Below are positions 1 through 47,028 of a stretch of DNA of 47,028 nucleotides, piece by piece. The notes below the pieces were generated by a model. It had not been told where the DNA came from. It saw only the letters and a program-made list of their open reading frames with translations, and made no database searches. Origin of the DNA: Blautia sp. (lineage in GTDB: Bacteria; Bacillota; Clostridia; Lachnospirales; Lachnospiraceae); the NCBI GenBank assembly GCA_017475035.1, contig JAFVGK010000108.1, positions 1 to 47,028 on the forward strand. Reading direction: 5' to 3'. Position 1 is the first letter of the stretch. Every line of letters begins with the position of its first letter. The position numbers were made by a program, and so were the translations under genes.

Positions 1-252
1 CGACAAAAGCCTGATTCTACGGATCGCTTCGCAGCGGAGCTGCTCTCGCGTCTCGCCTCCCGGCTCGGTCGTTGCTAAACGCATGCCACTGGCATGCAGC
101 AACCTACAGCCACTCGGAATCCACTCATTTTGCACAGAAAGATTTGCAAAGTCAAGCATAAATAGTGCAAAATGGCTACTTCCTCGTGTCTGTGGGCGAC
201 CCAATCTCATGCAAAAATGAGCGAGCTCATTTTTGCATGACCTTTTGTCGCC
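1..252. repeat. Hairpin-rich intergenic repeat, family 2, long copy
   Basis: Non-coding stretch downstream of rhaB. Its first about 45 bases and its last about 65 bases match the element at 23945-24054, in the same order. Here the two parts are separated by about 140 extra bases. The extra part holds a nested palindrome around 73-106 (GCATGCC/GGCATGC inside GTTGCT/AGCAAC). It also holds 10-base arms CATTTTGCAC and GTGCAAAATG about 40 bases apart (roughly 127-175). The 3' part is a near-perfect 15-bp stem at 208-239 (arms CATGCAAAAATGAGC and its complement). I see no gene in it. It could act as the end of the rhaB transcript, but there is no clean T-run. Confidence 0.7.
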
Positions 253-264
253 TGAATCATCATA

Positions 265-1719
265 TCATGATTCTGCTGCGCAGATTTCCCTGATATCAAA
301 GCTCTTCTTAATGGCTTCCCTTGCTTCCTGCAATCCGGCAAATTCCCCGGCTGCGATAAACTGGATCACCAGGTTTCCGATCGCCGTGCCTTCTATCGGG
401 CCGGCAAAAACAGGAAGGCCCGTCGCCTTTGCCGTCATCATATTCAGATACATATCCTGGCAGCCTCCGCCGACGATATTGATACTGGTATAGGTCTTGC
501 CGGTCAGCTCGGACAGCTCCAGTATCGCATCCCGGTAACACTTCGACAGGCTCAGGTACACGCACTGCATAATCTCGCCAACAGTCTTCGGAACCGGCTG
601 GCCTGTCCTTTCACATTCTCCTTTAATCGCGTCAATCATACTTTCCGGAGCAAGGAATACGTCCTTGTTCACATCCACGACAGAAGAAAAATCCGAGGCC
701 TCTTTTGCCGCTTCAATCAAATCCGGAAAGCTGTACTTTTTCCCGTTGGCGTACCTGCTGGTCCTGCCCGCCACATACGCAACCCCGTTCAGTTCCCGTC
801 GGATGGACTGGATCATCCACAGCCCCATGATATTCTTCAGGTAACGGTACCGGTACCAGGCGCCGCCTTCATTGGAGAAATCATGCTTCCGGGAAGCTTC
901 ACTTGTAATCGGTTCTTTGTTCTCCACGCCAAGCAGAGACCAGGTGCCGCTGGAAAGATAGACCGCCTTGTCATCCCGGGCAGGAACCGCCAGAAAAGCG
1001 GACCCTGTGTCATGGGTAGCCGGAAGAATCACGGTTGAAGCAAAACCGATCTCCTTCCTGATTTCTTCGGAAAGCTCTCCCACCACTGTTCCGGGCATGG
1101 AAAGCTCGCCGAAAATACGGTCGGGCAGGCCAAGCCTGACCAGCAGCTCCCGATCCCAGGTCTTTTGAACCGCATTCACCAGACCCGAAGTGGTTGCGAT
1201 CGTATATTCCTGCTTTTTTACCCCGGTCAGCAAAAAGCCCAGATAATCCGGCAGCATCAAAAGTGACTTTGCCGCCTCAAGCTGTTCCGGATGCTCCTTC
1301 TTTAATGCCGTCAGCTGATATATCGTATTAAAAATTGCTTTCTGAATCCCGGTTTTCGCATACAGTTCTGAGGACGGGATCATCTCCTCGACGAGAGCAT
1401 CCGCTCCTTCCGTACGTTTGTCACGGTAGGCAACCGCGTCTCCGATCACCCGGTCTTTTTCATCCAGAAGGACAAAATCCACCCCCCAGGTATCAATGCT
1501 GATGGTCTTCGGTATCCGGTTTCTCTCCTTACAGGCCTTCAGCCCGCCCAGAATGCCTGACCAGAGATATTCCATATCCCAGCAGTCATGACCGTTTTTA
1601 TGAACCTGTCTGTTGTCAAAGCGATATATTTCCTCCAGCTCAATCCGCCCGTCTTTCACGGAACCGAGAATATGCCTCCCCGAGGAAGCGCCGATATCTA
1701 TAGCCAGATATTCGTTCAA
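265..1719 (-). CDS. rhaB: Rhamnulokinase (FGGY sugar kinase)
   Basis: A 484-residue FGGY-family kinase that would phosphorylate L-rhamnulose to L-rhamnulose-1-phosphate in the cytoplasm during rhamnose breakdown. The N-terminus has the ribokinase-type phosphate loop (AIDIGASSGRHILG, about residues 6-19). SIDTWGVDF near residue 94 and the TGSAFLAVP and SSGTWSLLG segments in the second half are typical of rhamnulokinases. INIVGGGCQD near residue 415 is the adenosine-binding part. The start is TTG, with GGAAAGGA nine bases upstream. The only nearby ATG runs into a stop after two codons. The length is normal for the family. No rhaA or rhaD lies next to it in this window, but the gene continues a minus-strand direction whose downstream part is cut off. 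An L-fuculokinase or xylulokinase role is less likely from the motifs. Confidence 0.9.
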   Translation of the reverse strand: MNEYLAIDIGASSGRHILGSVKDGRIELEEIYRFDNRQVHKNGHDCWDMEYLWSGILGGLKACKERNRIPKTISIDTWGVDFVLLDEKDRVIGDAVAYRDKRTEGADALVEEMIPSSELYAKTGIQKAIFNTIYQLTALKKEHPEQLEAAKSLLMLPDYLGFLLTGVKKQEYTIATTSGLVNAVQKTWDRELLVRLGLPDRIFGELSMPGTVVGELSEEIRKEIGFASTVILPATHDTGSAFLAVPARDDKAVYLSSGTWSLLGVENKEPITSEASRKHDFSNEGGAWYRYRYLKNIMGLWMIQSIRRELNGVAYVAGRTSRYANGKKYSFPDLIEAAKEASDFSSVVDVNKDVFLAPESMIDAIKGECERTGQPVPKTVGEIMQCVYLSLSKCYRDAILELSELTGKTYTSINIVGGGCQDMYLNMMTAKATGLPVFAGPIEGTAIGNLVIQFIAAGEFAGLQEAREAIKKSFDIREICAAES

Positions 1720-1938
1720 TCCATCACGTCCTTTCCTGATCTGTCCTGTCCTTTAACGAACCGCGCAAGGCTATTTTAACGTTCTGAGCAAAAAAAGTAT
1801 ATTCTGCCTTCATCTGTTGTTCTTAAACACAAGGAGTCATCCCCCGTGGTTTTATATATACAGCTATAGTTTACTACAAATCTCAAATTCTGAAAAGATG
1901 ATTTGTTTATTTATCAGTTCATCAGTTTTATATTTTTC

Positions 1939-1967
1939 TTGCAGTATTTTTCAAGGAGTGTTATGAT
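1939..1967 (+). promoter_or_regulatory. Sigma-A-type promoter for proB
   Basis: TTGCAG (1939-1944) and TATGAT (1962-1967) are separated by exactly 17 bases and point toward proB. The transcript would begin about 50 bases before the repeat element that carries the proB ribosome binding site, so the element would lie in the 5' untranslated region. The rest of 1720-2126 shows no gene. Confidence 0.55.
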
Positions 1968-2024
1968 TTCGCGAGATATAAGGAAGCATTTCAGAACAGT
2001 ACGTCATGATAGAATTGCATTCTG

Positions 2025-2119
2025 AGAGGAGACATATTTTGCCCACGGCCACGGTTTTGCAGGCGTGGCTGCAGAATAGTCATCCGTGATGATTGAGTTA
2101 ACTTCTTATTCAGGAGGAG
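2025..2119 (+). repeat. SD-flanked 95-bp repeat, family 1, copy upstream of proB
   Basis: In gene orientation it starts GAGGAGACATATTTTGCC, continues with an imperfect hairpin (CCCACGG...GCAGGCGTGG) and the conserved AATAGTCATCCG core, and ends in the proB ribosome binding site AGGAGGAG. Both ends therefore carry a Shine-Dalgarno-like sequence. The same unit recurs upstream of leuC, uppP, rnfC, the alarmone synthetase gene and the xylanase gene. Confidence 0.8.
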
Positions 2120-2126
2120 AAAAAAT

Positions 2127-2921
2127 ATGGGAATCAAGAGAAATCGTATTGTCGTGAAGGTCGGTACCTCCACACTGACGAACGAACTGGGCAACACAAA
2201 CCTGCGGACCATGGAAAAGCTGGCGATGACCCTGGCCGATATCCAGAATATGGGTAATGAGGTGATCCTGGTCTCATCCGGCGCAATCGCAGTCGGCGCG
2301 AGCAAAATGCACCTTCCGGAAAGACCCAGGGAAATGAGAATGAAACAGGCAGCGGCTGCCGTAGGCCAGTGTGAGAATATGTTCCTCTATGATAAGTTTT
2401 TTGGCTATTTCCATAAGACCGTGGCTCAGATCCTTCTCAATGCGGAGGATATCACCCAGGAGGTAAAAAAAGAGAACCTGGCCAATACCTTCGAAGCTCT
2501 CCTGGAGCAGAAAATCATCCCGATCGTAAATGAAAATGACTCTGTCAGCTACACCGAAATCGAATCTGAAGACAAACTGTTCGGCGACAATGACATGCTT
2601 TCTGCCGTCGTCGCTGTTTTATGCGCCGCAGATAAGCTTGTGATCCTTTCCGACATCGATGGTTTTTATGATAAAGATCCCAGACTTTATAAGGACGCGC
2701 AGCTGATCAGCCGGATCGAACAGATTGATGACGCAACCTACGCCCTCGCGGGAGGGGCCGGATCCCGAAGAGGCACCGGCGGCATGCGCACAAAGCTGCA
2801 GGCCGCCGAGCTTGCCACCTCCCAGGGGATCGACACGATCGTAACCAACGGACAGAATCCGGAAGCCCTGTATGATATTGTAAAGGGAAAAAAGGTCGGG
2901 ACACTTTTTGTAGCGAAATAG
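2127..2921 (+). CDS. proB: Glutamate 5-kinase
   Basis: A 264-residue amino acid kinase that phosphorylates L-glutamate to gamma-glutamyl phosphate, the first step of proline synthesis, in the cytoplasm. VVKVGTSTLT (about residues 9-18) and LVSSGAIAVG (about 48-57) are the ATP and glutamate-binding glycine loops. IPIVNENDSV (about 131-140) and DNDMLSAVVA are the family signature. The protein stops after the kinase domain, so it lacks the C-terminal PUA domain of enterobacterial ProB; short forms are known. The ATG has GGAGGAG seven bases upstream, inside the repeat element. The usual partner proA is not next to it. The neighbouring leuD gene converges on it from the other strand. Confidence 0.93.
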   Translation: MGIKRNRIVVKVGTSTLTNELGNTNLRTMEKLAMTLADIQNMGNEVILVSSGAIAVGASKMHLPERPREMRMKQAAAAVGQCENMFLYDKFFGYFHKTVAQILLNAEDITQEVKKENLANTFEALLEQKIIPIVNENDSVSYTEIESEDKLFGDNDMLSAVVAVLCAADKLVILSDIDGFYDKDPRLYKDAQLISRIEQIDDATYALAGGAGSRRGTGGMRTKLQAAELATSQGIDTIVTNGQNPEALYDIVKGKKVGTLFVAK

Positions 2922-2987
2922 GGCAGAGGAAGGCGAGGCCTTCACTCTACCCTTCACCCGGCTGCCCGTCACCGACAGGCGGCATCT

Positions 2988-3488
2988 TCACTTACCCATC
3001 CGTTTCCTCATCAGAGGCTTGATGCCTCCTGCCTCGAGGATTTTTAAGGCTTGTTCTCCCAGCTGCTCGCAGGAAAGAACTTCGCCTGTATCTTCGATGG
3101 TGACAGTCCCTTTTTCCAGATTCAGGGTTAAGGTCTGGCCATCCGATACTTTTTCCCGGATGCCTTTACAGATGATGGGAAGAAGGCCGAGATTGACAGC
3201 ATTGCGGAAGAAAATCCTGGCGAACGAATCTGCCAGCACGGCGCGTGCTCCCATGTTCAAAAGAGCGATGGGAGCATGTTCGCGGCTGGAACCGCAGCCA
3301 AAATTTCTCCCTGCCACAACAAAACCGTTCCGGGGAAAGCCGGCGGCAATCGACTCATCCACGCCGGCAAGGCAATGACTGCCGATTTCTTCAGGATCCG
3401 TGATCGCCAGGAAGCGTCCCGGATAGATCTGGTCTGTATCAATATTATCGCCTACGACGATGATTTTCCCTGTCATTTCTGTCTTCAT
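2988..3488 (-). CDS. leuD: 3-isopropylmalate dehydratase-type small subunit
   Basis: A 166-residue swivel-domain subunit of the aconitase superfamily. DNIDTDQIYPGRFL near residues 14-27 and NFGCGSSREHAPIAL near residues 62-76 are the substrate-binding loops of LeuD/AcnA small subunits. It pairs with the large subunit encoded 106 bases upstream to move a hydroxyl group in a 3-isopropylmalate-type reaction in the cytoplasm. The short, separate small subunit belongs to the archaeal/clostridial LeuCD-homoaconitase-dimethylmalate dehydratase group. With no leuA or leuB in the window, the exact substrate cannot be fixed. The start is ATG with AAAGGAG nine bases upstream; a second in-frame ATG follows four codons later. 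Confidence 0.85.
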   Translation of the reverse strand: MKTEMTGKIIVVGDNIDTDQIYPGRFLAITDPEEIGSHCLAGVDESIAAGFPRNGFVVAGRNFGCGSSREHAPIALLNMGARAVLADSFARIFFRNAVNLGLLPIICKGIREKVSDGQTLTLNLEKGTVTIEDTGEVLSCEQLGEQALKILEAGGIKPLMRKRMGK

Positions 3489-3594
3489 AAGAAGCAGCTC
3501 CTTTCCTTGAAAATAACCTCACGTATGCCTGGCCTGTGCAATGACCATAGATGCAGATCCGGACAGATATGAAAGACCCTGTCCTTCCTGTCTG

Positions 3595-4854
3595 TTACAG
3601 ATAATTTCTTGGATCGGTTATTCTTCCGTTGATCATGCTTGCCGCAACCGCAGCCGGGCTTGCCAGATACATCCTCGCCTCCGTGGAGCCCATACGACCC
3701 GGAAAGTTACGGTTCGTGCTGGTGATACAGACCTCTCCCGGAGCCAGAATCCCTTCATGCGCGCCAAGGCACGCGCCGCAGCCCGGAGTTGTGATCGTCG
3801 CGCCGGCGAGCATCAGATCCCGGATATAGCCCTTTTCCATACAGCTGAGCATGACCTCTCTTGAAGCGGGCACTATGATCAGACGGGTATACTCCGGAAT
3901 ATGACGGCCTTTCAGAATCTTTGCCGCAATGGCGATATCCTCCTCGCGTCCGCCGGTGCAGCTTCCGATATAGCCCTGATTCAAAAGCACCTCTCCCTCT
4001 GAGACAACGCTTGCCAGCGTGTGCACATTCTCTACGCTGTTCGGGCAGGCAAGCTGCGGCTCCATAGCCGAAACGTCAAACCGAAAGGAAGCGGCATATT
4101 CATATCCCGGGTCGGTGTACTGTACCTCGAAGGGCCGTACCGCGCGTTTTGACACATAATCGAGAACATCCTGATTCGGCTGCATGTATGCGGTCTTTGC
4201 GCCCATCTCTACCGCCATATTGCAGATTGTCATTCTCCCGGCTACGTTCAGCTGCTCTACATAACTGCCGGTAAAGTCGATGGCTTTATATACGGCACCG
4301 TCTGCGCGGATTTTTCCCAGCACGGCCAGAATCACGTCTTTTGGATAGACTCCCTTCGGCGCCTCTCCGTCGAGCCGCACTTCAATCACCTCAGGAACGC
4401 GGAACCATAATTCTCCCGTCATGAGTATCGTCGCCATATCCGTGGCGCCGCAGCCGGTTCCCATAGCGCCGAAAGCACCGTGGGTCGTGGTATGACTGTC
4501 TGTCGCAACCACGATCATGCCCGGATAAATCACGCCTGCCTCCGGCATCACCTGATGGCAGACGCCGCAGTTTGTGTCAAAATGGAAGCGCAGCCTGTTC
4601 TTCATTGCGAATTCACGCATTTCCTTGTGGTTTGCCGCGCTTTTGATATCCGGCGTCGGCGCGTAATGGTCAAAGACAAAGGCACACCTTTCATTATCCC
4701 ACACCTTTTCTCCGCCCATTTCATAAAAGGAATAGATGGTCTGCAGATACAGATCGTTGATTTCCGCAAAATCCACCTTCGCTGTCACGATTTCACCGGT
4801 TTTTACGGTGGACAGACCACTGTTTTTGGCCAGTATTTTTTCGATTGCATGCAT
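3595..4854 (-). CDS. leuC: 3-isopropylmalate dehydratase-type large subunit (4Fe-4S)
   Basis: A 419-residue aconitase-superfamily protein holding the catalytic iron-sulfur cluster. ATDSHTTTHGAFGAMGTG (about residues 117-134) is the signature. Cysteine ligands are visible in GSCTGGREED (about 298) and in TTPGCGACLGAHEG (about 355-368). With the small subunit it would isomerise or hydrate 3-isopropylmalate in leucine synthesis. The 419-residue form is also used by homoaconitase and 2,3-dimethylmalate dehydratase, so the substrate is inferred. It begins at an ATG with GGAAGGA upstream, at the edge of a family-1 repeat copy, and forms an operon with leuD. Confidence 0.87.
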   Translation of the reverse strand: MHAIEKILAKNSGLSTVKTGEIVTAKVDFAEINDLYLQTIYSFYEMGGEKVWDNERCAFVFDHYAPTPDIKSAANHKEMREFAMKNRLRFHFDTNCGVCHQVMPEAGVIYPGMIVVATDSHTTTHGAFGAMGTGCGATDMATILMTGELWFRVPEVIEVRLDGEAPKGVYPKDVILAVLGKIRADGAVYKAIDFTGSYVEQLNVAGRMTICNMAVEMGAKTAYMQPNQDVLDYVSKRAVRPFEVQYTDPGYEYAASFRFDVSAMEPQLACPNSVENVHTLASVVSEGEVLLNQGYIGSCTGGREEDIAIAAKILKGRHIPEYTRLIIVPASREVMLSCMEKGYIRDLMLAGATITTPGCGACLGAHEGILAPGEVCITSTNRNFPGRMGSTEARMYLASPAAVAASMINGRITDPRNYL

Positions 4855-4860
4855 AGCAAA

Positions 4861-4966
4861 ACTCCTTCCAAAACGAAAATTTGTACATTGCCATAATGAT
4901 TACGGATGACTGTTTTGCAGCCATGCCTGCAAAAAGCGCTGCCGTGGACTGAATATGTCTCCTTTC
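4861..4966 (-). repeat. SD-flanked repeat, family 1, copy upstream of leuC
   Basis: In leuC orientation it begins AAAGGAGACATATTCAGTCC, has a hairpin CCACGGCAGC...GCAGGCATGG, then AACAGTCATCCG, and ends at the GGAAGGAG ribosome binding site of leuC. The leuC-proximal third is more diverged than in the proB copy. Confidence 0.75.
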
Positions 4967-5036
4967 TGAGCTTTGTAAACAGGTGAAAATTACAAAAAGA
5001 ACTCCTATAGTATACGCATGATTTACTGAAGAAAGA

Positions 5037-5050
5037 TGCCGCTCACGCGG
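5037..5050 (-). terminator. Possible weak terminator after the MBL-fold gene
   Basis: GCCGC-GTGA-GCGGC is a perfect 5-bp stem with a tetraloop. It is followed on the minus strand by ATCTTTCTT rather than a clean T-run. It sits between the MBL-fold gene and leuC. Confidence 0.35.
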
Positions 5051-5106
5051 CGTAAATCCGGCGCCTTAAGCGATTCAGAATACAGGCATTCTGTTCGTTT
5101 GCCATA

Positions 5107-5994
5107 CTACCGAAACAGAAAGGAATTCGGGGCTGTCGTATAATCCCATACTGTGACACCCTGTTTTTCAAAATAATTCTTCAGCTTATATGCCGTATAG
5201 CCTTCTCCTGTCATCAGCCATTCGGGAGCGTCAAACAGAGCCGTATCAGAATCCACGGCTTCATAAAAGCGCTTCGGAAAAGAATTGTTCCCGTGATGTC
5301 CCGTCTGCACATATCCGGCGTGAAGCTTTTCTTTCCAGGTATCCATCAGATAATCCGCCAGGGGAGCCTGATGTGCGTCTCCGCAAAAAAGGATGCTGTC
5401 CTTTTTCCCGGAAATCCTGAAGATCAGGGAAGCATTGTTGGGGATATCGTCCCGATAATACCCTTTCAGGCTGTCATCATAGGAATGAAACACTTCCACT
5501 TCCAGATTTTTGATGGAGATAAGATCCCCCGCTTTCAGATAAGTTACGTCTTCGTCCCGAATCAGATCCAAAAACGACCGAAAGCTCTCCGGCGTGTCCC
5601 AGTCCCGGCACACCTCCGAAAAAGTATCCCAGTCCAGTGGCGTGGCGTACACTTTTTTTATCGTGACGCCCCGGGGATTCTGATAGATCGCGTTGAAGGC
5701 AGATATATGATCTCCGTGATAATGGGTCAGGAACCATGCGTCGACCACATTTCCGTTTTCTTCCAGTACGGCGCGCACATAGCTTTCGTTCTCAGGCCAG
5801 CCCCCGTCCACCACGATCAAAGCACCGTTAAAAGGGTTTTTCATGGTATAAAACATTCCCTGGTTTCCGGAAGCATCCGCGTATTGTACCAGAATCCAGG
5901 TCTCATTTTTACGGATCAGCCATCCCACGGCTGCCAAGGCAAGGATCATCACTGCGCCGATTATTATGAAACAACCAACCTTCTTTTTGCGCAT
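5107..5994 (-). CDS. Secreted or membrane-anchored metallo-beta-lactamase-fold hydrolase
   Basis: A 295-residue protein with one N-terminal membrane segment (about residues 6-25, KKKVGCFIIIGAVMILALAA) and an extracellular metallo-beta-lactamase fold. The metal motif HYHGDH is near residue 90. The strand before it reads LIVVDGGWPEN, and a later SILFCGDAH supplies a bridging aspartate. TGHHGNNSF near residue 225 gives another histidine. This arrangement resembles the ComEC/Rec2-like MBL domains that act on nucleic acids, or phosphorylcholine-esterase-type hydrolases, but the substrate is unknown. The chosen ATG at 5994 has AAGGAGG six bases upstream. A longer reading to 6063 adds 23 residues without a better site. 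It follows the ABC-class ATPase gene on the same strand. Confidence 0.75.
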   Translation of the reverse strand: MRKKKVGCFIIIGAVMILALAAVGWLIRKNETWILVQYADASGNQGMFYTMKNPFNGALIVVDGGWPENESYVRAVLEENGNVVDAWFLTHYHGDHISAFNAIYQNPRGVTIKKVYATPLDWDTFSEVCRDWDTPESFRSFLDLIRDEDVTYLKAGDLISIKNLEVEVFHSYDDSLKGYYRDDIPNNASLIFRISGKKDSILFCGDAHQAPLADYLMDTWKEKLHAGYVQTGHHGNNSFPKRFYEAVDSDTALFDAPEWLMTGEGYTAYKLKNYFEKQGVTVWDYTTAPNSFLFR

Positions 5995-6159
5995 CGTTTC
6001 CTCCTTCCGGCACGCAGTTTTACAGGTTGACTCAATATATCTTCCGCAAACAGAACGGATCAATCTGCCGGTTATTTTCCGGCTGTACCTGTCAGAAAAA
6101 GACCGCGTAATAAAGTGACCGATCTCAACGACATCCGCAAAACCCGCGCCGCGCTTTCA

Positions 6160-7941
6160 TCACCGCATCGAGATCATCCGGCACCGGTTCAATGCCGCGT
6201 AAAACTCCTGTTCTCTTGCCAGAGCCAGATTTCCCGGCACCTGTTTTCCCTGTACCGCTCCTGCCAGCCCTTTTTGCCGGATCTGATCCATATGATGTCT
6301 CACAATCTCCCGGACGCTCGTCCTTCCGTCCATGGCTCCCGCGCTCGTCACCAACAGCTGAGCCAGACATTCCGTCTGTTCTTCATCCACGATCTGCTCC
6401 ACGCCTCTGAGATCCAGCTGTTCATGACCGATTGACAGCCCGTCTTTTCCCATGGTTTTATGCCTGACGCGGCCGTCCCTTCCAAAGAGCTCCTGTCCGG
6501 CCTTCGGGCAGCGAAGGGAGAAGTCCGGCATCACAAAATCCGCAGCTTCCCCGTTTTCGCCAGATTTATCCCATTTCGCCAATACCTCCCTGACCCTTGG
6601 CGTCTCGTCATACGGGCGATATTGATCCATGCGGATCACCTGGTCCGCAGGTTCAAAAAAAGCGCCGGAGCTTCCCAGGGCTATGATCATGGACAGCCCT
6701 GTCTTTTCATACAGATTCTTCATCTGATCGACAAAGGGGGTAATCGTCTCCTCCTTCGGCGAAACAATCTGCTGCATCAGTTCGTCCCGGACCATAAAAT
6801 TCGTCGCGCATGTATCTTCATCCATCAGAAGGAGCTTTGCTCCGCTTTCAATCGCTTCAATGACGGCGGCCGCCTGAGAGGTCGATCCACTGGCATCCGG
6901 CGTCGAGAACATCTTTGTATCTGTCTTGTTCGGAAGGCGATTGATAAAGGAAGAGATATCCGTCTTATGCACGCAGCGTCCGTCTTCCGCCCGAACCTTG
7001 ACCGCTGTCGGATCCGTCAGGCAGAATTCTCTCCCGTCTCCCGGAATATGATTGTAAACTCCACGCTCCAACGCCTTCAGCAGAGTAGACTTTCCGTGAT
7101 ACCCCCCGCCAATGATAAGAGTAATCCCTTTTTTGATCCCCATTCCGGTGATCTTTCCCTTATGCGGAAGGCAAAAGCTGACACGCATCGATTCCGGAGA
7201 CAGGAAGGGGATCGCGTCCTTCATCGGCTTTTGAGAAACACCGCTCTCTCTGGGCAGTATGGAATTGTCTGCTACAAAAGCCGCCAGGCCTTTCTCTTCC
7301 ATCCCAAGCCGAAGTGCTTCCTGGTCTTCAGCCAGGTGAATCACCCGGATCACTTCCTCCTGTTTCAGGTTTTTATAAATCAGGGAACGTTCCACACATT
7401 TCGGCAAAAAGTCGAAACAGATTTTGTCAAGCTCCTCCGCTAATATTGTACGTCCCGCCGCAGGAAAACCAACATAAAAACGCACTGTCACATCACCGGT
7501 ATTCCTATCGAGCTCCACCGCGCTGCGCCTGAGAATCTCCTGTCCGGGTTTTGAACAGGAAATCAGGCCGCTCTTTCCTGAACCTCCTGCCCGAAAAGCA
7601 AACATCCGGATCTGTGCCTGAAATCTTCGAAGCAGGTCATCACAAAGGGCAATCGAAGTGCATTCTTTTTGTGCCCATTCCAATGGGAACCCTGCCACAG
7701 CTCCTCTCACCTGAATACGCAGCGCGGATGGCGATGCAAAAGGATCGCCTTGCACATGGTCTATATTCAATCGATACAGAGGCCAGCTATAGCTGCCCTT
7801 CAGCTCTTTGTAAGCCGGATAACTGCGATGGTCAATCTGCCGAAGCAGTTCACGCAGGTTTTCCTTTGTTCCGTTTTTTTCCTGTATCTCCATATGTTCA
7901 CGGCCACGCCCTCCGTGAAAAGAACGGTCTTTCTGGTACAT
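6160..7941 (-). CDS. Predicted ATPase of the ABC class
   Basis: A 593-residue soluble protein of the ABC_ATPase family (PF09818 type). Early signature: IDHRSYPAYKELKGSY (about residues 37-52). The P-loop is GGGYHGKSTLL near residue 280, the LLLMDEDTCATNFM Walker B with catalytic acid is near residue 370, and ALGSSGAFFEPADQVI follows near residue 420. No membrane segments are present. The family is widespread in bacteria without a settled role; it is thought to be an SMC/ABC-like nucleotide-binding scaffold. The start at 7941 has AAAGGGGG close upstream. A second ATG at 7893 has a weaker, more distant GGAGGG. It is transcribed alone or ahead of the MBL-fold gene. Confidence 0.8.
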   Translation of the reverse strand: MYQKDRSFHGGRGREHMEIQEKNGTKENLRELLRQIDHRSYPAYKELKGSYSWPLYRLNIDHVQGDPFASPSALRIQVRGAVAGFPLEWAQKECTSIALCDDLLRRFQAQIRMFAFRAGGSGKSGLISCSKPGQEILRRSAVELDRNTGDVTVRFYVGFPAAGRTILAEELDKICFDFLPKCVERSLIYKNLKQEEVIRVIHLAEDQEALRLGMEEKGLAAFVADNSILPRESGVSQKPMKDAIPFLSPESMRVSFCLPHKGKITGMGIKKGITLIIGGGYHGKSTLLKALERGVYNHIPGDGREFCLTDPTAVKVRAEDGRCVHKTDISSFINRLPNKTDTKMFSTPDASGSTSQAAAVIEAIESGAKLLLMDEDTCATNFMVRDELMQQIVSPKEETITPFVDQMKNLYEKTGLSMIIALGSSGAFFEPADQVIRMDQYRPYDETPRVREVLAKWDKSGENGEAADFVMPDFSLRCPKAGQELFGRDGRVRHKTMGKDGLSIGHEQLDLRGVEQIVDEEQTECLAQLLVTSAGAMDGRTSVREIVRHHMDQIRQKGLAGAVQGKQVPGNLALAREQEFYAALNRCRMISMR

Positions 7942-8024
7942 GTATCCCCCTTTTCGAAAATCATATCTGGATGACTGATCCAGACGTCAGCTGTTTTTGA
8001 ATTCTTTATTCTCTTTGCCTGATT

Positions 8025-8150
8025 TTACCTTAATTGAGACTCATTTTCAACAGGAACAATAAATACCTTTACATCCGGCGCGTCTGAATCTGTCCAGGCT
8101 GCGCTGCCGAAACTGTAAAGACCAGATCGCCCTTACCGGACTGGAATGAT
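8025..8150 (-). pseudogene. Possible decayed gene tail
   Basis: Two short minus-strand frames here join through one frameshift (around 8100) into a protein-like end: GKGDLVFTVSAAWTDSDA then PDVKVFIVPVENESQLR and a stop. Each frame is closed by stops about 25-35 codons upstream and neither has a start. The DNA GATTCAGACGCGCCGGATGT in it has a near match at about 31080-31110. Too short for a family call. The rest of 7942-8416 shows only the msmX upstream region. Confidence 0.25.
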
Positions 8151-8240
8151 GTTTAGAGTTTTGACCCTGTAGTTTCCTTTCGCGTAAACCAATTCGTCAA
8201 ACTGTCAATACAGCCTGAATATCTTTGTGCGTTTCAACAC

Positions 8241-8269
8241 TTCCAATTATTTCTGAAATTCGCTATACT
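8241..8269 (+). promoter_or_regulatory. Possible promoter for msmX
   Basis: TATACT at 8264-8269 is preceded, at 17 bases, by TTCCAA at 8241-8246, a weak -35. A GCACG-AAG-CGTGC hairpin follows at about 8300-8312. The 5' untranslated region would be about 140 bases. Confidence 0.35.
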
Positions 8270-8416
8270 TTCCACATGCACAAAGTGAATGGCAGTGAAG
8301 CACGAAGCGTGCAGGTACTGTGGATTCTCCGCAGGTTATTACCGTTTCTGCCGCTTGGTGTTCATTGATATAGTATTTTTTACCTGTATTCAATTTTAAA
8401 ATTGGAGGAGATTATC

Positions 8417-9511
8417 ATGGCAAGTTTATCCCTGCAGCATATTTGCAAAAAGTATCCGAACGGCTTTGAGGCTGTTAAGGATTTCAACCTTGAAATCGAA
8501 GACAAAGAGTTTATCATCTTCGTAGGTCCGTCCGGCTGCGGAAAGTCCACTACCCTTCGTATGGTTGCCGGTCTGGAAGAGATCTCCAGCGGTACCCTTA
8601 AGATCGGCGACAAGGTCATGAACGATGTCGAGCCGAAGGATCGTGATATCGCGATGGTTTTCCAGAACTATGCTCTGTATCCGCATATGACGGTTTATGA
8701 TAATATGGCATTCGGTCTGAAGCTCCGCAAGGTACCGAAGGCTGAGATCGACAAGGCTGTTCGTGAAGCTGCAAGGATCCTTGACCTTGAGAAGCTCCTT
8801 GATCGTAAGCCGAAGGCTCTTTCCGGTGGTCAGAGACAGCGTGTTGCCATGGGTCGTGCTATCGTCCGTAACCCGAAGGTATTCCTTATGGACGAGCCTC
8901 TGTCCAACCTGGATGCCAAGCTCCGTGTACAGATGCGTATTGAGATCTCCAAGATCCATCAGAGACTGGGCGCTACCATCATCTATGTAACACATGACCA
9001 GACCGAGGCTATGACGCTTGGTACCAGAATCGTTGTTATGAAGGACGGTATCGTGCAGCAGGTCGATACTCCGCAGCATCTGTATGATATGCCTTGCAAC
9101 CTCTTCGTTGCCGGATTCATGGGTTCTCCGCAGATGAACTTCCTGGATGCCAAGATCGAAGACAAGGGCGGCGATCTCGTTGCTAAGATCGGTGAGTATG
9201 AGTGTGTTATCCCCGCTGCCAAGGCTAAGGCTCTGAAAGACGGCGGTTTTGTCGGCAAGACAGTCATTATGGGTATCCGTCCTGAGGATGTCGACGATGC
9301 TAAGGGTGCAGGCAAGATGAACTCCACCGTTAAGGTTTATGAGCTTCTTGGCGCAGAAGTATTCCTGTATTTCGATGTCAACGGCACACAGGTTACCGCT
9401 CGTGTTGAGCCGAATACCACTGCTAAGGCCGGATCCGAGATCAACTTCGACTTCAATATGGAGAAGGCTCATTTCTTCGACAAAGAGACCGAGAAGGTTA
9501 TCACCAACTAA
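8417..9511 (+). CDS. ugpC: Multi-sugar ABC transporter ATP-binding protein (MsmX/UgpC type)
   Basis: A 364-residue ATPase that energises carbohydrate importers at the membrane's inner face. Walker A is GPSGCGKST (about residues 37-45), the signature is LSGGQRQRVAMGRA (about 135-148), and Walker B VFLMDEPLSNLDAKLR follows. The C-terminal about 130 residues form the TOBE/MalK-type regulatory domain. No permease or binding-protein gene is adjacent, as expected for the shared MsmX-type ATPase that serves many sugar importers. The ATG at 8417 has GGAGGAG six bases upstream; the preceding in-frame TTG lies inside that site. Codon use is strongly biased (AAG, GCT, GTT, CGT), unlike its neighbours, which suggests very high expression. 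A strong terminator follows. Confidence 0.93.
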   Translation: MASLSLQHICKKYPNGFEAVKDFNLEIEDKEFIIFVGPSGCGKSTTLRMVAGLEEISSGTLKIGDKVMNDVEPKDRDIAMVFQNYALYPHMTVYDNMAFGLKLRKVPKAEIDKAVREAARILDLEKLLDRKPKALSGGQRQRVAMGRAIVRNPKVFLMDEPLSNLDAKLRVQMRIEISKIHQRLGATIIYVTHDQTEAMTLGTRIVVMKDGIVQQVDTPQHLYDMPCNLFVAGFMGSPQMNFLDAKIEDKGGDLVAKIGEYECVIPAAKAKALKDGGFVGKTVIMGIRPEDVDDAKGAGKMNSTVKVYELLGAEVFLYFDVNGTQVTARVEPNTTAKAGSEINFDFNMEKAHFFDKETEKVITN

Positions 9512-9541
9512 TCATAACCGAGATTTATTGTGTAACAAACG

Positions 9542-9575
9542 CATCCCCCGAAGAGTCTCTTCGGGGGATGTTTTT
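9542..9575 (+). terminator. Terminator of msmX
   Basis: CATCCCCCGAAGA-GTC-TCTTCGGGGGATG is a perfect 13-bp stem followed by TTTTT. Confidence 0.95.
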
Positions 9576-9627
9576 CTGTTCGGGAAGTATCTGCCCGTAT
9601 AAAGTGTAAGAAAGGAGCGACATTCCT

Positions 9628-10722
9628 ATGAAACTGATGCAGTTGCTGAAAAGCTGCCTGGATGAATGGACCAGAATAACCGGTATCGCCTTTGCTTTGG
9701 TCTATACTGACGGAGGTTTGTATCTGGCTACGACGGAAAATGAAACTCTCCCATCCGCCAGCCTGATCCTGGATTTTGTGCAGGATGAAGCCTTATGCCG
9801 TTCTTTCGGAAAGGGAGCGTTCTACAAGGTTTTCGAGAACGGCCGCATCCGTTTCGTTCTGATCTGTTACGGGCAGCTTTCTTCGCTTCCTACTCTCGGG
9901 GAACTTGCTGTGTGTCAGGTAGAAAGTCTCCTCAGCGCCGGAACCCAAAAACCGGAAAAAACCACCTTCATTCAGAGCCTTCTGTTAAATACCTGCCCAA
10001 AAGCAGATGCTTACAACCTTGCAAGACAGCTCCGTATTGATGTTTCTGTACCCCGGGTCGTCTTTTTGATCCAGACCAGACAACAGGAAAGCGGAAACGC
10101 TCTTACTACGTTAAAAAACATCTTTGCAGGCAGAAGTAAAGATACCATTACGACATCCGCGGAAGCAGGCTCCATCCTCCTGGTAAGAGAACTGTCTCAG
10201 GACGATAGCTATGACAGTATAGAAGGCATTGCACATATGATTGTAGACATGCTTGGTTCTGAAGCAATGACTTCAGCCTGGGTATCGTACAGCAGTCTCA
10301 TTACAGAACTATGTGATCTGCCAAAAGCCTATCAGGAAGCCAGGACAGCCATGGAGGTCGGCCGGATTTTCATGCAGGATAAAAGCACCTTTGGTTATCG
10401 TAAGCTCGGAATCGGACGGTTAATTTATCAACTGCCTTTGGAAATCTGTGATCTTTTTGTCAATGAAGTATTTGATCCCGGCACTCTTGAGGAGCTGGAT
10501 GAAGAAACCTTATCCACAATCCGGATTTTATTTGAGAATAATCTGAACCTCTCCGAGACCTCCCGACAGCTTTACGTTCACCGAAACACTTTGGTTTATC
10601 GTTTTGAAAAGCTGCAAAAAAGGCTCGGACTTGATGTCCGAACCTTTGAGGATGCCCTTACGTTTAAGCTCGCTATGATGGTCGTCGATTTCGTAAAATC
10701 GCAAAGTAACAGGAATTCATGA
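9628..10722 (+). CDS. CdaR/PucR-type transcriptional regulator
   Basis: A 364-residue cytoplasmic regulator ending in a PucR C-terminal helix-turn-helix (HTH_30). ETSRQLYVHRNTLVYRFEKL near residues 310-329 is the recognition segment and LTFKLAMMVV closes the domain. The middle region resembles the GGDEF-like fold of the CdaR family. The N-terminal 100 residues are an unassigned sensory domain. It lies 116 bases after the strongly expressed msmX but beyond its terminator, so it is probably transcribed separately. Its position suggests control of carbohydrate uptake or use; the effector is unknown. AAAGGAG sits 10 bases before the ATG. A strong terminator follows it. Confidence 0.8.
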   Translation: MKLMQLLKSCLDEWTRITGIAFALVYTDGGLYLATTENETLPSASLILDFVQDEALCRSFGKGAFYKVFENGRIRFVLICYGQLSSLPTLGELAVCQVESLLSAGTQKPEKTTFIQSLLLNTCPKADAYNLARQLRIDVSVPRVVFLIQTRQQESGNALTTLKNIFAGRSKDTITTSAEAGSILLVRELSQDDSYDSIEGIAHMIVDMLGSEAMTSAWVSYSSLITELCDLPKAYQEARTAMEVGRIFMQDKSTFGYRKLGIGRLIYQLPLEICDLFVNEVFDPGTLEELDEETLSTIRILFENNLNLSETSRQLYVHRNTLVYRFEKLQKRLGLDVRTFEDALTFKLAMMVVDFVKSQSNRNS

Positions 10723-10748
10723 AACTGCAGCAAAATCAGTCTGCTCTC

Positions 10749-10796
10749 CCTCGCGTCAGCATCAGCTTACGCTTGCTGACGCGAGGCTCTTTTTTC
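10749..10796 (+). terminator. Terminator of the CdaR/PucR-type gene
   Basis: Arms CCTCGCGTCAGC and GCTGACGCGAGG form a perfect 12-bp stem, followed by CTCTTTTTT. It lies between convergent genes. Confidence 0.93.
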
Positions 10797-10870
10797 CGGT
10801 AATACAAGCACAAACCGCTCTGCCTCAGATCTTTAAAAATCATAGATCATCAACATCAGGCTATGCTTTA

Positions 10871-11854
10871 TTACTGGCTTACATAATCCCAACGGTCTGT
10901 ATCTTCCAGGCCTTCATATCCATATTCGCCTGAGGAATCCCCGTCATCATAGGGTATAAACACCCCATTTTCATCAAAATAGCCATTCTCTTCTTCATAT
11001 TGGATAAAATTCCCGTTTTCGTCATAATATCCATCGTAGTAGACAAACTCGCCGTTTTCGTCGATATATCCATACTCATTATCATAATAATAGACTTCCC
11101 AGTCTTCATCGTCTTCGTCGTCCCAGGAGTCCTCGTCGTCTTCCTCATCTTCGTCTTCGGATTCCTCATCCTCTTCATCCCAGGAATCTTCCTCATCCTC
11201 GGAGTCGGAATCCTCTTCTGACCGGCTGCTTCTCCTTCGATCTGATCCGCTCTGGTTTCCGCCATTGTCTGAGGAATCCGATGACGGATCTGCGGAAGCG
11301 GCCGTCAGTTCCGTGAGATGCAGATAACCATCAGAAGGATCATAGGTAATGGCTCCTTCCGAAGTATCAGCCAGACGGACATAGTAAATCACATCTGTAT
11401 AACCGTCTTCACACCGGACCAGAATATCGTAATACCCTTCACTGTCTTCAGGGATCGCCGGATAAAAGAGCTTGATCTTTTCACCCTCCCGAATCGATGA
11501 TTCACCTGGGATAAGATTTCTGCCCCATTCCTCCGAGTAAGCCTCCGCCAGATATAACTCACGAATCCTCATTCCCGACTGATTCGTCAGCAGAACAGAA
11601 CCGGCAGCAGTCGATTTGCTGCCAATGATGCGAGGCCGGTCAGACCGGGCAGGTATAGGCGTCGGCGTTGCAGGAGGCGCCGCCTCTAAAGGTACCGGTT
11701 CCGGAGTCGGACTTGGCGTCAGGCTCGCAGTAGGAACGGGCGTTGCCGTATCCTCCGGAATAAGCGGCATCGGCCGCAGTGCGCATCCGCTTAAAGCCAG
11801 ACACAATAGCGCGGCTGCTCCCAGCGCTGCTGTTTTTATTACTATCCCCTTCAT
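10871..11854 (-). CDS. Acidic lipoprotein with DENG tandem repeats
   Basis: A 327-residue predicted lipoprotein. The signal peptide ends in the lipobox LSGC (Cys24). A proline/threonine-rich linker spans about 35-70. A small beta-rich domain spans about 75-180 (GSVLLTNQSGMRIRELYLAE at its start). A Ser/Arg patch spans about 190-212. An almost purely Asp/Glu/Ser tract with Trp spans about 213-253. Three 16-residue repeats of the form GY-x-DENG-x-F-x-x-Y lie at about 260-305, followed by an acidic tail. The family is not one I can name. The acidic part could bind calcium or other cations outside the cell. It lies 57 bases after uppP on the same strand and is probably co-transcribed with it. RBS GGGGAGAAG precedes the ATG. 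Confidence 0.75.
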   Translation of the reverse strand: MKGIVIKTAALGAAALLCLALSGCALRPMPLIPEDTATPVPTASLTPSPTPEPVPLEAAPPATPTPIPARSDRPRIIGSKSTAAGSVLLTNQSGMRIRELYLAEAYSEEWGRNLIPGESSIREGEKIKLFYPAIPEDSEGYYDILVRCEDGYTDVIYYVRLADTSEGAITYDPSDGYLHLTELTAASADPSSDSSDNGGNQSGSDRRRSSRSEEDSDSEDEEDSWDEEDEESEDEDEEDDEDSWDDEDDEDWEVYYYDNEYGYIDENGEFVYYDGYYDENGNFIQYEEENGYFDENGVFIPYDDGDSSGEYGYEGLEDTDRWDYVSQ

Positions 11855-11910
11855 TTTATATTGCCTCTTCTCCCCTTACAGGCACTATTGTTTTTGCGTC
11901 TGATCAAAAA

Positions 11911-12813
11911 TCAGAACAGAAAAGTCTTGATCAGGAAATACACCAATACGATTCCACCTAAAGCAATCCGATAGATACCAAAAATCTTAAAGTCATGTCT
12001 CTTAATGTAATTCAGGAAGATCCGTATCACAAACATAGATACAGCAAAAGCAACAACCATTCCGATAATCAGAAGCGCTGCTTCCCATGCCGTAAAAGCC
12101 AGTCCATATTTTACAAGCTTTAACAGGCTCGCGCCGAACATGACCGGAATCGCAAGGAAAAATGTAAATTCACAGGCAACCGACCGTGAAGTTCCAAGCA
12201 GAAGACCTCCGATAATCGTAGCCCCGGACCGGGAAGTACCGGGAATCAATGCCAGAACCTGAAATAAGCCGATCAGTAATGCGGTTTTGAAAGAAAGATA
12301 TCTCAGTTTCCGGATCTTTGGCTTTTTGCCCTGCAGAAAGTTTTCAACCACAATAAAAGCAATGCCATATACAATCAGCGCAATCCCGATCACAACAAAG
12401 TTGTTTAAATGCTCTTCGATCCAGTCATCGAAAGGCAAAGCAATGATAATCGTCGGAAGACAGGCCAGCAGGATTTTAAACCAGAGCATCCATTTCTCCT
12501 GATCACAAAAACGCAGGATAAAAGTAAGCAGAGTCCTCTTCACCGGAGATTCCTTTTCCAGCTGATTTTTTTCCACAGAAGAAAGCGGTCTGATATAGAA
12601 CGGCCACAGCTTTGACCAGAATAGTACAACCACGGCCATGATAGCGCCTAACTGTATCACTACCAGGAATATCTCAAAAAACTCCTCCCTTACCTTCAGA
12701 TGGATAAATTCATTCAGCAAGAGCATATGCCCTGTACTGCTGACCGGAAGCCACTCTGTAATGCCCTCGACAATGCCGAGCAGAATGACCTTTATGATCT
12801 CCAGGAACCCCAT
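11911..12813 (-). CDS. uppP: Undecaprenyl-diphosphatase
   Basis: A 300-residue polytopic membrane enzyme (BacA/UppP family) that removes a phosphate from undecaprenyl diphosphate. It recycles the lipid carrier for peptidoglycan and other surface polymers and gives bacitracin tolerance. EGITEWLPVSSTGHMLL (about residues 16-32) is the first catalytic motif, with its two glutamates, serines and histidine. PGTSRSGATIIGG (about 190-202) is the second, with the catalytic arginine. Family length is about 270-300. RBS AGGAGGAG lies eight bases upstream and is the edge of a partial family-1 repeat. The acidic lipoprotein follows downstream. Confidence 0.95.
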   Translation of the reverse strand: MGFLEIIKVILLGIVEGITEWLPVSSTGHMLLLNEFIHLKVREEFFEIFLVVIQLGAIMAVVVLFWSKLWPFYIRPLSSVEKNQLEKESPVKRTLLTFILRFCDQEKWMLWFKILLACLPTIIIALPFDDWIEEHLNNFVVIGIALIVYGIAFIVVENFLQGKKPKIRKLRYLSFKTALLIGLFQVLALIPGTSRSGATIIGGLLLGTSRSVACEFTFFLAIPVMFGASLLKLVKYGLAFTAWEAALLIIGMVVAFAVSMFVIRIFLNYIKRHDFKIFGIYRIALGGIVLVYFLIKTFLF

Positions 12814-12817
12814 TGCT

Positions 12818-12882
12818 TCTCCTCCTATAACGCAGTTTTAAACGTTAGCCCAATGTTTTCGGATGACGATTGTACTGCTATG
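12818..12882 (-). repeat. SD-flanked repeat, family 1, truncated copy upstream of uppP
   Basis: In uppP orientation, a TCATCCGAAAACATTGGGC core is followed by AACGTTTAAAACTGCGTTAT and the AGGAGGAG ribosome binding site. The hairpin half is lost or unrecognisable. The rest of 12814-13123 shows no gene or convincing promoter. Confidence 0.7.
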
Positions 12883-13123
12883 AATTTTATCATAGGAAAC
12901 CATCATTTTCAATGGCACATATTATTTTTCCTGTTTTTATCTTTTCCCTATACCCAAACAAAAAGGATTGTGCTATCATATATTCCGTGATCTATCCATA
13001 ATTTATGATGCGGTCACATATCCTAAAGCAATCATCTGGTACCGGCGTGTCTTCTTTTACGCGTTTTCCTTTCTGAAAGCCGGTACAAAAAATATCATAT
13101 TTGTGGAAAGGAGATTTTTGATC

Positions 13124-13606
13124 ATGGTAAAAAAGCGAACCACGAACAGCGGTGACCGATGGTCGGACTTTTCAAAATCCATGTCCAGGACCCTGGATAA
13201 CATCAAAGATGGCGTGAGTACGATCTATGAAACGCAGCGGTTTAAATCAAAAATAAGCAATCATCATCGTCAGATCGAAAAGCTGAAGACAGATATCGGT
13301 ACCTTGATCCTCACCCGATTTGAAGAGGGTGAGGTTTATGAAGGGGAGCTGCAGCGGCTGTGTGAAGAGATTAAAAAACATCAGCTTCTTATCTCCCGGC
13401 TTGAAGAGGAGAACGCAAATTTCCGCGGAAAAAAAATCTGTCCCTCCTGCCGTAAGGAGATTCCTCTCGACGCCGCTTTTTGCCCCGCATGTGGTACCCA
13501 CTATCCTATGAAATCCGAAGAAGGCGAGGGCATGCATATTGTTTCAGAGGATGCTTTTGAACCGGATTATATGGGAGATATGGAAGCTTCCGATGGGGAT
13601 GAGTAA
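13124..13606 (+). CDS. Zinc-ribbon protein with coiled-coil region
   Basis: A 160-residue soluble protein. About residues 35-95 are helical and charged, likely a coiled coil (KSKISNHHRQIEKLKTDIG). A zinc ribbon CPSCRKEIPLDAAFCPACG lies at about 109-127, with an acidic C-terminal tail. It resembles small cytoplasmic zinc-ribbon proteins common in Clostridia that have no known function. The ATG at 13124 has GGAAAGGAG 10 bases upstream; a TTG two codons earlier is possible. It stands alone, with its own terminator. Confidence 0.7.
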   Translation: MVKKRTTNSGDRWSDFSKSMSRTLDNIKDGVSTIYETQRFKSKISNHHRQIEKLKTDIGTLILTRFEEGEVYEGELQRLCEEIKKHQLLISRLEEENANFRGKKICPSCRKEIPLDAAFCPACGTHYPMKSEEGEGMHIVSEDAFEPDYMGDMEASDGDE

Positions 13607-13703
13607 AACAGAGCGACAGGCAGGCGCAGTCCCGGCAGCCAGATCACAGCGCCAGTAATGATTTTATGGTTTTATATAAACAAATGCAGACACCAGTCCG
13701 GGC

Positions 13704-13750
13704 AGAAAGAAAAGAGGCAAAGATTCTTCATCTCTGCCTCTTTTCTTTCT
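13704..13750. terminator. Bidirectional terminator
   Basis: AGAAAGAAAAGAGGCA and its exact complement form a 16-bp stem with a 15-base loop. It has A- and T-rich flanks on both sides. It would end the zinc-ribbon transcript on plus and the tRNA-Leu transcript on minus. Confidence 0.85.
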
Positions 13751-13801
13751 CATTCTTTTTTCCCTCAGTTTCCGTCAAACGGATTCCGGGCAATAAAAAA
13801 A

Positions 13802-13885
13802 TGCAGGAGATGGGACTTGAACCCACACGATCTTGCGACCACAGGCACCTGAAGCCTGCGCGTCTGCCAATTCCGCCACTCCTGC
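13802..13885 (-). tRNA. tRNA-Leu (anticodon CAG)
   Basis: 84 nt class II tRNA: acceptor GCAGGAG/CTCCTGC with discriminator A, anticodon loop TTCAGGT in a CAGGC/GCCTG stem, a long variable arm, and the TGGGTTCAAGTCCCA T-arm. The CCA end is not encoded. Confidence 0.96.
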
Positions 13886-13918
13886 ATTTCAGCTCGCCGC
13901 TCTCGCGACTGCTTGTAT

Positions 13919-13947
13919 AGAATACCTCATTCTTTTTCTATTGTCAA
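13919..13947 (-). promoter_or_regulatory. Promoter of tRNA-Leu
   Basis: On the minus strand, TTGACA (complement of 13942-13947) and TATTCT (complement of 13919-13924) are 17 bases apart and about 35 bases before the tRNA. Confidence 0.75.
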
Positions 13948-14190
13948 TAGTTTTTTTAATTTTTTTTCGAATCTGAAAACCGGTATCGGTCACTTCACTA
14001 CGACGGCTGACAACAACGCAGCCCGGCTCACAGCCCCTGACGGCCGACAGACCGGTGTCACAATAAACAGTTCCTCAGAAAAAATGTTATTTTCCGGCGG
14101 AGCGGATGTGACATCGATCCGGCAGCCAGCGCAGGCTCTGAAGCCGGGCTTCAGGTTTCACTCAATTATCATTCTTTTTATGCCGCTGCA

Positions 14191-14258
14191 TTGATATCAT
14201 TTTTTACGGGCATTGTCTGCTGCTTTGATATCATTTCAGCCGGGCATTGTCTGCATCG
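14191..14258. repeat. 34-bp tandem duplication at the end of rnfB
   Basis: TTGATATCATTT and CGGGCATTGTCTGC recur with a period of 34 bases (14191-14224 and 14225-14258). The second unit includes the rnfB stop codon, so the last codons of rnfB have been copied downstream. The stretch 13950-14190 shows no gene; a CTGAAGC-CCG-GCTTCAG stem near 14143-14160 lacks a T-run. Confidence 0.7.
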
Positions 14259-15051
14259 TTATAATCTTAGCCGGGCATTTCTCCGCGCATTTGCCGCAGC
14301 CAATACATTTCTCATAATCAATATGGGCAATGTTATTGGTGACGGTAATCGCTCCGTTCTCGCACTGCTTGACGCAGAGGCTGCAGGCACGGCAGCCTGC
14401 GTCGCACTGTGTCTTCAGGACCGGGAAGCGCTCCGTATTGGAGCACTGCACCGTATACTGCGCTTTCATCGGGATGATCTCGATCAGATGCTGCGGACAT
14501 GCCGCCGCGCACTTGCCGCAGGCAACACATTTTGTACGATCCACCTTTGCGATGCCGTCCACGATGTGAATCGCATCAAACTGGCAGGCCGCCACGCAGG
14601 TGCCATAGCCAAAACAGCCCTGCGCACAGGCTTTATCGCCTCTGCCCGGTGTAGCCGCCACTGCTTCGCAGGTCTTGATGCCGACATAGGTGCCCTTTTT
14701 CTTTGCCTTGTCGCAGGTTCCCGCGCACTTGACAAAGGCAACCATCTTTTCTGCCTCACCGTCAGCGCCGACGCCCATAATCTCGGAAATCTTATCTGCT
14801 ACAGCCGATCCGCCAACCGGGCAGGCATTGACCGGCGCCTCACCTCTGGCAATAGCCCCGGCAACCGCGTCACAGCCGGCATAACCGCAGGCACCGCAGT
14901 TATTTCCGGGAAGGCAGGCACGGACATCAATTTCCCTCTGGTCAACCTCGACCTTAAATTTCTCTCCGGCAAAAACCAGCAAAATACCAATCACCAGGCC
15001 GATCACTGCCAGAAGGACAATCGTAAGAATTATCATCATACCACTATTCAT
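14236..15051 (-). CDS. rnfB: Rnf complex subunit B (ferredoxin-binding iron-sulfur protein)
   Basis: A 271-residue subunit of the ion-pumping ferredoxin:NAD+ oxidoreductase. An N-terminal membrane helix (about residues 5-28) anchors it. A four-cysteine cluster domain follows (CLPGNNCGACGYAGC, about 46-60, with a further Cys near 77). Later come CAGTC and CAQGCFGYGTCVAACQF. Then two ferredoxin-type 4Fe-4S repeats: CVACGKCAAACP, and CIGCGKCAEKCP near the C-terminus. It takes electrons from reduced ferredoxin and passes them to the membrane flavin subunits. It is the last gene of the rnf operon, 15 bases after rnfA. Confidence 0.96.
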   Translation of the reverse strand: MNSGMMIILTIVLLAVIGLVIGILLVFAGEKFKVEVDQREIDVRACLPGNNCGACGYAGCDAVAGAIARGEAPVNACPVGGSAVADKISEIMGVGADGEAEKMVAFVKCAGTCDKAKKKGTYVGIKTCEAVAATPGRGDKACAQGCFGYGTCVAACQFDAIHIVDGIAKVDRTKCVACGKCAAACPQHLIEIIPMKAQYTVQCSNTERFPVLKTQCDAGCRACSLCVKQCENGAITVTNNIAHIDYEKCIGCGKCAEKCPAKIITMQTMPG

Positions 15052-15066
15052 CCTGCCTGGCCTCCT

Positions 15067-15642
15067 TTATCCAAGACTACCGAATCCGTAGAAAGCTATT
15101 CCCATCAGCGCCGCACAGAACAATACGATCGGAGCTCCTTTCAGAGGTCCGGGAATATCGCTCGTCTCAATGCGCTCACGGATTGTCGCGAGAAGCACGA
15201 TCGCGATCGTGTAACCAAGAGCCGTACCTAAACCGGCAGCAACACTCTGAATGAAATTATAGCCGTCTGTTACATTGTTTAATGCCACGCCAAGCACGGC
15301 ACAGTTCGTCGTGATCAGAGGCAGGAAAATGCCAAGTGCCTGGTAGACGCCCGGAGAGGTTTTCTTTAAGAACATCTCTACGATCTGGACAAGGGCGGCA
15401 ATAACCAGGATGAAAACGATGGTCTGCAGATATTCGAGTCCCAGGGGATCCAGAATATAGGTGTACAGAAGGTTTGCAACCGCAGATGCGATGGTTAATA
15501 CGAATATGACTGCGCCGCCAAGGCTGGCTGATGTTTTGATCTTATTGGAAACGCCAAGGAAGGAGCAGATACCAAGGAACTGGCTCAGGACAACATTGTT
15601 GATCAATGCGCCTGTCATAATGATAACAATCAATTCTGTCAT
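15067..15642 (-). CDS. rnfA: Rnf complex subunit A
   Basis: A 191-residue integral membrane subunit with six predicted helices, paired with RnfE around the membrane iron-sulfur site. The conserved cysteines are in FLGICSFLGVS (about residues 25-35) and LITTNCAVLGVAL (about 107-120). Its ATG overlaps the rnfE stop by four bases (ATGA), which implies translational coupling. Length and sequence are typical. Confidence 0.96.
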   Translation of the reverse strand: MTELIVIIMTGALINNVVLSQFLGICSFLGVSNKIKTSASLGGAVIFVLTIASAVANLLYTYILDPLGLEYLQTIVFILVIAALVQIVEMFLKKTSPGVYQALGIFLPLITTNCAVLGVALNNVTDGYNFIQSVAAGLGTALGYTIAIVLLATIRERIETSDIPGPLKGAPIVLFCAALMGIAFYGFGSLG

Positions 15643-16331
15643 TTCGCAGCGGCCTCCTTTCCCTGTTCAGGTTTAGCCTGCGTATTTAACGCACAGGTCG
15701 CGCAGCAGCCGTCACAGCCTTCAACCTTCTCATTGGCTTTGGTTGTCAGGTTGGCGGCGTTCATCACCAGGATAATCAGCCCCAGAACCAGGAACGCTCC
15801 CGGAGCCTTGACCAGCAGGCCGATAGGCTGATAGAAGGATGGCATGACCTGATGACCCATGATCGTTCCCGCGCCAAACAGCTCGCGGAACAGTGCCAGA
15901 AGGAAAAGACCCACGGTAAAACCAAGGCCCATACCGATGCCGTCAAAAACGGAAGCAAGCGGAGGATTCTTTGACGCATATGCTTCCGCACGGCCAAGGA
16001 TAATACAGTTTACGACGATCAACGGAATGTAGACGCCCAAAGCTGCATTGATTTCTACAAAGTAAGCCTTCATTACCAGCTCTACGATCGTAACGAAGGA
16101 AGCAACAATAACGATATACGCCGGAAGGCGGACATCATCAGGAATCACCTTTCTCAAAAGAGAAATCACAAGGTTGGAAATAACCAAAACCGCAATTGTG
16201 GAAACTCCCATACCGATGGCGTTCGTCACGGAGGTCGTAACAGCAAGCGTAGGACACATACCCAGCATCAGGACGAAGGTAGGGTTCTCCTTAACCACGC
16301 CATTATAAATGCGTTCCATATTTGTGTTCAT
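15639..16331 (-). CDS. rnfE: Rnf complex subunit E
   Basis: A 230-residue membrane subunit homologous to RnfA. The cysteine motifs are LMLGMCPTLAVT (about residues 22-33) and IVVNCIILGRAEA (about 105-117). After the last membrane helix there is an unusual soluble tail with clustered cysteines, EGCDGCCATCALN (about 205-217). Similar tails occur in some clostridial RnfE proteins; their role is unknown. RBS AAGGAGGGGAG precedes the ATG. It sits between rnfD/G and rnfA. Confidence 0.95.
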   Translation of the reverse strand: MNTNMERIYNGVVKENPTFVLMLGMCPTLAVTTSVTNAIGMGVSTIAVLVISNLVISLLRKVIPDDVRLPAYIVIVASFVTIVELVMKAYFVEINAALGVYIPLIVVNCIILGRAEAYASKNPPLASVFDGIGMGLGFTVGLFLLALFRELFGAGTIMGHQVMPSFYQPIGLLVKAPGAFLVLGLIILVMNAANLTTKANEKVEGCDGCCATCALNTQAKPEQGKEAAAK

Positions 16332-16346
16332 GAACTTCTCCCCTCC

Positions 16347-17921
16347 TTAAGCCGCGTTAGACTCTGCGAACAGATCTATTGCCGCATTGACTGCATTCAC
16401 AACCGCGCCGGAAGTGGTGGATGCGCCGGATACGCTGTCGATCTCATCATCTGCGGATGCTCCGCCGCCCTTAAGTAATTTGAAGGATTCCACATTCTTG
16501 CCTGCAAACTGTGCTTTCCAGCCCGGCTCATCGACACGCATACCCATACCTGCCGTCTCAGCCAGTTCCGTAAAGGCAATTTCATTCACGGTACCGTCGT
16601 TCAGGATACCGACCGTCAGCTTAATCTCGCCTTCAAAGCCTTCCATCGTGGATACGCTGATTGCCTGTCCGACGCTGTTGCCGGAAGCGTCCTTTCCGAC
16701 TACGACTTCGTTGATGACAATCTTGCCAAACGCGCCGTCTTTATAATTGCCGTTTGCCTGCAGCTCTTCAAACAATGATGTAATATTATCATCATATTCA
16801 AACTCAGCCGCATCCGGAAGAACCGTCTGATAAGATGCAAGGTTGGCTGCGAGCGCGTTCTCCGCGATCTTCGGCGCGGTAACCGCATTTACAAGGGCAA
16901 GGGCGCCGCCTGTCGCGATTGCGATAATCATCAGGACCAGAGCCGACTTCGGTACCGAAATCCCGTGTTTCTTTTCCTGAATACCTTCCACAAGAAGCTC
17001 CTTCTTTCCAATTCCGAACGGCTCCGGAATAATCAGGCGGTCAAGACTCGGAACCAGAAGGTTCGCGATAATGATGGCGTAGGTTGTTCCGTCTGCCATA
17101 TTGGAGTAGCAGCGGAACATCATGGACAGAAGACCGACCATACATCCGTAAAGGATCTGTCCTAACGGCGCCATGGGGCTGGTGACAGGATCTGTCGCCA
17201 TGAAGAACGCCCCGAGGACAATACCGCCGCCGCAGACCTCTGTCAGAAGATAATTGACAGAAAAGCCATGGCCGCCGAAAACAGCCATCAGGATCACAAA
17301 CGAAACCAGTGTGCTGACCGGAATCTGCCAGGTAATCGTACCGGTAAAAAGAAGATAGGCACCGCCGATCAGCAGGCAGATGACGCTGATGCCGATGTGC
17401 CCGTCTACAAAGCCCAGGAACATCTTCATGACACTGACAGAGCTGCCTCCGTTAAAAGCGGCAAGAGGAGTCGCGCTCGAGGTTCCGTCAACGCTGTACT
17501 TTGTCATAAGCGTTCCGAAGGAAATCAGCAAAAACGCGCGTCCTGCGAGAGCAGGGTTCATAAAGTTCTGTCCCAGTCCGCCAAAGAAGCATTTCACGAA
17601 AAGGATCGCAAAAAGACTTCCGATAAAGGGAATAAAAAGCGGAACCGTAGGCGGAAGCACCAGGGCAAGCAAAAGGCCGGTAACAATCGCGGAACCGTCG
17701 CGAAGCGTATTTGGCCGGTGTGTAATGTTGTTGAAAACAAACTCCGTCCCCATCGCGGAAATAATGCTCATACATACCACAATCAGGCTATGCAGACCAA
17801 AATGCCAGATACCGAACACGGTCACCGGAATCAGCGCCAGGATGACATTATACATCTCATGAAAGGTATCATGTTCTGAGCGGGCATGGGGCGAAGCGGA
17901 AACATTTAACAGGGAATTCAT
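16347..17921 (-). CDS. rnfD/rnfG: Fused Rnf subunits D and G
   Basis: A single 524-residue reading frame carries both flavin subunits. Residues about 1-315 are RnfD: about ten membrane helices, FMN site SSATPLAAF with Thr151, and the MATDPVTSPM motif near 241. Residues about 325-524 are RnfG: one membrane helix (KSALVLMIIAIATGGALALV), then an extracellular FMN-binding domain with ETAGMGMRVDEPGW near 455 and the flavinylation motif DSVSGASTTSG at 495-505. There is no stop or internal ribosome site at the joint around PKSALV. In the RnfG motif the usual FMN-bearing threonine is Ser501. The complex moves electrons from ferredoxin to NAD+ and exports Na+ or H+. The ATG at 17921 overlaps the rnfC stop by four bases. 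Confidence 0.93.
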   Translation of the reverse strand: MNSLLNVSASPHARSEHDTFHEMYNVILALIPVTVFGIWHFGLHSLIVVCMSIISAMGTEFVFNNITHRPNTLRDGSAIVTGLLLALVLPPTVPLFIPFIGSLFAILFVKCFFGGLGQNFMNPALAGRAFLLISFGTLMTKYSVDGTSSATPLAAFNGGSSVSVMKMFLGFVDGHIGISVICLLIGGAYLLFTGTITWQIPVSTLVSFVILMAVFGGHGFSVNYLLTEVCGGGIVLGAFFMATDPVTSPMAPLGQILYGCMVGLLSMMFRCYSNMADGTTYAIIIANLLVPSLDRLIIPEPFGIGKKELLVEGIQEKKHGISVPKSALVLMIIAIATGGALALVNAVTAPKIAENALAANLASYQTVLPDAAEFEYDDNITSLFEELQANGNYKDGAFGKIVINEVVVGKDASGNSVGQAISVSTMEGFEGEIKLTVGILNDGTVNEIAFTELAETAGMGMRVDEPGWKAQFAGKNVESFKLLKGGGASADDEIDSVSGASTTSGAVVNAVNAAIDLFAESNAA

Positions 17922-19273
17922 GCCTTCTCCTCCTTCTTCTTCGCATCCTGCTCTCTCTTCCAGGCCATAGCCGCAGGCTTGGTCTGTGCGAAAAGCTGGG
18001 TAAGCGGCCGTTTGGCCGGGCAGGTGTAGGTGCAGGTACCGCAGGAGATACAATCGATGCCATGGAAGCGGACATAGCGCTCATAATCCTTACGCTCGGC
18101 GGCATCCGCCATCTGCTGGGGCACAAGGCCCAACGGACATACGCGGGTGCAGCGGCCGCAGCGGATACAGTTCGTCTGAATTTTCTCCGCCTCTTCCACC
18201 GGATCCGTCAGCATGCAGGTCAGGGCGTTGCTCGTCTTGACCACCGGGATATCCCTTGAGGAAATCGCAAGACCCATCATCGGACCGCCCATCAGGACTT
18301 TCTTTGCGTTGTCCTTGATGCCTGCTTCTTCAAGAATCTCTGTTACGTTTGTGCCAAGCTTCACCATCAGGTTGCAAGGCTTCTCCACGGCATCACCTGT
18401 AACGGTCATGCCTTTTTCAATCAATGGGGTGTTTTTCACTACGGCATTATAGATTGCATGAATCGTCGTCACATTGTCGACAACACAGCCAAGATCTGCC
18501 GGCAGCGAACCGGAGGGCATATATTTACCCGTCACGGCATAGACAAGATTACGCTCAGAGCCCTGTGGATACATGACTTTGAGCACAAGGAGTGAAATCT
18601 TCTCTTCTTTTTCAATCGCCTTCGTCATCGCTTCGATGGCTCTGGGCTTATTTTCCTCAATGGCAATGACAGCCTTTGCATTCGGGAAAAGCTTGAGAAC
18701 AAGCTTGATGCCTTCCACGATCTCCTGGGGACGCTCCGTCATCAGACGGTCGTCACAGGTAATGCCCGGTTCGCACTCCGCTCCGTTTGCCACAAAATAC
18801 CGGATTGCGCCCGGATCCTTCGGGGCAAGCTTGACATGAGTCGGGAACCCCGCGCCGCCAAGTCCTACGATGCCGCCCTCTTTGATCTTCTGCAGGATAT
18901 CCTGCGGTGTGAGCTTGCGGTAAGATTTGACAGGTTTGCCCATGCCCGCTACCGGGGTGAATTTGCCGTCATTTTCAATCACAATGCAGTTTGCCATGAG
19001 GCCTGCGCCGGTCAGATGCGGCTCGATCGCCTTGACCTTGCCTGAGCAGGAGCTGTAGATATTTGCAGAGACAAAACCGTCCGCTTCCGCGATCAGCTGT
19101 CCCGCCAGCACCTCATCGCCCTTTTTCACCACGGGAACCGACGGCTTGCCGATGTGCTGGCTGAGCGGAAAGATCAAGTTTCCTTTCGGTAGGAAAGGGG
19201 TGAGCGGAAGATCACAGGTCAGCTTTTTATTTGCTTCCGGATGAACTCCGCCTCGGAATGAATAAATTCCCAT
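17918..19273 (-). CDS. rnfC: Rnf complex subunit C (NADH-binding)
   Basis: A 451-residue peripheral subunit that passes electrons to NAD+. It starts at MGIYSFRGGVHP, the typical RnfC beginning, with AAGGAG nine bases upstream. A longer reading to 19384 adds 37 unlike residues and is rejected. GGIVGLGGAGFPTHVKL (about residues 132-148) is the flavin/NADH glycine loop. The C-terminal half holds two 4Fe-4S motifs: CIRCGRCTRVCP (about 376-387) and CISCGTCTYTCPAKRP (about 415-430). First gene of the rnfC-D/G-E-A-B operon. Confidence 0.96.
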   Translation of the reverse strand: MGIYSFRGGVHPEANKKLTCDLPLTPFLPKGNLIFPLSQHIGKPSVPVVKKGDEVLAGQLIAEADGFVSANIYSSCSGKVKAIEPHLTGAGLMANCIVIENDGKFTPVAGMGKPVKSYRKLTPQDILQKIKEGGIVGLGGAGFPTHVKLAPKDPGAIRYFVANGAECEPGITCDDRLMTERPQEIVEGIKLVLKLFPNAKAVIAIEENKPRAIEAMTKAIEKEEKISLLVLKVMYPQGSERNLVYAVTGKYMPSGSLPADLGCVVDNVTTIHAIYNAVVKNTPLIEKGMTVTGDAVEKPCNLMVKLGTNVTEILEEAGIKDNAKKVLMGGPMMGLAISSRDIPVVKTSNALTCMLTDPVEEAEKIQTNCIRCGRCTRVCPLGLVPQQMADAAERKDYERYVRFHGIDCISCGTCTYTCPAKRPLTQLFAQTKPAAMAWKREQDAKKKEEKA

Positions 19274-19494
19274 AAGACACACTCTCCTTGTGCTTGTGCT
19301 GGTTGATGGTTGCTTTGCGTGGCCTGCTTTCGGCATGGCCACAATGGCACGATAAAAATCAAAGCATTTCCGAAGGGAAAGCATGCTTTCATCTGCGCCA
19401 TATATGCCAGGGCATTTTCACCACATTGAGCAGGTATATCCCGGACGAAATCTGTTTCGGCTGAAACAATACTTCCGAGGTATATACGGTAAAC

Positions 19495-19712
19495 CAGTTT
19501 TGATCAATTATGTTCGGATGAAAACAGCCGCAGGCTTTTATCCCCGCAGACAACGTCTCCTCACAAAACGCAGTTTTATACGTTGACTCATGATCACGGA
19601 TGACTATTTTGCAGCCACGCCTGCAAAAAACGCAGCCGTGGGCAAAATATGTCTCCTCACAAAACGCAGTTTTCGCAGTTTTGTGTTGACTCAATGTCTT
19701 CGGATACGGTTC
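19495..19712 (-). repeat. SD-flanked repeat, family 1, tandem array upstream of rnfC
   Basis: One full unit (19555-19658) carries hairpin CCACGGCTGC/GCAGGCGTGG, core AATAGTCATCCGTGATCATG, and AAAACTGCGTTTTGTGAGGAG at its upstream border in rnfC orientation. It abuts a partial unit (about 19651-19712) and a strongly diverged one (about 19495-19560, recognisable by TTTTCATCCGAAC). The array lies between tatC and rnfC and would be in the rnf leader or promoter region. No other gene is seen in 19274-19784. Confidence 0.75.
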
Positions 19713-19720
19713 TGACCGGG

Positions 19721-19767
19721 ATAAAAAGCTCGATGCCGGCAGCATTACAAAATGCATGGCCGCATCG
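19721..19767 (-). terminator. Terminator of the tat operon
   Basis: On the minus strand GATGCGGC...GCCGGCATC forms an imperfect stem with an inner ATGCATT/AATGC pairing, followed by GAGCTTTTT. It lies about 20 bases after the tatC stop. Confidence 0.6.
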
Positions 19768-19784
19768 TGAACGCTCACTCCGGG

Positions 19785-20588
19785 TTACTCTTCGGCTTCT
19801 TCTTTTTCTGCTTCCTCCAGCTTTCTGCTGCGGACCAGGCGGCTCAGGAAAATACTCAGTTCGTATAAGCCGAGCATCGGAAAGGCCACCATGACCTGTG
19901 AGACGACATCCGGCGGCGTGATGATCGCGGCCACAAAGAAGATCACAACGATCATGACCTTGCGGCTTCTTGCCATCCATTCTGCCCGGAGAATGCCGAT
20001 CCTGGTCAGCAATACCGAAATGACCGGCATTTCAAAGACGATCCCAAAGATGATAAAGACCGTCATCAGAAAGCTGACATACTCGCCGATACTGATATTG
20101 TTTGTGATGATTTCCATACTTACGCTGAATTTCATAAGGAAGCTCAGCATAAACGGCAGCACAATAAAATATGCGAAAGCAATCCCTATGCAGAAGCACA
20201 CCCCGCCAAAGCCAAGGGATGTGATAAAAGTCCTTCTCCCTTTTTTATCCAATGCCGGCGCACAGAACGCATATACCTGATAAGCGATCACAGGCACCGC
20301 TATCACCACGCCCCCGATCAGGGCGACGGAGAAATAGACCAGCAAAAGCTCCTGCGGCCGGATAACTATAAAATGGTAATCAAACTGCGTTCCAATGTCC
20401 GTCAGCAGTCTCACTATGCGGGAGGCAAAGCTCAGGCACAGGCAGATACCGGCAAACAGAACAACGATGCAGACGACAATGCGGTTTCGTAATTCTTTCA
20501 GATGTCCGGTCAGCGGCATGCTGCCGTCAGGATTTTGCTGCACATCCTTTTTGCGGCTTTTGCCCGCTGTTGTTTTACTGCTCATCAT
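19785..20588 (-). CDS. tatC: Sec-independent protein translocase TatC
   Basis: A 267-residue polytopic membrane protein that recognises twin-arginine signal peptides and forms the translocase core. MPLTGHLKELRNRI (about residues 24-37) is the N-terminal signature. Six membrane helices follow, with FGIVFEMPVISVLLTRIGI in the middle and AAIITPPDVVSQV near the end. The ATGATG start at 20588/20585 overlaps the end of tatA. The ribosome site is weak, so coupled translation is likely. The N-terminal about 22 residues are basic and extra compared with short TatC proteins. No twin-arginine substrate is encoded in the window. Confidence 0.95.
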   Translation of the reverse strand: MMSSKTTAGKSRKKDVQQNPDGSMPLTGHLKELRNRIVVCIVVLFAGICLCLSFASRIVRLLTDIGTQFDYHFIVIRPQELLLVYFSVALIGGVVIAVPVIAYQVYAFCAPALDKKGRRTFITSLGFGGVCFCIGIAFAYFIVLPFMLSFLMKFSVSMEIITNNISIGEYVSFLMTVFIIFGIVFEMPVISVLLTRIGILRAEWMARSRKVMIVVIFFVAAIITPPDVVSQVMVAFPMLGLYELSIFLSRLVRSRKLEEAEKEEAEE

Positions 20589-20760
20589 CGCTCGTTGTCG
20601 GCACATCCTTCGCCGTAATCTTTTCGTCGTCAGTCATCCCGTTTTTGAACTCTTTTACGCTCTTGCCGAACATTTTGGTCAGCTTCGGGATCTGAGACGG
20701 TCCGAAAATAATGACAACAATCAGCAATAAGACAATCAGTTCAGTGGTTCCGAGTTTCAT
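20575..20760 (-). CDS. tatA: TatA-type translocase subunit
   Basis: A 61-residue protein with a short N-terminal membrane helix (ELIVLLLIVVIIFG), the hinge GPSQIPKL, and an amphipathic helix KMFGKSVKEFKNGM. This is the TatA/TatE layout. It would form the protein-conducting assembly recruited by TatC. RBS AGGAGG precedes the ATG. It overlaps tatC at its end. Confidence 0.95.
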   Translation of the reverse strand: MKLGTTELIVLLLIVVIIFGPSQIPKLTKMFGKSVKEFKNGMTDDEKITAKDVPTTSDDEQ

Positions 20761-20928
20761 TTGAAGACCTCCTGTTAAAAAATTATATAAAGCGGCATGG
20801 CAAAAATGACTCGTCCTGCCACTATGACACCCGCGCCAATGCGAGGAATCTTCTTCTGTGTTATCTGTTTATATGTTTTCTGTTTCTGTGTTATCTTTTT
20901 TTATACTGTCCGTTTATATGTCGTCTGT

Positions 20929-21474
20929 TTATATTTTGTCTGTTTCGGCGCCGGCTTCCGCGCTTCCCTCCGCTGCAGAGACTGTCTTATCTGCATCCTC
21001 TGTTTCTGCGCCTTCGGCCGCTCCGGAGACATTTTCTTTTATCTGCTCTGTTCCGGCTCCCGCTTCTGCGGCCTCTGCTGTTTCAGAGACGTTTCCTTTC
21101 GTGTCCGCTGTTTCCTCTGTATCCTTTGACGTCTCCTCTTCGGAGCTGTCTGCTGCTGTTTCTTCAGCTTTCTCTTCTGTCTTTTTTGACGGCTTTGTCA
21201 GGCCTTTCAGAGAGGACTCTACGCTTTTGATGGAATCGTCAATCTCCTTTTTGGCTTCCATAATAGGATCGATCGCTTCTTTTAAAGGACGCTGTGCTTC
21301 CTCGAGGGGATCTACGACACTTTCCTTAAACTCTTTTGTCATATCATTCGTTGCTTTTTTAAACTCATTCATGGCCTTGCCGAACTTTTTCGCGTACAGC
21401 GGGAGCTTGTCCGGCCCGATCACAACCAAAGCAATGATGAAAATGACCACTAGTTCCCAAACACCGATTTTCAT
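20929..21474 (-). CDS. Second TatA/TatB-like subunit with long acidic tail
   Basis: A 181-residue protein. Residues 1-60 have the Tat layout: membrane helix ELVVIFIIALVVIG, GPDKLPLYAK hinge, amphipathic KKFGKAMNEFKKA. Residues about 60-181 are a long, low-complexity tail rich in Glu, Ala, Thr and Ser. The length and long tail recall TatB, while the helix is TatA-like. It may act as a TatB substitute in a TatABC-like set, which is unusual in Firmicutes that normally use TatA plus TatC. It is the first gene of the tat operon, with GGGGATA before the ATG, and diverges from apbE across 126 bases. Confidence 0.8.
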   Translation of the reverse strand: MKIGVWELVVIFIIALVVIGPDKLPLYAKKFGKAMNEFKKATNDMTKEFKESVVDPLEEAQRPLKEAIDPIMEAKKEIDDSIKSVESSLKGLTKPSKKTEEKAEETAADSSEEETSKDTEETADTKGNVSETAEAAEAGAGTEQIKENVSGAAEGAETEDADKTVSAAEGSAEAGAETDKI

Positions 21475-21600
21475 AGCCGTATCCCCTTTTTTATGTTATA
21501 ATAACAAAGCATCTGTTGTCCCTCTGTCCTATTTCAGGTCAGAAAGGAAACGCAGAATATTGCCTGCAGCATCACGATCACCCCATATGAGGAGAGACCC

Positions 21601-22725
21601 ATGAAAAAAACAACGATCCAGAAATCACGTCAGTTTCTTCTGCCCGCCCTTGCGCTGTGCATCCTCGGAGGATGCCTGATCCCACAGATCCGGCACGCAA
21701 AGCCGCAGGACGGTCAGGAATCCGGAAGCTATATCGTAGAAGCAGCCGAGGATCCGGAAGCCGGCGAAAAAGAAGTCCGCAATGTTTTCAGCATGGATAC
21801 CGTCATCACCCTGACCGCCTACGGTCAGAACCGTCAAAAGGCGCTTGACATGGCGGAAGCGGAAATCCTTCGTCTGAATGATCTCTTAAGCACCGGGCTT
21901 GCCGACAGTGAAATCTCCCGGCTGAATGCCTCCGGAAGCATGATTTTGTCCGATGACACCTCCGCTATCGTGGCAAAGGCCCTGGAGCTCTATGACAGCA
22001 CAGACGGGCTTTTCGACATCACGATCTATCCGCTGATGCAGCTGTGGGGCTTTACCAGCCAGCAATACCATGTGCCGACGGCCGAGGAGCTGGATGACGC
22101 TGTTGCGCGCATCGGATCCGACCGCATTGCCTACAATGCCGAAAGTCATGAGATCACCCTCGGAGAAGGGCAGACCATCGATCTCGGCGGCATCGCCAAG
22201 GGCTTTACCTCCGCCCGTCTCATGGATATCTACCGCCAGGCGGGAATCAGCTCCGGACTCGTATCTCTGGGAGGGAACGTGCAATGTCTGAACGCCAAGC
22301 CTGACGGTTCCCCATACCGTATCGCGATCCGTGATCCCTTTGGAACGGAGCTTGACTTTGCCGCCACGATGGAAATCACCAATGAAGCGATCATTACCTC
22401 CGGCGGATATGAACGGTACTTTACGGATGAGGCATCCGGCGTCACTTATCAGCATATCATGGATCCGCGAACCGGAAATCCCGCAAAGACCGATCTGGCA
22501 TCCGTATCCATCATTACACAGGACGGCATGCTCGGAGACGGTCTCTCCACTTCCCTGTATATCATGGGCATGGAAGGCGCCGTTTCCTACTGGCGGGAAC
22601 ATCAGGAAGAATTTCAGATGGTGCTGATCGACCCCGACGGAAATCTTTTCGTCACGGAAGGCTTAAAAGATCAGATGCTTACTCCGGAACGGTTTTCCAT
22701 CATCACGGCCGGGAATTCACGTTAA
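21601..22725 (+). CDS. apbE: FAD:protein FMN transferase (flavin transferase ApbE)
   Basis: A 374-residue extracellular lipoprotein (signal peptide ending LGGC, Cys25). It covalently attaches FMN from FAD to Thr/Ser in DxxSGA[TS] motifs. NVFSMDTVITLTAYG (about residues 61-75) opens the domain. TIDLGGIAKGFTSARL (about 196-211) is the FAD-binding motif, QHIMDPRTGNPAK (about 284-296) the metal/flavin loop, and DGLSTSLYIMG (about 313-323) the end of the active site. Its natural targets, RnfD and RnfG, are encoded 3 kb away. RBS GAGGAGAG lies five bases upstream. It diverges from the tat operon. Confidence 0.95.
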   Translation: MKKTTIQKSRQFLLPALALCILGGCLIPQIRHAKPQDGQESGSYIVEAAEDPEAGEKEVRNVFSMDTVITLTAYGQNRQKALDMAEAEILRLNDLLSTGLADSEISRLNASGSMILSDDTSAIVAKALELYDSTDGLFDITIYPLMQLWGFTSQQYHVPTAEELDDAVARIGSDRIAYNAESHEITLGEGQTIDLGGIAKGFTSARLMDIYRQAGISSGLVSLGGNVQCLNAKPDGSPYRIAIRDPFGTELDFAATMEITNEAIITSGGYERYFTDEASGVTYQHIMDPRTGNPAKTDLASVSIITQDGMLGDGLSTSLYIMGMEGAVSYWREHQEEFQMVLIDPDGNLFVTEGLKDQMLTPERFSIITAGNSR

Positions 22726-23008
22726 CCGCAAGACTTTTATAGTATATCATGTTTTATACCATTTTTCCACTACATTTTCAATTGATGTTGTAAGATGTTG
22801 TTCAAAATATACAACGCTTTCCTGCTGTTTATTGTGAAATCAAGCATTGTATTTTTCAGAATACGCTGTCAGATCATTGCCGTGTTTTCAGGATCCCTTC
22901 TAAATCCCTTCTAAGGACAGAAAACCGGCATGATTGGCGGTGAAGTTACGGCTTTCGTGTTCTGGCCCGTTTCTTGATCCGCCTGATACAGCAGAAAGGA
23001 AGATATCT

Positions 23009-23617
23009 ATGACCACCTTTTACCGTCTTTCCTCAGACAGTGAAAAAAGAATAAAAAAGTCCCGCAGACATATACGTCTCTTTCAGAATATCAGAAAATT
23101 AGAAAAAGAAGGCCGTTTTTCTGAAGAGAAGAAAGCAATCCAGCACGGCTCCACCACGGTTTATGCCCACAGCGTCAATGTTGCCCGCCTCAGCTCCTTT
23201 CTTGCCGACCACCTTCCCCTGAAGGTTCATCAACAGTCTCTGGTCCGCGGAGCCCTGCTGCACGACTATTTTCTCTATGACTGGCACCATAAGGACGAAT
23301 GTCCCAGCCGGTGGCATGGATTTACCCATCCCGGCTGCGCCGCGGAAAATGCCGAGAGAGATTTCCGGCTCAATGACGTTGAGAAAGATATTATCCGTCA
23401 TCATATGTTTCCGCTGACTCTCTCGCCGCCTAAAACAAAAGAAGGCTGGATCGTCTGCATCGCCGATAAGATCTGCGCCGTGCAGGAAACAGCGGGTCCC
23501 ATGGTCGGGAAAGCACAGAAATCCGGAGCAGCCGCAGGCAAATGGGCCGGAAAAAGCGCATCCAGGCTTTGGCACGCCGCAAAACGGGCGGCAGCCAGAC
23601 ATACGGCAAAGGATTGA
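23009..23617 (+). CDS. HD-domain phosphohydrolase-like protein
   Basis: A 202-residue soluble protein with metal-binding HD-superfamily residues: HSVNVARLSSFLADHL (about residues 53-68), GALLHDYFLYDW with the HD pair (about 81-92), HHMFP (about 133) and CIADKICAVQE (about 151-161). The C-terminal 40 residues are Ala/Lys/Arg-rich. The substrate is unknown; nucleotides or cyclic dinucleotides are typical of such proteins. The ATG at 23009 has AGAAAGGA eight bases upstream. A longer reading to 22934 lacks support. The 283-base gap after apbE shows no clear terminator or gene. Confidence 0.78.
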   Translation: MTTFYRLSSDSEKRIKKSRRHIRLFQNIRKLEKEGRFSEEKKAIQHGSTTVYAHSVNVARLSSFLADHLPLKVHQQSLVRGALLHDYFLYDWHHKDECPSRWHGFTHPGCAAENAERDFRLNDVEKDIIRHHMFPLTLSPPKTKEGWIVCIADKICAVQETAGPMVGKAQKSGAAAGKWAGKSASRLWHAAKRAAARHTAKD

Positions 23618-23666
23618 CCAGGAAGGAATAACCGACGCCTAACCGAAAAAATATTCATTTTTCCTC

Positions 23667-23695
23667 TTGCATTTTCTCTCAAAAAGAGTTATGAT
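23667..23695 (+). promoter_or_regulatory. Promoter of tRNA-Ala
   Basis: TTGCAT (23667-23672) and TATGAT (23690-23695) are 17 bases apart, 12 bases before the tRNA. Confidence 0.75.
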
Positions 23696-23707
23696 ATCCT
23701 TCGGCTT

Positions 23708-23779
23708 GGGGATATAGCTCAGTGGGAGAGCGTTCGGTTCGCATCCGAGAGGCCGTGGGTTCGAATCCCATTATCTCCA
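23708..23779 (+). tRNA. tRNA-Ala (anticodon CGC)
   Basis: 72 nt. The acceptor GGGGATA/TATCTCC contains the G3:U70 alanine identity pair. The anticodon loop TTCGCAT reads CGC, and the T-arm is GGGTTCGAATCCC. The CCA end is not encoded. Confidence 0.95.
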
Positions 23780-23784
23780 CTTTT

Positions 23785-23816
23785 CAGGCAGGGACTGATG
23801 TCTCTGCCTTTTTTTT
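23785..23816 (+). terminator. Terminator after tRNA-Ala
   Basis: AGGCAGGGAC-TGAT-GTCTCTGCCT followed by TTTTTTTT. Confidence 0.9.
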
Positions 23817-23944
23817 GCAGAGGCACTGCCCGGGTATGTGTCACCTGCCGGTGACCTGCGCCTATCCGAGAGCAGAAGCCGCCGCTTCGCCTCCCTCTGC
23901 CCCGTATTCACCTCGTCTTTCTCTTCTGAATATCATGACTGCAT

Positions 23945-24054
23945 CGACAAAAGCCTGATTCTGCGGATCGCTCCCAGCAGAGCTACTCTCATGTCTGTGG
24001 ACGACAAAAGGTCATGTACAAATGAGCTTTCTCATCTGTGCATGACCTTTTGTC
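23945..24054. repeat. Hairpin repeat, family 2, short copy
   Basis: It starts CGACAAAAGCCTGATTCTGC like position 1 of the window and ends with a GGTCATG...AATGAG/CTCAT...CATGACC hairpin and TTTTGTC. It lacks the 140-base middle part of the copy at 1-252. A family-1 remnant follows at once. Confidence 0.75.
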
Positions 24055-24068
24055 TTTTCCTGAAACGC

Positions 24069-24150
24069 TCTTCTCTTAAAACACAGTTTTATACTGACAT
24101 TCTTTTCCCGGATGATAATTCTGCTGCGTCTGCATCCGGATCATGGCTGA
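24069..24150. repeat. SD-flanked repeat, family 1, decayed copy
   Basis: AAAACACAGTTTTATACTGAC, then CCCGGATGATAATTCTGCTGC, then a GC-rich stretch, in the same order as the intact units. It lies after the BIG2 gene (minus strand) rather than before a gene. The rest of 23617-24174 is tRNA-Ala, its signals and family-2 repeat. Confidence 0.55.
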
Positions 24151-24174
24151 AGCATTTCCTGTACCGCCGGTATC

Positions 24175-25170
24175 TCACCAGGCCATGGTATGGAAGGTCA
24201 CAGGATAAGAAGAAACATTTCCTGTACTGATCCATCCGTTGCTGTGATACTCGTAGAGTTCAAAATACACATATATCGTCTGTGAAATTTCCTGATGAAT
24301 ATCCGCCTTCGCGACAATCTGGAATTTCATCTCATGGGTAGCCGTGGGGCTGGCGCTCAGGCACCAGTAAACCGGCACCCATTTTCCGTCTCCCTCAACC
24401 AGAGATCTGTAATAGTCTTCCGCGCTCGCGCCGATCGGATAAAATGGATGCGGCACATTTTTCTCAAACTTGATGGGATTCTCCAGACCTGTTACCTTGC
24501 ATTCCGTAATCTTAGGTACATAAGGCGCACGGACGATCGGCGTCGGGGTTGCTGTCGGTACCGGCGTAGCTGTCGGAATCGGTGTCGGCAGCGGGGTCGG
24601 CGTCGGAGTCGGCCTTGCTGTTATCTGCATCCTGCAGGTAAAGGTCCTGCCCCTGTAGACCGCCTTAACCGTCACCACTCCCGGTTTGCCAAAGGACTGC
24701 AGCAGTACATGGTCGCCGGACGCAGCCCTTACACGCAGCTTTGAGCTGTCCGAGGTCGACCAGGCAATGCCTCCCTTTGCGCCGCTGCGCAGGATCAGAT
24801 TAAAGATACTGGTCGTCTTCATCGTGTAAACCTTCTTTGCAAAACCCATCGGCTTTACGGTAAACCGGCAGACAAGCTTTACATTGCCGACCTTCGCGAT
24901 AACCTTTGCCGTTCCCTTTTTCTTCGCCGTGACCATGCCCTTTTTATTGACCGTGACAATCTTCGGCTTATTGGTCGTCCAGGTCACCTTGGATGCGGCG
25001 ACTCCTCTGACCAACAATTGACAGCTTTCACCAACATACAATGTCTGGGCTGTTTTATTCAGTCTGTAGTCCGCTGCCTGTGCCGGAAACGCCGAAATAA
25101 GCAGACCCACCGCCAGACTTAACGCAAGCAGGATGCTGACGCATCTGCTTTTTCCCAATTTTTTCAACAT
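24175..25170 (-). CDS. Secreted protein with BIG2-type immunoglobulin-like domains
   Basis: A 331-residue exported protein. The signal peptide ends AQA-ADY near residue 33. A BIG2-like domain (about 35-108) reads YVGESCQLLV, VTWTTNKPKIVTV and GTAKVIAKVG. A second, weaker Ig-like unit spans about 110-185. A proline/threonine linker (PTPTPTPLPTPIPTATPVP) spans about 190-215. A C-terminal about 115-residue beta-rich domain has no family I recognise (VPVYWCLSASPTATHEMKF inside). It probably acts on or near the cell wall. The ATG at 25170 has AAGGAGGGG seven bases upstream; an ATG two codons earlier overlaps that site. Confidence 0.75.
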   Translation of the reverse strand: MLKKLGKSRCVSILLALSLAVGLLISAFPAQAADYRLNKTAQTLYVGESCQLLVRGVAASKVTWTTNKPKIVTVNKKGMVTAKKKGTAKVIAKVGNVKLVCRFTVKPMGFAKKVYTMKTTSIFNLILRSGAKGGIAWSTSDSSKLRVRAASGDHVLLQSFGKPGVVTVKAVYRGRTFTCRMQITARPTPTPTPLPTPIPTATPVPTATPTPIVRAPYVPKITECKVTGLENPIKFEKNVPHPFYPIGASAEDYYRSLVEGDGKWVPVYWCLSASPTATHEMKFQIVAKADIHQEISQTIYVYFELYEYHSNGWISTGNVSSYPVTFHTMAW

Positions 25171-25293
25171 ATCCATCCCCTCCTTATAAATTATTCTTCA
25201 ACGAACAAAACGCTGCCGGTTTGGTTCGAAATCTTTTATAGTTATAATCTACCATAATGCACAAATTGTTTCAAGGGGCATGTCGGTTTTTTG

Positions 25294-26589
25294 TCAGCCT
25301 TTCAGAATACAGATAAACGAAATGATTCCTTCTTTCCAGTTAACATTGATTTTTCCATTGTACTGGCCCACAAGATTTTCCGCAATGGACAGCCCCACGC
25401 CGTATCCGCCTTTATCCACATTGTGGGATTGGTCCTGACGGTAGAATCGTTCGAAAAACCGGCTGTAATCCTCGTCTTTTCCACTTTCGTAGCTGTTCGA
25501 TACCGTCAGGCTGATCCCCTTTCCCCTCTGTGCAAGACTTACCTGGATCGACCCTTCCGGGTCACAGTATTTGATGGCATTATCCAATAACAGCGAACAA
25601 AGCTGCCGGATCTGACTGTCATTGATTCTCATACGTACATTCGGAGGGATCTGTGTCACAAGCGTTTTATTCTCCTGCAAGGCAATCGGAAGAAAGGTTT
25701 TTACCGTATCCTCTATAGATACGGAAACATCGATCACCGTAGCCTCCTCCTTCTGTTCTCTTTCCTGTGCCCTGGTAATCATGACAAGATTCTGAATCAG
25801 GCCCTGCAGTCTCTCGACCTGGCGCAGCGTGGAGGCCGTCCACTCAGACTCTCCCTCCAGCAGCTCCGTCATCTCTGTATTTGCCCGGATGACCGCAAGA
25901 GGAGTCTTCAGCTCATGACTGGCATTTGTGATAAACTGTTTTTGAAGTTCCGCATTTTCCAGTTCCGAGCGCAGCGCATAATCCGCGAATACCCGTACGA
26001 AAAAGAAGGAGACGCACAGGAAGAAGCCGATCAGCATCAATGCAGAGTGAAACAGCCGGTTCATAACCTGTACCTGCATGGTACCGTCCAGATACACGAC
26101 AATCGTACTGCCGTCACTTCTTTTTTCTTTTTTATAATAATAGTTTCCTCTCTGTCCGTAGATTCTCCTGTGCCGAAGCGCATATCTGCCGTATTCAATG
26201 GCTTCCGTCTCCGATACGGCTTCAATATGGCCGGTCTTGATTTCCTTCACGTCTTTTTCGCTGCCGAAAATCACTGCAAAATAGCGTGTGGAAAAGGAAA
26301 ACTCGGGAGACCGGAGGTCTGAGCTGTCCATATGGAAAAAGGCCAGCAGAAAGCGGAGAATCGCATTTTCTTCCTGAAGAATACGGGAGTCCCTCTGTGA
26401 AAATGCCATATCATTGAGATCGCCGTCATTTTCAGCTATATAATTAAGGATCTGATGAATGCTGTATTGTGTCGTCCAATAATTCGTCAGGAAGATCATT
26501 CCGCTCATCAGCATCATAACCGTAAACAGAGCCAGCATGGAGGAAATCATGAACTTGCGCCTGATTTTGCGGATCGCATGTTCACTCAT
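25294..26589 (-). CDS. Sensor histidine kinase
   Basis: A 431-residue membrane kinase: helix at about 14-35, extracellular sensor of about 140 residues, second helix at about 180-202. Then HisKA with FITNASHELKTPLAVIRA (His near residue 230), an N-box LLLDNAIKYC near 340, and a single recognisable G-box DKGGYGVGLSIAENL near 400. It would autophosphorylate and pass phosphate to the response regulator encoded just upstream. Its ATG (26589, AAGGAGGG eight bases before) overlaps the regulator's end by eight bases. The signal sensed is unknown. Confidence 0.9.
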   Translation of the reverse strand: MSEHAIRKIRRKFMISSMLALFTVMMLMSGMIFLTNYWTTQYSIHQILNYIAENDGDLNDMAFSQRDSRILQEENAILRFLLAFFHMDSSDLRSPEFSFSTRYFAVIFGSEKDVKEIKTGHIEAVSETEAIEYGRYALRHRRIYGQRGNYYYKKEKRSDGSTIVVYLDGTMQVQVMNRLFHSALMLIGFFLCVSFFFVRVFADYALRSELENAELQKQFITNASHELKTPLAVIRANTEMTELLEGESEWTASTLRQVERLQGLIQNLVMITRAQEREQKEEATVIDVSVSIEDTVKTFLPIALQENKTLVTQIPPNVRMRINDSQIRQLCSLLLDNAIKYCDPEGSIQVSLAQRGKGISLTVSNSYESGKDEDYSRFFERFYRQDQSHNVDKGGYGVGLSIAENLVGQYNGKINVNWKEGIISFICILKG

Positions 26590-27265
26590 CTTCCGCCCCT
26601 CCTTCAATCAGGCGATACGTGCCGCCCTTCTCTCCGATAATCACGGCGTTCGAGGAAACCGCCAGAAGTTTTCCCCGCAGATAACTGACATAGAGCCATA
26701 CCGTGTCGTCCTTTACCTCCGGATCATTTTGCCATACATGTTCAATCAGATAGGCTGTTTCCAGCTCCCGGTCTCTCTGCAGGATCAGAATCTGTAATAG
26801 TTCAAACTCTTTCACGGACAGACGGACGGCGTTTTCGCAGGAAAGTTCAAAGTTATCCGAACGAAGGGTCAGATCCCCAAAGTGAAGCTCCCGGCTTCCA
26901 TATTCCGTTTTCCTTCTTGTCATCGCACGGACCCTGGCCAAAAGCTCCTTCATCGCAAAGGGCTTGGTCAGATAATCATCCGCTCCGGCGTCAAGTCCCG
27001 CAACCCTGTCATCCACCTCAGATTTTGCCGTAAGCATCAGGACCGGGGTGATATTATTCCGGCCGCGTACCTCTGACAATACCTCCAGGCCTGTCTTTTT
27101 CGGCATCATGATATCCAGGATCAAAAGATCATAGCTGTTTTCCCCGATCAGGGAAAGGGCTTCCTCCCCATCGAAAGCAGCATCCACATCATAACCCGCG
27201 TGATTGAGTGCCGCGCACAGCACCCTGCTTAAATCACGGGTATCCTCTGCCAGTAATATTTTCAT
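26582..27265 (-). CDS. OmpR-family response regulator
   Basis: A 227-residue DNA-binding regulator. The receiver domain has acidic pocket AED, phospho-acceptor LLILDIMMP (Asp near residue 51), LTAKSEVDDR and DYLTKPF. A winged-helix domain (about 130-222) has LSVKEFELLQILI and VWLYVSYLRGKL. It pairs with the overlapping histidine kinase gene. GGAAAGGA lies eight bases before the ATG, and the gene starts 24 bases after the alarmone synthetase, so the three genes are probably one operon. Confidence 0.93.
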   Translation of the reverse strand: MKILLAEDTRDLSRVLCAALNHAGYDVDAAFDGEEALSLIGENSYDLLILDIMMPKKTGLEVLSEVRGRNNITPVLMLTAKSEVDDRVAGLDAGADDYLTKPFAMKELLARVRAMTRRKTEYGSRELHFGDLTLRSDNFELSCENAVRLSVKEFELLQILILQRDRELETAYLIEHVWQNDPEVKDDTVWLYVSYLRGKLLAVSSNAVIIGEKGGTYRLIEGGAEDE

Positions 27266-27288
27266 CAGAAAATCCTTTCCGCTGAGAT

Positions 27289-27912
27289 TTATGAAGCGCT
27301 GTGCCCGTCATCACCATGCACGTTTCCGTCATCTGCAGTCTGGATCAGATCGCGTATTGTCTGCATGGAAATATCTGTCGAAGCAAGCTCGTCTGCGCAG
27401 CGCTTCAGTTCCGATTCAATCAAAGCTTTATTGCCTTTGATATTCTTTTTATACCTCATATGATGTTCCAGCGCGGCCCAGGTATCCTGAGAGATCGTCC
27501 TTAACTGGATTTCCGCGTAAACCTCACCTCTCACCAGGAGAATCATATGGTAACTGCGATATCCGTTCGATTTCGCATGCCGGATATAATCCTTCTCCCT
27601 GATGATCTCACAGTCAGGCAATCCGGCCAGATGATCCCGGATCCGGTAAACATCCTGGACGAAAGGACAGACTACCCGCAGGCCCACGGCGTCCTGAATT
27701 ACCCGCAGAGCGGAGTCCTCCGTTTCCGGAAGTCCTTTCCTCCGGCATTTTTCCCTCATGCTCTCTTCAGACTTGATCCTTGCCAGACAATGCTCCACCG
27801 GGTCAAGGCCTTCCTGCTTTTTCAGGTTCTGCCGCAGCTTCTCGATTTCCCCTTCCAGGTACTCTTTCGTCATTTCCAGCTTTCCGAGAGCAGAACCGTA
27901 AATCGATTCCAT
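27289..27912 (-). CDS. Small alarmone synthetase (RelQ/YjbM-type GTP pyrophosphokinase)
   Basis: A 207-residue cytoplasmic enzyme with only the RelA/SpoT synthetase domain. It transfers pyrophosphate from ATP to GDP or GTP to make (p)ppGpp. RIKSEESMREK (about residues 45-55), DAVGLRVVCPFVQDVY (about 74-89), DYIRHAKSNGYRSYH (about 107-121, the G-loop) and EIQLRTISQDTWAALEHH (about 132-149) are the synthetase motifs. There is no hydrolase domain. Length matches RelQ (about 210). RBS GAGGAG precedes the ATG and is the end of a family-1 repeat. It sits upstream of a two-component system. Confidence 0.9.
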   Translation of the reverse strand: MESIYGSALGKLEMTKEYLEGEIEKLRQNLKKQEGLDPVEHCLARIKSEESMREKCRRKGLPETEDSALRVIQDAVGLRVVCPFVQDVYRIRDHLAGLPDCEIIREKDYIRHAKSNGYRSYHMILLVRGEVYAEIQLRTISQDTWAALEHHMRYKKNIKGNKALIESELKRCADELASTDISMQTIRDLIQTADDGNVHGDDGHSAS

Positions 27913-27921
27913 ATTTTACAG

Positions 27922-28112
27922 CTCCTCTTTTAATGAAGTTTTTTACGTTGATTCAACGTTTTCGAAGGACCATTTTGCTGCTTCGGCAGTCGGGCTGCCA
28001 AAGACAGAATCAGTCTCCTCTTTAGCGAAGTTTTATACGTTTACTCAATGTTCCCGGATGATGATTTTGCCGCTTCGGCAGTCGGGCTGCCAAAGACAGA
28101 ATCAGCCTCCTC
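27922..28112 (-). repeat. SD-flanked repeat, family 1, tandem pair
   Basis: Two units of about 95 bp (27922-28021 and 28014-28112) share GGCAGCCCGACTGCC hairpins, a TCATCCGGGAAC or GGTCCTTCGAAAAC core, and a GAGGAG-type border. The inner copy lies between the MoxR and alarmone-synthetase genes and ends in the latter's ribosome site. The outer copy supplies the 3' end of the MoxR gene. Confidence 0.85.
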
Positions 28113-29603
28113 TATTTTTTTCAGAATTGCCCGGCTGCGATCCTCATACAACAGCTCCTGGTTGTATCGGTCATAGCGTTCGCAGGCATATCGTTTTAAG
28201 AAACGGACACTGTACGGATTCGCATTCAGCTCCGTGAGAAAGAGGACAATCTCCTGCCCCTGGCCGAAAAGGACCTCCAGGCAGTCAAACGCATATTCCA
28301 GTGTCCGAGCGGCCTGTGCATGGCTCTTTTCATAATTCTGTCTCTCCCGGCCGAATTCCCCGGATATCCGCTCAAAGGTTTCCTGTGCCGTCTCTGCATC
28401 CGCAAGCTCTTTCCTGATTCCGGAAAGAAAGCTTTCCACGCGGATGGAGACATGCTTTTCTTCCCTTGTAAGAAGCTCCGCCTTTGTTTCAGTCTCTCTT
28501 TGGGCGGATATCCGCAGCACCAGATCGTCCAGCACCAGAGCAGGGTCTGTTCCTTCTGATGAAAGCAGCAGAGTTTTCGCCTTTGACAAAGTCTCATGCA
28601 GGGCTGTCATATACTCCTCCTCCCTGCAGTAAGCAAGAAAGCTCTGCCGGCATCTGGCCAGAATCAGACCGAGTACCCCATATCTCTCGTCAAACGAGGC
28701 ATGGGCGATTTTCTTGATGAGAATGTCGGGAATATGCCCTGCAAAAACCTCATCCATGGCGTAATCCGCTTCATACTTGTGAAACAGCTCCCAGTAATTG
28801 GCAAAGTCCCTGGCAATCGCCGGATATTGAATATAGGAAGTGACCGTATCGCGGTCCACTCCTTTTTTCAGCGATTCATAGACCCACAAAAGCCTGGAAA
28901 GATCCTCCCAGCCTCTGGGGGTCGCGAAGAATCTCCCGTCCACGGTGGTCTCCATCCGGCAGAAATACTGCGGTTTTGCCTGGAGATAGGCCAGAACAGC
29001 CGGATGTACATTTGCCTGATAAGCATATTCCTTCCAGGCGTCAAAATCCGGTTCCACATCCATTCTCTTGACACGGTCCATTGTCACCACATCGAATTCC
29101 CGCACGGACCGGTTATATTCCGGCGGATTCCCCGCTGCCACGATAATCCATCCCCTGGGAATCTGCAGATTTCCGAAGGTTTTGCACTGAAGGAACTGCA
29201 GCATCGCCGGCGCCAGGGTCTCAGAGACACAATTGATCTCATCGATAAATAAGATTCCCTCTCTGAGCCCGGTCTGTTCCATCTTCTGATACATGGAAGC
29301 AACGATCTCGCTCATCGTATACTCTGTCACGGAATACTTTTTCCCGTCAAAGGTCTCCTCCGATATGAACGGCAGGCCGATGGCGCTCTGCCTCGTGTGA
29401 TGCGTGATCGTATAGGAGACCAGAGCCAGCTTCATTTTCTGGGCGATCTGTCCCATGATCTGTGTCTTTCCGATTCCCGGAGGACCGATCAGAAAAATCG
29501 GCCGCTGGTGAATAATCGGGATCACATAATCCCCGTCACCGTCTTTGAGAAGATAGGCCTCGATCGTATCCATGATTTCGGCCATTGCCCGTTTTATATT
29601 CAT
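28041..29603 (-). CDS. MoxR-type AAA+ ATPase
   Basis: A 520-residue cytoplasmic AAA+ protein. Walker A is GPPGIGKT (residues 40-47), Walker B ILFIDE (117-122), sensor 1 AAGNPPEYN (about 157-165), and arginine residues follow in DVVTMDRVKR. A long helical C-terminal region (about 300-500) replaces the usual lid. MoxR ATPases work with VWA proteins as chaperone-like pairs that insert metals or remodel complexes. The gene starts one base after the VWA gene, with GAGGAGG inside the VWA end. The last 22-23 residues (ADSVFGSPTAEAAKSSS and onward) are encoded by a copy of the interspersed repeat, so the native C-terminus has been replaced. Confidence 0.88.
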   Translation of the reverse strand: MNIKRAMAEIMDTIEAYLLKDGDGDYVIPIIHQRPIFLIGPPGIGKTQIMGQIAQKMKLALVSYTITHHTRQSAIGLPFISEETFDGKKYSVTEYTMSEIVASMYQKMEQTGLREGILFIDEINCVSETLAPAMLQFLQCKTFGNLQIPRGWIIVAAGNPPEYNRSVREFDVVTMDRVKRMDVEPDFDAWKEYAYQANVHPAVLAYLQAKPQYFCRMETTVDGRFFATPRGWEDLSRLLWVYESLKKGVDRDTVTSYIQYPAIARDFANYWELFHKYEADYAMDEVFAGHIPDILIKKIAHASFDERYGVLGLILARCRQSFLAYCREEEYMTALHETLSKAKTLLLSSEGTDPALVLDDLVLRISAQRETETKAELLTREEKHVSIRVESFLSGIRKELADAETAQETFERISGEFGRERQNYEKSHAQAARTLEYAFDCLEVLFGQGQEIVLFLTELNANPYSVRFLKRYACERYDRYNQELLYEDRSRAILKKIEEADSVFGSPTAEAAKSSSGNIE

Positions 29604-31052
29604 TTATACCTCCTCTTCCGGAACCGTCAGCCGGATCGCCCAGGGCGGCACATCCACGTCCCGGTAATCCTCTCCCTCCACAAAAACGAAGGCCGTGTCA
29701 TAAGGCGGTTTTTTCACCGGATATGTCCCGTAACCATCCGTGAAATAGATCAGGCCGCGCAGATGGAAGAATTCCCCCTTCGCCAGCATTTCTTCTACAT
29801 AAGCAAAAGCAGGGCGAAAATCCGTGCCGCCCCGTCCGGCAAGCTCCACCTGGTTCATATAAGTCCGGATCTGTTCCAGGCTTTTCAGGCAGACATCATT
29901 CCTGACTTTTTCATCGCATTGCATCACATGCACACGGATCTGCCTGGAAAAGCTGCCTGAGGAAGAGAGAATCCCATAGGTTTCCTCCAGAAAGCGCCGC
30001 ACCAGGGTATCCTTGCAGGACATCGAGGTATCGATCACGATCACAAACTCCTCGATCCTGTGCAGCTCGCTGGTTTCCAGCGGTTCGATCAGAGGCATGT
30101 TGCCATAATGCTCCAGCCCGTAATGATAGTAGATATAATCGAAGGAATCCAGATCTGCCTTGGTCTCTTCTTTCAGAACACAGAACTTCTTTAAGAATTC
30201 GCGGTAATCCATCCGGGGACGGCTGCTCACACGCAGCTCGTCATAAAGACAGGGCGCATCGGACGCAGCCTCTTTGGCAAAGGTTTCCATCTCCGTCTGC
30301 ATCCGTTCCCTGATTTCCTGCCACCGGTCCTGCTGCTGCCTGGGATTTCGGCGGGCCATCTGCTGCCAGAGACAGTGGTCATCCATTCGAAAATCCGCCT
30401 CAAGGTGCGCAAGGTAAGCCTCACTCACCGGATTGATCTCATCACAGGACTCTGTCAAAGCATCTCCATCCCTCTTGCCGCTTACTTCAGTCGGGAAGGA
30501 ATCAGAATCACTCATTGAACTATGATCAGCAGCATTCCCGGAGGAGAGCTCTCGCAGCTGTTTTTTCAGGTATCTCTCCACTCCCTGTGCAGTGACCACC
30601 TTCAGATTGTTTCGCAATTCCTGATATATCCGAAGACGAAGCCCGCTTTTCGGGCGATGCAGACAGGGCTGATACAACTCATCCAATAAAAACTCTGTCG
30701 TAATGTCACACGCCAGGTAATAAATCCTTCGATCCGGGGCAAAATCATTCCCCGGTATATAAAAAGGATGGGCGAAGAGACAATGAAAGATGCTATGCAG
30801 GTACGCCCGATTTACCAGTCTTTGATCCTTTACAAACAGATCCATCAGCGCCTGTGTCTGAAAGTACAGGCAGACAGCATCCGTGCCCAGCAGCCTGATT
30901 CCCCCGTCCGGCACGAACCGAAGGCCGGACAAAGCCACATCCAGATACCTCATCCGTAAAAACAGTTCCGTGCGGGCATTGAGAAGGATCTCTTTGCATA
31001 TTTCCGTTTTTTTCTGGTTTATTTCTTCTTCTCTATAGATGACACTGTCCAT
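29604..31052 (-). CDS. VWA-domain protein, MoxR partner (DUF2201-like)
   Basis: A 482-residue protein. The N-terminal region matches the layout of the putative metallopeptidase part of DUF2201 proteins. However, where HExxH is expected the sequence reads H86-S-I-F-H90, so catalytic activity is doubtful. An acidic, low-complexity segment spans about 170-205. The C-terminal VWA-like domain (about 330-482) has MIDAS residues DTSMS (341-345) and GRGGTDFRPAF near 414. Such proteins act with a MoxR ATPase; the substrate is unknown. The ATG at 31052 has only a weak GGGAAG upstream. It heads the VWA-MoxR operon and diverges from the leucine-rich repeat gene. Confidence 0.8.
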   Translation of the reverse strand: MDSVIYREEEINQKKTEICKEILLNARTELFLRMRYLDVALSGLRFVPDGGIRLLGTDAVCLYFQTQALMDLFVKDQRLVNRAYLHSIFHCLFAHPFYIPGNDFAPDRRIYYLACDITTEFLLDELYQPCLHRPKSGLRLRIYQELRNNLKVVTAQGVERYLKKQLRELSSGNAADHSSMSDSDSFPTEVSGKRDGDALTESCDEINPVSEAYLAHLEADFRMDDHCLWQQMARRNPRQQQDRWQEIRERMQTEMETFAKEAASDAPCLYDELRVSSRPRMDYREFLKKFCVLKEETKADLDSFDYIYYHYGLEHYGNMPLIEPLETSELHRIEEFVIVIDTSMSCKDTLVRRFLEETYGILSSSGSFSRQIRVHVMQCDEKVRNDVCLKSLEQIRTYMNQVELAGRGGTDFRPAFAYVEEMLAKGEFFHLRGLIYFTDGYGTYPVKKPPYDTAFVFVEGEDYRDVDVPPWAIRLTVPEEEV

Positions 31053-31169
31053 AAAATATCTGCTTCCCGATTATAAGGATCCGTGCATAAACAACCTTTA
31101 CATCCTGCGCCATCTGTATCGGTTATTTTTTCACAGCTCCTGAATAACTGCAGCCACAGCTGCATTGTT

Positions 31170-31207
31170 TTTTTTTCCACGAGTATAATTTTTTTCCACG
31201 AGTATAA
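31170..31207. repeat. 19-bp tandem duplication upstream of the VWA gene
   Basis: TTTTTTTCCACGAGTATAA is present twice without a gap (31170-31188 and 31189-31207). On the minus strand each unit gives TTATACTCGTGGAAAAAAA. No gene is supported in 31053-31523. A 48-codon minus-strand frame with CKGCLC ends at 31019 but lacks a ribosome site. Confidence 0.7.
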
Positions 31208-31423
31208 AAAGAAGTATATCGCTTTGCCGGTTCCGGCGCAAGTCACAAGTTCGTTCCGTATATGCGCATCATCGCGCGTATCTTCCGGATGCTTCCGGCT
31301 CACTTGCTCTCCCGCCTGTTTGTATGATATACTGGTCACACTGAATCATTGCCGCAGGCAATTGTTTCCTAATAGCTGCATATACCGCGGCGAAGAACTG
31401 CAGCCGCGATTATAGTAAACGTC

Positions 31424-31437
31424 ATGCAAAAATGAGC
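31424..31437. repeat. Fragment of family-2 hairpin arm
   Basis: CATGCAAAAATGAGCGA is identical to the left arm at 208-224, but the right arm is missing. Confidence 0.5.
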
Positions 31438-31523
31438 GATTCGCAGAAACAGGCTTTCGCCAATATTATCATAAGATAAGCAAGTGTATAAATTGTGTTT
31501 TTTATTGAATTGCAGGTATTTTT

Positions 31524-32297
31524 ATGTTTGAAATGAAGATACATGAGACCTGGGCGGAGTTGATCCGATATACCGGTGAGGAAAAACAGGCTGAGGTTCC
31601 TGCCCTGTGGGAGGGACTTCCGATCCGGGAAATTGCCCCTTATGCTTTTTCCGGACTTTCGATCACGCATCTCTCGCTGTCGGACAGTGTGCGAAAGATC
31701 GGGCGATACGCGATGTACAATTGTCTGGAGCTTACGGATTTTGGTTTTACGGACGGTCTGGCGGATCTGGGGGCAGGGGCTTTTACCGGCTGCCACCATA
31801 TCCGGCACCTTTCACTCTCCTGCGAAAAAGGAGAAACCTCTGTCCTCAGGGACATTTTACTGGAAGTCAATGAAGAGCTTACCGTAGATTACAGGGCTGT
31901 CGATGGAAAAGCTCTCCTGTTGTTTCCGGAATTTTATGAAGAAGGGGTGGAAAATACTCCCGCCAGAATCATAGAACATCACACTCACGGCAGCGGCATG
32001 TATTACCGCAATTGTTTTGTCAACCGAAGGCTGAATTTCCAGGAATATGACCGCTGTTTCCCTTATGCCATCGGGCAGGAACGGGAGGATGTCCTGATCC
32101 GCCTCGTCGTCAGCCGGCTTCGGTACCCCTATCGGCTCGATCATGAATACAGAAGCATCTATGAAGCATTCCTGAAGGACCACTTCGACGCAGCCCTCGC
32201 CTGCTACACCAAAGCCCGCGATCCGCAGACCACGAGCTTTCTGATGCAGCAATACAGGAAGAAAAATGAATGTAAAGTCCTTGATTTTTCTTTATAG
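31524..32297 (+). CDS. BspA-like leucine-rich repeat protein
   Basis: A 257-residue protein with no signal peptide. Residues about 25-110 hold three or four LRR_5-type units (IREIAPYAFSGLSITHLSLS, VRKIGRYAMYNCLELTDFGF, LADLGAGAFTGCHHIRHLSL). The C-terminal 140 residues are not repeats and carry conserved-looking segments such as GKALLLFPEFYEEG, YYRNCFVNRRLNFQEYD and RLRYPYRLDHEYRSIYEAFL. Secreted BspA proteins are adhesins; this one appears cytoplasmic. It is divergent from the VWA-MoxR pair, which may point to joint function. The ribosome site is weak (AGG). Confidence 0.65.
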   Translation: MFEMKIHETWAELIRYTGEEKQAEVPALWEGLPIREIAPYAFSGLSITHLSLSDSVRKIGRYAMYNCLELTDFGFTDGLADLGAGAFTGCHHIRHLSLSCEKGETSVLRDILLEVNEELTVDYRAVDGKALLLFPEFYEEGVENTPARIIEHHTHGSGMYYRNCFVNRRLNFQEYDRCFPYAIGQEREDVLIRLVVSRLRYPYRLDHEYRSIYEAFLKDHFDAALACYTKARDPQTTSFLMQQYRKKNECKVLDFSL

Positions 32298-32366
32298 GAA
32301 ATTCTTATGAGGCGCGCCTGACACCGGCAGTCGGCATCTTTCTTAAGGCGATCCCTGCCATACCAT

Positions 32367-32402
32367 AAAAGAAACCCTCACGGCACTGTGAGGGTTTCTT
32401 TT
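32367..32402. terminator. Bidirectional terminator
   Basis: AAAAGAAACCCTCAC-GGCACT-GTGAGGGTTTCTTTT, a perfect 15-bp stem between convergent genes. Confidence 0.93.
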
Positions 32403-32434
32403 ATCGAGGACGGGAAGATCCGATTCTTTCTGCC

Positions 32435-33115
32435 TCAGGTTTTATATCCGGCAAGCAGTTTATCCACTTCTGCCGGCACATATCCTTTATCCGCCAGATA
32501 CTTTTCTTTTCCGAGCATTTCCATGACACGTTCCGTTACGAAACAATTTGCCTTTCCGGCCCGGATCAGAGTTACATCGGGGTTTGTAAAAACGCCGAAG
32601 ATTTCCACAGGAATATCCTTCCTTCCCTCCGCTGCCAGAATTTTCTCAACCAGTTCTTTCTGCTTTGCGTTCTTTACCGTGGGACTCTCCACGGTCACTT
32701 TTTCTTCACCCCTCAGCTGTACCCAATCCTCATCATTATCCCCGGCTGTAACCGTCCCGCCATAGCCAAAACAGTTGAAGCCGATCACCATGGCTCTGGT
32801 AACCATGATCGCAGATAAAGTCGCCGTTTCGCCTTCATACGCTACCGTGCCGGGAAGCATCAGGGGAAACCTACGCTTCCTCGCAAACGTTGTCAATAAT
32901 GATAAAAACTGAATCAGATCCTGTCTGGAGCCGTTTCTCACTTTCGGAACTTTTTTTTCTTTCTCCTTGTTCTGTTTATCAAACGCCGTTCCCCTGACTC
33001 TGCCGCCAAAGAACATCTCCATCGGATTGCTCCCTGTGATTTTTGCCAGCATGACCGGCAGAAGGATCAGTACAAACAGCAAAATAAGTATGATCGTCAG
33101 ATTTGTTTCTTCCAA
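32435..33115 (-). CDS. Membrane-anchored NERD-like protein
   Basis: A 226-residue protein with one N-terminal membrane helix (about residues 6-25) and a cytoplasmic or surface domain. The middle (LPGTVAYEGETATLSAIMVT, then GFNCFGYGGTVTAGDNDEDW) follows the pattern of nuclease-related NERD domains (strand, then EVKN-like motif, then G-x-I-x-G...W-x-Q). The acidic/lysine catalytic positions of that motif are replaced (GFNCFGYGG), so it is a diverged or inactive member at best. The start is TTG with AAGGGG nine bases upstream. It lies 18 bases after the 127-residue gene and forms an operon with it. Confidence 0.5.
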   Translation of the reverse strand: MEETNLTIILILLFVLILLPVMLAKITGSNPMEMFFGGRVRGTAFDKQNKEKEKKVPKVRNGSRQDLIQFLSLLTTFARKRRFPLMLPGTVAYEGETATLSAIMVTRAMVIGFNCFGYGGTVTAGDNDEDWVQLRGEEKVTVESPTVKNAKQKELVEKILAAEGRKDIPVEIFGVFTNPDVTLIRAGKANCFVTERVMEMLGKEKYLADKGYVPAEVDKLLAGYKT

Positions 33116-33133
33116 AATCAGTCCCCTTCAATA

Positions 33134-33517
33134 TCAAAGATCGTTCAACATCGCCATCAATTCGTCGACGCTAAGATTCTGAAGCTGTTCATCCTGCTTC
33201 CTGCTGATAATATCCAGGATTTTTTTCTTCTTCTGGCTGTTTTCCACTGCCTTTTTGGCGTTTTCCCGCTCCGTAAGCTTATAGGCAACAATGTAACGGA
33301 TGATCGCAACTTTATTCCGAAGCGTCTCACCTTCCTTGGATTTCTCCGTCAGCAGGCTCTCCTCTTCCGTTTTCCGGATCTCATCATTCAGTCCTTTGAA
33401 AATCTTGTCCAGCTGCTCTACACTCAGATCCCAAAGGTCTTCCGTCGTGATCTGGCCGCGGAAATTATAACGATATTTTTCGCGAAGAGCAATCTCAAAA
33501 ATATTCTTTTCCGGCAT
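33134..33517 (-). CDS. Uncharacterised 127-residue charged helical protein
   Basis: No signal or membrane segment. The N-terminal part (NIFEIALREKYRYNFRGQIT, then EDLWDLSVEQLDKIFKGLND) looks like a small folded domain. Residues about 50-110 are helical and Lys/Glu-rich. The end (EQLQNLSVDELMAMLNDL) repeats the LSVxEL pattern of the middle. From memory, similar small proteins occur in bacteriophages and are usually next to genes like the 690-residue one; this is recollection, not a search. RBS AAAGGAG precedes the ATG. I assign no function. Confidence 0.6.
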   Translation of the reverse strand: MPEKNIFEIALREKYRYNFRGQITTEDLWDLSVEQLDKIFKGLNDEIRKTEEESLLTEKSKEGETLRNKVAIIRYIVAYKLTERENAKKAVENSQKKKKILDIISRKQDEQLQNLSVDELMAMLNDL

Positions 33518-33592
33518 CCTTATCGGCTCCTTTCTGTCATTTCACATTTCACACGGATTTTTACTCCGAAATGCTTCCGCCTGCCGGCGGCA

Positions 33593-33642
33593 CCTGTCAA
33601 AAAAAGCTCGCTTATTCCGCTGTGCCCGCTTTTTTTGACAGG
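33593..33642. other. 15-bp inverted repeat between the 690- and 127-residue genes
   Basis: CCTGTCAAAAAAAGC and its exact complement GCTTTTTTTGACAGG are separated by 20 bases. The T-run lies inside the stem rather than after it. It could be an attenuator, a terminator or a processing site within the operon. Confidence 0.7.
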
Positions 33643-33696
33643 CACATCCGGGCAAAAATCCTCAGCAACCTGTTCCGTTTATTTTCATCCGGCTCC

Positions 33697-35769
33697 TTAA
33701 AAAACAATCTTCAGAATTCTCTCTGACGTTCCGGTCACCTTCACTACGAGCTCGGCGTGTTTTGTGCTGGAAAAACCCAGGCCGGAGAGCTGATCCGGGG
33801 TGTCCTGGACCTTTGCCTTTAAGCCGAGCATTTCCAATACTCTTTTATGCGGACCCAGTTCGTTCCGAAGCTGTTCATTGTAAAAGCCGTTCGGAGATTC
33901 ATCATTGGCACAGTCCTTCAGCATAAAGAAATAATGCCGGTTGCCGACTCCATTTGCCTCATCCCACCAGTTCGGCGACAGGCAGACCACAGATACGGGA
34001 ACAAACTGATTGGTAGTGATTCCCCATACCGTCGTCCCATGTGCTGTTACTCCGGAGGGAAGGATATCCTTGATGGTAAAATATCCGTCTTTTGACAGAT
34101 TTACGACAGCAACCTCTACCTTTCCTCCGTTTCTCGTATTCTGGGAATAATCATAGGAATGAAGCTCCCCATCAGCCTCTACTTCCGCCCGGAAACCTCC
34201 CGTGCCTCCACGGCCTGCAAAGGTATGGACAAAAAAGCGGTAGTCTCCCGGTTTCATGCTGTCCAAAGAGGGCCAGGTAATGTTTTCCACGGCAGGCACA
34301 TTTTTCTGGGGATGTGTGATATCCACATCGAGATTGCCCCGTGTAGCGCTGTCAACCTTTTTTCCAAAGTAAATCTCAAATCCGTTTGGTTCTATACAAT
34401 GGGCATCCTCATCATTCTGATTCCATCTTTCCAGGTCGTTCCACTGGATGGAAAAACGGAGCACCCCATCCACTTTGCCGCCGGCGTTCTTTACACGTTC
34501 TTTCAGAAGAGAGTCCGCAACATTCCCTCGGTATGCCCAGCTGAAGCCATTTCCCCACTTAAATAAAGTAGGTGCCTGGGGATTCACCGGAGCAATCAGG
34601 GAAACAAGATTGGGGATATGCCTGTTTTCAAAAAAGAGTTCCAGAGACCGTGCCGTGGGAAGCACCTTTTCCACAAACTCCTGGATCCCGATCGTCTGTA
34701 CCCTGGAAAACTGTTTCGGATCAGCCTTTACCTCTTTTTTCATCTCCGTAAAGAAAGATTCCGCCCCTGTCGCCCCGATAATCCTCCTGGCGGCATCCCT
34801 GTTGGAGAACAGGATATCGTTGACCCTGATATCATTGAGGGTGGCAAACCGGCGAAGCAGGGAATCCATAAATCCAAGCTTCTCGATCGTTTCCCTGGCC
34901 TCATCCAGCATTCTCTGCGTAAAAATCGCCTGAGGACGCTTATAATTGGTCGGAGCCATGATACTTTCCCACTGACGCACGGCCTGCTCAAGATCCATCT
35001 CCTCCGAGATATTAGCCAGGAGTGTCCCCATGCTGTGGTTTTTGATCCGCGCGATCACATTTCCGACCTGAACCGACTTTTCCCAGAGATACAGATCTCT
35101 GACCCGTCTGTCTTCGGGAAGATGATCATATTCTGTCTTATATTTTCTGAAGTCCTGCAGGGCGCCCTTCCATTCCTCTCCACGGTAAAGGGAATTCTGG
35201 GCGATCAGCTCCAGAACGATATCAATGGCTTCCAGAGAGATCTCTGTCAGGGATCTTCCGAATACCTCTTTTGTCGTCTTTGCTTCACCCAACAGCTCAC
35301 TTTTCTGCCAGGGATCCACAACATAAGCCGCAGGTACTTTGGCATACAGATGATGCCAGGTAATGACCTGTCCATCCTCACACAGCTCCGGAGTCTTCTC
35401 CTGCCCTATGGACTGCGTCCTGGGGAAAAACCGGTTATCGATCGGCAGGGCTTTGGCGGCATCGGAGAGCTTTTTCGCCACATCCTTAAAATAATCAGAG
35501 GCTTCAAAATCCCAGATGCTCACCAGATGGCCATTCTCAATCGCAACTACATTCGCGCAGTTCCGGAAAAAATTTCTGCAGGCGCTGCAGTCAAATCTCC
35601 TGCGTTTACGAAAGATCGGGTTATGCTCCCGGGGAATCGAATCAAGATAAATCTGCCATAGTTCCAGGCAATCTGCCTCGGTGACATACAATGACCTGTG
35701 TTCTTTGCACATGTTCTCAAAATGGGTACGTACTTCGTCGATAAATGCCGGATAGAAAGGATCGTTCAT
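33697..35769 (-). CDS. Uncharacterised 690-residue protein with DUF2135-like C-terminal region
   Basis: A soluble protein with no signal peptide. Near residue 61 a CSAC...C cluster (Cys61, 64, 71) may bind zinc. Residues about 165-345 are helical (SLTEISLEAIDIVLELIAQN; RPQAIFTQRMLDEARETIE). Residues about 400-570 are beta-rich. The run DEDAHCIEPNGFEIYFG (453-469), GNLDVDI (478-484), ENITWPS and GDYRFFVHTFAG (508-519) follows the pattern of DUF2135 (YfaP-like) domains, which often accompany VWA and MoxR proteins. The C-terminus is LSGLGFSSTK...ILKIVF. From memory, close relatives occur in phage genomes next to a short protein like the downstream one. RBS AAGGGGGGG precedes the ATG. The function is unknown. 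Confidence 0.6.
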   Translation of the reverse strand: MNDPFYPAFIDEVRTHFENMCKEHRSLYVTEADCLELWQIYLDSIPREHNPIFRKRRRFDCSACRNFFRNCANVVAIENGHLVSIWDFEASDYFKDVAKKLSDAAKALPIDNRFFPRTQSIGQEKTPELCEDGQVITWHHLYAKVPAAYVVDPWQKSELLGEAKTTKEVFGRSLTEISLEAIDIVLELIAQNSLYRGEEWKGALQDFRKYKTEYDHLPEDRRVRDLYLWEKSVQVGNVIARIKNHSMGTLLANISEEMDLEQAVRQWESIMAPTNYKRPQAIFTQRMLDEARETIEKLGFMDSLLRRFATLNDIRVNDILFSNRDAARRIIGATGAESFFTEMKKEVKADPKQFSRVQTIGIQEFVEKVLPTARSLELFFENRHIPNLVSLIAPVNPQAPTLFKWGNGFSWAYRGNVADSLLKERVKNAGGKVDGVLRFSIQWNDLERWNQNDEDAHCIEPNGFEIYFGKKVDSATRGNLDVDITHPQKNVPAVENITWPSLDSMKPGDYRFFVHTFAGRGGTGGFRAEVEADGELHSYDYSQNTRNGGKVEVAVVNLSKDGYFTIKDILPSGVTAHGTTVWGITTNQFVPVSVVCLSPNWWDEANGVGNRHYFFMLKDCANDESPNGFYNEQLRNELGPHKRVLEMLGLKAKVQDTPDQLSGLGFSSTKHAELVVKVTGTSERILKIVF

Positions 35770-35836
35770 TTGTGTTCCCCCCCTTTTGTTTACAACCTGA
35801 TGTGTTTCCGTCGGAACCGTTCTCTAAAAAGTCTGT

Positions 35837-35863
35837 CCCGGATGACCTGTCTTTTTATCCGGG
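35837..35863. other. Hairpin in the leader of the 690-residue gene
   Basis: CCCGGAT and ATCCGGG flank a 13-base loop, between the putative promoter and the start codon. Confidence 0.5.
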
Positions 35864-35888
35864 CGCATATCTCAAAAATCAGTGACAT

Positions 35889-35917
35889 AGTAAAGAACAG
35901 TTTCGTTTATTTATCAA
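35889..35917 (-). promoter_or_regulatory. Possible promoter of the 690-residue gene
   Basis: Minus strand TTGATA (complement of 35912-35917), 17 bases, TTTACT (complement of 35889-35894). The leader would be about 110 bases. Confidence 0.4.
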
Positions 35918-36203
35918 TCTGATACCAAGACGAAGCAAAATGCATTTTTAATCCGTTTATCCTAATTTAACACAATATATTTCCATGCACAAGGGGGGGA
36001 TGGTATCCGTAAAGATACTTTTCTCTGGATACTTCTTTTCTTATATGTTATACTCGTGAACGCATTTAACTGCACCTTTCGGATTGGAAGGGAAGCGCGT
36101 TCACTCGTTATACGTTAAGCATATCGGCAGACATTTCCGTTATCGAGTATAAACTATATTTCCAGATGAGATGAAGCATCAGGAAGCGACAGTGACTGAT
36201 TTT

Positions 36204-36230
36204 TTACCGGCTTCTAAGGTGCCGGTCAAA
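36204..36230 (+). other. Hairpin upstream of the YczE-like gene
   Basis: ACCGGC-TTCTAAGGT-GCCGGT between a TTTTTT run and CAAAATCG. It could be a leader hairpin. The rest of 35918-36289 shows no gene. Confidence 0.4.
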
Positions 36231-36289
36231 ATCGTGATCCGAATACATTGTGTCAGCGTACAGGACTTCGTTTAGGGAGGAGAAATAAA

Positions 36290-36952
36290 ATGAACCGGAA
36301 AATCATTCTGAAACAATGGCTGCAGATTGCAGCCGGACTGCTTGTATTTGCCTTTGGCGTCCATCTGACGATCCATGCGAATATCGGTCTGGCTCCATGG
36401 GACTGCCTTGGAATGGGAATCGCGAAACATACTCCGCTGAACTACGGCCTTTCCATGACAATCATCGCAGTCTGCGTCCTTGGGATTGATCTCCTGATAA
36501 AAGAGCGCATCGGGTTCGGAACAATCATAGACGCCGTTCTGACAGGTAATTTTGTACAGATGTTCAATGATCTGGATCCTCTGCCGGAAAACAGCAGCCT
36601 GCTTCTCGGAATCGTTTTTATGCTTGTCGGGTTTGTCTTTATGGCTTTAGGCATGTGGATCTACATGAGCGCAGAGGAATGCTGCGGTCCAAGAGATTCT
36701 CTGCTGGTCGGACTGGGAAAGCTCTTCCCGTCGATCCCGATCGGTATTGTGGAAATAGCTTTGTGGACGATCGTCCTGCTGGCGGGATGGCTCCTGGGCG
36801 GTCCTGTCGGAATCGGAACCCTCGTCAGTACATTAGGCGCCGGCGCGGTCATGCAGCTGGTATATCATATCATCCGCTTCGAGCCGAGAGATTTAAAGCA
36901 TAAAGACGTACTGGAGGTCGCTGCGGCTTTTGTCAGAAACCAATCCATGTGA
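36290..36952 (+). CDS. YczE/YyaS/YitT-type membrane protein
   Basis: A 220-residue protein with about five membrane helices and the typical YczE pattern: GLLVFAFGVHLTIHANIGLAPWD (about residues 14-36), then GMGIAKHTPL, YMSAEECCGPRDSLLVGL (about 127-144) and a GP-rich fifth helix (GGPVGIGTLVSTLGAG). The family has no proven transport role. The ATG at 36290 has GGGAGGAG seven bases upstream; the longer reading from 36248 has none. Confidence 0.8.
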   Translation: MNRKIILKQWLQIAAGLLVFAFGVHLTIHANIGLAPWDCLGMGIAKHTPLNYGLSMTIIAVCVLGIDLLIKERIGFGTIIDAVLTGNFVQMFNDLDPLPENSSLLLGIVFMLVGFVFMALGMWIYMSAEECCGPRDSLLVGLGKLFPSIPIGIVEIALWTIVLLAGWLLGGPVGIGTLVSTLGAGAVMQLVYHIIRFEPRDLKHKDVLEVAAAFVRNQSM

Positions 36953-37023
36953 TTCCGGCAGCGGAAGGCCGGACAAAATAATCCATTGCTCCGCCTCTGT
37001 CATAAAAAAGTTCCTTCATCAGA

Positions 37024-37239
37024 TGCTGGAACGAGTTCTCCTTCGCCCTGGTCCTCATCAAGGATGTCGCCCTGCAGACCGTGCCCCTTGCCCTGACCCA
37101 GTTCAAAGGGCAGTTCGCCTCTGATTATCCCAAACAGATGGCTGCAATGTTAATCACCATGTCGCCGATCATTGCTCTTTACTTTATCTTCAGCAAACAG
37201 ATCATCAAAGGCATGGTGGCAGGCGCCGTAAAAGGCTGA
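37024..37239 (+). pseudogene. Remnant of a carbohydrate ABC transporter permease
   Basis: A 71-codon frame without a start; a stop lies six codons upstream. It ends in a normal stop. It encodes the C-terminal end of a MalG/LacG-type sugar permease: CWNEFSFALVLIKD near the start (WNEF of the EAA loop/last helices), TVPLALTQFKGQF, then AAMLITMSPIIALYF and the family ending KGMVAGAVKG. The N-terminal three quarters of the gene are missing. Its original terminator is still present after it. It lies between a YczE-like gene and a xylanase, so it may have been the permease of a xylo-oligosaccharide importer. Confidence 0.88.
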
Positions 37240-37246
37240 CCAGAAA

Positions 37247-37280
37247 AGAGGAGCCAGACAATGTCTGACTCCTCTTTTTC
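37247..37280. terminator. Terminator after the permease remnant
   Basis: AGAGGAG-C-CAGAC/GTCTG-A-CTCCTCT stem followed by TTTT. It also faces the end of the convergent xylanase gene. Confidence 0.85.
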
Positions 37281-37323
37281 GCGCCTTCTTTCCTCCCGGC
37301 ATAACACCGAAATGAAATATGTA

Positions 37324-38604
37324 TTACCCGGCGGTGACCGGCGTCCCAACGAAGACAACGGGCACAGTTCCCGGGTTCTTGCCCCATTGGAAGGAGCCGG
37401 CTGCTCCCTCGCATTCCAGCTCGTAGCTGCCGCGGTATCCGTCAAATTGCACCATGCCATCCGCATCCGTGACAGCCTCTTTCTTTGTGGTCCACTCTTC
37501 GTGGATCAGCCTGTACAGCGCCTCATAGGACGGCTTTATCGAATTGTCCTTCCGAATCAGACCGGTAGGAGCCCCAAGCCACGCCCCATCCGCAAAATCC
37601 CAGCCGGTGACGGCTTCCACAAGGGGATGCGCAAAAAGAATTTCCATCATTTCCTTCCATTCTTTTGCCTGCCGTTCTTCTCCGTCCGGTGTCGTAGGCC
37701 ATTCCGGGATCTGATAGTCATTCAGGTCAATGATTTCCGGCGGCATCAGATGTCCGGATACCAGTGAATTTTCCGTAAAATGCAAAGGAAGGCCAAATAC
37801 GGAAAAACGTTCCAGAACGTCCTCCAGCCAGGCTTTCCCTTTATATCCCTGGTGCTGATGCGTCTGAATGCCGATCGCGCCGATCGGTACCCCTGCGTTC
37901 AGGCAGCCGTCGATCAGAATCCTGTAGCTCTCGGAAAGATTAAAATCGTTGATCAATAACAAGGCGTCCGGATTTGCCGTCCTGGCAGCCGCAAACACTT
38001 CCTTCACCAGTCCCACACGTCCCAGATCCCTGCAGATCCGGGTAACGGCATTATCATACCGGTCAAAAACAGGCATGATGACAACCTCGTTTATGACATC
38101 CCAGATATCAATCAGCCCTTTAAACCCGCTGACGTCTCTGTCTATTCTGGCAAGCTGTTTGTCCAGAATTGTATGATTGTCATATTTCATCAGCCAATCC
38201 GCGCACACAGTATGCCAGCACAGCGGATGCCCCTTCACCTTTGCCCCGTGAGATACCAGATAGTTCGCGGCGCGTTTCCTGCTTTCTGCCTGAGGCTCCC
38301 CTTCACAGGGCTCATACCTTCCCCAGTAAAAAGGCAGGGTTCCGTAATTAAACATCCTGGTCCATTTGTTCATCCTGTCCTCATAAAAAGCCAGGTCCGA
38401 AGGAGCTTTTTCTCCCTCATCTGTCAGGGGAAGGCTGTCAAAGGCCCCGCACCCAAACAAAAATTCATGGTTGGTCTGTCTGATCGAAACCTTTTTTCCG
38501 GACAGGGGACGCCCCTGCGGATCCGTCAGTTTCAGAAAACCTGATGACCTGCGATGTGCATATTTTGCTTCATTTCTTTCCATTTCTTCAAACCTTTTTT
38601 TCAT
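37324..38604 (-). CDS. GH10 endo-beta-1,4-xylanase, cytoplasmic
   Basis: A 426-residue glycoside hydrolase family 10 enzyme. A short beta-strand N-terminal part (FLKLTDPQGRPLSGKKVSI, about residues 23-41) precedes the barrel. Substrate-site residues are in KGHPLCWH (about 123-130). The acid/base glutamate is in IDIWDVINEVV (about 165-175). The nucleophile is in LPLHFTENSLV (about 273-283), replacing the usual TELD. GWDFADGAWLGAPTGL near 345 closes the barrel. There is no signal peptide, so it should act on imported xylo-oligosaccharides. A second ATG at 38583 has the better spaced AAAAGG; the first ATG lacks a clear site. It lies beside the decayed sugar permease. Confidence 0.9.
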   Translation of the reverse strand: MKKRFEEMERNEAKYAHRRSSGFLKLTDPQGRPLSGKKVSIRQTNHEFLFGCGAFDSLPLTDEGEKAPSDLAFYEDRMNKWTRMFNYGTLPFYWGRYEPCEGEPQAESRKRAANYLVSHGAKVKGHPLCWHTVCADWLMKYDNHTILDKQLARIDRDVSGFKGLIDIWDVINEVVIMPVFDRYDNAVTRICRDLGRVGLVKEVFAAARTANPDALLLINDFNLSESYRILIDGCLNAGVPIGAIGIQTHQHQGYKGKAWLEDVLERFSVFGLPLHFTENSLVSGHLMPPEIIDLNDYQIPEWPTTPDGEERQAKEWKEMMEILFAHPLVEAVTGWDFADGAWLGAPTGLIRKDNSIKPSYEALYRLIHEEWTTKKEAVTDADGMVQFDGYRGSYELECEGAAGSFQWGKNPGTVPVVFVGTPVTAG

Positions 38605-38611
38605 TTCATTG

Positions 38612-38656
38612 ACAAAAGTCTCGTTCCGGGGATCGCTTCATAGCAGAGCTGCTCCT
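38612..38656. repeat. Family-2 repeat, truncated copy
   Basis: GACAAAAGTCTCGTTCC, GGGGATCGCTTC and AGCAGAGCTGCTC match the start of the copies at 1 and 23945. The hairpin part is missing and a family-1 copy follows directly. Confidence 0.6.
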
Positions 38657-38746
38657 CTTACAATGTTGATTGTAAACCGACATACCGTCCGGATGACTGT
38701 TTTGTTGCCTGTCGCGCTTCACGCTCCGGGACAGAATATGTCTCCC
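38651..38746 (-). repeat. SD-flanked repeat, family 1, copy upstream of the xylanase gene
   Basis: In xylanase orientation it begins GGGAGACATATTCTGTCCC, has a GC-rich variable hairpin segment, then AACAGTCATCCGGACGG, and ends AAGAGGAGC. The order is the same as the proB copy. Confidence 0.75.
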
Positions 38747-38763
38747 ATGTGTTTCGTTAACCT

Positions 38764-41700
38764 TTACATCAGGATCAGGCTTTCCAGTGTTTCATACAGC
38801 TGTTCCGGTTCAACAGGCTTTGACAGGTGTGCGTTCAGTCCGGCCTGCATGCTGCGCTGCACGTCCTCATCAAACGCATTGGCGGTCAGGGCGATGATGG
38901 GGATGGTCTGCGCGTCCGGGCGGTCCATGGACCGGATCACTTTTGTTGCCTCCAGACCGTCCATTTCCGGCATACGCATATCCATCAGGATCGCGTCATA
39001 ATAACCCGGCTCATGGGAGCTGAACAGATCCACGGCGATTTTTCCGTTTTCTGCAACATCTGTCTCAATCTCACGTATCGTCAGCACCATCATGATGATC
39101 TCTGCGTTTACGGCAACGTCCTCCGCAAGAAGAACCCTGCGTCCCTTTAAATCGACCGTTTTCTTTTCCAGGGCTTCATTTTTGCGCCGGAAGGCCTCCC
39201 TGAATTCATCCATCACGCTGCCTGCAAACAGCGGCTTTGGCACAAAGGTATCCACTCCTGCGTCTCTTGCTTCATCAGCGATATCATCCCAGTTAAACGA
39301 CGTGAGGATAATGATGGCAGTATCGTGACCCACAATCGACCGAATCTGCCGTGTCGTCTCAATGCCGTCTATATCCGGCATTCTCCAGTCAATCAGGATC
39401 AGATCATAATCCTCGCGGCGGCCATGTCTGACCCTGACTTTATCGATGCCTTCCCAGCCGGACTCCGCCGTCTCACAGTGTATGCCGATCTGACCGAGAA
39501 TGATCTGCGCATGTTCCAGCGCGATCCTGTCATCGTCAATAACAAGGACGCTCATTTCCTGCGGATTCATATCGCCATGCGCAAAATCCACACTCTTCCG
39601 GTCAGATTCCTCCAGTGTAACCGTCACCGTAAAAGTAGTACCGACTCCTTTTTCACTTTCCACCTCGATGGAACCGTTCATAAGCTCTACAAGGCTTTTC
39701 GTGATCGGCATCCCAAGGCCGGTGCTGCCATATTTGCTGGTAGAGGAGGAATCCTCCTGGCTGAAAGCGTCAAAGATATGCGGAATATACTCCTTGCTCA
39801 TTCCGATTCCGGTATCCCGGATGGTAAAACGGACAGCAGCCTTACCGTCATACCGCCGGCCTTCTGCAATGAGGAAAGACACCGTACCGCCCTCCGGCGT
39901 AAATTTCACGGCGTTGCCGAGAATGTTGATCAGCACCTGCTTCAGCTTCATCGCGTCGCCGACATAATAATCATCGATTTTACCGATTGTTCTGCACTCA
40001 TAGTGCAGCCCCTTGTCACGGCATTGGCTGCCGATCATATTATTGACCTGCTCCAGATTCTTGGAGAAAGAAAACTCTTCCTTTTTGATGATCATGCGGC
40101 CGGATTCTATCCGGGACATATCCAGAATGTCGTTGATAATTCCAAGGAGATGCTTTGCGGAGGCGTCTATTTTGACCAGATACTCTTTCACCCTGTCCGG
40201 TGCGTCAGGATCGTTCAGGGCAATGTTATTCAGTCCAATGATGGCATTCATAGGAGTACGGATCTCGTGACTCATATTGGAAAGAAAGGCTGTCTTTGCA
40301 CGGTTCGCCTGCTCTGCGATTTCCAGCGCGTCGCTGAGCGCCTGCTGCTGGTCCATGGAATGCCGCATTTCTTCATCAATATCAGAAAAACCCACACCCA
40401 CCACATGTACCTTATGATCCTGGTGGTCCCCAGGGCGGCGCACCCCCGTCATCCGCAGCAGGGTGTATGTCTCTTTGCCGTCCTGGAGTTCAAGGAATCG
40501 ATAAGAAATAATCTGCTGCTTCAGCAGCGCCGCCCGTATGTTTTCCGGCTGAATAAATGCCAGATAGCCGTCACGGTACTGTTCAGCCACATGATCGTAA
40601 GCGAATGCGGTAAATTCGCGAAGGAAGGAAACAGATGATCCCAGTGCCGGCGCTTCGCCAAATCTCGGATCCTCGCGGTAACAGATCGCCTCGTCCTTAT
40701 CCAGGTCAACATAAAAGACACTTCTGTAGTCGGACGCAAGGGCCGTAATCATCTTATCCTGCTGCTCCTTAAGCGCCTTCTGCTGCAGAAGGAGTTCCTT
40801 TTCCTCAAGACGGATCTTATTCCGATGGCGGTCACGGATGAGAAGGAAAATCACCAGAGCGGACACGGCAAGGATCACGCTGCCGAACAGCGCCATATGA
40901 TCCCTTAACATGTCTGTGAATCCGTATTCATACAGACCGGATGTGTAGCGATAGGAGATGTTCTGGGCATATTCGCTGCCCAGAATGTTGATTCCCCGAT
41001 TCAGCAGCTTCAAAAGGCCTTCCTTGCCGATTTCAACGCCGAAGCATCGATCGTCACTGCTTGTGGCCTGACGCAGGGACAGACCGTCATACTGGCTGTT
41101 CCGGAGAATATCATTTGCGCGCAGGCCGTTGAGAGTCGTAACGCCGGCCTTTCCGGAGAGAACTGCGGCAAGACAGTCCTCAATAGACGGATATAAGGTG
41201 ATTTCCGCGTCGGGATAATATGTCCGCACATAATAATACTGCATCCGGTTGTTTTCGTTTACGGCAAAGTTCTTTACTTTATCCTCGTTAAATTCTCCCC
41301 TGAAGACAAGTTCTGTCGTAGATGAAGCCACAGCATGAGATTGGTAGATGCCGTTCTCCTCTGAATAATACAATCCGCCGCCGACAGGAAATGCCACATC
41401 AATTTCCTCAGAATTCATGGCGGCAATCATCTTGTCATAGCTCTCATAGCCTGTATACGTCACGGTCATATTGGTGACGCCGAGAGTTCCGAGCAAATCC
41501 TTAAGATAGTCCCTGATCAGGCCTGTAACCTGCCCCTGCTGATCTGTATCGCAGTAAGGCAGATAGTTCTCCAGATACCCGACACGAAGTGCAGGATGCG
41601 CCTGGATCCATTCCCGTTCTTTTTCAGAAAAAGCACGGGCGGTAACGCTGACGGGATAATACTTGGTGGCAAGAGAATTAAGGAAATTCGGTTCTTCGGC

Positions 41701-42432
41701 AGCCAGCTGTCTCTGCGCTTCGTTCAGCTTGGAAAGAAGATCCGGCCTCTGTTTATTCACGCAAAGATAATAGTCGGAGGTTCCGAAGGCAAAGAGCGGC
41801 ACGGCATTAACCCTTCCATACGCGCCATCGCTTTCCGCCGCAAGTACGTCTACCTCATGGGTATCAAAAGCATGGAACAGGCTTTTGTGTTCCGGAAAAA
41901 CAACGACCTCTGCCTGAATGTCATGGTCAGACAGAAATTCATTGAGTACGCTGACCATCGCGCTGTCCAGAACGCCGATGCTTTTTCCCTCCACAGCAGA
42001 AGGATCAGATCGGATATCCCCATCCTCCACATGGCTGACCAGATAGTAGGACTCGCTGCCCATGATATCATCCGGGTATCCGATGATGTCCGCCCGCTCT
42101 TCTCTGTAGGCAAGACCGGCGAGGAGATCTATTTCTCCGTCCAGCAGCATCTGATACAGATCACTGAAGCCCCCGTAAACATACTCATATTTCCAGCCCG
42201 TATATTCGGAAATCTTTCGGTAATACTCATATGCATACCCGGTTTTCACCTGGTTCTCGCCCGCGCCTTCCTCAAAGACTTCATTCTCGTAATAGCCCAC
42301 CCGCACCGTTTCCGTCACCGGATCAGCAAACGCAGCTGCCGGGAGCACAAAGAACACGAGACCTGATAAACAAAGAACGGCGATGATATGGCATAAAATC
42401 CTCTGTTTCACTTTTATATAACCCGAGTTCAT
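38764..42432 (-). CDS. BvgS-like hybrid sensor histidine kinase
   Basis: A 1222-residue membrane protein. Signal/anchor helix at about 10-35. Two tandem periplasmic-type solute-binding domains (SBP_bac_3): about 42-262 (RVGYYENEVFEEG start) and 280-500 (RVGYLENYLPYCD start). Membrane helix at about 514-533 and a coiled coil. A PAS-like segment spans about 565-685. HisKA follows with FLSNMSHEIRTPMNAIIG (His722), then an ATPase domain. Two receiver domains end it: LVIDDDRIALEH with LILIDWRMPDIDG, and VLLAEDVAVNAE with AILMDMRMPEMDG. It has no Hpt domain, so phosphotransfer must continue elsewhere. It likely senses amino acids or similar small solutes. The chosen ATG has GAAAGGA upstream; a longer reading to 42522 has no site. 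Confidence 0.9.
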   Translation of the reverse strand: MNSGYIKVKQRILCHIIAVLCLSGLVFFVLPAAAFADPVTETVRVGYYENEVFEEGAGENQVKTGYAYEYYRKISEYTGWKYEYVYGGFSDLYQMLLDGEIDLLAGLAYREERADIIGYPDDIMGSESYYLVSHVEDGDIRSDPSAVEGKSIGVLDSAMVSVLNEFLSDHDIQAEVVVFPEHKSLFHAFDTHEVDVLAAESDGAYGRVNAVPLFAFGTSDYYLCVNKQRPDLLSKLNEAQRQLAAEEPNFLNSLATKYYPVSVTARAFSEKEREWIQAHPALRVGYLENYLPYCDTDQQGQVTGLIRDYLKDLLGTLGVTNMTVTYTGYESYDKMIAAMNSEEIDVAFPVGGGLYYSEENGIYQSHAVASSTTELVFRGEFNEDKVKNFAVNENNRMQYYYVRTYYPDAEITLYPSIEDCLAAVLSGKAGVTTLNGLRANDILRNSQYDGLSLRQATSSDDRCFGVEIGKEGLLKLLNRGINILGSEYAQNISYRYTSGLYEYGFTDMLRDHMALFGSVILAVSALVIFLLIRDRHRNKIRLEEKELLLQQKALKEQQDKMITALASDYRSVFYVDLDKDEAICYREDPRFGEAPALGSSVSFLREFTAFAYDHVAEQYRDGYLAFIQPENIRAALLKQQIISYRFLELQDGKETYTLLRMTGVRRPGDHQDHKVHVVGVGFSDIDEEMRHSMDQQQALSDALEIAEQANRAKTAFLSNMSHEIRTPMNAIIGLNNIALNDPDAPDRVKEYLVKIDASAKHLLGIINDILDMSRIESGRMIIKKEEFSFSKNLEQVNNMIGSQCRDKGLHYECRTIGKIDDYYVGDAMKLKQVLINILGNAVKFTPEGGTVSFLIAEGRRYDGKAAVRFTIRDTGIGMSKEYIPHIFDAFSQEDSSSTSKYGSTGLGMPITKSLVELMNGSIEVESEKGVGTTFTVTVTLEESDRKSVDFAHGDMNPQEMSVLVIDDDRIALEHAQIILGQIGIHCETAESGWEGIDKVRVRHGRREDYDLILIDWRMPDIDGIETTRQIRSIVGHDTAIIILTSFNWDDIADEARDAGVDTFVPKPLFAGSVMDEFREAFRRKNEALEKKTVDLKGRRVLLAEDVAVNAEIIMMVLTIREIETDVAENGKIAVDLFSSHEPGYYDAILMDMRMPEMDGLEATKVIRSMDRPDAQTIPIIALTANAFDEDVQRSMQAGLNAHLSKPVEPEQLYETLESLILM

Positions 42433-42524
42433 CTTTACGTGGTTCCTTTCATTCTCGACGGTTCTTCCCGAAAGAAGAATCGCTGTTAAGTGATCTGTAA
42501 CGTCATGAAACCGTAGAAGCATTC

Positions 42525-42545
42525 ACCGTGAAGCAGCTTCACGGT
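42525..42545 (-). other. Leader hairpin of the hybrid kinase gene
   Basis: ACCGTGAAG-CAG-CTTCACGGT is a perfect 9-bp stem about 95 bases before the start codon and not followed by a T-run. Confidence 0.6.
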
Positions 42546-42618
42546 ATCAAATATATGCAACATGGGTATCATAAAGGCAGATATGTAAAGAATCTGGTTT
42601 TCTGTTTCTATAAAACAA

Positions 42619-42647
42619 AGGTTAAACTAAGCGGATGCTTTTGTCAA
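42619..42647 (-). promoter_or_regulatory. Possible promoter of the hybrid kinase gene
   Basis: Minus strand TTGACA (complement of 42642-42647), 17 bases, TAACCT (complement of 42619-42624). The -35 is perfect and the -10 is weak. Confidence 0.45.
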
Positions 42648-42720
42648 TGTCATTTGTGGATGAGCAGCTTTTTACCCACAAATATGCTTAATTAGCAGAA
42701 TCGTTTCGGTAGATATTGGC

Positions 42721-42759
42721 AAAGAGCCAAAATAGAGAAATGTCTATTTTGGCTCTTTT
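42721..42759. terminator. Terminator of the toxin-immunity operon
   Basis: AAAGAGCCAAAATAGA-GAAATG-TCTATTTTGGCTCTTTT, a perfect stem of about 16 bp. It ends the minus-strand operon just after the SUKH gene and separates it from the hybrid kinase promoter. Confidence 0.93.
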
Positions 42760-42847
42760 AAATCAACTATATATTTAATTTCAATTTTCGTAGCAATAAT
42801 AACAGATCATCCTTTTGCTACATCATCTTTGATTGGATCAAGGCAAT

Positions 42848-43342
42848 CTATACGAAATAAAAATCATACATTTTATGCGCACATTTAAACGGCTTATTCC
42901 CTGGAATGGTCTCATATACACTACCATGTTTATCCTGCCAATTAATTATCCCATCTATATTAGCTTCTTCTATTACATGCCAGTCTGACGGGATTTCCTT
43001 ACAACGAAATCTTTTTGTAACAATTACTACACCCAAACGCTTAGATCCACAGATCCCAGTTAATTCATGCCTATCAAAAGATGCAGCTCCAAAGTGTTTA
43101 AAGTATTCTACATAATCCTTAGAAAATGTCAAACCCAATGCAAGCTCTGCTTTATCTATACCAGAGAAAACAATCGCTCCAAAAGCATGGATAGCATTGG
43201 TCTTCTTCAGTTCAGAAACATAGCTCCCCTTCGCTAAATAGTTTATACATATCTGTCCAAAATACTGATCTCTGTTTACTAAAACTGTTTCTATCAATCT
43301 GCGAAGCCTCGTTGAATGTATGCCAAATGGTATTGTTTCCAT
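42848..43342 (-). CDS. SUKH (SMI1/KNR4-type) immunity protein
   Basis: The longest frame is 164 residues; its first about 43 codons lie inside the toxin gene in another frame and probably are not translated. The recognisable domain (about residues 55-160) has the SUKH pattern: ELALGLTFSKDYVEYFKHFG, then ASFDRHELTGICGSKRLG, then PSDWHVIEEANIDGIINW and KHGSVYETIPGN. SUKH proteins neutralise neighbouring secreted nuclease toxins; YobK with the LHH-type toxin YobL of Bacillus subtilis is the known parallel. No ATG, GTG or TTG is well placed after the GGGGAG site at the toxin end, so the true start is unclear. Last gene of the operon. Confidence 0.7.
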   Translation of the reverse strand: METIPFGIHSTRLRRLIETVLVNRDQYFGQICINYLAKGSYVSELKKTNAIHAFGAIVFSGIDKAELALGLTFSKDYVEYFKHFGAASFDRHELTGICGSKRLGVVIVTKRFRCKEIPSDWHVIEEANIDGIINWQDKHGSVYETIPGNKPFKCAHKMYDFYFV

Positions 43343-44363
43343 TTTGCTTATGCTCAGATTCTGTTAGAATTGCAAGTGTTGAATCCATTCTCTGTCCGAT
43401 ATGGTGCAGTTGATAAGGTTCTCCCGTTGCCGGTTCCAATGGGGCATTCCCTTTTTGCATTAGCTGTAAATTTGTTAAACCTCGTTTATCAGTATAGTTT
43501 AAGTCAATATTTCTGATTAATGCTATTTTATTGTCCACAATTTGTGGAGATAATCCAGCTTCCTTTATAATATTATACTGATCCATATTCTGAAATTCTT
43601 TTATTACATCAAGAGGATACCCTGACTCCTTTTGGATGAGCGCAGCTTCATTCATCGTCAGTCCATGAAGTGTTGCCCCTTTTAACGCAAAGCCCTCCGT
43701 GATACCACCTGAAATAGCACCAGAGATTGCCCCCCATTTAAAGCCTTCGCTTCCAGTAAGAATTGCAGCTTGCAGCGCTTCATTCATATTTCCGGTCTGA
43801 ATACCAGTAATGATTCCAGCTGAGAGACCACCGAGTGATCCTCCTGCGAACGCAGCCAAAGAACCAGTTTCTGCGGCCATTGAAAAAATCATACTAACCG
43901 CTGGTAAGCCGATTCCACCACTGACCATAGAAACTGTGACACAAATCAAAATTACGCCCGTTCCGACTGTCAGGTTCTTTACCGTTCTATAATAGGAATG
44001 ATCAATCCTCTCCAATTGCCGAACTATCGTTTTATTGTTTTCTCCTACTGTAAAATAGTATTTCTGTCCTTTAAATTGTTTGTCAAGTTCTTCAAGTGTA
44101 TATCCAAAAAAAATATTGCTCCGAGAATTAAATTCTAATTCATCAATGTACTCTTGAGAATAATATTTGACTTCAACATTTTCTACAAAATATTCTTCAC
44201 TATCTAGTGCCGAAACCAGACTTTGATAAAAATCTGCTTGTATATAAGAAAGTAATTTTGGATCAGACACGTCCCAATTATTATCTAGAGCTTTGATTCT
44301 AAGAGGACAAAACATCCGAAAAAAAAGAGAAATAATAAGAAGAAAAGAAATCCATCTTTTCAT
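43212..44363 (-). CDS. Exported toxin with LHH-type HNH nuclease domain
   Basis: A 383-residue protein. The signal peptide is MKRWISFLLIISLFFRMF. An unassigned N-terminal domain spans about 28-130. A hydrophobic, glycine-rich segment (about 133-230, GTGVILICVTVSMVSGGIG and alternating GAISGAISGG) may be a membrane-translocation region. The C-terminal domain (about 300-375) has PYQLHHIGQRMDSTLAIL with LHH at 319-321, His338, WH at 347-348, and VFWTDMYKLF at the end: the LHH family of the HNH/Endo VII nucleases. It would cleave DNA of rival cells. It is not an LXG-type toxin. RBS AGGAGA lies within the end of the preceding gene, 11 bases away. Base composition is AT-rich. Confidence 0.8.
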   Translation of the reverse strand: MKRWISFLLIISLFFRMFCPLRIKALDNNWDVSDPKLLSYIQADFYQSLVSALDSEEYFVENVEVKYYSQEYIDELEFNSRSNIFFGYTLEELDKQFKGQKYYFTVGENNKTIVRQLERIDHSYYRTVKNLTVGTGVILICVTVSMVSGGIGLPAVSMIFSMAAETGSLAAFAGGSLGGLSAGIITGIQTGNMNEALQAAILTGSEGFKWGAISGAISGGITEGFALKGATLHGLTMNEAALIQKESGYPLDVIKEFQNMDQYNIIKEAGLSPQIVDNKIALIRNIDLNYTDKRGLTNLQLMQKGNAPLEPATGEPYQLHHIGQRMDSTLAILTESEHKQNGNNTIWHTFNEASQIDRNSFSKQRSVFWTDMYKLFSEGELCF

Positions 44364-44374
44364 AGTTCTATCTC

Positions 44375-46792
44375 CTATTTTAATCTATCCATAGAAAAAC
44401 CTTTTTTTACGTATTCATCGAGCAAACTTTGTGAACCAACAAAAATCGTTTTGGTCGTTTTTTCATCCGTATACACATTCTTTACCATAATTGTATAAAT
44501 GCCCTCTTCAGTATATTTATCTCCATCCTTAGCAGCCCGGTTAAAACGCTCATCCTCCACATAACCACTGTCACCATCTAAAGCTAATACAGTTCTTTTT
44601 ACTGTTATTTCCAGATATCTCGATTTCGCTAAATCGAGATAGAAACCGTTTTCTGTGACAAAAGTATTTTTCAATTCCTGATTTGTCTTAATATCAAATG
44701 GGAAAACTGTGCAATTTCCATTTCGTATTGAAAAATGGAATCGCATACTATAATTTCCTTTTTTATTTGCTATATGCAAGATACTATTATCAACAATTTC
44801 GTAATCTAAAGCGACTTCATAATCTCCTTCTTCATTCAGTTGTATGCTTGATAATGCATTATTTTCGTTCTTCAAATAATTGGTATATATGACAGGATCG
44901 TGCATTCTGTTTTGATAATCTGTATGCCGCACAATCAATGCACCATATCCAAATCCATTTTTAGTTTTTCTAAGTTCGAACTCCTGATCATATCCATCTT
45001 TGTCATTACTAATTTTAAGATCTTTTTTATCATCTAAGGCTCCAATATCTTGCTCTAATTCAAAGGAAAGTGTGATAGAATCCCCTAATGTTTTTAGAAA
45101 TATAGGATTATCACTTTCCCCTTTTGTTACTCTGGTAAAGTTGCTCATGACAAACTGTCCCAAATCCCAACCATAGTGTCTGTCATCACTCGGTATGCTG
45201 TTTCTTTTTAAGTATCCATTGTCATTACCGGTAATATATTTATTTGCTTTGACATAATAAGATTGGATTCCCATTTTTGCAGAGATTTGATCAAGAAGAT
45301 CTTTTGAGTCCTCATAATTTCCAAGATAAGACAACAGTTGAAATGCTTTTTCATCATCTTCTTTCTCCAAGCATTTTTTTGCTAAATTATAGCATGTTAC
45401 CTGTTCACTGCCTCCAAGAAACCGCCAGCTTCTAATCATTCTTTTTGACCATTCATCATTCTTATTAAATTCTTTATTCAAACATGAAATCAGCAAAGCC
45501 TCATAGTCATTATGAAAACCAGAAACGTCTTCATTTAAAATAAAATGACTTGCCAGACTTTCAAACGACCAAAACCATATATTCTCAAAATATCCTTCAT
45601 TACCTGAGACTTCATCAAAGGTACGATAGGCATCATAATAATTCCCTTCATCAAAATAATCGAAGGCTTCATCAACTTTAGCATAATCCGCTTCAGGCGT
45701 ATATTTTTTCAGATCCAACCATAGCGCAGGGCGGACACCTGTAAAAGTATCATCTACATCTTCGCTTAAAATATCTCCAAAAAAATCAACTGCAATCGCT
45801 TTCCCCTGCTTTTTTCCAGGAGACCTTAGCCACCAATATACTTCATAATATAGATAATCATCTTCAGGTTCTTTATATAGGTCTTCATCTGATTTTAACG
45901 TAGCCACCGCTGTTTTTAAGTATCGATCCACATAATTCATAAATTCCTGATAACTTAAGCAAAAGATCCTATCACTTGAAGCTGCTCCTGCATCAGTATC
46001 CCATTGTTTATTTTTTTCAGTTTGATTATTTATGACATCGTAGACAATAGCTTCTTTTTCTTTTAAAGAAAAAGAATTATTGAAGAAAATATTATTCAAA
46101 TATCTCCGCAGTTCACTATTGTACCAGGTAGTTTTCTTCTCGTTATAAGGTTTAAAAAATAAAACATAGCTTGATAAAAGCAAAGCTTTATTCTTGTCTT
46201 TTTTTATAACAACCCATTCTATAGGGTCTTTCGATTGCTTAAAATCATCATATTGTTGTATTCTTCCTAAATAGATAACGTCTCCAACCTGTATTTGACT
46301 CTGAAATGATTCGTTGTTACCTGGTGATTCATCTCTAGAATCAGAAATAGTTTCTCGTTTCCCACTTATTAGATATATTTGATCTTTGCATCGCTCTATT
46401 AATTCTTTACTGTTTTTATAATTTTCCGCCTTTTTAAATAATGAAATTGCCTCTTCAAATCTATCTAATGCTGCTTCTTTATCCTTTAAATCTAATGCCA
46501 ATAGCATTCTAGCATAGCCACTATGGTAATTTTTCTCAACTGCCGTTTCCAAATAAGCATCATTATCTATAATAGTGTTCACATATCCACAATCTGTGCA
46601 TTCCCATGTTGCACCCCAATCCGTAAATCCGTTCTGCACGCTTAAACAAGACTCACAATAATCACAAAAAAAAGTAAGATCTGGATACTTCTCTTCCTTT
46701 TTACCCGCAAAACTGTAATGGGTATTTACTAAAATACAACCCATTACTATAATGATTAAAAATATAGAGGTTAAGCTTTTTTCCCTTTTCAT
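44375..46792 (-). CDS. Exported zinc-ribbon protein with DUF6273-like domain
   Basis: An 805-residue protein, signal peptide or lipoprotein anchor (VMGC at 16-19). An N-terminal zinc ribbon has FCDYCESCL (Cys43, 46, 49) and WECTDCGY (Cys65, 68). A short TPR-like region spans about 80-140. A DUF6273-like domain spans about 170-385 (PIEWVVIKKDKNKALLLSS, WWLRSPG, GVRPALWLDL). A second helical repeat region spans about 390-525. A beta-rich C-terminal half ends in ITVKRTVLALD. The zinc ribbon outside the membrane is unusual. It heads an operon with the LHH toxin, so it may be an export or anchoring accessory. ATG at 46792, GGAGAA upstream. AT-rich, with codon use unlike the rest of the window. Confidence 0.65.
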   Translation of the reverse strand: MKREKSLTSIFLIIIVMGCILVNTHYSFAGKKEEKYPDLTFFCDYCESCLSVQNGFTDWGATWECTDCGYVNTIIDNDAYLETAVEKNYHSGYARMLLALDLKDKEAALDRFEEAISLFKKAENYKNSKELIERCKDQIYLISGKRETISDSRDESPGNNESFQSQIQVGDVIYLGRIQQYDDFKQSKDPIEWVVIKKDKNKALLLSSYVLFFKPYNEKKTTWYNSELRRYLNNIFFNNSFSLKEKEAIVYDVINNQTEKNKQWDTDAGAASSDRIFCLSYQEFMNYVDRYLKTAVATLKSDEDLYKEPEDDYLYYEVYWWLRSPGKKQGKAIAVDFFGDILSEDVDDTFTGVRPALWLDLKKYTPEADYAKVDEAFDYFDEGNYYDAYRTFDEVSGNEGYFENIWFWSFESLASHFILNEDVSGFHNDYEALLISCLNKEFNKNDEWSKRMIRSWRFLGGSEQVTCYNLAKKCLEKEDDEKAFQLLSYLGNYEDSKDLLDQISAKMGIQSYYVKANKYITGNDNGYLKRNSIPSDDRHYGWDLGQFVMSNFTRVTKGESDNPIFLKTLGDSITLSFELEQDIGALDDKKDLKISNDKDGYDQEFELRKTKNGFGYGALIVRHTDYQNRMHDPVIYTNYLKNENNALSSIQLNEEGDYEVALDYEIVDNSILHIANKKGNYSMRFHFSIRNGNCTVFPFDIKTNQELKNTFVTENGFYLDLAKSRYLEITVKRTVLALDGDSGYVEDERFNRAAKDGDKYTEEGIYTIMVKNVYTDEKTTKTIFVGSQSLLDEYVKKGFSMDRLK

Positions 46793-46935
46793 ATTCTTCT
46801 CCAATATTATAATGAACCATTTTTTCTTCTTATTTGAACGAAATTCATTATAAATAAAAAGATTTCAATCATTACCATAGAAAAAAACGGTCTTCTGCTT
46901 CATGGGTGGGTGAAGTACTCGGAATATGTATGGGT

Positions 46936-47028
46936 TTACATGGAGAGGGCGATGTGATAGCCTGTCATGCGGCCAGCCAAGCCGTTTACCGGCGTGGGCT
47001 GGACGTATGGCTGGCACATCACATCAGC
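46936..47028 (-). CDS. C-terminal end of an unidentified gene (partial)
   Basis: An open frame enters from the right edge and ends at TAA (46936-46938). It gives 30 residues including VQPTPVNGLAGRMTGYHIAL. The GC-rich codons match the bulk chromosome, unlike the AT-rich genes to its left. Too short to name; the frame may be chance. The stretch 46793-46935 shows nothing else. Confidence 0.35.
   Translation of the reverse strand, partial: ADVMCQPYVQPTPVNGLAGRMTGYHIALSM

Follow-up and report, generated by a model that had tools for sequence, protein, structure and literature searches.

A dispersed repeat of a Blautia-related bacterium as a probable mobile element that inserts at Shine-Dalgarno sequences and renews them

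Mobile elements limit harm to their hosts by using safe sites (e.g., tRNA genes or terminators), and Rickettsia palindromic elements insert within reading frames where the host gene tolerates them. Members of the IS200/IS605 family have hairpins near both ends, lack terminal inverted repeats (TIRs) and insert 3' of a short target. The repeat described here is like the small palindromic elements derived from this family (PATE-like) in its predicted hairpins near both ends, missing TIRs (types A and B) and short 5' target; unlike them, it was found with no TnpA locus holding an element copy, and its target, GGAG, is repeated by its own tail. Tolerated insertion likens it to the Rickettsia elements, except that a translation signal is hit instead. 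REP/RAYT elements are also many small palindromic extragenic copies without a gene of their own. According to the main text of PMC3733652, in which the strings "Firmicutes" and "Clostridi" do not occur, REPs measure 20–40 bp and bear GTAG or CGTC at one end; our element differs in its length of ~90–97 nt, in the lack of a Y1 locus with a copy and in its type B, which has AGTC, not the tag, at the position where type A has CGTC. Passages of PMC3049150 present BOX, RUP and SPRITE of pneumococcus as interspersed structured repeats, thought to be parasitic and patchy across species, which is a further likeness; BOX and RUP are there credited with TIRs and target duplications, and no insertion within a Shine-Dalgarno (SD) sequence that renews it is described in these passages. 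A literature search at the level of titles and abstract beginnings, with most subscription journals outside its scope, found no description of such an element, and none of the copies in the window, i.e., the whole analyzed stretch of 47,028 nt (contig JAFVGK010000108.1 of GCA_017475035.1, Blautia sp.), was matched by an Rfam 15 covariance model at E values up to 0.05.

The first-pass annotation of this window had proposed a repeat spread over several loci, and the repeat is real: a covariance model (CM) trained on 41 copies of the same genome, three of them from the window, recovered every locus named there. We consider it very likely (probability of about 0.86) that these are copies of a non-autonomous mobile DNA element of ~90–97 nt, which inserts directly 3' of GGAG-like sites, mostly inside the SD of a gene and in the same direction as that gene. 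An insert begins with AC and typically ends with GGAG. Type B is represented by a copy at 2026..2121 (+; CM 70.1 bits, with a local alignment), with a decayed hairpin 2 and a tail GGAGGAG adjoining the start of proB at 2127 (TIGR01027), by a full copy at 4860..4964 (−; 82.1 bits), with a tail AAGGAG adjoining the start (4854) of a LeuC/aconitase-family ORF, named by its family matches as an aconitase/3-isopropylmalate dehydratase large-subunit family protein, and by a full, near-consensus copy at 19555..19658 (−; 96.0 bits, alignment score 90.4), the 3' end of which is separated by ~170 nt from the downstream rnfC ORF, starting at 19384 (TIGR01945). A partial type A copy stands in tandem upstream of the latter (19674..19714, −; local alignment score 27.7). 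Two type A copies, which have GAGGAG in common, form another tandem: a full one at 27920..28020 (−; 87.0 bits), with a tail AGAGGAG adjoining the start of a RelA/SpoT-domain gene at 27912 (PF04607), and one at 28013..28112 (−; 84.5 bits), inside which an upstream AAA ORF (28041–29603; PF07728) stops. Decayed copies are found at 12817..12913 (−; 47.5 bits, local alignment 12819–12879), with a recognizable 3' half and a tail GGAGGAG adjoining the start of uppP at 12813 (NF001391), and at 24068..24161 (−; type A, 31.8 bits), with no downstream gene start found. A full type C copy at 38650..38747 (−; CM 31.4 bits) has a differing hairpin 2 (TTACAAT...ATTGTAA) and a type C consensus score of 92.8 against a consensus that it helped to define; its tail faces an 11-codon frame, with the start of a GH10 ORF (38604; PF00331) ~48 nt further.

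Two copies absent from the earlier annotation were added by the CM. One, of type A, occupies 36189..36284 (+; 53.7 bits) and ends in the tail GGGAGGAG followed by the ATG at 36290 that opens the gene of a possible YczE-like membrane protein (NF052291 at E 8e-37 but below the family cut-off; no Pfam match); the other is a weak, 5'-truncated remnant at 5999..6061 (−; 16.6 bits, E 0.017; local alignment 6001–6044, score 18.5) with the tail GGAAGGAGG followed by ATG 5994. Two more weak CM matches (E 0.075 and 0.46) are the palindromes at 27.9–28.1 kb read on their other strand. The suggested placement directly before gene starts does not apply to three window copies, namely the rnfC copy, the one at 24068–24161 and the one at 38650–38747.

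The host is a bacterium related to Blautia, and the repeat is present there in hundreds of copies. When 1.24 Mb of this genome were scanned with a consensus, 197 copies were found (vs. 0 in reversed sequence), which extrapolates to about 800 copies per genome, a density that may be too high because the scanned stretches were contigs already present in earlier hit lists; a 21-nt tail pattern (up to three mismatches) gave 210 matches vs. 4 with the reversed pattern. The copies cluster at ORF starts, as expected from the first-pass reading: 98 of 140 intact 3' ends in the 1.24 Mb lie 3–15 nt before an ORF start (vs. 13% of random positions), 82 of these starts being ATG and the most frequent spacing being 8, and a tandem copy comes next after 10 of the 42 remaining ends. 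For the first 447 kb, the corresponding fraction is 50 of 66 intact ends vs. 20% for any GGAG. Viewed from the host side, the 1.24 Mb hold 935 crude ORFs with a length of 100 aa or more, 87 of which start 3–15 nt past an element tail, and the genes behind the copies are, judging by their HMM names, functionally unrelated. The 5' flank is also SD-like. In 107 non-tandem copies, purines occupy 312 of the 428 positions that make up the four bases preceding the 5' GGAG, vs. a share of 0.50 at GGAG sites in general (Fisher p 1.5e-21 if positions are treated as independent), which resembles the flank of native SDs.

Filled and empty sites were compared in MAGs of relatives rather than in the species of the window. 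When the flanks of 23 copies were queried across three related MAGs (G089, G091 and G092), 10 sites could be aligned, six with clean junctions and four (sites 1, 3, 5 and L143) not clean at the junction; of the other 13 copies, some were occupied in both genomes, some lacked an orthologue and some were set aside (e.g., L204). All six clean inserts are 95–97 nt long, start with ACAT and follow GGAG, GAG or GGCG. Five of them split a native SD after GGAG or GAG, and in four of these five the terminal GGAG of the insert restores the SD with the spacing to the start codon equal or changed by one base; the fifth (pair 6) has a tail GGTG instead. The sixth insertion lies at CAGGCG, which is not an SD, with the tail GGGAAGAT. 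The rplM site, split between ATCAGGAG and GAAATATTCATG, is empty in G089 and G091 and carries a 97 nt insert in G092, the clpX site is empty in G089 and G092 and filled in G091, and a site split between GACAGGAG and GAGTTATTATG is empty in G091 and G092 and filled in G089; pairs 4, 6 and 9 provide the other clean junctions. These observations support the earlier idea that the repeat inserts into ribosome sites and duplicates the SD. The empty sites could also be exact deletions between GGAG repeats; only for pairs 2 and 8 does polarity favor insertion.

A mechanism consistent with these junctions would start with insertion directly 3' of a GGAG-like target, in the orientation of the gene. The target GGAG would then become the 5' strand of a predicted basal stem, GGAGAC pairing with GTCATCC, which includes the TCATCC core, and the element tail would join the leftover SD bases, so that an SD again stands at about the old distance from the start. 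Since every insertion would create a new GGAG, it would leave a target for further copies; this would account for the tandems. Genes with inserts probably remain translatable, and copies may be concentrated at starts because insertions elsewhere are purged. With this predicted pairing, the 5' GGAGAC, noted earlier as SD-like, is not a free SD.

As to the mover, we infer a single-strand (HUH-like) transposase reading the hairpins, with TCATCC guiding it to GGAG. That the movement is of HUH type (Y1; IS200/IS605 or REP-like), with a short left target, subterminal hairpins and no duplication, is a sub-reading of the mobile-element explanation that we regard as possible, at somewhat below even odds. 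It is suggested by the hairpins predicted close to both ends, by the absence of TIRs in types A and B, by insertion 3' of a short target and by the predicted stem joining the target GGA to an internal TCC. Against it, Y1_Tnp (PF01797), the one transposase family searched, yielded no transposase linked to the element: there were 16 matches in six of the seven carrier genomes, none with an element copy in the fetched locus, and no match in the remaining carrier, G062, all of these genomes being drafts. Left-end/ORF/right-end units with ends up to 4 kb apart numbered three in 1.24 Mb, none around a transposase; two of these pairs abut and represent mosaic copies, and the third, with ends 1.5 kb apart, flanks a Condensation-domain gene. 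Nor is a leading/lagging bias clear when strands are assigned by GC skew (66 of 87 copies vs. 230 of 332 ORFs).

Less likely, at perhaps one chance in four, is a cut-and-paste element of DDE type, the 4–5 bp target-site duplication of which happens to be (A)GGAG. As GGAG flanks the insert on both sides (CAGGAG in pair 2), the junctions cannot separate a duplicated GGAG from an element-borne one. For a first set of 64 copies, 5'/3' agreement summed over eight positions exceeds that of shuffles (p 0.017, stemming from one upstream position), and the bases preceding the GGAG of the tail are less species-typical than first thought; in the 80 non-tandem full copies, however, 5' and 3' variants show no correlation within GGAG itself (p 0.13 to 1) and a weak one upstream (p 0.085). 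The ends argue against this alternative as well: whichever way they are read, the inverted-repeat match of types A and B is 0–3 of 10, and that of type C is a borderline 1–5 of 10 (6 with a shift).

The mobile-element reading must also be weighed against a cis-acting RNA leader, i.e., a module for translation or stability that selection maintains and that is not primarily mobile, which we find improbable. In its favor are structure, the service of the tail as an SD and the retention of that tail in 37 5'-truncated copies (vs. 17 3'-truncated copies with an intact 5' end, in 1.24 Mb). Predicted folds are more stable than those of shuffles in four of six copies (z −3.4 to −5.4; −1.2 in the remaining two). 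RNAalifold found no pairs in a mixed-type alignment, perhaps because types A and B have incompatible inner hairpins, and the types were then analyzed separately. In type A, pairing percentage and covariation score exceed those of 498 and 497 of 500 shuffles, respectively (2 and 3 reach them). Nevertheless, type A shows no clear excess of double changes, with 11 pairs changed on both sides vs. 7.3 in shuffles (reached by 32 of 500) and 13 cells vs. 8.9 (47 of 500), and slid controls have as many cells or more; type B has no pair-keeping double change. Evidence for compensatory change within subfamilies is weak, and the first-pass statement that the hairpin varies in sequence and keeps its pairing applies between subfamilies A, B and C. 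The RNA leader is further disfavored by the unrelated functions of the downstream genes, by the SDs that the empty sites already possess and by the lack of the element upstream of proB in 10 relatives, in which these upstream regions are unalignable.

Spread through RNA, with the structured leader being reverse-transcribed, appears even more improbable: the RNA would be structured and 5' truncations exceed 3' ones, by 37 to 17 in the 1.24 Mb but by 13 to 10 in the first 447 kb, and where one genome has the shorter state at sites 1 and 3, this may reflect later shortening, by deletion, of a copy that its relative has in longer form. Finally, unrelated leaders alike by chance or convergence, for which shared SD function and nothing else would speak, are refuted by the 87% mean column identity of type B over ~105 nt (23 copies at different loci) and by null scans with 0 matches.

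If the mobile-element explanation is true, a ribosome-binding site that is both chosen and restored would constitute a novel kind of safe site. We think it likely, with less assurance than for mobility as such, that this is a class of bacterial mobile element the target of which is the SD itself and the tail of which is a replacement SD, a safe-site strategy at translation initiation that has brought it to several hundred copies and to the ribosome-binding sites of about one in 10 host genes. A parasite may now set translation initiation of many genes with unrelated functions, among them rplM and clpX in the relatives, and this natural experiment would allow tests of how a target of four bases is recognized and of whether expression is altered by the hairpin.

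The distribution of the element is patchy. One pattern gave 0 matches in viral contigs, and the lone match outside the own genome in one search (G435) falls within an ORF and is apparently fortuitous. By the tail pattern, carriers comprise four of 64 congeners, and three other gut Lachnospiraceae/Clostridia MAGs are further carriers; G062 carries 39 copies. In G052, a member of the same order, three tail-pattern matches were observed.

At the level of sequence comparison, the interspersed hairpin element is shown to insert beside GGAG-like sites, mostly within Shine-Dalgarno sequences (SDs), and to supply a new SD-like tail at its 3' end. The flanks of 23 copies from three related genomes, RUG13128 (G089), RUG006 (G091) and SRR873600_bin.3 (G092), were searched within those three genomes, and 10 sites were aligned base by base, six of them cleanly (sites 2, 4, 6, 7, 8 and 9). 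Upstream of rplM (TIGR01066; site 7), the empty sequence ATCAGGAG/GAAATATTCATG (slash at the junction) of G089 and G091 is extended by 97 nt in G092; upstream of clpX (NF003745; site 8), the empty ACGAAAAGAG/GAGATAATATG of G089, similarly empty in G092, is filled in G091. The remaining empty sites read GACAGGAG/GAGTTATTATG in G091 and G092 (site 2, filled in G089), TTTCAGGAG/GAACAATGG in G092 (site 6, filled in G089 and G091), AAAGAGGAG/GGGTAAATTATG in G089 (site 9, filled in G092) and CTCAGGCG/GTGCATCG in G089 (site 4, filled in G091), the last having no SD in the direction of the element.

At all six clean sites the insert is 95–97 nt long with ACAT at its 5' end, and it terminates in GGAG at sites 2, 7, 8 and 9, in GGTG at site 6 and in GGGAAGAT at site 4. 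Target duplication may be the source of the GGAG at both ends, though this is less likely. The idea of insertion at ribosome sites with SD duplication, put forward in the first-pass annotation, is borne out by sites 2, 7, 8 and 9, where the tail is GGAG and the distance from the last GGAG/GAG to the start codon is the same or one base shorter. Flank identities generally place G089 nearer to G091 than either is to G092, with exceptions. At sites 2 and 8 both the third genome and the nearer relative of the filled genome are empty, which favours insertion as the direction of change at these two sites; at sites 4, 6, 7 and 9 the change may have run either way. Only the 3' part of the copy is retained in one relative at sites 1 and 3, and therefore 5'-shortened copies may arise through deletion that leaves the SD end. 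One insertion shared by G091 and G092 (L205:654-753 and L208:682-783) carries a long GCAGCCGCGAAT...ATTCGCGGCCGC hairpin; its searched flanks are 97–100% identical, above many other loci of these genomes. In G091 (contig C88), the stretch L203:621-843 holds a tandem array of three units at intervals of about 87 nt, each comprising the element's 3' half only plus a repeated spacer.

The reported placement at gene starts holds for most copies across 1.24 Mb of the window's own genome: among 140 copies with an intact 3' end and sufficient downstream sequence, 98 have an ORF (minimum length 60 aa) beginning 3–15 nt after the tail (82 with ATG; commonest spacing 8), compared with 13.2% of 36,600 random positions. 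For 10 of the other 42, a tandem copy comes next. In the first 447 kb, 50 of 66 intact tails precede an ORF start (20% for any GGAG), and 87 of 935 crude ORFs (at least 100 aa) in the 1.24 Mb begin 3–15 nt past a tail. The four bases before the 5' GGAG of 107 non-tandem copies are purines at 312 of 428 positions (vs. 0.50 for all GGAG sites) and resemble those of native SDs, which suggests that this genome's copies are also situated within former SDs. A co-directional upstream ORF ends within the copy in 8 of the 132 5'-intact copies of the 1.24 Mb; at 28026-28110 of the window, an upstream AAA ORF (28041-29603) enters a copy and stops inside it, so that about 22 C-terminal residues would be encoded by the element.

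In gene orientation, copies of subfamilies A and B run from GGAGAC through a short spacer to ATTTTG, then through an inner hairpin that varies to CAAAAT and GTCATCC(G); next come a linker containing TTGAGTCAAC, a second hairpin (hairpin 2, CAAAAC-loop-GTTTTG) and GGGAGGAG; hairpin 2 of type C is TTACAAT...ATTGTAA. Five A/B copies were folded singly. In four, GGA-GAC is predicted to form a stem with GTC-A-TCC or a sequence close to it, and ATTTTG another with CAAAAT; for L048, the fifth, a longer variant hairpin is predicted instead, and the one type C copy folded differs at the base (z-scores from -3.4 to -5.4 in four of the six copies, -1.2 in the other two). The upstream sequence previously described as SD-like is therefore predicted to lie inside a stem, with the TCATCC core as its partner. 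In one type B copy (L033:12071-12171) a replacement of the TCATCCG core has turned the hairpin into a long palindrome, in a manner suggestive of template switching.

Sequence variation with kept pairing, also claimed earlier, is found mainly between subfamilies, with weak evidence for it within type A and no double change that keeps a pair within type B. In type A, where 35 of the 40 full-length copies were aligned, 84.4% of cells pair, a percentage reached by 2 of 500 shuffles, and the covariation score by 3 of 500, although kinship among sequences can suffice to beat shuffles without constraint. Changes on both sides are less clear (pairs reached by 32 and cells by 47 of 500 shuffles): 13 cells changed on both sides against 14 to 23 in slid controls, and a direct count gave 22 double changes vs. 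17 expected from column frequencies, with 13 remaining paired. In type B, with 23 of the 24 full-length copies aligned, there were 55 single changes that break a pair, 32 that keep it and one double change, unpaired (2.8 expected). We read change within both types as mostly post-insertion decay, with slight indications that type A is under constraint.

The window is the whole of contig C78 (47,028 bases) in a draft genome of 5.08 Mb and 200 contigs, where a 21-nt tail pattern (up to 3 mismatches) had 210 matches and its reverse 4. The window together with 60 further stretches (1,241,628 bases) was scanned by local alignment with consensus strings for subfamilies A, B and C, which found 197 copies (136 of type A, 40 of B and 21 of C; 86 in the first 447 kb) and none in the reversed sequence. 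Scaling up gives about 800 copies per genome, perhaps an overestimate of density because the scanned contigs were already present in earlier hit lists. The covariance-model search proposed in the first-pass annotation returned at least 150 matches in this genome and 1 to 39 in seven others (G062 39, G092 35, G091 31, G089 28, G086 11, G032 11 and G018 1), with none in ten other congeners. Among 64 congeneric genomes, the tail pattern (up to 1 mismatch) matched four: the window's own (103), G062 (5), G086 (4) and G032 (2). One core pattern, run against 84,980 species genomes from which records very close to this genome may be absent, found seven stretches in five assemblies: Blautia sp. RGIG5706 (sheep duodenum), uncultured Lachnospiraceae RUG13128 and RUG12824 (RUG denoting rumen genomes), uncultured Clostridiales RUG006 and uncultured Clostridia SRR873600_bin.3. 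The RGIG5706 and RUG12824 stretches belong to the same assemblies as G062 and G086, respectively, both in the window's genus. A type B left-end pattern, blind to genomes carrying other types alone, matched 36 times in the own genome and once, inside a reading frame, in one other of 397 genomes of the family.

No Rfam match was obtained at the window's element copies up to E 0.05, and none of the titles and abstracts listed by the literature searches described such an element. Nearest in kind, from the parts of the sources consulted, are the REP, BOX, RUP and SPRITE repeats (PMC3733652, PMC3049150), for which those parts describe no insertion internal to an SD that renews it, as this element does. 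We file it as a small, hairpin-rich, non-autonomous mobile repeat, its target being unusual. Types A and B lack terminal inverted repeats. Movement by a single-strand mechanism is a tentative proposal, suggested by the element's hairpins, its short target and predicted pairing between the target GGA and TCC, and is a lead rather than an assignment to a family. Matches to PF01797 (Y1) are present in six of the seven carrier genomes, with no element copy near them in the loci examined, and carrier G062 has no match.

Other repeats were noted as well. A Clostridiales-1 RNA match (RF01699, 52.8 bits) lies at 70-262 of the window on the minus strand, and the repeat 183-249 within it recurs at 23988-24054. 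Another repeat, at 1-28, has a second copy at 23945-23972 and a weakly matching one at 38610-38637, adjoining two element copies; these repeats (1-28, 183-249, 23945-24054 and 38610-38637) may represent a second family beside the element. Upstream of position 4722 in L153 (contig C156 of G089), another short repeat with units containing GTACCGTACCGCGAACG precedes an element copy, and short direct repeats are found in the window at 20854-20946 and 14185-14283, with spacings of 15 nt and about 34 nt, respectively.
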